Shown here piece after piece: positions 1-38,975 of a stretch of DNA of 38,975 bases. Source of the stretch: a virus; the IMG/VR virus record IMGVR_UViG_3300048063_000101, positions 1 to 38,975 of that record; one strand, written 5' to 3'. The notes below the pieces were generated by a model. It made no database searches, was not told the origin of the DNA, and saw only the letters and a list, made by a program, of their open reading frames with translations. Position numbers and translations under genes: made by a program. Each line of letters starts with the position of its first letter. Position 1 is the first letter of the stretch.

Positions 1-579
1 GAGTATCACACCATTATGGCTGATGCTATAGAACAGATAGATGCTAAAAGACTTGAATGGGATGAAGTAATGTATGGTGGTATGACTAAAGAACTTTCTG
101 GTTATAGAGATAATAAATTCTTTTCAGAAACATACGAACCAGTTAAAGACATACAAAAATCTTATAAGACACGAAGAGTGTATGGAGCTATGGCTGGATA
201 TGATGAACCACAGAAGATAGTTACAGGGCTGCAACTACTTAGTTCTGGAGTTATTGACACACAAACATTACAAGAGAACCTAGATGGTTTAGATAATCTT
301 GTAAGAGTTAATGAGAGAATAACAAAAGAAAAGATGGATAAAGTTTTAGAAGATACGCTTATGGCACAAGCAAGTCAAGGTGACCAGAAAGCTATCATGG
401 CTGTAGTACAGATAAGAAAAAACCCAGAGAATATGCAAAACATATTAGATAAATTTTTTACAGCTGAAGAACCAGAGATTCCGCAGGAAGAGACAGCAAT
501 GATTGAAGGTATGGGTCCAGCCACCACTGGTCCCGCACCTTCTATACAACAAGCTTTAGGAATGATGGGCAATGCTTGA
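1..579 (+). CDS. Portal protein, C-terminal fragment (cut by window edge)
   Basis: The reading frame is open from base 1, and the translation equals the last 192 residues of the complete portal gene at 36224-37963. This is the second copy of the same gene, created by the overlap of the contig ends, and is not a separate paralogue. The first in-frame Met (base 16) is internal, so no start should be placed here. The stop overlaps the next gene by 8 nt. Confidence 0.95.
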   Translation, partial: EYHTIMADAIEQIDAKRLEWDEVMYGGMTKELSGYRDNKFFSETYEPVKDIQKSYKTRRVYGAMAGYDEPQKIVTGLQLLSSGVIDTQTLQENLDGLDNLVRVNERITKEKMDKVLEDTLMAQASQGDQKAIMAVVQIRKNPENMQNILDKFFTAEEPEIPQEETAMIEGMGPATTGPAPSIQQALGMMGNA

Positions 580-781
580 TTTATTTGAAGAGATTGTTTG
601 TACCCATCTAGCAGAAGTTGATGAAGAATGTGATGACATAATCCTAGAAGATTATATTAAAAGACAACACATCTTGCGTACTATCGCACAACAACACATG
701 CCTAGACAATTTTTTGTAATATCAGAACCAATTTTTTTAGAAGAGTATGAGGAGGATGAAGATGGCGACCAGGATTACTAA
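572..781 (+). CDS. Small acidic protein of unknown function, downstream of portal
   Basis: A 69-aa protein whose ATG lies 8 nt inside the end of the portal gene, implying translational coupling. The first half is rich in Glu/Asp (LFEEI, EVDEECDD, ILEDY) and the C-terminus is a nearly pure acidic tail (residues 57-69). No domain is recognised. Its place between portal and the ejection-protein block suggests a virion-assembly or chaperone role, by context only. It also occurs at 37956-38165 in the repeat. Confidence 0.75.
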   Translation: MLDLFEEIVCTHLAEVDEECDDIILEDYIKRQHILRTIAQQHMPRQFFVISEPIFLEEYEEDEDGDQDY

Positions 782-1124
782 AAGAAACGCAGCAATACCT
801 CCAGCATCTCAAAATGTAATTGACCAATCTCGAATGACTTATGGAGAAAAAGGTCCATTAAAAGAATTAAATAATGAAGTTAAGAATTTAAACTTAGGTC
901 AAGAGACACCTACAGCTGCTCCAACGCCAGGACAAAACTTAGGTGGTGCTTTACAAAGTAGTGTGTTTGCACCTACTGACCAACCATTACGACCAGTAGA
1001 AGATGGACTGGACTTTGGTCCAGGAGTAGGTTCACAAGGACCAACAGAATCTACAGAAGAATTAATACAGAAATTTTTTGACCTAACAGGTGACCCTTTA
1101 CTAGCTAATTTATTAAAAGGGTAA
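762..1124 (+). CDS. Hypothetical protein, Pro/Gln-rich, structural region
   Basis: A 120-aa protein. Three in-frame ATGs exist (747, 756, 762). I choose 762 because AGGAGG at 750-755 sits 6 nt upstream of it and lies inside the longer readings. It starts MATRITKRN with a basic N-terminus, then has a low-complexity Pro/Gly/Thr middle and a short predicted-helical C-terminus ending LANLLKG. It overlaps the acidic gene by 20 nt and ends 1 nt before the 1571-aa gene. The function is unknown; a minor capsid or ejection accessory is plausible from position. Confidence 0.75.
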   Translation: MATRITKRNAAIPPASQNVIDQSRMTYGEKGPLKELNNEVKNLNLGQETPTAAPTPGQNLGGALQSSVFAPTDQPLRPVEDGLDFGPGVGSQGPTESTEELIQKFFDLTGDPLLANLLKG

Positions 1125-1125
1125 C

Positions 1126-4100
1126 ATGGCATACAGTACCTTTGATGCAGCTTCTTTTGCAGATGATTCTGCTACAGAAAGAGCGATACAAAAATCTGTT
1201 GCACCAACACAAGCTACACAAGCTATGGCTAACCAAGCTTCAGCTATTGTTAAAAAATATCCAACAATAAGTAAAGGTTCATTAGTAGGTGCAGTCAAGT
1301 TAGGTATTAGTGATAATGACCCTAGATTAGGACAAATAGTTTTAAAAGAATCTTTAGCTAAAGAACAGAATGGTTTTTCTAAATTACGTGAAGCTATCAG
1401 TGTTAAAGAAAAAGCAAAAGGTGCATCACGTGGTTTATTCCTAGGATTCCAAAACTTATGGGAAGCAGGAGCTGCTAGAGGAGTTAGGTATTTAGAAGGC
1501 AGACAACAAGGTATGACTCACGATGAAGCTAAAGGTAAATCTAAATCTTCATTACTAGATATGAAAGCACAAGCTGAAGCAGCAGGTAAAGAAGTTGACC
1601 TAGGTACAGGATGGTTTTTAGGTAGCACTGACCCAACACAAACAGATGAATACAAAAACATGTTAGCAGCTGGTGTTGACCCATTAGTAGCTAGAGAGTT
1701 TGTACTAGATAATGTTTTAGGTGTACAGATTTATGAACAACAAAGAAAAAAAGCAGAAGAAGCAATACAGTTTACTGGTGAGAGAGCAGAGAGATTTGAA
1801 GAAGCTGGACTTAAACCAACAGTAACTATTGGTCGTTGGTTATTTAAACCAGTGGATGAGATTATAGAACCAGGTACAGCTGCCTACAACAACATAACTG
1901 GTGCTTTAGACATACTTGCACAAATCTTTTTAGACCCAGTAGGTCTTGCAACACTAGGAGTAGGAAAACTTAGAGCTGGTGCTAAAACATTTACTGAATT
2001 AGAAAACTTAAGTAACGTAGGCAAGTTATTTGAAAACACTGGATTACTCCAGGGAACACGTAAAACTATATTTGGACCAACATCACAAGAATTTCTTGCT
2101 GGTAAGAATGGTGTAAAGTTTAAACAATTTTTATGGGAAAACAATACATCAGATATTATTGCAACATCAAAAAATAATATTGATGACTATGATTTTTATG
2201 TTGCTTTAGATAAATTTAAAGCGAACAATAAAGGTAAATCATTCGATGAGATAGATGATGCGCTTACTAAAGAATTAGTTAATGAGAATTTATTAGTAAA
2301 GGCAACATTAAATAATGTTCCTACAGTTAAACGTGCTGGTAACAACATGACAAAAATGATGGAAAGAACTTATGGAACAAGACTTGTTACAGAAAATAAA
2401 AATGATAGTTTAGTTTCACTAAATAGATTTATACGTTTAGCTACATCAAGTATGGATAAAGATGCAGCTGCTAAAACTACAAATAAATTTATGAAAGATT
2501 CTATGAAAGCACTTAGTGCAGCAGATGCACCTACACAAACAGCATTAGTTGTTACTAACTTTATAGAAAGAAATTTTAAACCAGCTGTTATACGTGGACT
2601 AGCAGGAGTAGATAAAGATACTTCTGTTAAAAAAGCTGCAACAAAGTTAACTGAATGGCAAACTAAATTAGTTGATGAAGGATTAAGTGTTCAAGCAAGG
2701 TTTATTGGAACTGCTAAGAAAAACAAAGATACTGTAAGAAGTTATGCAATAGATTCATCTGGTGGGGATTTACCAATAACTAATGTATTAAGACAATTAC
2801 AAGGTGGTAAATTAAATGGTGTTGAAAACTTATTAGACCCAGTAGTTGCATCACAGTTAGCAGATGAAATATTTCTACCAGACCCTAAAGCTTTGTTACG
2901 TTCTGCTAAAGCATTAGATGACACACTAGGAAAAGTAGGAACTAAATTACTAGCTTCTGGAAATGTAGAATCAACCAGAAGATTTATGGACTGGTACTAT
3001 GGTGCTTTATTCAAACCATTAGTTCTATTACGACCAGCATGGACAGTAAGAGTTATAGCAGAAGAGCAACTAAGAATGTTATCTTCTGGTGTTACGAATG
3101 TTATTACACATCCAGCACAGATGATTGCTAGAGCTACAGGTAAACAAAAAGAATCAAGCAAGATGTTATTAGGTTCTTTTGAAGATAGCGCACAGTTTAT
3201 TGATGTAACTTTGAATGGTGCAGGTATAACTTCTGCTTCCAGGAGAACAGGTGGAACAGGTAGATTTACTACAGTATCAAGACAAGAGAATAGAAAAGCT
3301 TGGGGTGAAGCATCATTTAGAAACTTTATGCAACACAAGTTTGACCCATTGTCCAGGAGACTTGCTGCAATACAACTAGAACCAAATACTGCTACTAGAA
3401 AAGCGCAGCTAAATAAATTAATTAAAGAAGCACAGACACAAGGTAACCCATTAAATAATCATATTAGAAAAGTTACAGGTGCAGAAGGACACGCTTTTAA
3501 AGGAGCTGGTTTTAATGGTGCGCCAGGTAAAGCTAAAGCAGAAGAGTTTATTTACTATGCAAATGCTTCAGTAGCACAAGTTACTGGTGGAATTGTAGAG
3601 ACAAGCACTAAAGGTAATAGAGCAAGACTTGCTAGAAACTGGATAGATGAGAATGGTAAAGAAGATTTACTTAAAGCTTTGTCAGATGAAGCAATGGATG
3701 CTGCAGAGTTAGTAGGGTTAGAAAATATAGACATGGGTAAATACTGGGCTGGTCAGCTTAGTGATGCTGAATACACTTCTATAACTACACAGTTAAGAAA
3801 AAATCAAGAAAAGATGAAAAAAGATTTTGTTAAGAAGTTTGAAAAAGTATTACCAGAACAAGCACGTGGAGAGTTAAAGAATGCAATGACATCACAAACT
3901 AGAAGGTTAGATGACTTTGTAGATGAATCTTTTAATTTCTTTATGACTATTCCGACTAAGACAATGTCAAGAGCGCCAACCTTTAAGTTTCATTACTGGG
4001 ACAAAGTGGGAGACTTTGCACAACATGCTAATGCAGCAACACTTAAGAAGTTAGTACAACAAGCTAAAGAAGCTGGACTAGCTACAGGAACTAAGAATGA

Positions 4101-5841
4101 AAAAGCTGTACTTAAAAAATTAGAAAGTTACCAAGGAGTTAAAGGTGGCATAAACAAAGTAGAGATTATAGATAAGATAGGTGCATCACATGCGCTTACT
4201 GAAACTAAAAAACTGCTTTATGATGTATCTACTAGAACTAGATTAGGTAATGCAACTAGAGGAATATTCCCATTCGGTGAAGCATACGTAGAAATCTTTA
4301 GTACTTGGAGTAGATTACTTGTAGAAAATCAAGGCAGACCTTTACGTAGAGCGCAGCAGCTTGTACAGTCAGCACAAAAACCTAACCCAGTGTTTGATGA
4401 TTCTGGACAAAAAGGATTCTTTTACAAAGACCCAAATACTAATGAAGAGTTGTTTGGTTACCCAGGAGAAGGATTAATACAAAAGTGGATGTTTAAAGAC
4501 TTAACAGAAAATGGTGTACAAGTTAACCTACCAGTCTTTGCTGGTTCTTTAAACATAGCAGGTAACTTAATACCAGGTTTCGGTCCAACTATTACAGTTC
4601 CAGCTGCATTTATTAATCGTAAGTTTAATGTATTGAGACCAGGTAAATGGGAAGAGACAGTATTGTTTGGAGACTTTGCACCACCTCGTACAGAAACTAT
4701 TAGTGAAGTTATAACATCATTAGCACCAGCACCATCTTGGTTAAAGAAACTAGGTACTGCTTTTGGAATAGGTGGAGCAGAATCTAAACGTATGTTCTCC
4801 AATACAACCATTGATGTGTATAAAGCTTTGGTGTATGCAGGAAAGATTGATGATAGTTCTCCAGAAGGTGCTAATGAAGGTATGGAGTTAGCAGGAGACT
4901 ACGCCAGGAATATATTTATTATTAGAAGTATCTCACAAGCTATAGGACCATCTGGTGCTGTAAGCCCTAAGTATGAGATATCTGATAAGACAGGACAACT
5001 ATTCTTGTTTGAAACATTAGCCGAAGAGTATAGAAATATATCTAATGCTTCACCAGATAGTTCTACAGCAGTTAAAACATTCGTAGAGAGATTTGGATTT
5101 AACCCAATTACATTAGCTACCAGTAGAACAGAGACTATAAAGAAAAGACCAGTCACAGCCGATGGTGCTACATGGGAGAGAAATAACCCAGAACTTGTAG
5201 AGAAATTTGATTTAACTTACGCATTCTTAATAGATGAAACTAATTCAGAGTTCATGTACGAACAATATTGGAATCAGATTATTAGTGGAGATAGAGTTCC
5301 TAGAACTATAGAACAATGGCAACAAGCTAAGAATATTCTATTAGGCAGCGTTGAGTATGAAAACTTTGTTAAAGAGAATGGATTGTTAGTAAGAAACGAT
5401 AAGGTTTCTGTACAAGCTAAAAGAAATAAGAAAGCAGAGATAGCTAGTAAGTACCCAGGTTATGGTAGAAGCATAGACTATTCACAAACTAAACCAGAAA
5501 TGGATGATTTGATTGATGAATTGTACACATGGTTCGACCCAGTTAGCTATCAACTAGACAGTTCACTGGCAACTAACCCAGCAGCATTAGGTTTAGTTGA
5601 GTATGTAAAGACTAGAGATGCAGTAATTGCAGAAACAAAAAAATTAAATCCTACCTATACTGACAAATCTTTTAGAAGTTCAAACAAACTAGCACCATTT
5701 AGAAGCTTGTTAAGAAACAAGATGCAAGGTATATTGGTTAAGTACCCAGAGTTTGGACCCTTAGCAAAAGAAATCTTTGAAAGAGAACTCCGAGAAGCAG
5801 ATGAAGATATAGAATTAATAAGAGGATTAAATGACAGTTGA
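1126..5841 (+). CDS. Giant virion protein (1571 aa), putative internal/ejection protein
   Basis: By far the largest gene (1571 aa), 1 nt after the preceding stop. The sequence is mostly Lys/Ala/Glu/Leu-rich and looks alpha-helical, without a signal peptide. Around residues 621-655 there is a conserved-looking aromatic/Leu-rich stretch (DWYYGALFKPLVLLRPAW, then RVIAEEQLRM) of a type I associate with large virion proteins of actinobacterial phages. No protease or lysozyme motif was seen. With no tape-measure gene elsewhere and short-tailed gene content, I infer a DNA-ejection or internal core protein. A tape-measure-like or tail-associated role is the alternative. Confidence 0.7.
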   Translation: MAYSTFDAASFADDSATERAIQKSVAPTQATQAMANQASAIVKKYPTISKGSLVGAVKLGISDNDPRLGQIVLKESLAKEQNGFSKLREAISVKEKAKGASRGLFLGFQNLWEAGAARGVRYLEGRQQGMTHDEAKGKSKSSLLDMKAQAEAAGKEVDLGTGWFLGSTDPTQTDEYKNMLAAGVDPLVAREFVLDNVLGVQIYEQQRKKAEEAIQFTGERAERFEEAGLKPTVTIGRWLFKPVDEIIEPGTAAYNNITGALDILAQIFLDPVGLATLGVGKLRAGAKTFTELENLSNVGKLFENTGLLQGTRKTIFGPTSQEFLAGKNGVKFKQFLWENNTSDIIATSKNNIDDYDFYVALDKFKANNKGKSFDEIDDALTKELVNENLLVKATLNNVPTVKRAGNNMTKMMERTYGTRLVTENKNDSLVSLNRFIRLATSSMDKDAAAKTTNKFMKDSMKALSAADAPTQTALVVTNFIERNFKPAVIRGLAGVDKDTSVKKAATKLTEWQTKLVDEGLSVQARFIGTAKKNKDTVRSYAIDSSGGDLPITNVLRQLQGGKLNGVENLLDPVVASQLADEIFLPDPKALLRSAKALDDTLGKVGTKLLASGNVESTRRFMDWYYGALFKPLVLLRPAWTVRVIAEEQLRMLSSGVTNVITHPAQMIARATGKQKESSKMLLGSFEDSAQFIDVTLNGAGITSASRRTGGTGRFTTVSRQENRKAWGEASFRNFMQHKFDPLSRRLAAIQLEPNTATRKAQLNKLIKEAQTQGNPLNNHIRKVTGAEGHAFKGAGFNGAPGKAKAEEFIYYANASVAQVTGGIVETSTKGNRARLARNWIDENGKEDLLKALSDEAMDAAELVGLENIDMGKYWAGQLSDAEYTSITTQLRKNQEKMKKDFVKKFEKVLPEQARGELKNAMTSQTRRLDDFVDESFNFFMTIPTKTMSRAPTFKFHYWDKVGDFAQHANAATLKKLVQQAKEAGLATGTKNEKAVLKKLESYQGVKGGINKVEIIDKIGASHALTETKKLLYDVSTRTRLGNATRGIFPFGEAYVEIFSTWSRLLVENQGRPLRRAQQLVQSAQKPNPVFDDSGQKGFFYKDPNTNEELFGYPGEGLIQKWMFKDLTENGVQVNLPVFAGSLNIAGNLIPGFGPTITVPAAFINRKFNVLRPGKWEETVLFGDFAPPRTETISEVITSLAPAPSWLKKLGTAFGIGGAESKRMFSNTTIDVYKALVYAGKIDDSSPEGANEGMELAGDYARNIFIIRSISQAIGPSGAVSPKYEISDKTGQLFLFETLAEEYRNISNASPDSSTAVKTFVERFGFNPITLATSRTETIKKRPVTADGATWERNNPELVEKFDLTYAFLIDETNSEFMYEQYWNQIISGDRVPRTIEQWQQAKNILLGSVEYENFVKENGLLVRNDKVSVQAKRNKKAEIASKYPGYGRSIDYSQTKPEMDDLIDELYTWFDPVSYQLDSSLATNPAALGLVEYVKTRDAVIAETKKLNPTYTDKSFRSSNKLAPFRSLLRNKMQGILVKYPEFGPLAKEIFERELREADEDIELIRGLNDS

Positions 5842-6853
5842 TGAATTTTTACAAAGAATAGAAAGTATAATACTTCAGATTAATGAAGATGATTCACTAG
5901 GTACCAATCAAATAGGTATAACAACAGAACAAAGAGTAGATATACTATCAGCACCTACAATACAAGATGCTTCTTTATATTTATTATCTTCAAACATTCC
6001 GCAATATGTCATAGACTTTGCTACATCTGGACAAGACATAACAGGTGTTACAGGAGATAATGTTGCATTAGCAGCAGCTACTGAACAATATGGACAGTTC
6101 GGTAATCAAGATGCAGTCTTAGGTGTACCAGCTAACTATGTTCCTCCACGTTCTGGTGCTACAGATTTCTATACTGAAACAGATTTAGTTAACTTATTCG
6201 CTGGCAAATCAGAAGAAGAGATTGCTGGCATACAAGCAGATTTAATTAACTCTAATCTACTTAGTGTTGGTGATGGATTTATGCCAGGAGAATGGGACCT
6301 AGCAACTCAAAGAGCTTTTACTCCAGTGTTAAGCAGAGCAAATAGAGGTGGTATTACTGATATAGAAAAACTTAATGGTGCTGCATGGAAAACAACATTA
6401 GATGAATATGTTGCTAATCCAGTACCAGAGATACCACAATCAGAGACTTACTTACCAGCTGACCCAGCAACTATTGCACAGAAAGTAAAAAGACTTTATG
6501 CTGCAGATTTAAACAGAGACCCTAATCCCTCTGAACTTAAACTGTTATCTAACACAATGTACAAAGAAGCAGAAGCTTCTTATCAACAGAATCAATCTTT
6601 AGCTGCTACAGCACAACAACAACCAGAGATGACTGGTGAGGAAATACTTGCTGGTGATTATGGAAACTATGCAGCTGACAATGTACAAAGCGCTATCGAG
6701 GACCAAGGTCTTACACAGATAGATGCTGAAAGTAGAATGAGAGAAAAGTTCGATATGATAACAGACAAAGAGAAAAGCAGATTAGGAGAGAATTATAGTG
6801 CAAGGAATACTAGGGCTACTATTCTTAATAGTATCGCTAACAGACCCAATTAG
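5831..6853 (+). CDS. Virion-associated protein, possible PG-binding-like repeat
   Basis: A 340-aa protein overlapping the 1571-aa gene by 11 nt; AGAGGA precedes its ATG. Residues near 125-175 have the pattern 'AGIQADLINSNLLS', 'GEWDLATQRAF', 'LSRANRGG', which resembles the three-helix peptidoglycan-binding-like modules seen in phage virion proteins. A second helical unit (VKRLYAADLNRDPNPSEL) follows near residue 220. It lies immediately before the lytic transglycosylase, so a wall-targeting partner is a reasonable but untested idea. Confidence 0.6.
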   Translation: MTVDEFLQRIESIILQINEDDSLGTNQIGITTEQRVDILSAPTIQDASLYLLSSNIPQYVIDFATSGQDITGVTGDNVALAAATEQYGQFGNQDAVLGVPANYVPPRSGATDFYTETDLVNLFAGKSEEEIAGIQADLINSNLLSVGDGFMPGEWDLATQRAFTPVLSRANRGGITDIEKLNGAAWKTTLDEYVANPVPEIPQSETYLPADPATIAQKVKRLYAADLNRDPNPSELKLLSNTMYKEAEASYQQNQSLAATAQQQPEMTGEEILAGDYGNYAADNVQSAIEDQGLTQIDAESRMREKFDMITDKEKSRLGENYSARNTRATILNSIANRPN

Positions 6854-7610
6854 TAATATGAATCAACAAGAACTAATTTCATTTATGGAAGCCATTAAAG
6901 AGCAAGAGAACGCTGGCGGCAATTATCTGCTTGAACATAAACCAACCAAGATGAAGGGTTACAATGGCGAGATTATAGATGTCCAGGCATTAGGTGCTTA
7001 TGGTATCTTAGATGTTAACTGGAACAAATGGTCTAAACAAGCAGGATATGAAGGTGCAGACTGGAGAACACCAGAGATGCAAGACATCGTTGCAGCTTAT
7101 AAGTTTTCTGAATATTACAATAAGTATGGTTCTTGGGACTTAGTAGCAGTTGCTTGGTATGGTGGTCCAGGTAAAGCTAACACCGCTATGAACGCAGGTA
7201 TCGATGCGATAGGGGACACAGGGAACATAGAAGGTTTTGGACCTAACATACAAGAGTACGTAAGCAGCGTTATGGATAAGTATTCTGGATACCTAGAAAA
7301 GCAACCAGTCAATGTAGATGTTGAAAGTTATATACAACAGAACAAACAAGAAATACAAGGACCACCTAAATTAAATACACAAGATGATGGTATGGTTCCA
7401 GGCATAGACCCAATGCAAAAGTATGCAGCAGATATGTTATCAGCATTAGTTCCTAATAGAACACAACCAGTAAGTGATGTACAGTTTGAATCACAAGTAC
7501 CACAACAAGCTGGTAGCTTCGAGGGTGCAAAAATTAAAACAGAGATAGTCAGAGATAACGAAGATAAATTTACAATAGATGATATTTTGTCCACAATGGA
7601 ACCAGAATGA
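6798..7610 (+). CDS. Lytic transglycosylase-like (SLT-type) virion lysozyme
   Basis: 270 aa from GTG 6798, or 250 aa from ATG 6858. The fold motifs are those of soluble lytic transglycosylases: a catalytic-Glu region 'EQENAGGNY' (residues 35-43, likely E37), then 'GAYGILDVNW', then 'VAWYGGPG'. It would cleave glycan strands of peptidoglycan. Its position among virion proteins suggests local wall opening during DNA entry. GTG 6798 has AGGAGAG 7 nt upstream and adds a hydrophobic N-terminus (GILGLLFLIVSL). ATG 6858 lies 4 nt after the preceding stop but lacks a clear RBS. The C-terminal ~100 residues are unrecognised. Confidence 0.8.
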   Translation: MQGILGLLFLIVSLTDPISNMNQQELISFMEAIKEQENAGGNYLLEHKPTKMKGYNGEIIDVQALGAYGILDVNWNKWSKQAGYEGADWRTPEMQDIVAAYKFSEYYNKYGSWDLVAVAWYGGPGKANTAMNAGIDAIGDTGNIEGFGPNIQEYVSSVMDKYSGYLEKQPVNVDVESYIQQNKQEIQGPPKLNTQDDGMVPGIDPMQKYAADMLSALVPNRTQPVSDVQFESQVPQQAGSFEGAKIKTEIVRDNEDKFTIDDILSTMEPE

Positions 7611-7714
7611 AACCTATAAACGAAATGTCTTATCAAGAACAAATGAAGTTATCCAGACAAAACAGACAGTTAAAGAAACAAAAATTCTTAAAAGAAAACA
7701 AAATTAAAAGATAG
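7607..7714 (+). CDS. Small basic protein (35 aa)
   Basis: Its ATG overlaps the transglycosylase stop as ATGA, and the gene ends 2 nt before the next ATG, so it fills the gap exactly. The protein is Lys/Gln/Arg-rich (pattern MSYQEQMKLSRQNRQLKKQK) and probably one amphipathic helix. No family is recognised. Tight spacing on both sides is the main evidence that it is translated. Confidence 0.6.
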   Translation: MKPINEMSYQEQMKLSRQNRQLKKQKFLKENKIKR

Positions 7715-7716
7715 TT

Positions 7717-9636
7717 ATGGCTACTGAAGAAGAGTTAGCCAACATAGCTGCAGCAACAACTGCACCAATAATACCTTTTGAAGCTTCTAGGAGAAGTGTA
7801 AATTACATAAGTAATTACGTACCAGATTTAAGTAATAGGTCAGAATATACCCAGATAGATTTAAAAAAATTAATGAAGTCAATGGATGATTTTATTAAGT
7901 TTGTAGGGTATAAACCTAAAGACTTTGACATGACATTATTAAGTGAGTTGTTAACAGCACCAGGTGATATGACACATTACACCTTAGCTGATGTAATAGG
8001 TGATGACTTCTTAGTAAAGATAAATGACATAGGTGTTGTAGAATCAGAAAAAAAAGTAGGAAAAATATTAGTTGATTTAATAAACCTAGAAGAAGATATA
8101 ACAATTAAAACAATGAACAAGTTAGCTAATGCTGGTTTAGAAGCAAACGATATTAGCTTGTTTGATAACTACAATGAAACAATAGCACACGTTATAGACC
8201 AGAGTATGGATAATTTAAAAAGATTGTCTGGTAATTTAAACTCTACTCCTTTAGAAATAGCAACACTAATGAAGCAAGGTAAGTTTGCAGTTATTGCTGG
8301 AACAGACAATGATATATTTGATATAGCTATTTCAGTTTCGGAATATGTAACTAATGCAAAAATAGATTTAACAAGAACAGTAGTTACAGAATCTGTAGAT
8401 TTAGGTAAAGGAATAGCTGCATTAAATAAATTTACTCCAGAACAAATAAAAAATTTTGATGCTCAAAGAAAGTTAATTAGCAATATAGATTACGAAATAG
8501 GTAAAAACAAACAACTTACAGCAACTACTCTTCAAGAAACTTTAGATTCTTATAAAACATTTCTTGTAGATAAGACTAAAGATTATTTAAATAGGACAGA
8601 CAATTTCTATTGGAGATTAACTAACTCAAGACAAGTACAAGTAGATGATTCATTTGTTGGTGATGTAATAAAAAATATTGAACATGTAACACAAGAACAA
8701 CTTGTTACTTATAGTCCTCGAATTATAGATGGACAACGTGAACTTAAAAGCAGTTTAGATATTTCACAAGCAGAAGTTGAAAAGATTGTTAAAAAGAAAT
8801 TACCTAAACCTATTAGTTTTTATGAAGTAGAAAAGATAGATACAAAGACAGCTGCTTTTACAGATGTAGCGCAATCTATAGTTAAACCAGATATTAGTCT
8901 TAAGGTAAGAGGTACTATGCACATGGCACCAGCTGTAACCTTTATAGAAAAAGTACAGGATGCTGGTCTAAATTTATTAGTACAGAACTCCAGGACAGGT
9001 AAGCTCACTCCACTATCTCCAGTATCAATGCAGACAGCTGGTATAGATGACACCTTAAACTTATGGGTAGCACCTAATCAAGACCTTAAAGAAGCAGAAG
9101 CAGCAATAGATACCATACTAGATAAACCTTTAGATAGACAAGGTACTAGCTTAACTAGAGATACTGCACCTAAATCTAAGCAGGAAGTGTTAGATAATGT
9201 ACGAAAAGCATTCGTAGATAATCACAGTGAAGCTGCACTAAAGACAGCAGAAGATATGGTTAAAACAAAACCTAAGTTTGCTAGCAAAGTTCTTAAAGGG
9301 TTAAGTAAGTTAGATGTGGGACAAGAAGTAATAGAGAAAGGTTTATCTAAGTTAGGTACTAAGTATGGAGCAACAGCTTTTACTGGACCAGCAGCAGGTA
9401 TCCTTGCGTTCTATGAAACATTAGTTCTTGCCGCAGATGTAGCTAATGCTGCAACTAAAGCTATAGACAAAGATGTAGATTTCTTTGACAACTTTGGTGA
9501 GGTAGATGACAAATGGTCTATAACATACAAACTTACAAAACCTTTTTATGAAACATTATTTAAAGGAATCAATAATGTAACCTCCAACGATAACCAAGAT
9601 AATGAAGTACAATATAGTATGGAAAGTAGTAAGTAA
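7717..9636 (+). CDS. Putative internal virion/ejection protein (639 aa)
   Basis: A long Lys/Asp/Leu-rich, mostly helical-looking protein. Residues ~545-595 include a hydrophobic Ala/Leu-rich segment (FTGPAAGILAFYETLVLAAD) that could insert into or cross a membrane, as proteins ejected by short-tailed phages do. No enzyme motif was seen. Its stop overlaps the next ATG (TAATG). The assignment rests on size, composition and neighbours between transglycosylase and scaffold genes. Confidence 0.6.
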   Translation: MATEEELANIAAATTAPIIPFEASRRSVNYISNYVPDLSNRSEYTQIDLKKLMKSMDDFIKFVGYKPKDFDMTLLSELLTAPGDMTHYTLADVIGDDFLVKINDIGVVESEKKVGKILVDLINLEEDITIKTMNKLANAGLEANDISLFDNYNETIAHVIDQSMDNLKRLSGNLNSTPLEIATLMKQGKFAVIAGTDNDIFDIAISVSEYVTNAKIDLTRTVVTESVDLGKGIAALNKFTPEQIKNFDAQRKLISNIDYEIGKNKQLTATTLQETLDSYKTFLVDKTKDYLNRTDNFYWRLTNSRQVQVDDSFVGDVIKNIEHVTQEQLVTYSPRIIDGQRELKSSLDISQAEVEKIVKKKLPKPISFYEVEKIDTKTAAFTDVAQSIVKPDISLKVRGTMHMAPAVTFIEKVQDAGLNLLVQNSRTGKLTPLSPVSMQTAGIDDTLNLWVAPNQDLKEAEAAIDTILDKPLDRQGTSLTRDTAPKSKQEVLDNVRKAFVDNHSEAALKTAEDMVKTKPKFASKVLKGLSKLDVGQEVIEKGLSKLGTKYGATAFTGPAAGILAFYETLVLAADVANAATKAIDKDVDFFDNFGEVDDKWSITYKLTKPFYETLFKGINNVTSNDNQDNEVQYSMESSK

Positions 9637-11525
9637 TGGCAGAAGAACGCAAAGACATAAAAACATTGCCAGAGTTAGTTATATACGCTAGAGATAATGA
9701 CTTAAATAGTTCAGCAATATTTCAATTAACAAGACAAATAGGTGAATCTGAATCAGTAATACGTGGTGCAATAGATGCAGCAAAAAATATGCCTAAGATT
9801 ACTGACCCATATCAAGATAGATTTATGCGTGAAGCTAAAGCTGTTACACCTCCTCCAACATTACAACAAGCTAAGAACTTACTTAACAATCCTAAAGATG
9901 TAGAAAAAGTAATAGCTATGCAAGTACTCAAAGCAAATCCACCAGTAGGTGTAGATGTTAGAAGTCTTATGGAAAAAGAAACAGAGTACATTAAAAATTA
10001 TGTAGAGACTGGAGTACTAGGTCCAGTAGATTTTAAACAAGATACAGACCTATTGATACCAGGAGCAGCAGGAATGGTAGCTGGTCAAGAACCAGGAGAG
10101 ACAGTAGATACTAGAGGTCAAGTAGAAGAAGAAACAAAATATATAGAATCAGTTGTTAATAATATAACAGGCAATGTCGGTTCTCCAAGTGGTGGTCCAA
10201 GTGGCGGTCCAAGTGGTGGTCCAAGTGGTGGTGAAGGCGGCGGTGAAGGCGGCGATGAAGGTGCAACTGGTGGTGGACAGTCACAAGAACAAGTTTTAAG
10301 TAATGAAAAAAATCAGTTTAACAATATACCAGAAGGTGCAGACTTAGTAGATGTAGAAGGACAACTCTTCTTACGATATGCTGTACCAGGTGCAGGTTCT
10401 TTATACCAGGGCAGCACAATCTTTATGTTCTATGAGGTAAAAGACAATGACCCAATAGAAGCTGGCTTTGTTACTCCAGGAGAAAACTTTTTTATCAATG
10501 CTAAGTTCTCTTATGATGACTTAGACTTAATGGGAGTTATAGCTGGTAACAGTGCAGACCTTCCAGGTAATGACCCAGCAACAGGTAAAGCACCACATCC
10601 ATTTACATCTTTTGCAGAGAACCTAGCTAAAGAAGCTACTATACAACCTTGGATACTAGACCCAGATTCAGTTGCCTTAATAGCTGAAGCTGCACTAGAA
10701 GGTAGAGAAGTAACAAGAGCAGAATGGTTTTCTACTAACTGGTATAAGACACACAATGAAGCTGAACGTTCTTGGTTAGAAGAGTACACAGCTGACCCAT
10801 TAACAGCTACACAAAAAGCTAATGATTATAAACTACAAGTTGCTTCAGCACTTAAAGCTGCAGGAGTATCTGGTGGTTATGATACAGATACTAATCAAGA
10901 GTTAGCTGCACCAGATTCTTTGTCTGGATGGATAGCAAACAAGTGGGTAACTGGTGAATGGTCAGAAGCTTATACAACAGAACAGTTAGCTTTATTTGCA
11001 GACCCATTTAGAAGTGGTGTAAGAGATGCTAAGTTTTCAGAATACATAGATGGCGGTGGTGTTGGTGGATTAAACAGAACTGCTGAACAAGAAGATAGAG
11101 TAAGAGGTTTATATACACAATGGCTTGGTCCAGTGTTTGGCAGCTTAACAGATGCAGAAGTTGCAGAGAAAGCTGGAAGGATTAGAAACAATCCAGACTA
11201 TGAAGCTGCATTAGTTGAAAGTTTAAAGACAAGTAGATTAGCTTTGTTTCCTAAACACACTAATACTGAATTAACATACGATGATATAGTCAGTCCTTAT
11301 AGAGGAATCACTAGACAGATATGGGGACAAGAAGCAGATGAGACACAAGGATGGTGGCAGGATATGGTAGCTACTAATGACTATGAAGCATCACAAACAT
11401 TACTTAGAGAAAAAGGTTTAGAACAAAACGTAGGACAAGTTACAGTAGAAGCAACTAGAGCATTAGAAGAAGCATTAGGTGGAGCTGCTGGTTCGGTAGA
11501 AACTAACTTAGGAGTTAATCAATAA
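9636..11525 (+). CDS. Putative virion protein with Gly/Ser/Pro linker (629 aa)
   Basis: Starts on TAATG and is coupled to the gene before. Three parts are visible: a helical N-terminal ~175 residues; a low-complexity linker at residues 182-214 made of repeated Ser-Gly-Gly-Pro then Gly-Gly-Glu units; and a C-terminal ~400 residues with repeated Trp-containing motifs such as 'AEWFSTNWYKTHNEAERSW' that I associate with actinophage virion proteins. The linker implies two independently folded halves. The exact function is unknown; an ejection or internal protein is inferred. Confidence 0.6.
   Translation: MAEERKDIKTLPELVIYARDNDLNSSAIFQLTRQIGESESVIRGAIDAAKNMPKITDPYQDRFMREAKAVTPPPTLQQAKNLLNNPKDVEKVIAMQVLKANPPVGVDVRSLMEKETEYIKNYVETGVLGPVDFKQDTDLLIPGAAGMVAGQEPGETVDTRGQVEEETKYIESVVNNITGNVGSPSGGPSGGPSGGPSGGEGGGEGGDEGATGGGQSQEQVLSNEKNQFNNIPEGADLVDVEGQLFLRYAVPGAGSLYQGSTIFMFYEVKDNDPIEAGFVTPGENFFINAKFSYDDLDLMGVIAGNSADLPGNDPATGKAPHPFTSFAENLAKEATIQPWILDPDSVALIAEAALEGREVTRAEWFSTNWYKTHNEAERSWLEEYTADPLTATQKANDYKLQVASALKAAGVSGGYDTDTNQELAAPDSLSGWIANKWVTGEWSEAYTTEQLALFADPFRSGVRDAKFSEYIDGGGVGGLNRTAEQEDRVRGLYTQWLGPVFGSLTDAEVAEKAGRIRNNPDYEAALVESLKTSRLALFPKHTNTELTYDDIVSPYRGITRQIWGQEADETQGWWQDMVATNDYEASQTLLREKGLEQNVGQVTVEATRALEEALGGAAGSVETNLGVNQ
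10179..10277 (+). repeat. Gly/Ser/Pro-coding short tandem repeat (linker)
   Basis: Tandem near-copies of the 12-mer ggtccaagtggt/ggcggtccaagt run into ggtgaaggcggc units. They encode residues 182-214 of the 629-aa protein. It is locally more GC-rich than its surroundings, and slippage here would change linker length in multiples of four residues without a frameshift. Confidence 0.8.
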
Positions 11526-12352
11526 TGGCTACATTCTTAGAAGAAGCAAAGTTACTTTATCCAAATATGTCTGATACATTGTTGCAGTTGTTTGCAAACA
11601 CTTGGTCACAATCTGGTAATCCAGTAACAGCAATACAAGAAGTAAGACAATCAGATGTTTATAAAGCAGAGTTTCCTGGTAACTACAATCCAGATACTGG
11701 ACAAGTTAGATACAATGAAACTACGTACAAAGCATTGGAGCAGTCTTACATAGGTACTTTAGTTGAGTATGGTATTCCAGAACAAACATCTAAAGTATTA
11801 CTAGCACCGCAGTTCGTATCTTTATTAGAAGGCGAAGTATCTGCACGTGAGTTTCAACAAAGAGTTGGTGCTGCATACGAAGGTATTGTAGATAACATAC
11901 AAGGAGTACAAAACTTTTTCTCAACTAATTACAATGTGGACTTAACTCCAGAAGCAATCTTTATGGGAGCATTGGACCCATCAATAGGAGAAGAGATAAT
12001 CTCTGGCAGGATAACAGCTGCACAGATTGGTGGAGAAGCATCAAGAGCTGGCTTTACTATTACAAGAACAGAAGCAGAGAACTTAAGAAAAGCTGGATTA
12101 AATCAAGCACAAGCTAGACAACTATACACAGCTGCACAAAAAGATTTACCAAGACTCCAGGAGTTGCAACAAAGACAAGAACCAAGTGATGATGCTTTAA
12201 CATTAGAAGAGTTTACTCAAGCTGTTGTGTTCCAGGACCCAGACCAGTTGGAGAACATAAGAAGATTAGAAGCTGAAGAGACATCAATGTTTTCTGCTAG
12301 TACTGGATATGCACGTAGAGGTTCAAGGGTAACTGGATTAACCCAGGAATAG
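11525..12352 (+). CDS. Putative virion protein (275 aa), last gene of ejection block
   Basis: Starts on TAATG and ends at the hairpin that separates it from the convergent minus gene. It looks helical, with repeated 'EVRQSDVYKAEFPG'-like and 'YGIPEQTSKVL' patterns resembling helical domains of actinophage virion proteins. The C-terminus is basic (YARRGSRVTG). No catalytic motif. Given its coupling to the upstream gene, I infer a partner in the same internal or ejection complex. Confidence 0.6.
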   Translation: MATFLEEAKLLYPNMSDTLLQLFANTWSQSGNPVTAIQEVRQSDVYKAEFPGNYNPDTGQVRYNETTYKALEQSYIGTLVEYGIPEQTSKVLLAPQFVSLLEGEVSAREFQQRVGAAYEGIVDNIQGVQNFFSTNYNVDLTPEAIFMGALDPSIGEEIISGRITAAQIGGEASRAGFTITRTEAENLRKAGLNQAQARQLYTAAQKDLPRLQELQQRQEPSDDALTLEEFTQAVVFQDPDQLENIRRLEAEETSMFSASTGYARRGSRVTGLTQE

Positions 12353-12395
12353 CAAAAACCCCAACTAGAAACAAACAAACAGTTAGGGCTTTGCT
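12351..12395. terminator. Imperfect bidirectional terminator hairpin
   Basis: Arms AGCAAA..CCC.AACT and AGTT.GGG..TTTGCT pair across a loop of A/C-rich sequence, with small internal mismatches. It lies between the stop of the 275-aa gene (plus) and the stop of the 69-aa gene (minus). A-rich and T-rich flanks exist in both directions, fitting termination from both sides. Confidence 0.6.
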
Positions 12396-12400
12396 TTAAA

Positions 12401-12610
12401 TTATTTATTTATCTTTTTATAAATTTCTGTGTCCACTAAATAAGATTTGTTTCCATGGTAATTTTCTCTCGGATAACTTTTTTCTTCTTCTTTAATGTAC
12501 TCTTTCGCTAAATCTACAGTCAAAAACTTTATGTAATAAACTTCTTCTACTTTGTATTTACTACCTTTCTTTTTCTTTTCTCTCAGTGTGTATTTTTTTA
12601 CTATGTACAT
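12401..12610 (-). CDS. Small Lys/Glu/Tyr-rich protein (69 aa), isolated early-type gene
   Basis: The only minus-strand gene inside the late block. It is strongly charged (REKKKKGSKYK, EYIKEEEKSY) and has no recognised domain. AGGAGA lies just upstream of ATG 12610, and a full copy of the TGTAACC-N16-AGTCTAA element is 26-55 nt upstream. It is therefore predicted to be co-expressed with the genes at 26599-32589 despite its location. It could be an early host-takeover protein; that is inference. Confidence 0.75.
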   Translation of the reverse strand: MYIVKKYTLREKKKKGSKYKVEEVYYIKFLTVDLAKEYIKEEEKSYPRENYHGNKSYLVDTEIYKKINK

Positions 12611-12635
12611 AATCTCCTTTTGTTGTTTACACTAC

Positions 12636-12665
12636 TTAGACTCTTCTACTTTAAAAAAGGTTACA
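12636..12665 (-). promoter_or_regulatory. Early-type promoter element (copy a)
   Basis: On the minus strand, TGTAACC (12665-12659), 16 nt, then AGTCTAA (12642-12636). It lies 25 nt before the ATG of the 69-aa gene. This copy is fully intergenic, which shows the element is not just a by-product of coding sequence. Confidence 0.7.
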
Positions 12666-12678
12666 TAGTTTTTTTTCG

Positions 12679-12686
12679 TGTATAAT
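12679..12686 (+). promoter_or_regulatory. Vegetative-type -10 element TGTATAAT
   Basis: A consensus TATAAT preceded by GTG, the same GTGTATAAT core as at 25336 and (minus) 29224-29233. No good -35 is visible. It would drive transcription rightward into the 12745 hairpin and the capsid operon. Confidence 0.45.
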
Positions 12687-12744
12687 AATATTAAGGACTC
12701 TCTTCGAGCAATCGATTAGATAACCTTCCTTTCGTGAACGTATA

Positions 12745-12770
12745 AATAGTGGGGATAAAACCCCACTATT
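12745..12770. terminator. Perfect 10-bp stem-loop, T-rich 3' flank
   Basis: AATAGTGGGG and CCCCACTATT enclose the 6-nt loop ATAAAA, followed by TTAGTTTGTT on the plus strand. This looks like an intrinsic terminator or attenuator between the upstream -10 element at 12679 and the capsid operon. A-rich sequence on the left may make it work on the minus strand as well. Confidence 0.75.
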
Positions 12771-12903
12771 TTAGTTTGTTAGTATATAATTAAAGTATCG
12801 GATTGCGGCGTTCTCCGAATATAAATTGATGCTGCACCTCCAGCTTATTTCAAGCGTGTAAGCTGCGTACTTAAATCGCTTCGTTCAGTACAGCTAGAAG
12901 TGG

Positions 12904-12933
12904 CTGACTATTCTCATTGTACTTATATATAAT
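12904..12933 (+). promoter_or_regulatory. Candidate sigma70-like promoter for capsid operon
   Basis: CTGACT (12904-12909), 18-nt spacer, TATAAT (12928-12933). A start near 12940 would give a ~60-nt leader before the scaffold ATG at 13001. The -35 matches TTGACA at only four of six positions. Confidence 0.4.
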
Positions 12934-13000
12934 TAGTCGCCTATCGCATTGTTTACCCCAGGATAATGTAGTTAGTAGAAAATCTGGGAGAGGAGAAAAA

Positions 13001-13462
13001 ATGGATAATGTAGAAAATACAGTAGATGAAACTCAAGAGGAAAGTAATCCTTTGAAACAGTTGAGGGAACAGCTTAAAAAGACTGAAGCAGAAAATAAAG
13101 AGCTTAAGTCGGTTATGGCAGACTCTGTTTTTAAAGAAGCAGGATTTGACACTTCCGCTGGTGAAGGTAAAGCCCTTAAGAGTTTATATGATGGTGAGTT
13201 AAAACCAGATGCGATTAAACAATTTGCTTCTGAAAACTATGGATGGGGTCAATCCTCTGAAGTGGTCCAGGAACAAGATGCACAAAAAGCAAGGGTAGTA
13301 ACAAGTCAACAGAACTTAGATACTGTTATAGAAGCATCAGTACCAGTTGAACCAGTAGGCGTAGATGACCAAATTGCACAAGCGCAGCAAGATGGTGATT
13401 GGCAAACAAGTTCAAATCTCAAAGCAGAAAAATTAAAAGCCCTAATGGAGAAAAAATTATAA
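13001..13462 (+). CDS. Putative capsid scaffolding protein (153 aa)
   Basis: Start chosen at ATG 13001, 5 nt after GAGAGGAG; an upstream in-frame extension to 12917 would cover promoter-like DNA. The protein is acidic, with an N-terminal coiled coil (KQLREQLKKTEAENKELK, residues ~18-36), a central 'SVFKEAGFDTSAGEGKALKSLY' motif and a Lys-rich helical C-terminus (LKAEKLKALMEKKL). Composition, size and position directly before the major capsid gene fit a scaffold that binds capsid through its basic C-terminus and is lost during maturation. Confidence 0.8.
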   Translation: MDNVENTVDETQEESNPLKQLREQLKKTEAENKELKSVMADSVFKEAGFDTSAGEGKALKSLYDGELKPDAIKQFASENYGWGQSSEVVQEQDAQKARVVTSQQNLDTVIEASVPVEPVGVDDQIAQAQQDGDWQTSSNLKAEKLKALMEKKL

Positions 13463-13502
13463 AAATTATTCTCTATTAATTAAATAAAAAAAGGAGAATT
13501 AA

Positions 13503-14441
13503 ATGGGTGCAGTAAGTGGAATGGGCGATTCGTATGATTTGCCTAATTACGTAGGAGAGTTATTTAACATAACCCCTAACGACACACCTTTCCTATCAGC
13601 CATCGGTGGCATGACAGGCGGTAAATCTGTAACTTCTAAACAATTCACTTGGCAAACAGTGGACAACGCAGCAGCTGCTCAAACAGTAGCAGTTGAAGGT
13701 GCGGACCCATCATTTGCAGAGAGAACAAGAAGCGAAGTAACTAACGTTACACAGATTATGCAATATGGTGTAAACGTTTCCTATACAAAGCAAGCAGCTG
13801 TAGGAAACTTAAGTGGACAATCTATCATTGGTAACCAACCAGTTCAAGATGAATTGGCGTTTCAATTAGATATGTCACTAAAAAGAGCTGCAAGAGACAT
13901 AGAGCATACCTTTATACAAGGTGCCTATGTTGCTGATACAGATGTATCAACAGCTCGTAAATCAAGAGGAATGCTCACAGCAGTTTCAACTAATGAAGTT
14001 GCAGGTGGAGCAGCAGCTCTTACACAAGCTATGGTAGATTCAGCTATGAAAAAAATGGCAGATTCTGGCGCTCCTTTCGAGCAACCAGTTATCTTTGCTA
14101 ATGCTTTTCAAAAGCAAAAGCTATCATCAATCTATTCAAGTGCGTTAGCATTAGCGCCAAGAGATAGAACAATCGGTGGTGTTAACATTACAACAATCGA
14201 AACTGACTTCGGTCAAGTAGGTATTGTTTTTGAACGACACATACCAACTGATGATATCTTGATTGCTGACTTATCATTTTGTAAGCCAGTTTTCTTGGAC
14301 ATTCCAGGAAAAGGACACTTCTTCGTTGAGCCATTAGCTCAATCTGGAGCAGCTTACAAGTATCAAGTCTATGGAGAAATTGGATTAGAATATGGTCCAG
14401 AACAATTCCATGCAAAAATAACAAACCTAGCTACCGCCTAA
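13503..14441 (+). CDS. Major capsid protein (HK97-fold, DUF5309/SU10-like)
   Basis: 312 aa with GGAGAA upstream. N-terminal 'ITPNDTPFLSAIGG' followed by 'KQFTWQT' and 'AVEGADPSF', then 'NVTQIMQYGVNVSYTKQAA' and 'KRAARDIEHTFIQGA', are the order and motifs of the DUF5309-type major capsid family. The C-terminal part has the family's 'ETDFGQVGIVFERHIP' strand pattern. No N-terminal protease-cleaved delta domain is evident, so the separate scaffold gene upstream likely does that work. It forms the icosahedral shell. Confidence 0.9.
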   Translation: MGAVSGMGDSYDLPNYVGELFNITPNDTPFLSAIGGMTGGKSVTSKQFTWQTVDNAAAAQTVAVEGADPSFAERTRSEVTNVTQIMQYGVNVSYTKQAAVGNLSGQSIIGNQPVQDELAFQLDMSLKRAARDIEHTFIQGAYVADTDVSTARKSRGMLTAVSTNEVAGGAAALTQAMVDSAMKKMADSGAPFEQPVIFANAFQKQKLSSIYSSALALAPRDRTIGGVNITTIETDFGQVGIVFERHIPTDDILIADLSFCKPVFLDIPGKGHFFVEPLAQSGAAYKYQVYGEIGLEYGPEQFHAKITNLATA

Positions 14442-14465
14442 TTAGGGGATAGATAGTATATTTAT

Positions 14466-14493
14466 TAGAGGGAGATAAATACTTCTCCCTCTA
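14466..14493 (+). promoter_or_regulatory. 10-bp stem-loop between capsid and connector genes
   Basis: TAGAGGGAGA and TCTCCCTCTA pair perfectly around an 8-nt loop. No T-run follows, so it is more likely a partial terminator, mRNA 3'-end stabiliser or processing site that sets capsid above connector expression than a full stop. Confidence 0.65.
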
Positions 14494-14508
14494 GTAATAT
14501 GGAGATAT

Positions 14509-15411
14509 ATGGCAGCAGTAAGCACATTAGTGGACAGAATATATAGAGATTTTTTAAATAAACCAGATGACTTATCTGCGTTCTCAAGATTAGAAGGAGC
14601 TATAAACAATTCAGTTACTTCTTTAACTTATGAAAATAACTTGTTTAGTGCTGAAGAAGAGAATCTTTTGGGCAATGGTGCCTTAATAGAAATTGACCAG
14701 GAGTTAATGCTAGTTACTTCAGCTAATACTTCTACCAGGACTTTAACTGTATCAAGAGGATACGCAGGTACAGATGCTGCTTCTCATGCAGATGAAGTAA
14801 ACTTATATGTTAATCCTACGTTTCCTCGTAAGTCTGTGTTTGATGCACTAGCTGACAACATCGAAAGACTATACCCAAGTTTATATAATGTAACTACAAC
14901 TAATGTAACTTCTAATTCTACCTTTGCAGAAGTACCAGCAACTACAGTTCTTGTAATTAATTCTTATGTACAGAACTCTTCTGGTGCGCAATATACATCA
15001 GCTGGAATAGAGTTACTTACTAACTTCCCACCATCTTCAACAGGTGCAGCTGTACAGTTTTCTAATACATCACTAGGTAAAACAGTTTACTTAGTTGTTA
15101 AAAGAAAATTTGCTAGACCAGCTACTGAAGCAGATGACTTAGCAACTGTATGTTTGCTAGAAGATAACTACCAACAAATAGTTATGGTAGGAGCAGTAGC
15201 AGATATTATGGGAGCAACAGATGTAGATGCTTCGACACAAGAATTTATTACAGAGAAATTAGCTGCAGAGAGTTATCCAGTTGGTTCTGGTGAAAGATTA
15301 AGAAACGCTTTGCTAAGATTAAGGTCGTTACTTATTGATGAAGCAAGAGGAGATTTACGCAGCTTATATCCACAAGCAGTAGCAATAAGCAACATTAACT
15401 ACAGTGCATAA
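14509..15411 (+). CDS. Putative head-tail connector/adaptor protein (300 aa)
   Basis: Starts after TGGAG. N-terminal helical part 'LVDRIYRDFLNKPDDL', then a beta-rich segment with 'ALIEIDQELMLVTS' and 'TLTVSRGYAGTDAASH', then 'NPTFPRKSVFDALADNIERLYPSLY'. The Ile-Asp-Gln-Glu and 'RGYAGT' patterns recur in adaptor and tail-attachment proteins and also at the N-terminus of the fibre gene at 17323. The C-terminus is helical and Arg-rich. Position after the capsid and before the tail protein supports a connector role. Confidence 0.65.
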   Translation: MAAVSTLVDRIYRDFLNKPDDLSAFSRLEGAINNSVTSLTYENNLFSAEEENLLGNGALIEIDQELMLVTSANTSTRTLTVSRGYAGTDAASHADEVNLYVNPTFPRKSVFDALADNIERLYPSLYNVTTTNVTSNSTFAEVPATTVLVINSYVQNSSGAQYTSAGIELLTNFPPSSTGAAVQFSNTSLGKTVYLVVKRKFARPATEADDLATVCLLEDNYQQIVMVGAVADIMGATDVDASTQEFITEKLAAESYPVGSGERLRNALLRLRSLLIDEARGDLRSLYPQAVAISNINYSA

Positions 15412-17321
15412 TGTCTGTATTACCTTCACCCTCTAATACATCTGAACCTAAGTCACAAGGATTTGAAGCAAACCTAGATGATTTATTCTTACGCTTTGCT
15501 GTTGGACCAGGAAGGCAGATGAATATAAACACTGCTCCTCTCCAGGCACAAGCTATACAAACATCAGAAACACCAGAAGATTTTCAACAAGAGTTTGGTC
15601 AGATATTCTCCAGAACAGATTTTGCTGGTGGTGGTGGTCTAGATAAAGCACATAGAAGAAATGCAGCCGATACAGATTTTTCAAGGTTTTGGGATAGTAA
15701 AGGTATTGATGTATTTAGTGGCAAAGAAGCTGGTGAAGAGTACCACGTATCTTTACTGCATGATACTGATGAAGTACAAACATCTACTGAAACAAATCTT
15801 TATATGCAAGAGTTAGGTGGAGAAATATTTTATTCTTCTGGTCCAGTTTTAAAGATAATAGCAACACCATTAACAGGTAGTGCCGCAGATGATGGTACTC
15901 CTAGTGGTGGTAATAATATTTCTGGTATGGCTATCTTAGGAACTAAATTATACCTAGTAGCTAATGGAGATATCTATATAAGAAACAGTGCTGGTAGTTA
16001 TGCAGTACACAACAATCACAAAACTTTTGACAATATATGGAGTATGAAGGGTAGATTAGTTGCAAGTGGCACCAATGGAGAACTCTATGAAGTAACAGGT
16101 ACTTCTAATCCAGCAACAATAAAAGCATTGCCAACAGGTAGTTCTTGGACAGATGTTACTGATGGTGGTGCAGTAGTTCTTGCTTGTGCAGATGATGGCT
16201 ATATATATTCTTTAGCAGATGAATCATCTACATTAACAATTAAAGGACAAACTTTTGTAGAAGGTGAAGTGCCTAATGCAATAGATGCAGCGCAAGGGTT
16301 TATCTTCTATGGTACTTATCAGAACACAGCTAGTGGAAAGATAGGTAGATTATATAGAGCAGAAATAACTAACGCTAATAGTTTATATGTCTTGATTAAT
16401 GCACAATTAATAAAACAATGGGGTGATGGAGCTTCTACTTTAGACCAGGCACCTTACAGAATTATATCTACAAGAGATAGTATCTATACAGGTATTATTG
16501 ATAGCGCTAGCAAAACTAATTTGTGGCGATACTACTTACCAACAGGTGGTATAGCTAGAGACTTGGAGTTTGCTGAAAGCGGCATTGTTAGAGGCATAGC
16601 TGTTTTCTCTGATAGATTGTTTTCTACTGTATCTGCTGGTGGTGCTTATAGAGAAAGCACAAACTATGTAGCTACAGGATATATCATTACACCGCTTGCA
16701 GATTTCTTTACATCAGAAAAGAAACAGTGGGTAGGTGCAAAGCTAAATACTAATGTAGTAACTTCTGGTTCAGTAAAGTTATACAGTTCTACTATTGCTT
16801 CTGATATAAATAATCCAACAGCTACCACATGGTCCGAACAAGTATCTGTATTTTCTGGTACTGGTGGAGATGAAGAGGTTATGACTCTAGTAGATGGTAG
16901 ATGGATAGCAGGTAAAATAGAACTTAATACTGATGATGTTACACAAACACCAGAGATGTTAGCTTTTGCTATTAGAGGTTTCCAGTTAGTTAATGACTTA
17001 GTTGTAGATATGCCTATTAATATATCGGACCAAGTAGAACGACCATTTAGAAAAGCTTTAAGAGTTAATGGTCAAGGTGATTTGGTTTACCAGGCGTTAA
17101 GAAATAAAGAAGGTAAGAATGTTCAATTAGAGATATTCAGACCAGATACTTTATTACGAGGTATAATAGAAAATGTTAGCAGTCCTATTGAGGAGATAAG
17201 TCCTAGAGGTTCTGTTACAAGCTATTGCTTAGTTAGATTTAGAGGTAGTAAAGTAATACAAACTTCAACATCTGGAGTAGGATTAGGAATAGAACTATTA
17301 GGAGTAGGAAAACTAGGATAG
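15411..17321 (+). CDS. Tail hub/nozzle-like protein, beta-propeller type (636 aa)
   Basis: Starts on TAATG. After an N-terminal segment resembling virion-binding tails ('DDLFLRFAVGPGRQMN'), residues ~120-450 carry repeated blade-like units ('GMAILGTKLYLVANGDIYIR', 'NIWSMKGRLVASGTNGELYEV', 'AAQGFIFYGTYQN'), typical of beta-propellers. The C-terminus is beta-rich. In short-tailed phages this position usually holds the tail tubular or nozzle protein. No enzymatic motif was seen. Confidence 0.6.
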   Translation: MSVLPSPSNTSEPKSQGFEANLDDLFLRFAVGPGRQMNINTAPLQAQAIQTSETPEDFQQEFGQIFSRTDFAGGGGLDKAHRRNAADTDFSRFWDSKGIDVFSGKEAGEEYHVSLLHDTDEVQTSTETNLYMQELGGEIFYSSGPVLKIIATPLTGSAADDGTPSGGNNISGMAILGTKLYLVANGDIYIRNSAGSYAVHNNHKTFDNIWSMKGRLVASGTNGELYEVTGTSNPATIKALPTGSSWTDVTDGGAVVLACADDGYIYSLADESSTLTIKGQTFVEGEVPNAIDAAQGFIFYGTYQNTASGKIGRLYRAEITNANSLYVLINAQLIKQWGDGASTLDQAPYRIISTRDSIYTGIIDSASKTNLWRYYLPTGGIARDLEFAESGIVRGIAVFSDRLFSTVSAGGAYRESTNYVATGYIITPLADFFTSEKKQWVGAKLNTNVVTSGSVKLYSSTIASDINNPTATTWSEQVSVFSGTGGDEEVMTLVDGRWIAGKIELNTDDVTQTPEMLAFAIRGFQLVNDLVVDMPINISDQVERPFRKALRVNGQGDLVYQALRNKEGKNVQLEIFRPDTLLRGIIENVSSPIEEISPRGSVTSYCLVRFRGSKVIQTSTSGVGLGIELLGVGKLG

Positions 17322-17322
17322 A

Positions 17323-19197
17323 ATGACAGCACAAGAAACTAACTTATTAAACGCTTATGAGACAACCTTAACAGGTACTATCGGTGCATCTGACTTAACA
17401 CTTACAGTAAACTCTGTAGTAGATTCAGCTTCCAATACATTAACAGCACCTTGTTATTTAGTTTTAAATCCAGATAGTGCAACTAATAGAGAAGTAATCC
17501 TTGTAACTAGCATTAACGTTGGTACAAAAACACTGACACTAGATAACATAAACAAAAGATTTTTAACAGGTTCTGCTGCATCATCTGGATTATCACATGC
17601 TTCTGGTTCTGTTGTACGTATGTCTCCACTTCAACAACACATAGAAGATTTAAACGACAGAATAGATGTCAACTTTAACACAGCTGGTACGCAGATAGTT
17701 GCAGGTAATGCAGTAAAAGATGAAGATGATATGTCATCTAATAGTGCAGTACATGTATCAACGCAGCAATCTATTAAAGCTTATGTAGATAGCCAGGTAA
17801 CAGCACAAGACTTAGACTTCACTGGTACAAGTGGTACAGGACAAGTAGATTTAGACAGTCAAACATTAAATATTGTTGGTACTACTAACGAAATAGAAAC
17901 TGTTGCATCAAGTCAAACACTTACCATAGGTTTACCAAGTTCTATAACTGTAAATGTTACTGGTAATCTCACTGGTAATGTCACAGGAGATGTGACTGGA
18001 GATGTTACAGGTAATGTAACTGGTAATTTAACTGGTAACTCCACAGGTACAGTTCAAGCTTCATCGGTCCTAGCTAATGGAGTAACAGCGACAACACAAA
18101 GTTCTGGAGATAACTCTACTAAAGTTGCAACAACAGCTTACGTAGATACTGTAACAACAGCACAAGATTTAGATATAACAGATGGTTCTACTACAAGTGC
18201 AGTAGATTTAGATAGTCAAACACTGACAATACAAGGAACTACTAATGAAGTTGAAGCAACTTTAAGTGGTCAAACATTTACAATAGGGCTGCCAAGTTCA
18301 ATAACAACTAACGTAACAGGTAACTTAACAGGGAATGTAACTGGTAATCTTACTGGTGCAGTCACAGGAAACGTTACAGGAAACTTAACAGGCGATGTCA
18401 CAGGTGATGTTACTGGAGATGTTACTGGAAACTTAACTGGGAATGTTACAGGTAATGTAACTGGAGATACGACTGGTAATGTTACAGCTACTTCTGTATT
18501 AGCAAGTGGAGTAACAGCTACAACACAATCAGCAGGAGACAATAGCACTAAGGTAGCTACTACAGCTTATGTTGATTCTGTATCAGTAGATGACAACTTA
18601 ACAGTTGGAGATGGTTCTGCTACTACAGTTGTAGATTTAGATACACAACAGCTAACTATTGCAGGAACAGCTAATGAAATAGAAACAACAGCTACTGCAC
18701 AAACTTTAACTATAAGTTTACCCGCAACAATAAATGCTAACACTACTGGTAATGCTGCAACAGCTACTGCTTTAGCAACACCAAGAGCAATAGCAGGAAA
18801 TAACTTTGATGGTACAGCACCGATAACAATAGCTGCTGGAGATTTATCAGATGTATCTACTTCTGGTGTATCAAACGACCAGGTATTAGTTTATAACTCT
18901 ACCTCTAGTCAGTTTGAACCAGGTTCAGTAGGTTCAGCAACTGCACTTATTGATGGAGATTCAGACTTTACACTTACAGATGGTATTGCTAATGGAATAC
19001 ACTACGAGTTAGACAACACAGATATGGCTGACTGGAATCAAGGTGGAATAGCTTTATCAACAGCAGGTGGTATCTTTAGACATAATCAAACACAAGCTGC
19101 AACATATACAGTTGCTTCAACAGAGGGTGCAGTATTAGCAGGACCTATTACAATAACAGGTACTGTGACAAATGCTGGTACAATGGTAATACTATGA
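17323..19197 (+). CDS. Tail fibre with tetrapeptide repeats and duplicated modules (624 aa)
   Basis: The N-terminal ~110 residues ('EVILVTSINVGTKTLTL', 'LSHASGSVVRMSPLQQHIEDLNDRI') look like a virion-attachment domain. Then follow modules of the form 'DLDSQTL', 'GTTNE', 'GLPSSIT', a run of (N/D)(V/L)TG tetrapeptides, 'SVLANGVTATTQS', 'STKVATTAYVD'. There are two full modules (tetrapeptide runs at residues 211-242 and 330-385) and a degenerate third ('TGNAATATAL'). The shaft is probably a trimeric beta-helix. The C-terminus is a different beta domain. It adsorbs to host or carries further tip proteins. Confidence 0.8.
   Translation: MTAQETNLLNAYETTLTGTIGASDLTLTVNSVVDSASNTLTAPCYLVLNPDSATNREVILVTSINVGTKTLTLDNINKRFLTGSAASSGLSHASGSVVRMSPLQQHIEDLNDRIDVNFNTAGTQIVAGNAVKDEDDMSSNSAVHVSTQQSIKAYVDSQVTAQDLDFTGTSGTGQVDLDSQTLNIVGTTNEIETVASSQTLTIGLPSSITVNVTGNLTGNVTGDVTGDVTGNVTGNLTGNSTGTVQASSVLANGVTATTQSSGDNSTKVATTAYVDTVTTAQDLDITDGSTTSAVDLDSQTLTIQGTTNEVEATLSGQTFTIGLPSSITTNVTGNLTGNVTGNLTGAVTGNVTGNLTGDVTGDVTGDVTGNLTGNVTGNVTGDTTGNVTATSVLASGVTATTQSAGDNSTKVATTAYVDSVSVDDNLTVGDGSATTVVDLDTQQLTIAGTANEIETTATAQTLTISLPATINANTTGNAATATALATPRAIAGNNFDGTAPITIAAGDLSDVSTSGVSNDQVLVYNSTSSQFEPGSVGSATALIDGDSDFTLTDGIANGIHYELDNTDMADWNQGGIALSTAGGIFRHNQTQAATYTVASTEGAVLAGPITITGTVTNAGTMVIL
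17953..18048 (+). repeat. 12-bp tandem repeat array 1 (8 units, NVTG-type)
   Basis: Eight imperfect 12-bp units, each encoding Asn/Asp-Val/Leu/Ser-Thr-Gly, in the first shaft module of the fibre gene. Units differ at synonymous positions, so the array is old or recombining, not freshly slipped. Confidence 0.9.
18310..18477 (+). repeat. 12-bp tandem repeat array 2 (14 units, NVTG-type)
   Basis: Fourteen imperfect 12-bp units of the same kind as at 17953-18048, in the second shaft module, followed by a closing Asn-Val-Thr-Ala. The different copy number (14 against 8) in otherwise parallel modules shows length change in 4-residue steps. Confidence 0.9.
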
Positions 19198-19724
19198 GTG
19201 AAATACAAGTAAACACAATCAATGAATATACAGGTGCAAGTGGTGTAACCATTGATGGTCTTTTAATTAAAGATGGAGCTATCCCTTCTATTAGTGGTGG
19301 TAAAGTATTACAAGTTGTTAGCACGACAAGTTCTACAGAACAATCAACTACATCTACAAGTTATGTTGATATTACAAATGTAACACTTAACATTACGCCA
19401 AGTTCTGCAAGTAGTAAAATTTTAGTAATATACAACGATAATGTAAGACTTGATAAACCAGGCTCTTTCGCTGCAACAGGTTTTGCACAATGGCAAGTTC
19501 TAAGAGATAGCACAGCTATATCAGTTAGGGAATTTATACAAAGAGATGGGTCTAACCTTGAACATTACAATGTTTTTCCAATGACAATAATACATTTAGA
19601 TAGTCCATCTAGTACATCATCAGTAACTTATAAAGCACAAATGAAAAATGGAGATAGTACAAGTTGTAGAAGTCAATTTAATAATTATACAGCATCAATA
19701 ATGGCTTTGGAGATTGGCTCGTGA
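19194..19724 (+). CDS. Tail fibre/tip protein A (176 aa)
   Basis: Overlaps the fibre stop as ATGA. It begins 'SEIQVNTINEYTGASGVTIDGLLIKDG', a pattern common at the N-terminus of marine-phage fibre proteins, followed by a beta-sandwich-like domain ('SYVDITNVTLNITPSSASSK' onward) ending 'SIMALEIGS', like many trimeric fibre heads. It is likely a receptor-binding or decorating tip, followed at once by a chaperone-like gene. Confidence 0.65.
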   Translation: MSEIQVNTINEYTGASGVTIDGLLIKDGAIPSISGGKVLQVVSTTSSTEQSTTSTSYVDITNVTLNITPSSASSKILVIYNDNVRLDKPGSFAATGFAQWQVLRDSTAISVREFIQRDGSNLEHYNVFPMTIIHLDSPSSTSSVTYKAQMKNGDSTSCRSQFNNYTASIMALEIGS

Positions 19725-20032
19725 TTAGTAAATTAGATGCAATAATAAGTTTAGAACCTAATGCAGAAGTAACATTAATTGGAGATGAAATTGTTACTTG
19801 GCATAGTGAAGATATAACACAACCTACTGATGAAGCTATTGCTACTGAACAAGCTAGGTTACAAGCAGAGTATGATGCTAACCAATACCAAAGAGATAGA
19901 GTTTATCCACAGCTTGGAGAACAATTTGATAAGCTATGGCACGATATAAACAATGGTACACTAGATAACACAGGTGAATTTTTTACAGCATTAAAAGAAG
20001 TAAAAGACAACAATCCTAAGCCAGGAGCATAA
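19721..20032 (+). CDS. Fibre-associated chaperone-like protein 1 (103 aa)
   Basis: GTG start overlapping the previous TGA. The C-terminal half ('YQRDRVYPQLGEQFDKLWHD', ending 'VKDNNPKPG') matches the phage tail assembly chaperone-like pattern (R-x-YP-x-x-x-x-Q-x-D, then VK-x-x-P-KP). Two paralogues follow at 20634 and 22984. It presumably helps trimerise or attach the fibre encoded just before it. Confidence 0.65.
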   Translation: MISKLDAIISLEPNAEVTLIGDEIVTWHSEDITQPTDEAIATEQARLQAEYDANQYQRDRVYPQLGEQFDKLWHDINNGTLDNTGEFFTALKEVKDNNPKPGA

Positions 20033-20632
20033 ATGCCAGGACAAATAAAGATAGATGATGGAGCAGGTAACTATACAGTACTTACTAATGGTGGTTCACT
20101 AGGTTCAGACAAGACAATTACTATTCCTAATACAACAGGAACTATGGCTTTGACTTCTGATATTAGTGCAGGTGGTTTAACAGTCGCTGACCAATACGAT
20201 ATAACTTCTAATATAACATCAACACAAACTGTTATAACTAATTGGGCTAGACCAACAGGAACTTTACAAGGTAACTTAGGTTCTGGAGTAACAGAAACAT
20301 CTGGAATATTTAGTTTTCCTAGTACAGGATATTATTTAGTAAATTTTTATTTAACAGCTAATGTAACAACAGGAAGCCCTGCGTATTTTGTTTTAGGGAT
20401 GTACACGACCAATGATGATTTTTCATCAGAGGACCAAGTATTTAATATTTCTGTTAAAGCACCTAGCAATCAAGCTCATATGGCTCAAAAATCTGTAATT
20501 CTTGATATAACAAATATTTCTAATGATAAAGTTAAATTAACAATGCCAACAGTTTCTGGAACAATATCTGTAGCAGGTTCAACAACTGAAACTAGGTCAG
20601 CTATACAATTTTTTAAATTAGGAGATACATAA
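20033..20632 (+). CDS. Tail fibre/tip protein B (199 aa)
   Basis: Begins right after the chaperone-like stop. N-terminal 'GQIKIDDGAGNYTVLTNGGSLGSDKTITIPNTTGTMAL' is the standard short shaft pattern of phage fibre proteins. Residues ~60-199 form a C1q/TNF-like beta-sandwich by pattern ('GIFSFPSTGYYLVNFYLTAN', ending 'AIQFFKLGD'), a fold used for receptor binding. It is followed by chaperone-like gene 2. Confidence 0.7.
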   Translation: MPGQIKIDDGAGNYTVLTNGGSLGSDKTITIPNTTGTMALTSDISAGGLTVADQYDITSNITSTQTVITNWARPTGTLQGNLGSGVTETSGIFSFPSTGYYLVNFYLTANVTTGSPAYFVLGMYTTNDDFSSEDQVFNISVKAPSNQAHMAQKSVILDITNISNDKVKLTMPTVSGTISVAGSTTETRSAIQFFKLGDT

Positions 20633-20633
20633 T

Positions 20634-20930
20634 ATGGAAATAGAATTTCAAATAGTATTAGCAGAGTTTAATAAAGATATACCAGATTGGTATGGTTGGA
20701 TAAATCCAGAAGATGGAGAAGTTTTATCTAATGTACAAGTTGTAAAAGATGGAGCTACTATACCAACACAAGCAGAGTTTGATAGTAAAAAAGAAGAACT
20801 ACAAGTTCAGCAGGATAGAGCATTTGCTTATCCTAGTATTCCAGACCAGCTTGATGACATTTTTCATAATGGACTTGATGCTTGGAAAGCTACAATACAA
20901 GAAACAAAAGATAAGTACCCTAAAGGATAG
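20634..20930 (+). CDS. Fibre-associated chaperone-like protein 2 (98 aa)
   Basis: N-terminal 'DWYGWINPEDGEVLSNVQV' and C-terminal 'FAYPSIPDQLDDIFHNGLDAW', ending 'KDKYPKG', match paralogues 1 and 3 in layout: an AYP/VYP turn, a Gln-Leu/Phe-Asp helix, then a Lys-Tyr-Pro-Lys-type end. It forms a pair with fibre protein B. Confidence 0.65.
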   Translation: MEIEFQIVLAEFNKDIPDWYGWINPEDGEVLSNVQVVKDGATIPTQAEFDSKKEELQVQQDRAFAYPSIPDQLDDIFHNGLDAWKATIQETKDKYPKG

Positions 20931-20933
20931 ATT

Positions 20934-21335
20934 ATGAGTTCAATACTTAAAGTAGATAACATACAAGAGAAAACTGCAAGTAGCACTATACAACTAGGCA
21001 ACACAGTATCAGAAGATGTTACTGCTGTTACTTCTAGTTCAGGTACATTAACTTTAGATGCAAGTGTTGGTGGATTTTTTACAGTTGCTTTATCAGAGAA
21101 CATTACTACTTGGACAATCAGTAACCTACCAGCAGGTAGAGCTACAGTTATCACAGTACGATTTACACAAGACAGCACAGATAGAACTGTTGTTTCTACA
21201 ATCAACACAGTTGCTGCTAAAACAGCAGGTGGTGGTGGTTGGACAATGACAACTGGTTCTGGAAAGATAGATATAGTTACAGTTCTCTTTGATGGAACAA
21301 ATTATTATTTAGTACCACAACAAGACTGGAGTTAA
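20934..21335 (+). CDS. Tail fibre segment C (133 aa)
   Basis: Begins 'SSILKVDNIQEKTASSTIQLG', a conserved opening of many marine-phage fibre subunits, followed by an all-beta domain ('GGFFTVALSENITTWTISNLPAGRATVITVRFTQD') and an aromatic end 'YYLVPQQDW'. It is likely an adaptor or shaft unit carrying the three tip-like proteins that follow. Confidence 0.6.
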   Translation: MSSILKVDNIQEKTASSTIQLGNTVSEDVTAVTSSSGTLTLDASVGGFFTVALSENITTWTISNLPAGRATVITVRFTQDSTDRTVVSTINTVAAKTAGGGGWTMTTGSGKIDIVTVLFDGTNYYLVPQQDWS

Positions 21336-21336
21336 T

Positions 21337-21909
21337 ATGCCTATTGGACAAGCTAAGTTTGGCTTACTAGGTGGTGTTGCTAGTTTAGGTTCATTAGAAT
21401 TTATTGAAGAAAAAAGTATTACTTCTTCTACAGCAACTATGGAGTTTACAAATATAAAAGAAAGCGAATATGATGTTCACCTATTACAATATAAAGGATT
21501 TGAAGTAGATGCTTCTAATGCTCGACCAGTATTGAGATTTTATGAAAATGGCACATTAGAAACTGATAGTGTTTATCAGTCTGCACATCAACAAATGAGA
21601 GCTACAGGAACTTATTCACAGCCAAGTAGTACAGGACATTCTTATGTAAGATTAGGTGGTGGTGGTAGTAATTCCAATGACCCAGATAATGGTTATGTTT
21701 ACATATACAATGCAGGAAAATCAAATAGGTACACACATACAAACGAACATACAGCAGGTATTTATTTTGGAGATAATGCTTTAATTTCAGAATTTGGTGG
21801 TAGCATATTGCCACAAAAAAGTGTTGTTGATGGACTACAAATTTTAACTTGGTCTGTAGGTAATAACATAACAAATCTACAAGCAAAATTGTTTGGTGTA
21901 AAGCAATGA
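21337..21909 (+). CDS. Fibre tip paralogue D1 (190 aa)
   Basis: All-beta protein with 'GYVYIYNAGKSNRYTHTNEH' near residues 125-145 and a closing 'DGLQILTW....NNITNLQAKLFGV'. The same order (Y-x-YN-x-x-x-S-x-x-YT, then GL-x-F/I and a final K/T-x-F/Y-G strand) recurs in the next two genes, so D1-D3 are tandem divergent paralogues. Candidate receptor-binding tips. Confidence 0.6.
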   Translation: MPIGQAKFGLLGGVASLGSLEFIEEKSITSSTATMEFTNIKESEYDVHLLQYKGFEVDASNARPVLRFYENGTLETDSVYQSAHQQMRATGTYSQPSSTGHSYVRLGGGGSNSNDPDNGYVYIYNAGKSNRYTHTNEHTAGIYFGDNALISEFGGSILPQKSVVDGLQILTWSVGNNITNLQAKLFGVKQ

Positions 21910-22454
21910 GTAATCTAATACTAATTGATGAAACAACTGTTGGAACACCAGCAAATAGAATAAACATTACAAATGTATTTTCTGCTGATTACGATACTTA
22001 TTGCATTCAAGTCACTGATACATTGGCTGGTACTCAAAGAGAAAATAACTCTATGGATATGCAATTAATAAACTCTAGTGACAGTGTTGTTACAGATACA
22101 ACTTATGATAGCGAAATGTTATTTGCAAGAAATTTTAGTGGAACTTATCTTAATATTGGTGGTGCTGGTAGAAATGAAATTGCAATATTGTATCACGATA
22201 ATGGTTCACAAAATGGTAATGGAAATATGATAATGTGGGTATTCAATCCATTTCAATCAGATACTTATACATTCCAAGTACAACAAAGTTCTGGAAGGAT
22301 GTCTTATCCATCTACTACAGAAATTCCTCATATGTCTAAAGGTATAGGAATTTTAAGACAACAATCTAGTATTACAGGTTATTCTTTTATCAACAGAGAT
22401 AACTACAATATAAACACAGGCACCTTTAGAACTTATGGGTTGAAAGTCGGTTAA
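21906..22454 (+). CDS. Fibre tip paralogue D2 (182 aa)
   Basis: ATGA overlap with D1. The closing motif 'TGYSFINRDNYNINTGTFRTYGLKVG' corresponds to the D1 and D3 ends, and 'MIMWVFNPFQSDTYTFQVQQ' to their YN-x-x-x-S-x-x-YT strand. Sequence identity with D1/D3 is low elsewhere, as expected for receptor-facing surfaces. Confidence 0.6.
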   Translation: MSNLILIDETTVGTPANRINITNVFSADYDTYCIQVTDTLAGTQRENNSMDMQLINSSDSVVTDTTYDSEMLFARNFSGTYLNIGGAGRNEIAILYHDNGSQNGNGNMIMWVFNPFQSDTYTFQVQQSSGRMSYPSTTEIPHMSKGIGILRQQSSITGYSFINRDNYNINTGTFRTYGLKVG

Positions 22455-22963
22455 TGGGATTAGTACAAGTAGCAACAAATACAGTAACAAGCTCAACAGC
22501 TTATGTAGATTTAATTGGCACGACTACTGATGATGTTTATATGATTGTAGTCAATGGATATATACCTACTTCTGACGCAGCAGATTTAAGAGCAAGAGTT
22601 TTAGAAAGTTCAACACTCAATACAACTGCAAATTATGATAGAGCTTTTTTATCTATAAGAACTGATACAACTTATAGTAATCAAGCAAATACTAATGAAA
22701 CTTATTATGATTTAACAACTGCTGTAGGTAACAGTACAGGAGAACAAATGAATGGAATTATTTATTTATACAACGCAAATGACAGCAATCAATATACATA
22801 TCTCACAGCAGAAAATGTACAGTTATCGCACACAGCTTTGACAATAGGCAACCAGGGTGCAGCAGTGTTTACTAGCAATAGTCAAGTAAATGGTTTAAGG
22901 TTTTATCCAAACAGTGGCACTATAGCAAGTGGTACTTTTACAATGTATAAATTATCAAGTTAG
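22454..22963 (+). CDS. Fibre tip paralogue D3 (169 aa)
   Basis: TAATG coupling to D2. It shows 'GIIYLYNANDSNQYTYLTAE' and the closing 'NGLRFYPNSGTIASGTFTMYKL', the clearest match to the D1/D2 pattern. It begins directly with the 'VQVATNTVTSSTAYVDL' strand and has no shaft, so it must attach to another fibre component. Confidence 0.6.
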   Translation: MGLVQVATNTVTSSTAYVDLIGTTTDDVYMIVVNGYIPTSDAADLRARVLESSTLNTTANYDRAFLSIRTDTTYSNQANTNETYYDLTTAVGNSTGEQMNGIIYLYNANDSNQYTYLTAENVQLSHTALTIGNQGAAVFTSNSQVNGLRFYPNSGTIASGTFTMYKLSS

Positions 22964-22983
22964 TATGGTAAGATAGGAGAGAT

Positions 22984-23286
22984 ATGGCAACACAAGAAGA
23001 ACTACAAGCGTTAGCAGACCAAGAGATTGAAGATGCTAAACCTTTATATAAGCTAGTTAATAACGAAAGACTAGAGTTTACTGATGCTGATTATGCACAA
23101 GCTAAAATTGATTTAGGTAACGATAAATGGTATGACCAACAGTTTGGTTACATACAAGCTAGGCAAGAAGCGTATGGTTCTGTACAAGAACAACTAGATA
23201 TGCAGTACTGGGATGGTGTCAATGGTACAACTACCTGGGCTGACCACATTGCACAAGTAAAATCTGATAACCCTAAACCTTCTTAA
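22984..23286 (+). CDS. Fibre-associated chaperone-like protein 3 (100 aa)
   Basis: RBS GGAGAG. C-terminal 'ARQEAYGSVQEQLDMQYWDG' and 'VKSDNPKPS' match paralogues 1 and 2, most closely paralogue 1 (DNNPKPG). It closes the third fibre cassette (C-D1-D2-D3). Confidence 0.65.
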   Translation: MATQEELQALADQEIEDAKPLYKLVNNERLEFTDADYAQAKIDLGNDKWYDQQFGYIQARQEAYGSVQEQLDMQYWDGVNGTTTWADHIAQVKSDNPKPS

Positions 23287-23314
23287 TAAATAAACCTATG
23301 ATAAAATTCATAGT

Positions 23315-23461
23315 ATGGATTATTTAATAGGATTTATTGTCGGCTATTGTTGCAAAGAAATGTACAAGTTTATTAAGTATCTTGCAACAGCTGAAACTTT
23401 AATCCTTGCCCACGACTTTGATGAGGACTGGGATTTCTTAACACAAGATGACCTTCCATAA
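23315..23461 (+). CDS. Small membrane protein (48 aa), lysis region
   Basis: ATG 23315 opens a 48-aa frame: hydrophobic N-terminus 'DYLIGFIVGYCCKEMY', then a soluble acidic end 'DFDEDWDFLTQDD'. The stop TAA overlaps the next ATG by one base (TAATG), which argues for translation. One short transmembrane segment is likely. Role unknown; the neighbourhood is a lysis cassette. Confidence 0.55.
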   Translation: MDYLIGFIVGYCCKEMYKFIKYLATAETLILAHDFDEDWDFLTQDDLP

Positions 23462-23628
23462 TGACAGCTTCCAATGGCTTTACACAGAAAGAATTGAATC
23501 AAATGATATTTGATAAGTTAGATGACATAGATAAGAAGCTAGATGAGAAGTTAGATAAATCAGAATTTTATAAAGTATTGGGATTGGTTGCCACAGTTAT
23601 ATTAATTGTTGGTAGTCTAAGTATGTAG
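23461..23628 (+). CDS. XhlA-like holin/antiholin candidate (55 aa)
   Basis: Starts on TAATG. Residues ~8-38 form a charged heptad helix ('IFDKLDDIDKKLDEKLDK') and residues 41-54 a C-terminal transmembrane segment ('VLGLVATVILIVGSL'). This coiled-coil-plus-terminal-TM layout and length are those of XhlA-type hemolysin/holin-associated proteins. The family assignment is by architecture only. Confidence 0.6.
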   Translation: MTASNGFTQKELNQMIFDKLDDIDKKLDEKLDKSEFYKVLGLVATVILIVGSLSM

Positions 23629-23634
23629 GGATAT

Positions 23635-23847
23635 ATGAAAGCACAAGTAAATTTAAGTCAAGTATTACAAGGTGGTTTAGCTGCTCTTGTTGGTTGGTTA
23701 TTTAAAACAGTCAATGATTTACAACAAGAAGTTACTGCCTTACAAGTAGAAGTTATAAATTCAAACAGCAAACTTAGTGATGTATTGAACATCATACAAA
23801 ATATTGATTCAGAGATTACAGAGATAATCTGGAAGATAGGTGGCTAA
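23635..23847 (+). CDS. Small membrane/coiled-coil protein (70 aa), lysis region
   Basis: An N-terminal hydrophobic segment ('VLQGGLAALVGWLFKTV', residues ~10-26) is followed by a coiled coil ('LQQEVTALQVEVINSNSKL') to the end. This is the mirror arrangement of the preceding 55-aa protein, so the two could oligomerise. It ends TAA directly before the ATG of the 17-aa cysteine peptide. Confidence 0.6.
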   Translation: MKAQVNLSQVLQGGLAALVGWLFKTVNDLQQEVTALQVEVINSNSKLSDVLNIIQNIDSEITEIIWKIGG

Positions 23848-23901
23848 ATGATTTGTGGTTTATGTACTGGTATGTGCAACACTTGTCCGATAGGTAAGTA
23901 G
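23848..23901 (+). CDS. 17-aa tetra-cysteine micro-peptide
   Basis: ATG abuts the previous stop, and its TAG overlaps the GTG of the next gene by one base, so it sits in perfect register with its neighbours. The peptide MICGLCTGMCNTCPIGK has Cys at 3, 6, 10 and 13 (CxxC-x3-CxxC), enough to bind Zn or an Fe-S centre. It could alternatively be a coupling leader that delivers ribosomes to the GTG start. Confidence 0.45.
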   Translation: MICGLCTGMCNTCPIGK

Positions 23902-24383
23902 TGTTTAAAAAACTTAAAGATAATCTAGGTTTAGTCGTAACAGGTATAGCTCTTATGTCCTCTGTTGGTGCAGGTATTCAATCTCTTAACGCTGTACTTA
24001 TAACTCTTACAGGAATTGATGACAGGATGAATAACATTGAGTATGAATTTGTAACCCTTAAAGATAGCACTTATGTACAGAATGATATAGCTGTACTGTA
24101 TGAGAAGATACAATCATTAGAGATGGCTGCACAGAATGTCGGTAGGTTTAATGAAGAGATGGCTACCTTACAAGCTAACTTATATAACTTAGAGCAAACA
24201 GTTAGAGATGGTGGGTTTGATTTAGATAGATATTACTTACTAGAAAAGTGGGAGTATCAAGACCTTAATGATTCTTTGACTAGAGTAGAAACACAAATAC
24301 AAAGTGTTAACAATAATATGTGGGAACTTAACGATTTGAAATCTCGACTAGCTTATTTAGAAGCAGCTGGTCATGGACATTAA
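23901..24383 (+). CDS. Membrane-anchored coiled-coil protein (160 aa), lysis region
   Basis: GTG start overlapping the TAG of the cysteine peptide. One N-terminal transmembrane helix (residues ~9-35, 'LGLVVTGIALMSSVGAGI') is followed by long heptad-patterned helices to residue ~150 and a His-rich end (GHGH). The topology recalls spanin-like or holin-associated proteins, but no lipobox or second TM is seen. Role inferred from location. Confidence 0.6.
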   Translation: MFKKLKDNLGLVVTGIALMSSVGAGIQSLNAVLITLTGIDDRMNNIEYEFVTLKDSTYVQNDIAVLYEKIQSLEMAAQNVGRFNEEMATLQANLYNLEQTVRDGGFDLDRYYLLEKWEYQDLNDSLTRVETQIQSVNNNMWELNDLKSRLAYLEAAGHGH

Positions 24384-24477
24384 ATGCAGAACATATCTAG
24401 CTGACAATGACTATACTAATATAACTATATGTAACTGTAAGTATGGGAGTGAACACTGTGAAACTGCAAGTAGTTAG
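24373..24477 (+). CDS. Overlapping Cys-containing micro-ORF (34 aa)
   Basis: ATG 24373 lies in the end of the 160-aa gene and the ORF runs 35 nt into the next one, bridging an otherwise empty 59-bp gap. The peptide has Cys at 5, 20, 22 and 29, with 'ITICNCKYGSEHC' near the end. No separate RBS is clear. It may be real, or the gap may be a leader for the next gene. Confidence 0.35.
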   Translation: MDIKCRTYLADNDYTNITICNCKYGSEHCETASS

Positions 24478-25039
24478 GACACAATTTGGTAAGGATGCAA
24501 CTAATGGGATGCTGTTTATTGATGGTAAGTTTGAGTGTTATACTTTAGAGGACCAATACCAAGCAGTCAAAGTAATGCACGAAACCTGCATACCAGAAGG
24601 CACATACAAAATTAAACTTAGAACAGTTGGGTCATTTAATACACGTTATACCAAGAAATATCCTACCTTCCATCGTGGGATGTTGTGGTTAGAAGATGTA
24701 CCAGGATTTGAATATATATTAATTCATCAAGGGAATAGTGATGAGCATACCAGCGGATGTTTGATAATTGGTGACTCACAACAAGACTTAGATGTAAACT
24801 TTAATGGTATGGTTGGAAGTAGTGCTAACGCTTACAAGAAACTATATCCTAAAGTGTCTGGTGCAATACTTAAAGGTGATGATGTCACCATAGAATATAC
24901 AAAGATAAACCTTAATGGTGAAGATAACAAAGCTAAAGACCACATGATACTAGCTGATAGCGTATATGAAAAGTTACAAGAGATTAATGGTAATGTCATT
25001 AAGACTAATGCTATGATTAAAGGTAGATTAATAACATAA
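24443..25039 (+). CDS. DUF5675-family protein, L,D-transpeptidase-like motif (putative lysis enzyme)
   Basis: 198 aa from ATG 24443; GTG 24458 is the alternative start and has the better RBS (GGGAGTG). The pattern 'GMLFIDGKFECYTLED', 'CIPEGTYKIKL', 'YILIHQGNSDEHTSGCLIIGD' is that of DUF5675. The His95...His102-x3-Cys106 arrangement resembles the HG...S-x-GC catalytic motif of YkuD L,D-transpeptidases. The gene is coupled by TAATG to a holin. A peptidoglycan-acting lysis role is inferred; the true activity of this family is not established to my knowledge. Confidence 0.7.
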   Translation: MGVNTVKLQVVRTQFGKDATNGMLFIDGKFECYTLEDQYQAVKVMHETCIPEGTYKIKLRTVGSFNTRYTKKYPTFHRGMLWLEDVPGFEYILIHQGNSDEHTSGCLIIGDSQQDLDVNFNGMVGSSANAYKKLYPKVSGAILKGDDVTIEYTKINLNGEDNKAKDHMILADSVYEKLQEINGNVIKTNAMIKGRLIT

Positions 25040-25317
25040 TGTTTGAAAGATTTAAAAGAAAAAGAAATCAAGATGGTACATTCAAGAAGGATGTATGGTG
25101 GACACCTTGGTCCGATTCGTGGGAGTATAAGATGAGTGAAGACTTAAAAGATATGCTTGAAAGAACTATATGGACTTTCGTTGAAGCATTCCTTGGAGCT
25201 TTAGTTGTTGCGCCCTTGATATCTGTTGATGCAAATACATTAGAGTTAGCTGCATTAGCTGGTGGTGGAGCTGCACTTGCAGTAATCAAGACATACGCAA
25301 AGAAAAAAATAAGCTAA
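25039..25317 (+). CDS. Holin, r1t-like (92 aa)
   Basis: TAATG start. The N-terminal ~35 residues are charged and soluble (FERFKRKRNQDG). 'LERTIWTFVEAFLGALVVAP' and 'LELAALAGGGAALAVIKTY' are two transmembrane helices with the Arg-Thr-x-x-T-F-x-x-A pattern of phage r1t-type holins, common in actinobacteriophages. The C-terminus is basic (KKKIS). It would permeabilise the membrane for lysis, paired with the preceding wall-active candidate. Confidence 0.75.
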   Translation: MFERFKRKRNQDGTFKKDVWWTPWSDSWEYKMSEDLKDMLERTIWTFVEAFLGALVVAPLISVDANTLELAALAGGGAALAVIKTYAKKKIS

Positions 25318-25335
25318 GAATCTCTCCATTTATTT

Positions 25336-25350
25336 GTGTATAATAAACAC
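25336..25350 (+). promoter_or_regulatory. -10 element within near-palindrome GTGTATAATAAACAC
   Basis: TATAAT at 25339-25344 within a 15-bp sequence that differs by one base from the perfect palindrome GTGTATAATATACAC at 29218-29232 (minus). GGGAGG follows at 25355-25360. It is probably the promoter of the metallophosphoesterase gene and may also be an operator. Confidence 0.5.
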
Positions 25351-26535
25351 AACAGGGAGGTTAATATAGTAAATATTCCAGAAGAATGGGGTAATAACTT
25401 TTATAAGTCTGGCTGGAAACCAGGTTATGATATCAGTGAAACAACAGGACATGGTGAGCTTACTCATGTAGGCACTGACCCAAACTTTAGAGAAAAGTTT
25501 GATGACATACTTCGAGACTGGGGATTTGACCCAGAAAAATATCAGATAGATGGTTCAGTTCGTGCATCATCTTGGAACACACAACTTAAAGGTGGAACAG
25601 TTGAAACCTTCTTTGCATTTAAAGGTGTAGTTAAAAAGAAAAATCCAGGTCAAGATAAATACTTTAAAGAGTTATTTAAACAAGCAAAGAAAAGACCGCC
25701 GCTTAAACCCAAAACATTCGGAGGTGATACAGCATTCTGTTTCTTTATGAGTGACTGGCAGCTGGGCAAGAAGGACTATGGAGTTGAGAACACAATCAAG
25801 AGATATGACATAGCGCTGCAAGATGCAGTGAATAGAATCAAAGAGCTACGTAAGTCTGGTGTAAAGATAGATGAGATTTACATGATAGGATTAGGTGACC
25901 TTACCGAAAACTGTACACCTTTTTTCTACGAGAGCCAACCACATAGTGTAGAGTTAAATCTTATTGAGCAATACGCATTAGCAAGAAGCATGATGATGAA
26001 AACTGTTGAGACATTCTTGCCGCATGCTGATAAATTAATTTTGGCAGGCGCTCCAGGTAACCATGGTGAGGCAAGCAGGACCAGCAAGGGTCAAGTTGCT
26101 ACCAGTAGATTAGATAACACTGACACTATGCACCTTGAGATTTGTCGTGAGATAATGGCAGCTAATCCAGATAGATACAAGAAGGTAGAAGTAATAATAC
26201 CTAAAGGATTTCACCAGGTTATGACCATCAAAAATATACCATGTGCTTGGACTCATGGACACATGTCTGGTGGCGGCGGGAACGCAGAAGCTAAGATAGA
26301 GAACTGGTGGAAAGGTCAGATGTATGGATTCTTACCAGCTAAGGATGCACAGATACTTATTACTGCACACTACCATCACTTCAGAGCGAAGCAGCAAGGT
26401 GATAGGACTTGGTTCCAGGCACCTAGCTTAGATAAAAGCTTAGACTTCACAGCACGCAGCGGTCTCTGGTCCCATCCAGGTGTACTAACATTCACTATAA
26501 ATAAAAAGGGCTGGGATAATTTAAAGATTGTATAA
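25336..26535 (+). CDS. Calcineurin-like metallophosphoesterase (start uncertain)
   Basis: Metallophosphoesterase motifs in order: SDWQ (D140), GLGDLTEN (D188), GAPGNHGE (N242-H243), WTHGH (307-309) and AHYHH (345-348), forming the two-metal site. A family-typical 'NWWKGQ' and 'TWFQAPSLD' follow; closest in my memory are actinobacteriophage phosphoesterases. Possible substrates are nucleic acids or nucleotides. The frame is open from GTG 25336, but that codon sits in a promoter -10 element. RBS GGGAGG (25355-25360) instead points to AUA 25366 or AUU 25375. No in-frame ATG exists before residue 138. Confidence 0.85.
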   Translation: MYNKHNREVNIVNIPEEWGNNFYKSGWKPGYDISETTGHGELTHVGTDPNFREKFDDILRDWGFDPEKYQIDGSVRASSWNTQLKGGTVETFFAFKGVVKKKNPGQDKYFKELFKQAKKRPPLKPKTFGGDTAFCFFMSDWQLGKKDYGVENTIKRYDIALQDAVNRIKELRKSGVKIDEIYMIGLGDLTENCTPFFYESQPHSVELNLIEQYALARSMMMKTVETFLPHADKLILAGAPGNHGEASRTSKGQVATSRLDNTDTMHLEICREIMAANPDRYKKVEVIIPKGFHQVMTIKNIPCAWTHGHMSGGGGNAEAKIENWWKGQMYGFLPAKDAQILITAHYHHFRAKQQGDRTWFQAPSLDKSLDFTARSGLWSHPGVLTFTINKKGWDNLKIV

Positions 26536-26540
26536 AGAAA

Positions 26541-26566
26541 ACCTACACCAGGGCAATAGTGTAGGT
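26541..26566. terminator. Bidirectional terminator hairpin
   Basis: ACCTACAC (26541-26548) and GTGTAGGT (26559-26566) pair around a 10-nt loop. CTCTTCTT follows on the plus strand, and TTTTCTTTA follows on the minus strand. It lies at the meeting point of late plus-strand and early minus-strand transcription. Confidence 0.75.
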
Positions 26567-26574
26567 CTCTTCTT

Positions 26575-26599
26575 ACTTAGCTACGAAAGGAAGCTAAGT
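26575..26599. terminator. Second stem-loop at the convergence point
   Basis: ACTTAGCT (26575-26582) and AGCTAAGT (26592-26599) pair around a 9-nt loop. It abuts the stop codon of the last minus-strand gene, so it is probably the early-operon terminator, backed up by the hairpin at 26541. Confidence 0.6.
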
Positions 26600-26700
26600 T
26601 AAATGTCTCCTCTGTTGCAGTCATAACATGTCTCTGTGTCACCATCTATAGGTTTTATATCTTTACATAGTTTGCAATAGAGTTCAGCAATGTTACCCAT
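26599..26700 (-). CDS. Zinc-ribbon micro-protein (33 aa)
   Basis: ATG 26700 overlaps the preceding gene by 8 nt. The peptide has 'LYCKLCKDI' (Cys 9, 12) and 'ETCYDCNRGD' (Cys 25, 28), a complete CxxC...CxxC zinc-ribbon knuckle pair. Too short for more than a metal-binding module. Last gene of the early strand. Confidence 0.6.
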   Translation of the reverse strand: MGNIAELYCKLCKDIKPIDGDTETCYDCNRGDI

Positions 26701-26818
26701 CGGACAAATCAAAGTCCTCTTCGGGGTCGTTATGTTTATTAATCATAACTTTAGATACCATATCAAAAAACTCTGATGAGTTTATATCAATGGCTGGTCC
26801 ATCGAATGGATTAGCCAT
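26693..26818 (-). CDS. Small acidic protein (41 aa)
   Basis: ATG 26818 shares one base with the stop of the gene before it. Begins MANPFDGPAIDINSSEFF and ends with acidic 'DPEEDFDLSDG'. No domain recognised. Tight overlaps on both sides support it. Confidence 0.55.
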   Translation of the reverse strand: MANPFDGPAIDINSSEFFDMVSKVMINKHNDPEEDFDLSDG

Positions 26819-26931
26819 TACTCTTCCTCCTCTTTATCAGTAGGCATTCCACCAGCTAATCCTTTTTGTGGATATTTTTGTGAAATTTTTTCTAGTCTTT
26901 CTATAAGAGCATCGTAATTTTGTTTAGACAT
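26818..26931 (-). CDS. Small protein, helical then acidic tail (37 aa)
   Basis: ATG 26931 preceded by AGGAGGAG. Short helix 'NYDALIERLEKISQKYP', then Gly-rich 'GLAGGMP' and a Glu tail. Overlaps the 77-aa gene by 8 nt. Function unknown. Confidence 0.6.
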   Translation of the reverse strand: MSKQNYDALIERLEKISQKYPQKGLAGGMPTDKEEEE

Positions 26932-27157
26932 TCTCCTCCTCATAATTACCAATAGGTTCTTGAAACTTAGGGTCACCATAGGCATTGATTAAACCTAGTA
27001 AGTATCCGCATACTTCATGGCTTACCTCTTGCTCAATAGTATTTGAATTGGTAACCATCAGCATAAGATTTCTAGCAATAGCATGGACCCTGGGATTGTT
27101 AACCTCCCACATAGGAGATTCTTTTATAGCATCTTCTATTAACATGTCCAATACCAT
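26924..27157 (-). CDS. Hypothetical early protein (77 aa)
   Basis: GAGGAGGAG lies 5 nt before ATG 27157, overlapping the previous stop. Helical pattern ('MLIEDAIKES', 'VHAIARNLMLMVTN', 'EVSHEVCGYLLGLINAYGDP') and an acidic end. No recognised family. The even helix spacing suggests a small helical bundle, perhaps a regulator that binds another protein. Confidence 0.65.
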   Translation of the reverse strand: MVLDMLIEDAIKESPMWEVNNPRVHAIARNLMLMVTNSNTIEQEVSHEVCGYLLGLINAYGDPKFQEPIGNYEEENV

Positions 27158-27159
27158 GA

Positions 27160-27351
27160 CTACTCCTCCTCTTGTACTGGTTTAACTTTACCTAATGTAA
27201 TCTCCACAGCAGCCATAATACCTAGCAGCTGTAATGATTGGTCCTTCTGAATTATTGTATGCTCTTTAAATACTGGAGAACCTTCTTTGGTTTTCCTTGA
27301 TAGTATCTCTTGCAGCAATTCTAAATCAGTCGCATCTTTTAATTGTGGCAT
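27160..27351 (-). CDS. Hypothetical early protein (63 aa)
   Basis: GGAAAGGAAATT precedes ATG 27351. Helical pattern 'DATDLELLQEILSRK', then 'LQLLGIMAAVEITLGKV' and a Glu tail. First gene after early-type promoter copy b, so it and the downstream small genes form a sub-operon. Function unknown. Confidence 0.65.
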   Translation of the reverse strand: MPQLKDATDLELLQEILSRKTKEGSPVFKEHTIIQKDQSLQLLGIMAAVEITLGKVKPVQEEE

Positions 27352-27363
27352 AATTTCCTTTCC

Positions 27364-27675
27364 TTACTTAGACTCTGACATAACAAAAAGGTTACTCGGT
27401 GGTTCATACATATACATAGCTACTTGTCCACTGTGTTGATGGTCCCACCATTCGTGGTCATTACATGGGCGACTATGTATTGTGTGTCCCATCTTTCTTA
27501 AGTCTCTTACTCTTTGTGAGTACGTAGGTATAAACATCTTCTGAAATGTAATAGCGCATAACCAATCGCCACCTACTCTACGTATTGCTTTAAGCTCTTC
27601 TAATATCTTGCCAGATTGCGAGTCTTTGGATGGCTCCTTGACTCGCTTCTGACTTAATGCTGCTGGACTAGACAT
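27364..27675 (-). CDS. Helix-turn-helix (winged-helix-like) protein (103 aa)
   Basis: Residues ~30-92 show 'RVGGDWLCAITFQ', 'FIPTYSQRVRDLRKMGHTIHSR' and 'VAMYMYEPP', the layout of the phage HTH_39-type winged helix: a recognition helix with Arg-x-x-Asp-Leu-Arg-x-x-Gly-His, then a beta wing. It overlaps the annealing-protein gene by 8 nt. Likely a DNA-binding partner in replication, recombination or transcription control. Confidence 0.65.
   Translation of the reverse strand: MSSPAALSQKRVKEPSKDSQSGKILEELKAIRRVGGDWLCAITFQKMFIPTYSQRVRDLRKMGHTIHSRPCNDHEWWDHQHSGQVAMYMYEPPSNLFVMSESK
27368..27396 (-). promoter_or_regulatory. Early-type promoter element (copy b)
   Basis: AGTAACC (27396-27390), 15 nt, AGTCTAA (27374-27368), 16 nt before the ATG of the 63-aa gene. 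Mostly inside the 3' end of the HTH gene, so the end of one gene serves as the promoter of the next. Confidence 0.65.
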
Positions 27676-28588
27676 TCTTTAGTTTGTCTATCCAAGTTGA
27701 AGCATCTCCTTGTGTGCCTGTCCCGCTATTAAGGAACTGCTTTGCCTCTGCAGCTAGGTCATCTTTACCTTTATCAATAGCTTGATTGATTAAGGTCTCG
27801 ATGAAGCTTACTTGTCCACCACTAATTGGATTCTGTTTCCATGGTCCATCTGGTATCTCTCCCATATCATCTTCTCCTACTACTACCACATCATCTGTGT
27901 TAGATTTTTCTATCTCTTGTACATCATCAAGATTTTCAATGATGCGGTTTACAACATCCGAGTTGCCTTCTCTTGCAGCGAACTCTTCCTTATGCTTCTT
28001 AATATAATCAGAAGCAACTGTTATAAATTCTTTTTGGTCCTCTTCTGTGTAGTCAGTCACCTTCTCTGGTGTACCAGTCTTAAGGTTCATTCTTGCAACA
28101 GTAAAGTCCCATGTTCTTGTTGCAAAGTTCTTGTCTTTACCACACATATCTAGGATGATGGCACCCATATCATCTTTAGAAGGGGATGTCATTGTCTGTT
28201 GTGTTGTATCTTTTTTTTTAGGTGCAGCTGCTGGCTTAGGTACAACTGAATCATCTCCTGTTGCCTTCTCCATCTCTTGTCTGCTTGGTCTCTTGGCTGA
28301 ACCCTGGAACTTCCAGTTAGCTAATGCTCTACCTATTGCTGATGTCTCGCAGTTCTCTACCCAACTGTTTTTATTAGCACCATTCTGTCCCTTGTACTCC
28401 TGGGCTAGTCCAGTGCTTACTGGATTGATGTCCTCTTTATGTTCATACACATAAGCATGAACTATTATCATGGTTCCATCATCAGATATTTTTACTGGTT
28501 CAGTCCAGACTCTACCTTCGGGGTGTGCTTTATAAAAAGCATCTAGTCTATCTTCTACTTCTAAGTAGTCGTTAAGATTGTACGCCAT
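27668..28588 (-). CDS. Putative single-strand annealing/recombination protein (306 aa)
   Basis: N-terminal ~105 residues: 'YLEVEDRLDAFYKAHPEGRVWT', 'MIIVHAYVYEH', then 'WVENCETSAIGRALANWKF' (residues 77-94) and 'KRPSRQEME' (99-107). The E-x-C/A-E-T-S-A-I-G-R-A-L-A-N signature is shared by ERF/Rad52-like and related phage proteins that coat or anneal ssDNA. The middle is charged and low-complexity. The C-terminus has a helical 'GGQVSFIETLINQAIDKGKDDL' domain. As the only recombination candidate and the largest early gene, it probably supports replication or concatemer formation. Confidence 0.6.
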   Translation of the reverse strand: MAYNLNDYLEVEDRLDAFYKAHPEGRVWTEPVKISDDGTMIIVHAYVYEHKEDINPVSTGLAQEYKGQNGANKNSWVENCETSAIGRALANWKFQGSAKRPSRQEMEKATGDDSVVPKPAAAPKKKDTTQQTMTSPSKDDMGAIILDMCGKDKNFATRTWDFTVARMNLKTGTPEKVTDYTEEDQKEFITVASDYIKKHKEEFAAREGNSDVVNRIIENLDDVQEIEKSNTDDVVVVGEDDMGEIPDGPWKQNPISGGQVSFIETLINQAIDKGKDDLAAEAKQFLNSGTGTQGDASTWIDKLKNV

Positions 28589-28799
28589 TCTTTATACCTT
28601 TCTCTTTCGCTATTGTATATACATGCTTCCTGGATATACCAGCGCTGCTAGCAATCACTGAAGCTGTCATCTTGGTTTCATTTCTTTTATTAAAGAGATA
28701 AGTTATCATTGTATTTCTTATGCCTGTATCTTCCTTCATCTTGGTAGATAGTTCCATAAGTTCTTTTAACATTAGCTCTTCATAACTTGGTTGACTCAT
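28572..28799 (-). CDS. Small HTH DNA-binding protein (75 aa)
   Basis: Residues ~45-69 (TASVIASSAGISRKHVYTIAKEKG) are a textbook helix-turn-helix: Ala-Ser-x-Ala-Gly-Ile-Ser turn and recognition helix RKHVYTIAKE. Short acidic helical N-terminus. Overlaps its neighbours at both ends. A transcriptional regulator of the phage switch, or a replication-initiation helper. Confidence 0.7.
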   Translation of the reverse strand: MSQPSYEELMLKELMELSTKMKEDTGIRNTMITYLFNKRNETKMTASVIASSAGISRKHVYTIAKEKGIKNGVQS

Positions 28800-29026
28800 A
28801 GTTCAAACACATCTATGAAACATTTAGTGCATAGTTTAGTCTTGGCTACTCTAGGTACTTTGACACCGCATTCACTACAAACACTTCGGTTCCTCTTACC
28901 CATCTTGCCTTGTTTGACTTGGTCTTGAATAAACTCTTTGACTGAATTATCGATAGAGATATCTCCACTACCCATGTCAGCAATCAATTTGTTTAGACTG
29001 TCATCATCCCATATAGGGTCACTCAT
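28796..29026 (-). CDS. Zinc-ribbon protein (76 aa)
   Basis: First gene after promoter copy c; AAAGGAAGGA upstream of the ATG. An acidic N-terminal ~40 residues are followed by Cys50-x2-Cys53 and Cys66-x2-Cys69 with basic residues between (VKVPRVAKTKL). Likely a Zn-stabilised nucleic-acid or RNA-polymerase binding module. A WhiB-type iron-sulfur protein was considered, but spacing and length do not fit. Confidence 0.65.
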   Translation of the reverse strand: MSDPIWDDDSLNKLIADMGSGDISIDNSVKEFIQDQVKQGKMGKRNRSVCSECGVKVPRVAKTKLCTKCFIDVFEL

Positions 29027-29046
29027 AGTATTCCTTCCTTTAATAT

Positions 29047-29075
29047 TTAGACTCTTTTAATTTTATTTAGTTACA
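29047..29075 (-). promoter_or_regulatory. Early-type promoter element (copy c)
   Basis: TGTAACT (29075-29069), 15 nt, AGTCTAA (29053-29047), 20 nt before ATG 29026. The TAA in the upstream box is also the stop codon of the 40-aa gene at 29071-29193. Confidence 0.7.
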
Positions 29076-29193
29076 CATTTACTGGCTGTTTTACTTGTGC
29101 TTTTAGATACATATTGCACAAAGTATTTAAACAAACATGCCTGGCATTTATTATCTGTGTATGTCTGCCGCAGCTATAACATATACTTGACAA
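29071..29193 (-). CDS. Zinc-ribbon micro-protein, TTG start (40 aa)
   Basis: AAGGAGG (29205-29199) lies 5 nt before TTG 29193, an excellent RBS that fixes the unusual start. The protein contains 'ICYSCGRHTQI' and 'HVCLNTLCNMY', giving paired cysteines (CxxC and C-x4-C) around His residues. A TGTGTATAAT promoter lies 31 nt upstream. Function unknown; metal-binding. Confidence 0.6.
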   Translation of the reverse strand: MSSICYSCGRHTQIINARHVCLNTLCNMYLKAQVKQPVNV

Positions 29194-29217
29194 CGTAACC
29201 TCCTTATACATTCTTTA

Positions 29218-29233
29218 GTGTATATTATACACA
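29218..29233 (-). promoter_or_regulatory. Promoter/operator: palindrome GTGTATAATATACAC
   Basis: The minus strand has TGTGTATAAT (29233-29224) in a perfect 7+1+7 palindrome at 29218-29232. A start near 29217 gives a ~24-nt leader with the AAGGAGG site. A palindrome over the -10 is the classic arrangement for a repressor operator. Confidence 0.55.
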
Positions 29234-29235
29234 AC

Positions 29236-29373
29236 TTAATTTAATAAGTCTTGTTGTTTTCTAGCATGTCTTAACTCTCTCCAGTTTCCATAGATTGTGT
29301 ACAATCCTACAAACAAATAGGTAATGTACGCAGTGAACATGGTGAGTATTATAAATCCTTCTACACTTTTCAA
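29236..29373 (-). CDS. Single-TM small membrane protein, TTG start (45 aa)
   Basis: TTG 29373 is preceded by AAAGGA at a 7-nt spacing, 13 nt after the stop of the 74-aa gene. Residues ~5-27 ('EGFIILTMFTAYITYLFVGL') form one transmembrane helix, followed by a basic/aromatic tail 'NWRELRHARKQQDLL'. Short early membrane proteins of phages often block superinfection or modify the envelope; that role is speculation here. Confidence 0.5.
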   Translation of the reverse strand: MKSVEGFIILTMFTAYITYLFVGLYTIYGNWRELRHARKQQDLLN

Positions 29374-29386
29374 AACAATATCCTTT

Positions 29387-29611
29387 CTACCTTGCACCAC
29401 AACTAGGACAAGGTGCTGAGTTCTTTCTTATAAGTTCGTATGTATCTATAATTGGTAAAGGGTAATTAACTTTTCTATAGAATGCTTCTTCTTCTTTAGT
29501 AAATTGCACCCCATTAAAAAAGAGATATCTTTCTTCTTCACCTTCATATCTTGCACTGATAATCCTATCACTGCCATTATAGAAATGTTCTATAACATCT
29601 TTTAATATCAT
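29387..29611 (-). CDS. Hypothetical early protein with CPSCG end (74 aa)
   Basis: ATG directly follows the stop of the 200-aa gene (TAAATG). Beta/alpha pattern 'RIISARYEGEEERYLFFNGVQFTKEEEAFYRKV', then a terminal 'APCPSCGAR'. A single CxxC could pair with another subunit or a metal. No family recognised. Confidence 0.6.
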   Translation of the reverse strand: MILKDVIEHFYNGSDRIISARYEGEEERYLFFNGVQFTKEEEAFYRKVNYPLPIIDTYELIRKNSAPCPSCGAR

Positions 29612-30214
29612 TTAATGTCCCCATCCTGCTGCAGTCTCATGGTTTGGAACTCCATCCCATAACACAGCGTATCTGTATCCATCTATTTTTATGTGTCCAT
29701 CTTGTGGAATCTTGTTCATCTCTTCACCAGATGATAAGTAATGCAATGGATTTGGTGTTACTTTGTTTGCACCATGTGACCCATACTCTACAATTTTTCC
29801 TATCTGTCTTACCTTGATAGATGCTTTTAGTTTTTTAGTTACTACATAATAATCAACGTTGGTCTGGTCGTAACCCCAGCTATCAACAAAGATGTCACCC
29901 TCTTTAATTGATGCAAAGAACTCTCTCTTCTTGTTGATTCTTGCAGCTGCTCTCTCTATCTTTAGTTCTTGTGCTTGCTTGCACTTAACAAAATAATCTT
30001 GGATATATTTTCTGCGCTCTCTCTCATCTCTGAATCTATAGCTCCAGTCTTGTGTTGCTTTCTTACCACTGAATGCAGTAGCAATCATTTTCTTTTTGTG
30101 AACAAACACGATTGCTTCTTCATTAGTTAAATTTGTATAGTGTTGTTCTGCTTTCTCATAATCTTTATGAGTTGACAAGAACTCTTTGTAACTTTGTCCG
30201 ATTAAGTTATCCAT
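29612..30214 (-). CDS. Conserved-type hypothetical protein of phages/plasmids (200 aa)
   Basis: GAAGGAAGGA precedes ATG 30214, after promoter copy e. N-terminal helix pair, then 'TAFSGKKATQDWSYRFRDERERRKYIQDY', and a C-terminal beta domain beginning 'KEGDIFVDSWGYDQTNVDYYVV'. The 'GDI-x-V-x-SWGYDQTN-x-D-x-Y-x-V' signature is one I associate with uncharacterised proteins widespread on phages and plasmids. Role unknown; broad mobile-element distribution suggests a host-interaction function. Confidence 0.65.
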   Translation of the reverse strand: MDNLIGQSYKEFLSTHKDYEKAEQHYTNLTNEEAIVFVHKKKMIATAFSGKKATQDWSYRFRDERERRKYIQDYFVKCKQAQELKIERAAARINKKREFFASIKEGDIFVDSWGYDQTNVDYYVVTKKLKASIKVRQIGKIVEYGSHGANKVTPNPLHYLSSGEEMNKIPQDGHIKIDGYRYAVLWDGVPNHETAAGWGH

Positions 30215-30237
30215 TTAGTTTCCTTCCTTCATATTGT

Positions 30238-30266
30238 TTAGACTTAATAATTTAATTATGGTTACT
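30238..30266 (-). promoter_or_regulatory. Early-type promoter element (copy e)
   Basis: AGTAACC (30266-30260), 15 nt, AGTCTAA (30244-30238). The upstream box contains the stop codon of the 47-aa gene. The stretch after AGTCTAA (ACAATATGAAG) is identical to that of copy h at 32005, so the elements share leader sequence beyond the boxes. Confidence 0.7.
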
Positions 30267-30405
30267 CTTTATTCTCAACAACTACAACTTTACGTTCTGT
30301 TGTCATGCCTTCACTGTATGATTTTATGTGTAATTGTGCTTCATCATAGGTGTAACCTCTTAGCAAGCACATCCATAATTGTTGTATCACTTGTTGTTCT
30401 GTCAT
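30262..30405 (-). CDS. Small early protein (47 aa)
   Basis: GAGGAG 5 nt before ATG 30405, which overlaps the preceding TAA (TAATG). Helical 'VIQQLWMCLLRGYTYDEAQLHI', then 'TERKVVVVENKE'. No recognised domain. Good RBS and coupling make translation likely. Confidence 0.6.
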   Translation of the reverse strand: MTEQQVIQQLWMCLLRGYTYDEAQLHIKSYSEGMTTERKVVVVENKE

Positions 30406-30500
30406 TATTTCTCCTCTTTGTCTAACTCAACACGCTCTGTTTTAATAAACCTGCCGCTATCATCGTATATAAATTCAATCTCCCAATCTTTAACTGACAC
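30405..30500 (-). CDS. Small early protein (31-34 aa)
   Basis: GTG 30500 (31 aa) or GTG 30509 (34 aa), inside the end of the 89-aa gene. Beta-like 'DWEIEFIYDDSGRFIKTERVEL' then a charged tail. The stop is coupled to the next ATG (TAATG). It fills an otherwise empty 85-bp gap in a strand with no other gaps. Confidence 0.5.
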   Translation of the reverse strand: MSVKDWEIEFIYDDSGRFIKTERVELDKEEK

Positions 30501-30759
30501 TGACTTCACCCTTCTTGTTAATGAAAAACTTACCGAAGAAATCTCTCTTGCTATATGGACTTGGTCCAACAAAAGTTATATCTCCATGTTTTTCTAATGC
30601 TTCTTTAGTTAGTCTGCCCTCGAACTGTTCGCCATACATACTGACTTGTTCTAATGCAATCATATCTAACCTACCAGCAGCAACTAATTCTTTTAATTGC
30701 TTCTTGCTCTTAGGTCTTGAGTCCATCCCATCAAGAATGAATATCCCTTGCGCACTCAT
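30490..30759 (-). CDS. Hypothetical early protein (89 aa)
   Basis: AAGGAAGGTAAACA precedes ATG 30759, 29 nt after promoter copy f. Contains 'IFILDGMDSRPKSKKQLKELVAAGRLDMIALEQVSMYG' and a beta C-terminal half 'DITFVGPSPYSKRDFFGKFF'. The 'S-K-K-x-L-K-E-L-V-A-A-G' helix pattern resembles small nucleic-acid-binding helices, but no family is certain. Confidence 0.6.
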   Translation of the reverse strand: MSAQGIFILDGMDSRPKSKKQLKELVAAGRLDMIALEQVSMYGEQFEGRLTKEALEKHGDITFVGPSPYSKRDFFGKFFINKKGEVSVS

Positions 30760-30784
30760 TGTTTACCTTCCTTTTTTATCATCA

Positions 30785-30880
30785 CTACTTAGACTCGACC
30801 AACTCATTATTGGTTACACGTTTATATAATCCCCCACATCTACATATATTTACATGAATATTGTATCTGCAATAACTCAT
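30785..30880 (-). CDS. Cys/His-containing micro-protein (31 aa)
   Basis: ATG 30880 overlaps the stop of the 61-aa gene (TAATG). Cys4, His9, Cys13 and Cys15 in 'YCRYNIHVNICRCGG' could bind a metal. Its last codons run through promoter copy f, where both boxes are read as coding sequence. Plausible from coupling; no family. Confidence 0.5.
   Translation of the reverse strand: MSYCRYNIHVNICRCGGLYKRVTNNELVESK
30789..30818 (-). promoter_or_regulatory. Early-type promoter element (copy f)
   Basis: TGTAACC (30818-30812), 16 nt, AGTCTAA (30795-30789), upstream of the 89-aa gene. Confidence 0.7.
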
Positions 30881-31065
30881 TACTTACCATCCAGTTCTAC
30901 TGTTGCAACAGTGTTTCCATTAGTATCTTTTAATTTGAGAACTTCAAATCCTCCTTCTTCAACTTTGTAAATAAGTTTCGCAGCTTTATCTAGGATGGTT
31001 CCTACTTCATAGTGGAAGGCATCCTCGAACGCTGCGTTGTTTGTATCGATTGTAATTTGTATCAT
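30880..31065 (-). CDS. Hypothetical early protein (61 aa)
   Basis: ATG 31065 shares a base with the preceding stop. Beta-alpha-beta pattern: 'IQITIDTNNAAF', 'EVGTILDKAAKLIYKVEEGGFEVLKLKDTNG' and 'TVATVELDG'. The same fold pattern is seen in many small uncharacterised phage early proteins. Function unknown. Confidence 0.65.
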   Translation of the reverse strand: MIQITIDTNNAAFEDAFHYEVGTILDKAAKLIYKVEEGGFEVLKLKDTNGNTVATVELDGK

Positions 31066-31181
31066 TACTTAAGCTCCTCTTTATATTTCATAGTGTCTGC
31101 ACCTGCACCAGTTATCTGATACACATCTCTCTTAACTTCATTGCCGAATATATCTACCCAAACAATTTCTTTTTCTTCCAT
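31065..31181 (-). CDS. Small early protein (38 aa)
   Basis: AAGGAAGGAAAACAA precedes ATG 31181, 23 nt after promoter copy g. Two short strands ('KEIVWVDIFGNEVKRDVYQITG') then a Lys/Glu helix. First gene of a four-gene overlapping sub-operon running to 30490. Function unknown. Confidence 0.6.
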   Translation of the reverse strand: MEEKEIVWVDIFGNEVKRDVYQITGAGADTMKYKEELK

Positions 31182-31204
31182 TTGTTTTCCTTCCTTCACG
31201 TAAC

Positions 31205-31234
31205 TTAGACTATTTAAATTTGAAATAGGTTACA
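31205..31234 (-). promoter_or_regulatory. Early-type promoter element (copy g)
   Basis: TGTAACC (31234-31228), 16 nt, AGTCTAA (31211-31205). The TAA of the upstream box is the stop codon of the 172-aa gene. Confidence 0.7.
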
Positions 31235-31748
31235 CCTTTTTTTTCTTAGCTTCATCTGCTTTGTGCATCTCACGCAGCTTGACCCAGTGCGGCTCGAATG
31301 TTGGTTGAAAATAATTCTCCATGTAATCTACCCAGCTCTCATACCCTGGGAATCTCTTAGCAAATTCTTTTGGCTTCATGCTCCATTGTTCTTTAGCTAA
31401 ATCAAATGGCATGTGAACCATATCCTTTGCAGTCTCTTTGTTTAATTCTTTTCTAGTATATTCTTTGTAAACATACTCACCCTCTGTTACTACGAATGTT
31501 TTCTCTACATACTCATCGAATGGCATCCCATCAACAACACCATCAACAGAACCATCAATATATTTAGCGCTGATGCAGTCATCGTAAACAGTATTTGTTT
31601 TCTTGTTTAATAAGAACGCATGCCCACCGAAGTGATTAGCACCCTTAAATATATCTCGCAGTGCATGGACCACGACCCAATCATCGTTCTTTATCTTTGT
31701 CGTGTTGATTGCATTCCATGCAGCTGGGTAACAATTACCTGCTCCCAT
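31230..31748 (-). CDS. Cys/His papain-fold-like hypothetical protein (172 aa)
   Basis: Begins 'GAGNCYPAAWNAI' (Cys6 at the head of a helix), then 'WVVVHAL' (His28), 'HFGGHAFLLN' (His39, His43) and 'VYDDC' (Asp56/57). The Cys...His...Asp order with a His in a beta strand resembles small papain/NlpC-like or transglutaminase-like proteins in phages. The catalytic reading is tentative. The second half is helical and Lys-rich. TAATG coupling to the gene before. Confidence 0.5.
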   Translation of the reverse strand: MGAGNCYPAAWNAINTTKIKNDDWVVVHALRDIFKGANHFGGHAFLLNKKTNTVYDDCISAKYIDGSVDGVVDGMPFDEYVEKTFVVTEGEYVYKEYTRKELNKETAKDMVHMPFDLAKEQWSMKPKEFAKRFPGYESWVDYMENYFQPTFEPHWVKLREMHKADEAKKKKV

Positions 31749-31984
31749 TATTTGACCTCCTTCTTGATTGGATTTGTTGGAATGAAATTCTCGAAGCAGT
31801 ATTTATATATCTCTTTACCGCTGATAAATTCTCTTAGTGTTTTACTAAGCGCTTGATAAACTGTTAGCCCTTCCTCTATGTAAATCTCGAATGCTGCTTT
31901 GCCCTCTACAATCTCCCCGCTTGATAGCTTGACTGTATCGAATGCGCCTGCCCAGTCCTTCTGTATTTCTTGAATAGTTTTCAT
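31748..31984 (-). CDS. Hypothetical early protein (78 aa)
   Basis: Start set at ATG 31984 (MKTIQEIQKDWAG), with AAGGGA 6 nt upstream. A Met five codons earlier (31999) lies in leader sequence shared with copy e and is unlikely to be used. Beta 'DTVKLSSGEIVEGKAAFEIY', then helical 'TVYQALSKTLREF'. No family recognised. Confidence 0.6.
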   Translation of the reverse strand: MKTIQEIQKDWAGAFDTVKLSSGEIVEGKAAFEIYIEEGLTVYQALSKTLREFISGKEIYKYCFENFIPTNPIKKEVK

Positions 31985-32004
31985 ATCTTGTCCCTTCATA
32001 TTGT

Positions 32005-32034
32005 TTAGACCCTCCCGACTTTGAGAAGGTTACA
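32005..32034 (-). promoter_or_regulatory. Early-type promoter element (copy h)
   Basis: TGTAACC (32034-32028), 16 nt, GGTCTAA (32011-32005). The TAA here is also the stop codon of the P-loop kinase gene. Confidence 0.7.
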
Positions 32035-32589
32035 TATTCTTTTTGATTTTATTCTTCTGTATCCTTGCACTGTTTGCATCTCAATGATTCCTGTAACGTG
32101 CAGCATCCTGCATATTGCAACTGATATCTTCATGGAATCATAAGCGTTAATTACTTCTTGAAGATACATCGCCCTATTGCTTTTAAGATTCCTAATGAAT
32201 ACATTGATTAAGCAATTAAGGAGTTCTACTTCTACGTATATAACCTTTACAGCTAGTCCAGCTTCTTTTGCTGCTTGTATCCTCTTCAGTACTTTTATTG
32301 GTGACTTACCACGATTATCAAATATGACATTGTTGCAGCTGTAATTATCTTTGAATGCTTCAGTATTATTAAAATACGCTTCGAGCATTTTTGCTGCAAT
32401 GTCGCTGGCTGCTGGGTGCAGCTCCGCGTTGACATCTTTTGACAGTGGTTGGTCCTTGTTTAGTTTCGCCTTGATTTCATCGGGGTCAATCACGAACGCA
32501 TTAGTCCTTGCTGCTTCCTTAGCAACATGGGCAGACTTACCGCTCCCGCTTGCACCTATCATGAATGTAATTGTATTTGTTTGTTTCAT
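32005..32589 (-). CDS. P-loop kinase/zeta-toxin-like ATPase (194 aa)
   Basis: Walker A GASGSGKS at residues 12-19 directly after a first beta strand, followed by 'AFVIDPDEIKAKL' (residues 32-43), as in AAA_33/zeta-toxin/polynucleotide-kinase-like enzymes. 'VIFDNRGKSPIKVLKRIQAAKEAGL' and 'VKVIYVEV' give the Walker B-like and lid regions. Likely phosphorylates a small molecule, nucleic-acid end or protein. ATG lies only 5 nt after promoter box AGTCAAA, so its mRNA may be leaderless. First gene of the early arm. Confidence 0.7.
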   Translation of the reverse strand: MKQTNTITFMIGASGSGKSAHVAKEAARTNAFVIDPDEIKAKLNKDQPLSKDVNAELHPAASDIAAKMLEAYFNNTEAFKDNYSCNNVIFDNRGKSPIKVLKRIQAAKEAGLAVKVIYVEVELLNCLINVFIRNLKSNRAMYLQEVINAYDSMKISVAICRMLHVTGIIEMQTVQGYRRIKSKRICNLLKVGRV

Positions 32590-32594
32590 ACTGC

Positions 32595-32624
32595 TTTGAC
32601 TCTATGCAGTTACAAAAGGTTACA
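32595..32624 (-). promoter_or_regulatory. Early-type promoter element (copy i)
   Basis: TGTAACC (32624-32618), 16 nt, AGTCAAA (32601-32595), one mismatch in the downstream box. Only 5 nt separate it from ATG 32589, which places transcription start at or near the start codon. That spacing supports reading AGTCTAA as a -10 box. Confidence 0.65.
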
Positions 32625-32918
32625 AGTATTTTAAATATTTTTTATTCAGTGTTATCTAACAATCCTTAGCAATCCAGCCCATGCCATATCCATTTAGAAA
32701 AATAACTGGGGTACTTTTAGACATACTATCTAATAAGTAGTGAAACAGGGCTTTTAAGTCTAAACCCTAGGAAACATAAACCCTCTAACGCAACATATTA
32801 CAGATTATAGGACAAGCAATGGGAATGCTAATTTGAGGGGGTGGTATTCGTATTCGTAACACTAGATTTATTTAATGCCAATTAATTACTATATATAGTG
32901 CTACTAGATGTAGTGGTA

Positions 32919-33038
32919 CTATATGTTGTGTATGTCTATAGTTTTTGTAGATAAGGTACACACATTAGGTGAGTTATCACAGTAAGCTAAGTTATCGTTA
33001 ACACGCTTTAATGTACGCTTACACTTCTTGCATTTCAT
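32919..33038 (-). CDS. Zinc-ribbon micro-protein (39 aa)
   Basis: A 39-aa frame from ATG 33038: 'MKCKKCKRTLKRVNDNLAYCDNS' and '..VCTL', with Cys 3, 6, 20 and 27 in a zinc-ribbon arrangement and a strongly basic first knuckle. RBS weak (AAAGAA). Supported mainly by the Cys spacing and by similar peptides elsewhere in this genome. Confidence 0.5.
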   Translation of the reverse strand: MKCKKCKRTLKRVNDNLAYCDNSPNVCTLSTKTIDIHNI

Positions 33039-33241
33039 TATGTTCTTTATTCTACTGGGGGGTCTTTAGGATGTAGCGGGCTATTGTTTTTATATAATCT
33101 TTTATAAGCTAGGATGTTTCCTTAGACCTTGGGTATCTCACTTGTCTTTCTAGTTGGTCTTACTGGCTGTAAGGTGAGACTTTCGTACTCCCGATGTCCA
33201 CTTTACCTGTATCTAATTACTTGGTCCTTGCTGTTTGTGTG

Positions 33242-33255
33242 TGATAACTTTATCA
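33242..33255. promoter_or_regulatory. Inverted repeat TGATAA-CT-TTATCA
   Basis: A perfect 6+2+6 inverted repeat about 65 bp before the 37-aa gene at 33318. GTGATAAC here is the inverse of GTTATCAC at 32973-32980. Candidate repressor operator for the rightward arm. Confidence 0.45.
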
Positions 33256-33317
33256 TAGAGGAATATTAATTACAACTTCTTCATAATATTAAAAACTTTT
33301 CCCCTATATAGTATTAT

Positions 33318-33431
33318 ATGAAAGAAAAAAATTGTGTTGTTTGTGAGCAAGTAATAACTAATCATTTCAAAGCTGTTTGTTTAGATTGTGCAAATAGGTT
33401 CATTGAGTTTAAAAACAAATACCTTAAATAA
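33318..33431 (+). CDS. Zinc-ribbon micro-protein (37 aa), probably leaderless
   Basis: 37 aa with 'NCVVCEQ' (Cys 6, 9) and 'AVCLDCANR' (Cys 21, 24), a complete CxxC...CxxC module, ending in a Lys-rich helix. TATAGT (33307-33312) ends 5 nt before the ATG and no RBS is present, so the mRNA probably begins at the start codon. First gene of the rightward arm. Confidence 0.6.
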   Translation: MKEKNCVVCEQVITNHFKAVCLDCANRFIEFKNKYLK

Positions 33432-33456
33432 AAAACTCTTGTTCTATAGATACAGT

Positions 33457-33609
33457 ATGGACAAAATAAAAACAATATTAAAACAAGTGGAGGAGGTGCA
33501 GTTCGCTATTGACACAAACGTTACTAACGAACAAATGTACACAAAACTCTATACTTTACTAGATGAGGTATGGGATATTCTCCATGATGGCATTTATAAC
33601 AGCGAATAA
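33457..33609 (+). CDS. Small helical protein (50 aa), probably leaderless
   Basis: Start chosen at ATG 33457 (MDKIKTILKQVEEVQ). TATAGA (33445-33450) ends 6 nt upstream and there is no RBS; a longer in-frame start at 33388 would overlap the previous gene. Entirely helical ('TNVTNEQMYTKLYTLLDEVWDILHDG'). Function unknown. Confidence 0.55.
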   Translation: MDKIKTILKQVEEVQFAIDTNVTNEQMYTKLYTLLDEVWDILHDGIYNSE

Positions 33610-33618
33610 AAAAATTTT

Positions 33619-33825
33619 TTACCCCAGGGGTTCTTGTTTGGTAGTGTCGGGGTTTCTACCCTTGATTCTTGGATACACTGTAGGTTTATGTTTATGACAG
33701 TATTTATATTTATTGTATTGCGATAGTATGGTAGTACAAGCAGAATGTACACAGATTCTATTTTTTTGAAACTGCATATTCTTTTTTGAGTTAGGGTACT
33801 TGTTACCTTGTATAAAATCTGCCAT
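33619..33825 (-). CDS. Cys/His zinc-finger protein (68 aa), probably leaderless
   Basis: Start at ATG 33825; the frame continues upstream into unlikely hydrophobic sequence. Contains 'NRICVHSACTTILSQYNKYKYCHKHKP' (read as Cys, x4, Cys, then YN...Cys-x-x-His), a Zn-binding pattern I associate with small actinophage DNA-binding proteins. A basic end follows (YPRIKGRNP). Two abutting TATACT hexamers precede ATG; the first is spaced for transcription to begin at the A of ATG. Convergent with the 50-aa gene. Confidence 0.55.
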   Translation of the reverse strand: MADFIQGNKYPNSKKNMQFQKNRICVHSACTTILSQYNKYKYCHKHKPTVYPRIKGRNPDTTKQEPLG

Positions 33826-33849
33826 AGTATAAGTATAGAGGAGTAAAAA

Positions 33850-33912
33850 ATGCCTAAAAGCACAAAAAAATATACCAAAATGAAACCTGGTAAAAAGAAG
33901 AAAAAAAAGTAA
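33850..33912 (+). CDS. Lys-rich micro-protein (20 aa)
   Basis: GAGGAG lies 5-6 nt before ATG 33850. 20 residues, half Lys, ending in six consecutive Lys. The stop comes 1 nt before the GTG of the next gene. Probably real because of its strong RBS and exact packing; function unknown, but it could bind DNA or the acidic portal-neighbour proteins. Confidence 0.55.
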   Translation: MPKSTKKYTKMKPGKKKKKK

Positions 33913-33913
33913 C

Positions 33914-34171
33914 GTGGCTGAATTTCGTGGCATGAAAGTGAAGTTAAATTCACCTAGTGCTATTCGTAAAGGGGAACCTGGCTATGGGCGTAAGAAGTCC
34001 AAAGTATTTGTTATGAAAAATGGCAAAGTTAAAAAGATTATGTTTGGTGACCCTAACATGGCTATAAGAAAGAATAACCCTGGAGCTAGGGCTTCTTTTC
34101 GTGCTAGACATAAATGCAGCACAGCTAAAGATAAAACAACAGCAAGATATTGGTCTTGCAAAGCTTGGTAA
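33914..34171 (+). CDS. Small basic conserved-type phage protein (85 aa)
   Basis: GTG start 1 nt after the previous stop. The sequence 'VFVMKNGKVKKIMFGDPNM', then 'NNPGARASFRARHKCSTAKDKTTARYWSCKAW', is a signature I recognise from many marine and environmental phages upstream of terminase or head genes. Basic, with Cys near the C-terminus. No proven function; position suggests head assembly or DNA packaging. Confidence 0.7.
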   Translation: MAEFRGMKVKLNSPSAIRKGEPGYGRKKSKVFVMKNGKVKKIMFGDPNMAIRKNNPGARASFRARHKCSTAKDKTTARYWSCKAW

Positions 34172-34180
34172 GGAGAAGTT

Positions 34181-34324
34181 ATGGCAGCTAAAAAAGGTTT
34201 GTATCATAATATAAATAAAAGAAAAAAAGCTGGGACCAGTAGGTCTAAAAAGAAATCTACTATCAGTCCTAAAGCTTATGCAAATATGAAAGCTGGATTT
34301 CCTAAAAAGAAAAAAAAGAAGTAA
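34181..34324 (+). CDS. Small Lys-rich 'KGLYxNI' protein (47 aa)
   Basis: AAGGAGAAG precedes ATG 34181; the last base of its TAA is the first base of the terminase ATG. Starts 'AAKKGLYHNINKRKKAG', an opening found in many short phage proteins next to head genes, and ends with six Lys. A DNA- or capsid-binding role is inferred from charge and location only. Confidence 0.7.
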   Translation: MAAKKGLYHNINKRKKAGTSRSKKKSTISPKAYANMKAGFPKKKKKK

Positions 34325-36219
34325 TGGCTAATCTTAAAACAGTTGCATGTCCGCACTGTGGAGATAAATTTAAACAACAACATGGCAGACAAAAGTACTG
34401 CAAGCTGCAATGTACTAAAGCTGCTAACGCCAGGGCAAGAAATAAAAAGAAAAAAGAAACTACGAAGTTAGCTACATCCCCAAACAGTAGAGCTAGTCGT
34501 GGTGAACATTACATGTCTTTTGTAGAAGATTATGCAGAAGAAGTCTTAGAAGGCATCATTACACAGAAGTTTGTAGCAGAAGATATGGGCATTGACCAAA
34601 GTGTTGTTGCCAGGATGCTGCTTGCATACAGAGAAGATAAAGCAGTACATGAAGCTAGAGAAGATTGGGATGTACCAGAAGAAGCTAGAAAATCTTTAGA
34701 ATCTTTTGAAGAGTTTAGAAATAGATACTTCTTAACAGAGACTGGACAACCTTACGAAACCGCTAAGTTCCATAAGAACTGGATTAAAAATATTTTAAAG
34801 TCTATTGATAAAGGTGAACAGCTTATGATTCTCTCACCTCCTCGACATGGTAAAACTGATTTACTTACACACTTTGCTGTATGGCAGATATGTAAAGCAC
34901 CTAACATTAGAATTATGTGGGTAGGTGGTAACGAAGATATATCTAAGAATGCTGTAGGTTCTGTATTGGACCACTTAGAAAATAACGAACAGCTGATACA
35001 AGATTTTTGTGGACCAGGAGAAACATTTAAACCTAAAAGTAGAACTGGTAAAACTTGGAGTTCTGGACAGTTTACAGTTAAGACCAGGACAGTGACTGGT
35101 ATTAAATCACCGACAATGGTGGCTGTAGGTAAAGGTGGCAAGATTCTTTCACGTGACTGTGACTTGATTATTGCAGATGACATTGAGGACCATTCCACAA
35201 CAATACAACCTAGTTCAAGAGAGCAGACTAAACGATGGTGGACTACAACTCTATCATCACGTAAAGAAGAACATACAGCTATTGTTGTTATTGGCTCTAG
35301 GCAACACCCAGATGATTTATATAATTCGTTAATTGATAACGATGAATGGAAAAAGATAATTGAATCTGCACATAGTTTAGAGATACCTATTGATTCTGGA
35401 CTAGATAAAGACCACAAGAAACACATGCTTTGGGCTAGCAAAAGAAGTTACAAATGGCTTATGTCACAAAGAAGGAATGCACAAACGACTGGTGGGTTAG
35501 CTATATTTGAAATGGTATATCTTAACCGACCATTCTCCGAAGGGCTGCAGATGTTTAAAGTAGAATCACTTGATGCTTCACGTGATGAGTCAAGAAGTAT
35601 TGGGCATGTACCCGCTGGATGTAGATTGATAGCGGGACTTGACCCAGCAGCAACTGGATACCAGGCAGCATTCTTATGGGCATTTAATGTTGAAGAAGGC
35701 AAACTGTACATGGTAGATATAGAAAATACTAAAGGTGGCGGCATACCCCAAGCATTTAAAACAATTAAAGAGTGGTACAAGAAATATCATTGCTCACATT
35801 GGATTATTGAAGAGAATGGTTTTCAGCGTGCCATCCGACAAGATAGAGAATTAAAAGAGTGGACTGCAGCTAAAGGCATACACTTAGAAGGACACCAGAC
35901 ACAAAAAAATAAATTTGACCCATACTTTGGCGTAGGTTCTATGAGTGAACTTTTTGATAAGGGTAAAGTAAATTTACCTTATGGTAGTGCAGATTCGCAA
36001 AATAAGAGTAATATATATCGTAGGCAGCTTTTGTATTTTTCAAATGCTGCTAGCAAGGCAAGTAGTAAAGGATATAAGTCGGATATAGTTATGGCAAGTT
36101 GGTTCCCAATTAAGATTGTAAGAAGATTACAAAAAGAATTTGTTGCTGACATGGCGCATGAATATACACCGAGTTATGGCAATGTTGATATTAGTAATAT
36201 GAACACAGCACCATGGTAA
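34324..36219 (+). CDS. terL: Terminase large subunit with N-terminal zinc finger + HTH fusion (631 aa)
   Basis: Residues 9-30 carry a zinc finger (Cys 9, 12, 26, 30). Residues ~66-105 form a helix-turn-helix ('IITQKFVAEDMGIDQSVVARML') like a small-terminase DNA-binding domain. The ATPase follows: Walker A SPPRHGKTD (171-179) and Walker B LIIADDIE (281-288). The RNase H-fold nuclease has GLDPA (D440), VDI (D465), IIEENG (E496/E497) and SDIVMA (D587). It packages DNA into the procapsid through the portal encoded next. No separate small-terminase gene was found nearby, so recognition may be built in. Confidence 0.93.
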   Translation: MANLKTVACPHCGDKFKQQHGRQKYCKLQCTKAANARARNKKKKETTKLATSPNSRASRGEHYMSFVEDYAEEVLEGIITQKFVAEDMGIDQSVVARMLLAYREDKAVHEAREDWDVPEEARKSLESFEEFRNRYFLTETGQPYETAKFHKNWIKNILKSIDKGEQLMILSPPRHGKTDLLTHFAVWQICKAPNIRIMWVGGNEDISKNAVGSVLDHLENNEQLIQDFCGPGETFKPKSRTGKTWSSGQFTVKTRTVTGIKSPTMVAVGKGGKILSRDCDLIIADDIEDHSTTIQPSSREQTKRWWTTTLSSRKEEHTAIVVIGSRQHPDDLYNSLIDNDEWKKIIESAHSLEIPIDSGLDKDHKKHMLWASKRSYKWLMSQRRNAQTTGGLAIFEMVYLNRPFSEGLQMFKVESLDASRDESRSIGHVPAGCRLIAGLDPAATGYQAAFLWAFNVEEGKLYMVDIENTKGGGIPQAFKTIKEWYKKYHCSHWIIEENGFQRAIRQDRELKEWTAAKGIHLEGHQTQKNKFDPYFGVGSMSELFDKGKVNLPYGSADSQNKSNIYRRQLLYFSNAASKASSKGYKSDIVMASWFPIKIVRRLQKEFVADMAHEYTPSYGNVDISNMNTAPW

Positions 36220-36223
36220 AAAT

Positions 36224-37963
36224 ATGAATGAATCAGCTTTATACGATAAGATAACACAGTTACATTATGATAACCAAGATGGTTATGCAATGCGTGGTCG
36301 TATTCGTTCAATCATGAATGGTGGACCCAATGGAATACTTGCGTTACTAGGTGACCAGCTAAAAGGTTTTGAAGATTGGCAAGTACCAATGCCTAACCTT
36401 ATGAGTTCTGGTTTAGAGCATTTAGCACAGAAGATAGGAAGAATACCTAACTTAAAAATAGATGTACCTAACAATAAAGATTCAGAACGTGCAAGAAACA
36501 AAGCTGAAAAGATAGGCAGAATTATAACTGCGTACGATGATGTACAAAGATTAGATTTGCAAATGCCACAAGTTGGTAGATGGTTACCAGGTTATGGCTA
36601 CGCTGTATGGGTAATCAAAGAAAAGAAAGATGCTAATGGAACCCCTTATCCAGTAGCTGAACTACGAGACCCATACAACTGTTTTCCAGGTTACTTTGGT
36701 GCAGACCAACAACCTAAAGACATGTCTATTGTTAGAAGAGTACCTAAAGATTCTTTAGCTAGAGTTTATCCAGCATATAAAGATAAAATTATGAAGGATG
36801 TCCCTAATCAAATTAATATAGGAAGTGCTTATGCTTCTCCTTATACAGATTCATACAATGGTTCTTGGGCAAACTCTAATGGACAAGGTGACTTAGTAGC
36901 TGAATATTATAATGAAGAAGGCACGTATGTATTCCACATGTCATCTAGTACAGTATTAGATTTTATACCAAACCCACTAGGAAGTGGTCCTGCTTTCGTT
37001 GTAGCAAAGAAATTTTCTTTCGACCAGCTGCAAGGACAGTACGACCAGATTATAGGTTTAATGGCATCTATGGCAAAGATTAATGTTATGAGCATTATCG
37101 CTATGGAAGATGCAGTATTTACAGAGACAAACATAACTGGAGAATTAGAATCTGGACAATACAAAAAAGGTAGATTCGCAGTCAACTACTTCTCTCCAGG
37201 AAGTCAGATTTCAAAACCAGCATCTAATATGCCTTATCAATTATTTCAACAGATAGACAGAATAGAACGACAACTTCGTGTTGGTGCTTCTTATCCTGCT
37301 ACTGATGACTCACAATCTCCAGTCAGCTTTGCTACTGGTAGAGGACTTGAAGAGTTAGGTGCATCTATGTCTCTAATGATTAGAGAGTATCACACCATTA
37401 TGGCTGATGCTATAGAACAGATAGATGCTAAAAGACTTGAGTGGGATGAAGTAATGTATGGTGGTATGACTAAAGAACTTTCTGGTTATAGAGATAATAA
37501 ATTCTTTTCAGAAACATACGAACCAGTTAAAGACATACAAAAATCTTATAAGACACGAAGAGTGTATGGAGCTATGGCTGGATATGATGAACCACAGAAG
37601 ATAGTTACAGGGCTGCAACTACTTAGTTCTGGAGTTATTGACACACAAACATTACAAGAGAACCTAGATGGTTTAGATAATCTTGTAAGAGTTAATGAGA
37701 GAATAACAAAAGAAAAGATGGATAAAGTTTTAGAAGATACGCTTATGGCACAAGCAAGTCAAGGTGACCAGAAAGCTATCATGGCTGTAGTACAGATAAG
37801 AAAAAACCCAGAGAATATGCAAAACATATTAGATAAATTTTTTACAGCTGAAGAACCAGAGATTCCGCAGGAAGAGACAGCAATGATTGAAGGTATGGGT
37901 CCAGCCACCACTGGTCCCGCACCTTCTATACAACAAGCTTTAGGAATGATGGGCAATGCTTGA
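36224..37963 (+). CDS. Portal protein (579 aa)
   Basis: Starts 4 nt after terminase. N-terminal helices, then 'GYGYAVWVIKEKK', 'AELRDPYNCFPGYFG' (residues 146-159) and later 'FDQLQGQYDQIIGLMASMAKINVMS', 'ATGRGLEELGASMSLMIREYHTIMADAIE' are the strand and long-helix pattern of actinophage/SPP1-type portals. The C-terminal ~100 residues are Glu/Gln-rich. It forms the dodecameric DNA channel. This is the complete copy; bases 1-579 repeat its 3' end. Confidence 0.88.
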   Translation: MNESALYDKITQLHYDNQDGYAMRGRIRSIMNGGPNGILALLGDQLKGFEDWQVPMPNLMSSGLEHLAQKIGRIPNLKIDVPNNKDSERARNKAEKIGRIITAYDDVQRLDLQMPQVGRWLPGYGYAVWVIKEKKDANGTPYPVAELRDPYNCFPGYFGADQQPKDMSIVRRVPKDSLARVYPAYKDKIMKDVPNQINIGSAYASPYTDSYNGSWANSNGQGDLVAEYYNEEGTYVFHMSSSTVLDFIPNPLGSGPAFVVAKKFSFDQLQGQYDQIIGLMASMAKINVMSIIAMEDAVFTETNITGELESGQYKKGRFAVNYFSPGSQISKPASNMPYQLFQQIDRIERQLRVGASYPATDDSQSPVSFATGRGLEELGASMSLMIREYHTIMADAIEQIDAKRLEWDEVMYGGMTKELSGYRDNKFFSETYEPVKDIQKSYKTRRVYGAMAGYDEPQKIVTGLQLLSSGVIDTQTLQENLDGLDNLVRVNERITKEKMDKVLEDTLMAQASQGDQKAIMAVVQIRKNPENMQNILDKFFTAEEPEIPQEETAMIEGMGPATTGPAPSIQQALGMMGNA

Positions 37964-38165
37964 TTTATTTGAAGAGATTGTTTGTACCCATCTAGCAGAA
38001 GTTGATGAAGAATGTGATGACATAATCCTAGAAGATTATATTAAAAGACAACACATCTTGCGTACTATCGCACAACAACACATGCCTAGACAATTTTTTG
38101 TAATATCAGAACCAATTTTTTTAGAAGAGTATGAGGAGGATGAAGATGGCGACCAGGATTACTAA
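37956..38165 (+). CDS. Small acidic protein (second copy from contig overlap)
   Basis: Identical to the 69-aa gene at 572-781; present twice only because the contig ends overlap. Here it is seen in its natural context, 8 nt overlapping the end of the complete portal gene. Confidence 0.75.
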   Translation: MLDLFEEIVCTHLAEVDEECDDIILEDYIKRQHILRTIAQQHMPRQFFVISEPIFLEEYEEDEDGDQDY

Positions 38166-38508
38166 AAGAAACGCAGCAATACCTCCAGCATCTCAAAATG
38201 TAATTGACCAATCTCGAATGACTTATGGAGAAAAAGGTCCATTAAAAGAATTAAATAATGAAGTTAAGAATTTAAACTTAGGTCAAGAGACACCTACAGC
38301 TGCTCCAACGCCAGGACAAAACTTAGGTGGTGCTTTACAAAGTAGTGTGTTTGCACCTACTGACCAACCATTACGACCAGTAGAAGATGGACTGGACTTT
38401 GGTCCAGGAGTAGGTTCACAAGGACCAACAGAATCTACAGAAGAATTAATACAGAAATTTTTTGACCTAACAGGTGACCCTTTACTAGCTAATTTATTAA
38501 AAGGGTAA
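38146..38508 (+). CDS. Hypothetical Pro/Gln-rich protein (second copy from contig overlap)
   Basis: Identical to the 120-aa gene at 762-1124, with the same AGGAGG-supported ATG choice. Confidence 0.75.
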   Translation: MATRITKRNAAIPPASQNVIDQSRMTYGEKGPLKELNNEVKNLNLGQETPTAAPTPGQNLGGALQSSVFAPTDQPLRPVEDGLDFGPGVGSQGPTESTEELIQKFFDLTGDPLLANLLKG

Positions 38509-38509
38509 C

Positions 38510-38975
38510 ATGGCATACAGTACCTTTGATGCAGCTTCTTTTGCAGATGATTCTGCTACAGAAAGAGCGATACAAAAATCTGTTGCACCAACACAAGCTA
38601 CACAAGCTATGGCTAACCAAGCTTCAGCTATTGTTAAAAAATATCCAACAATAAGTAAAGGTTCATTAGTAGGTGCAGTCAAGTTAGGTATTAGTGATAA
38701 TGACCCTAGATTAGGACAAATAGTTTTAAAAGAATCTTTAGCTAAAGAACAGAATGGTTTTTCTAAATTACGTGAAGCTATCAGTGTTAAAGAAAAAGCA
38801 AAAGGTGCATCACGTGGTTTATTCCTAGGATTCCAAAACTTATGGGAAGCAGGAGCTGCTAGAGGAGTTAGGTATTTAGAAGGCAGACAACAAGGTATGA
38901 CTCACGATGAAGCTAAAGGTAAATCTAAATCTTCATTACTAGATATGAAAGCACAAGCTGAAGCAGCAGGTAAAG
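38510..38975 (+). CDS. Giant virion protein, N-terminal fragment (cut by window edge)
   Basis: The first ~155 codons of the 1571-aa gene at 1126-5841, truncated by the end of the window. Not a separate gene. Confidence 0.95.
   Translation, partial: MAYSTFDAASFADDSATERAIQKSVAPTQATQAMANQASAIVKKYPTISKGSLVGAVKLGISDNDPRLGQIVLKESLAKEQNGFSKLREAISVKEKAKGASRGLFLGFQNLWEAGAARGVRYLEGRQQGMTHDEAKGKSKSSLLDMKAQAEAAGK

Follow-up and report, generated by a model that had tools for sequence, protein, structure and literature searches.

A repeated, strand-specific promoter-like element in a marine virus genome and its probable recognition by a host ECF sigma factor

Introduction

The window analysed in this study (the whole stretch of DNA under analysis, 38,975 nt of IMG/VR virus record IMGVR_UViG_3300048063_000101) contains a two-box sequence, TGTAACC-N15/16-AGTCTAA, that recurs ahead of minus-strand genes, and the question it raises is which transcription factor, of the phage or of its host, reads it. 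An earlier note, made from the letters alone, had likened it to promoters of extracytoplasmic function (ECF) sigma factors and had left two sources open, a host ECF sigma or an unrecognised activator of the phage. We consider, with a probability of about 0.83, that the element is an ECF-type promoter and that the window genes are transcribed by the only ECF holoenzyme of the host. The elements look like host-ECF promoters because both boxes, equally spaced, are also found ahead of two host genes, the main sigma gene included. We infer the ECF recognition, the identity of the host and the early timing of the genes.

Results and Discussion

The element and its genes in the window

A motif scan revealed eight copies, three exact and five with one mismatch, all on the minus strand and each at the position and with the 15- or 16-nt spacer given in the earlier note:

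12636..12665, minus strand: promoter-like element, spacer 16, exact; 25 nt to the ATG of gene 12401-12610; with upstream A-tract and T-tract
27368..27396, minus strand: promoter-like element, spacer 15, one mismatch (AGTAACC); 16 nt to the ATG of 27160-27351; overlaps the 3' end of gene 27364-27675
29047..29075, minus strand: promoter-like element, spacer 15, one mismatch (TGTAACT); 20 nt to the ATG of 28796-29026
30238..30266, minus strand: promoter-like element, spacer 15, one mismatch (AGTAACC); 23 nt to the ATG of 29612-30214
30789..30818, minus strand: promoter-like element, spacer 16, exact; 29 nt to the ATG of 30490-30759
31205..31234, minus strand: promoter-like element, spacer 16, exact; 23 nt to the ATG at 31181
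32005..32034, minus strand: promoter-like element, spacer 16, one mismatch (GGTCTAA); 5 nt to the ATG at 31999, or 20 nt to a second ATG at 31984 that has a Shine-Dalgarno (SD) sequence
32595..32624, minus strand: promoter-like element, spacer 16, one mismatch (AGTCAAA); 5 nt to the ATG of the first gene of the block

These distances agree with the 5-29 nt reported before. GTAAC and GTC are both present in 8/8 copies, as expected of an ECF-dependent promoter with AAC at its -35 and GTC at its -10 box. The plus strand, on which the earlier note had seen no copy before late genes, yielded zero copies at up to one mismatch with either spacer. In 100 dinucleotide-preserving shuffles the N16 form with up to one mismatch had a mean of 0.00 (largest 0) and the N15 form a mean of 0.05 (largest 1), that is, about zero expected against eight real copies. 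An Rfam search of the window gave zero matches.

The genes carrying or adjoining the element for which a context or a profile match can be given are the following:

12401-12610, minus strand: lone minus-strand gene inside the structural block, element 12636 upstream
27668..28588, minus strand: block gene related to phrog_11717 (unknown function) by PHROGs profile match
28572..28799, minus strand: 75-aa helix-turn-helix (HTH) protein of the block (PHROGs and Pfam profile scans)
28796-29026, minus strand: gene of a four-Cys protein, element 29047 upstream
31065-31181, minus strand: small gene with ATG at 31181 and end at 31065, element 31205 upstream
32005..32589, minus strand: first gene of the block, encoding a P-loop kinase of zeta-toxin / polynucleotide-kinase type (Pfam PF06414, E 4.6e-9; PHROGs 2071 and 505)

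The product of 27668..28588 might be an Erf-like annealing protein, a guess based on the phrog_3290 match of a distant relative in L189.

Promoter anatomy

In the loci retrieved by the large terminase protein (TerL) together with the window (40 copies of the element), the spacing of TGTAAC and GTCWAA, counted between the 7-mers, was 16 in 33 cases, 15 in 6 and 24 in 1, and a scan of spacings from 8 to 26 found nothing besides these three values. The boxes thus keep the fixed spacing of ECF promoters (about 16-17 bp between -35 and -10). Among 99 copies with distinct spacers, A-rich blocks were found at -19..-13 and -8..-4, and TTTT follows the first box. The distance to the downstream ATG was bimodal, being 3-5 nt in 14 copies and 16-32 nt in 78, with the range of 6-15 nt empty and no ATG found for 7. 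Judged from sequence, the phased A-tracts, the T-tract and the two ATG distances are the anatomy of an ECF promoter.

Occurrence in related viruses

The motif search in related phages proposed in the earlier note was carried out, and the element was present in 14/20 loci of related marine virus contigs with TerL identity of at least 85% and at least 3 kb upstream, and in 0/11 loci with TerL 60-68%. The six of the 20 without it include L015 (TerL 94%), and it is also absent from some relatives that have the same genes as the window and from two phages in a host-order metagenome-assembled genome (MAG), L203 and L206. In 20 motif-selected records, all exact copies (69/69) were confined to one strand per record. 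The copy at 30789 (gene 30490-30759) was retained in 9/9 relatives scored, that at 32005 in 12/13 and that at 32595 in 21/28, these counts excluding duplicate contigs, matches that begin beyond residue 8 of the query and so miss the start of the gene, and matches less than 100 nt from a locus end. At genes shared across relatives the boxes are conserved while the spacer sequence varies. Dyad counts in motif-free relatives gave nothing comparable to the element. A shared replacement promoter in these relatives was considered and set aside, as a single TTACC(A/T)-N16-TATAAT-like site at one gene of L031, L038 and L047 is too little.

Probable hosts and their sigma factors

The likely hosts are probably streamlined marine actinobacteria of about 1 Mb and low GC content, similar to Ca. 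Actinomarinales. Exact copies of the element occur in two assemblies of this order, adjoining genes that resemble window genes, and one of them lies within a chromosomal contig. Against this assignment, scanning genome contigs for TerL gave further matches in MAGs labelled Gammaproteobacteria and Rhodobacteraceae, and relatives of the major capsid protein include proteobacterial phages. A Bacteroidota host was abandoned in view of the clear SD sequences in the leaders and of the relatives of the exonuclease, which are actinophages.

The host-order sample comprised 42 genomes, several of them incomplete assemblies. At most two PF04542 genes were present in any of them (about 358 aa and about 195-202 aa), one RpoD-like and one ECF, the smaller being classed as ECF from its similarity to Pfam, NCBIfam and PDB entries. 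The ECF-sized gene was found in 33/42 genomes, at most one in each, so that a candidate ECF is present in the order of the probable host. A small membrane protein is encoded behind the host ECF gene.

The search of host genomes for matching promoters, also suggested in the earlier note, revealed GTAAC-N18-GTC directly upstream of the RpoD-like gene in 39/39 host-order loci (one with N17) and upstream of an AI-2E-family gene in 30/30, which favours the host ECF sigma among the two sources that the note had proposed. The form anchored to the start codon was found in 38/42 genomes of the order vs 2/156 others of the class, the latter being larger (1.5-5.4 Mb) and perhaps richer in GC, so that fewer chance matches are to be expected there. 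The host AI-2E gene shares the leaderless geometry of the window site at 32595 (5 nt to ATG). In many species the box at the RpoD-like gene overlaps an SD-like AAAGG, and further upstream columns are likewise conserved. By eye, a conserved TANNNT is visible just upstream of this box, which hints at a possible second, primary-sigma promoter there.

It must be noted that the host signal is the recurrence ahead of the same two genes. The unanchored GTAAC-N18-GTCWAA was rarer than its reversed control in the 42 host genomes (76 vs 132 matches), and the phage-type consensus with up to two mismatches showed no enrichment in host genomes, where its reversed control was usually higher; a genome-wide regulon of the phage type was therefore rejected. 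Across three host contigs, about 1.08 Mb together, the RpoD-like gene alone has a site at a convincing start. ECF genes commonly, though not universally, regulate themselves, and autoregulation was not taken as a defining trait; no GTAAC-N17/18-GTCWAA site was found at 32 host ECF loci, and autoregulation of the host ECF gene was discarded.

Alternative explanations

Phage sigma factors such as SPO1 gp28 and T4 gp55 act on repeated promoters, and a factor encoded by the phage, either an unrecognised small sigma or an activator and perhaps carried in the virion, could bind the element here, with the host sites unrelated or captured later. We consider this improbable. It would be in line with the classic occurrence of such promoters in phages with their own sigma, with the absence of the motif from some relatives that have the same genes, and with the 75-aa HTH protein, the sole regulator-like window protein detected in the PHROGs and Pfam scans. 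A 73-aa protein of L166, related to the latter (42% over 33 aa), matched sigma region 4 (E 1.5e-4, 15 bits, below the cut-off of 25.7) and is among two sub-cut-off HTH matches in the 20 motif-bearing records. Against it, profile scans of 20 window proteins with PHROGs and 16 with Pfam named no sigma factor, a profile of 32 host ECFs gave a best E of 0.55 over open frames of at least 40 aa from the window and a set of viral loci, and no sigma reached its family cut-off in the 20 motif-bearing records, many of which are fragments. The scans thus agree with the earlier statement that no sigma factor is encoded here, and a phage-encoded sigma was set aside as unlikely, with no match above the cut-off among these records. 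For the proposed unrecognised activator, no candidate tracks the motif: homologues of the HTH protein occur in the motif-free L031, L038, L046 and L047, and it was rejected as the specific activator. In addition, the same boxes and spacing stand at two host genes order-wide, where no phage factor is needed.

Those host sites, together with the RpoD-like sigma present in host-order genomes, might instead suggest that the element is recognised by this sigma, unaided or helped by an activator and with no part for the ECF, the more so as its own gene is preceded by a site. This is very improbable, since a housekeeping form should be common, in contrast to the lone convincing site in about 1.08 Mb, and AAC and GTC at ECF distance are not TTGACA/TATAAT. 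Least probable is an RNA or translation element tied to the start codon, or else an operator that overlaps a promoter of the ordinary kind. Start-associated sequences are known in some mycobacteriophages, the element immediately precedes start codons, and GGTT[AG], able to pair with the first box, occurs in the spacer of 18/99 copies (shuffled mean 3.4, largest 11). However, an inverted repeat is absent from most copies, and the phased A-tracts, the two-valued spacer and the empty 6-15 nt range fit a promoter; instead of a short sequence fixed to the start, two boxes at a bimodal ATG distance were found.

Proposed mechanism and significance

In the ECF-promoter reading, the -35 box would be TGTAAC and the -10 box (A/G)GTC(T/A)AA, with 17-18 nt from AAC to GTC, and an UP-like upstream A-tract and the T-tract behind the -35 may strengthen the promoter in many relatives. 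Host RNA polymerase with the single ECF sigma of the host would read the element, and the probable hosts would use the same promoter form for the genes of their primary sigma and of an AI-2E-family membrane protein. The phage would distribute this promoter across its minus-strand block, with one copy before the lone gene of the structural region. Transcription would begin a few nt past the -10, and the transcripts would be leaderless (3-5 nt geometry) or have a short SD-bearing leader (16-32 nt).

More tentatively, several distantly related phage lineages that infect ultra-small marine actinobacteria may have adopted the sole alternative sigma of the host for their takeover genes; infection, by breaching the envelope, would free the ECF from its membrane partner, and the host alarm would start the phage programme while the same sigma feeds the primary sigma gene of the host. 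We regard this scenario as possible rather than likely. If the membrane protein encoded behind the ECF gene restrains the ECF until the envelope is disturbed, the alarm of the host would be the start signal of the phage.

Taken separately, ECF promoters and the repeated promoters of phages are both well known; among the open-licence literature matches listed, none describes a phage gene block driven by a host ECF sigma. For an abundant ocean lineage that is uncultured, the analysis provides a candidate two-gene regulon, promoter sequence included, of the one alternative sigma seen there, and the element is a sequence marker by which phages of this actinobacterial lineage could be found.

Comparison with known systems

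The element resembles the Bacillus subtilis ECF promoters (sigma W/M/X/V), which have a TG(A/T)AAC -35 with a T-tract behind and a CGTC-like -10, but these belong to another phylum, and here the promoter is common to phage and host. As in the promoter families of SPO1 and of the T4 late genes, which phage sigma factors read, near-identical promoters serve one gene class on one strand; unlike in those phages, no phage sigma was found and matching promoters stand in probable host chromosomes.

According to PMC6767563, Streptomyces coelicolor sigma-E sites have AAC at -35 and (C/G/A)GTC at -10, and the targets include a sigma factor gene, hrdD. By our own count, AAC and GTC are 18 nt apart at its sco0736 and hrdD sites, as they are here, and by the -35/-10 limits used there the spacers are of 16/17 bp, equal to those of the element. 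In contrast to these sigma-E sites, most copies here are in phage genomes, no G precedes AAC (TGTAAC), A and not C precedes GTC, and the probable host has one ECF with only two host targets found. Finally, PMC5780444 describes the cyanophage Ma-LMM01 as having its early, middle and late genes served by host SigA, with alternative sigmas unused; there, as proposed here, phage gene classes are run by a host sigma, but that sigma is the primary one.

Element in the window and anatomy of its flanks

The element TGTAACC-N15/16-AGTCTAA was present in the window, a virus record of 38,975 bases, in the eight copies that the earlier note had claimed, three of them exact and five with one mismatch, all on the minus strand. 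Its distance to the start codon, counted on the sequence, was 5-29 nt as claimed, and shuffled sequence, in which an equal frequency would have counted against the note, yielded about none. Clear A- and T-tracts were found only at some window copies (e.g., 12636 and 32595). At the 30238 region, on the minus strand, an ATG behind the -10 box starts a frame of five codons, a possible leaderless minicistron; its TAA overlaps the start codon of gene 29612-30214. An interval of some 760 nt (32625-33387), in which no clear gene was recognized, separates the minus-strand block from the plus-strand block. It is possibly a control region of the plus-strand genes, and Rfam gave no match to it. Both window ends (1-1591 and 37385-38975) are identical save for one mismatch at base 57, and given this terminal repeat of 1,591 bases the window is probably a circular map with an overlap.

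The flanks were analyzed in 99 copies with distinct spacers, taken from 28 loci having at least two copies on the same strand; in this set the boxes, and not the flanks, were fixed by the selection. Two A-rich blocks, which resemble the UP element of bacteria, precede TGTAACC (positions -19 to -13; -8 to -4), with TTTT behind this box and purine-rich leaders. Box spacing in the TerL loci and the window was 16 nt (33 copies), 15 nt (6) or 24 nt (1), with no other value from 8 to 26. Counted to frames of at least 35 aa, the first ATG was found 3-5 nt downstream in 14 of the 99 copies and 16-32 nt downstream in 78, with none in seven, and in no copy was it placed at 6-15 nt. Two such classes would look like those expected of a promoter yielding leaderless or SD-led transcripts.

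The spacer carried GGTT[AG] in 18 of the 99 copies (shuffled mean 3.4, largest 11). In some of these copies spacer and first box together form an inverted repeat without mismatch, which in a few is centered on TTCG; such a spacer could represent an operator or an RNA hairpin. Copies of this type were seen in the following related stretches:
L176, at 4260, 5275 and 5595
L139, at 1572
L099, at 7708
other relatives

Distribution among related phages

The search of related phages proposed in the earlier note was done on the best 80 of 115 TerL loci, picked regardless of the motif; those whose sequence extends ≥3 kb upstream of TerL were scored for one or more minus-strand copies at ≤1 mismatch. 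The motif was present in 14 of the 20 loci with TerL at ≥85%, mostly in three to six copies, vs. none of the 11 at 60-68%. The six without it were L015 (94%) and L031, L035, L038, L046, and L047 (86-87%). L031, L038, L046, and L047 retain orthologues of block genes, the HTH protein among them, and either lost the motif or never had it; they offer a natural contrast for studying promoter replacement or host change. At shared genes the spacers vary while both boxes persist.

Sites kept upstream of orthologues of window genes (counted at ≤3 of 14 mismatches; duplicate contigs, matches missing the gene start and matches <100 nt from the locus end are omitted)
Gene 30490: 9 of 9 loci
Gene 31748: 12 of 13 loci
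Gene 32005-32589, first of the block: 21 of 28 loci
Gene 28796: 4 of 4 loci, one weak
Gene 12401: 1 of 1 locus
Gene 31065: 6 of 13 loci
Gene 29612: 4 of 8 loci, one weak (in motif-free L038)
Gene 27160: 3 of 11 loci

A pattern scan of IMG/VR retrieved at least 119 stretches with the motif, many of which must be due to chance; some contigs were rich in copies, such as L176 with 15 on its plus strand. L176 (13 of 18 kb compared) and L152 (4 of 46 kb), both motif-bearing, gave no match to 26 window proteins at E 1e-4, so that more than one phage lineage seems to have the element. A set of 20 records selected by the motif held 69 exact copies; within each record these kept to a single strand, and no copy of the reversed control was found.

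Probable host and its sigma factors

The exonuclease matched 803 phage records, and the ten names listed among them were all phages of actinobacteria. The best MCP rows were Mycobacterium and Propionibacterium phages, the 65 records also including phages of Aeromonas, Proteus, and Salmonella, and TerL matches at 27-29% were mixed. Scanning genome contigs for TerL gave five loci (51-55%). A single Actinomycetota MAG accounted for three, spread over two of its contigs; the remaining two came from MAGs labelled Gammaproteobacteria and Rhodobacteraceae, one each.

The order of the Actinomycetota MAG comprises here 42 genomes of 0.6-1.1 Mb, with a GC of 0.33-0.34 in three contigs and rhodopsin in 33 genomes. 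PF04542 genes never exceeded two per genome, one of about 358 aa and the other of about 195-202 aa. Ca. Actinomarinales are described with about 1.1 Mb, 32.5% GC, two sigma factors and rhodopsin (PMC7771536); the order fits this in size, GC, sigma count and rhodopsin, and is probably Ca. Actinomarinales-like.

Exact motif copies were found in two of the 42 genomes. One is on a 70.6-kb contig, directly upstream of genes like window 26924-27157 (47%) and 27160-27351 (51%); the contig continues with aconitase, tRNAs, clpP, and clpX (names read from translations). The other is on a 6.1-kb contig with genes like window 26924 (45%) and 28796 (52%). Host-order contigs show a phage-like small-gene block behind the same promoter, followed at about 25 nt or less by a terminator-like inverted repeat, AGACA..TGTCTTTT:
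L417, around 4938 (G017:C4)
L418, around 29 (G011:C10)
G037:C1, 115968 (by eye)

The ECF sigma factor that the earlier note suggested seeking in candidate hosts was encountered as the PF04542 gene of about 195-202 aa, in 33 of the 42 genomes; Pfam and NCBIfam superfamily models and similarity to solved ECFs place it in this family. The 32 ECFs compared were 76-100% identical, a small membrane protein gene followed in 32/32 loci and nusG was found at 30/32. A search of these 32 loci for GTAAC-N17/18-GTCWAA gave no site at the ECF gene.

Matching sites before host genes

Directly upstream of the RpoD-like gene, NGTAACN-N16-NGTC(A/T)AA was found by pattern in 37 of 39 loci, with 23 distinct spacers. 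The other two were L351, which has the boxes with N15, and L365, with an ambiguous base just behind; the boxes were therefore present in 39/39, and also in L271 from a further genome. An SD-like stretch confounds this box in part, and other columns of the upstream region are conserved too. By eye, TANNNT is conserved just upstream of the GTAAC box (e.g., L213 and L360), which suggests a second, primary-sigma promoter of the same gene.

Searching GTAAC-N18-GTCWAA revealed a second recurrent site, upstream of an AI-2E-family gene (PF01594). The initial 20 loci had been selected for motif match; a check by protein search gave boxes at 30/30 loci (34 places in 33/42 genomes, four places without a locus). 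GTC was followed by AAA or TAA (21), CAA (3) or ATA (6), at 4-5 nt from the start codon.

The start-anchored pattern gave 58 sites in 38/42 genomes of the order vs. two sites in the 156 other genomes of the class, and 57 of the 58 belong, by sequence, to the RpoD-like or AI-2E gene; the reversed control gave 13 in all 198 genomes, six of them in the order. Without anchoring, GTAAC-N18-GTCWAA was not enriched (76 vs. 132 reversed matches summed over the 42 genomes). In three host contigs, of about 1.08 Mb, the RpoD-like site was the only one at a convincing gene start.

Interpretation of the element

Most simply, the phage promoters can be read as the host ECF promoter in an enriched form, a reading that we consider probable (about 0.83). 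To the shared GTAAC-N18-GTC core the phage version would add an invariant C, an UP-like element and a T-tract. Copy 32595, 5 nt from its ATG, matches the geometry of the host AI-2E gene. The anatomy of the element, its conservation and its co-occurrence are direct observations. From these we infer recognition by the ECF, the timing of use, and that infection may free the ECF from a membrane partner.

It must be considered that the phage-type consensus was not enriched across host genomes, and that the element is absent from phages of the host-order MAG as well as from some of the close relatives. The negative search at the ECF gene and the SD-like stretch and other conserved columns at the RpoD-like gene also count against this reading. 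A sigma scan of 20 motif-bearing phage records gave two matches to sigma region 4, both below the cut-off: a protein reading like a small terminase subunit, and a 73-aa HTH protein distantly like window 28572-28799 (42% over 33 aa). Our confidence in the host ECF promoter was slightly lowered because of these region-4-like matches and the lack of enrichment in the unanchored control.

Among the open-licence papers listed, none was found to describe a regulon of phage genes that depends on an ECF sigma of the host. The AAC-to-GTC distance of the N16 class, 18 nt, equals that of the S. coelicolor sigma-E sites sco0736 and hrdD (PMC6767563).
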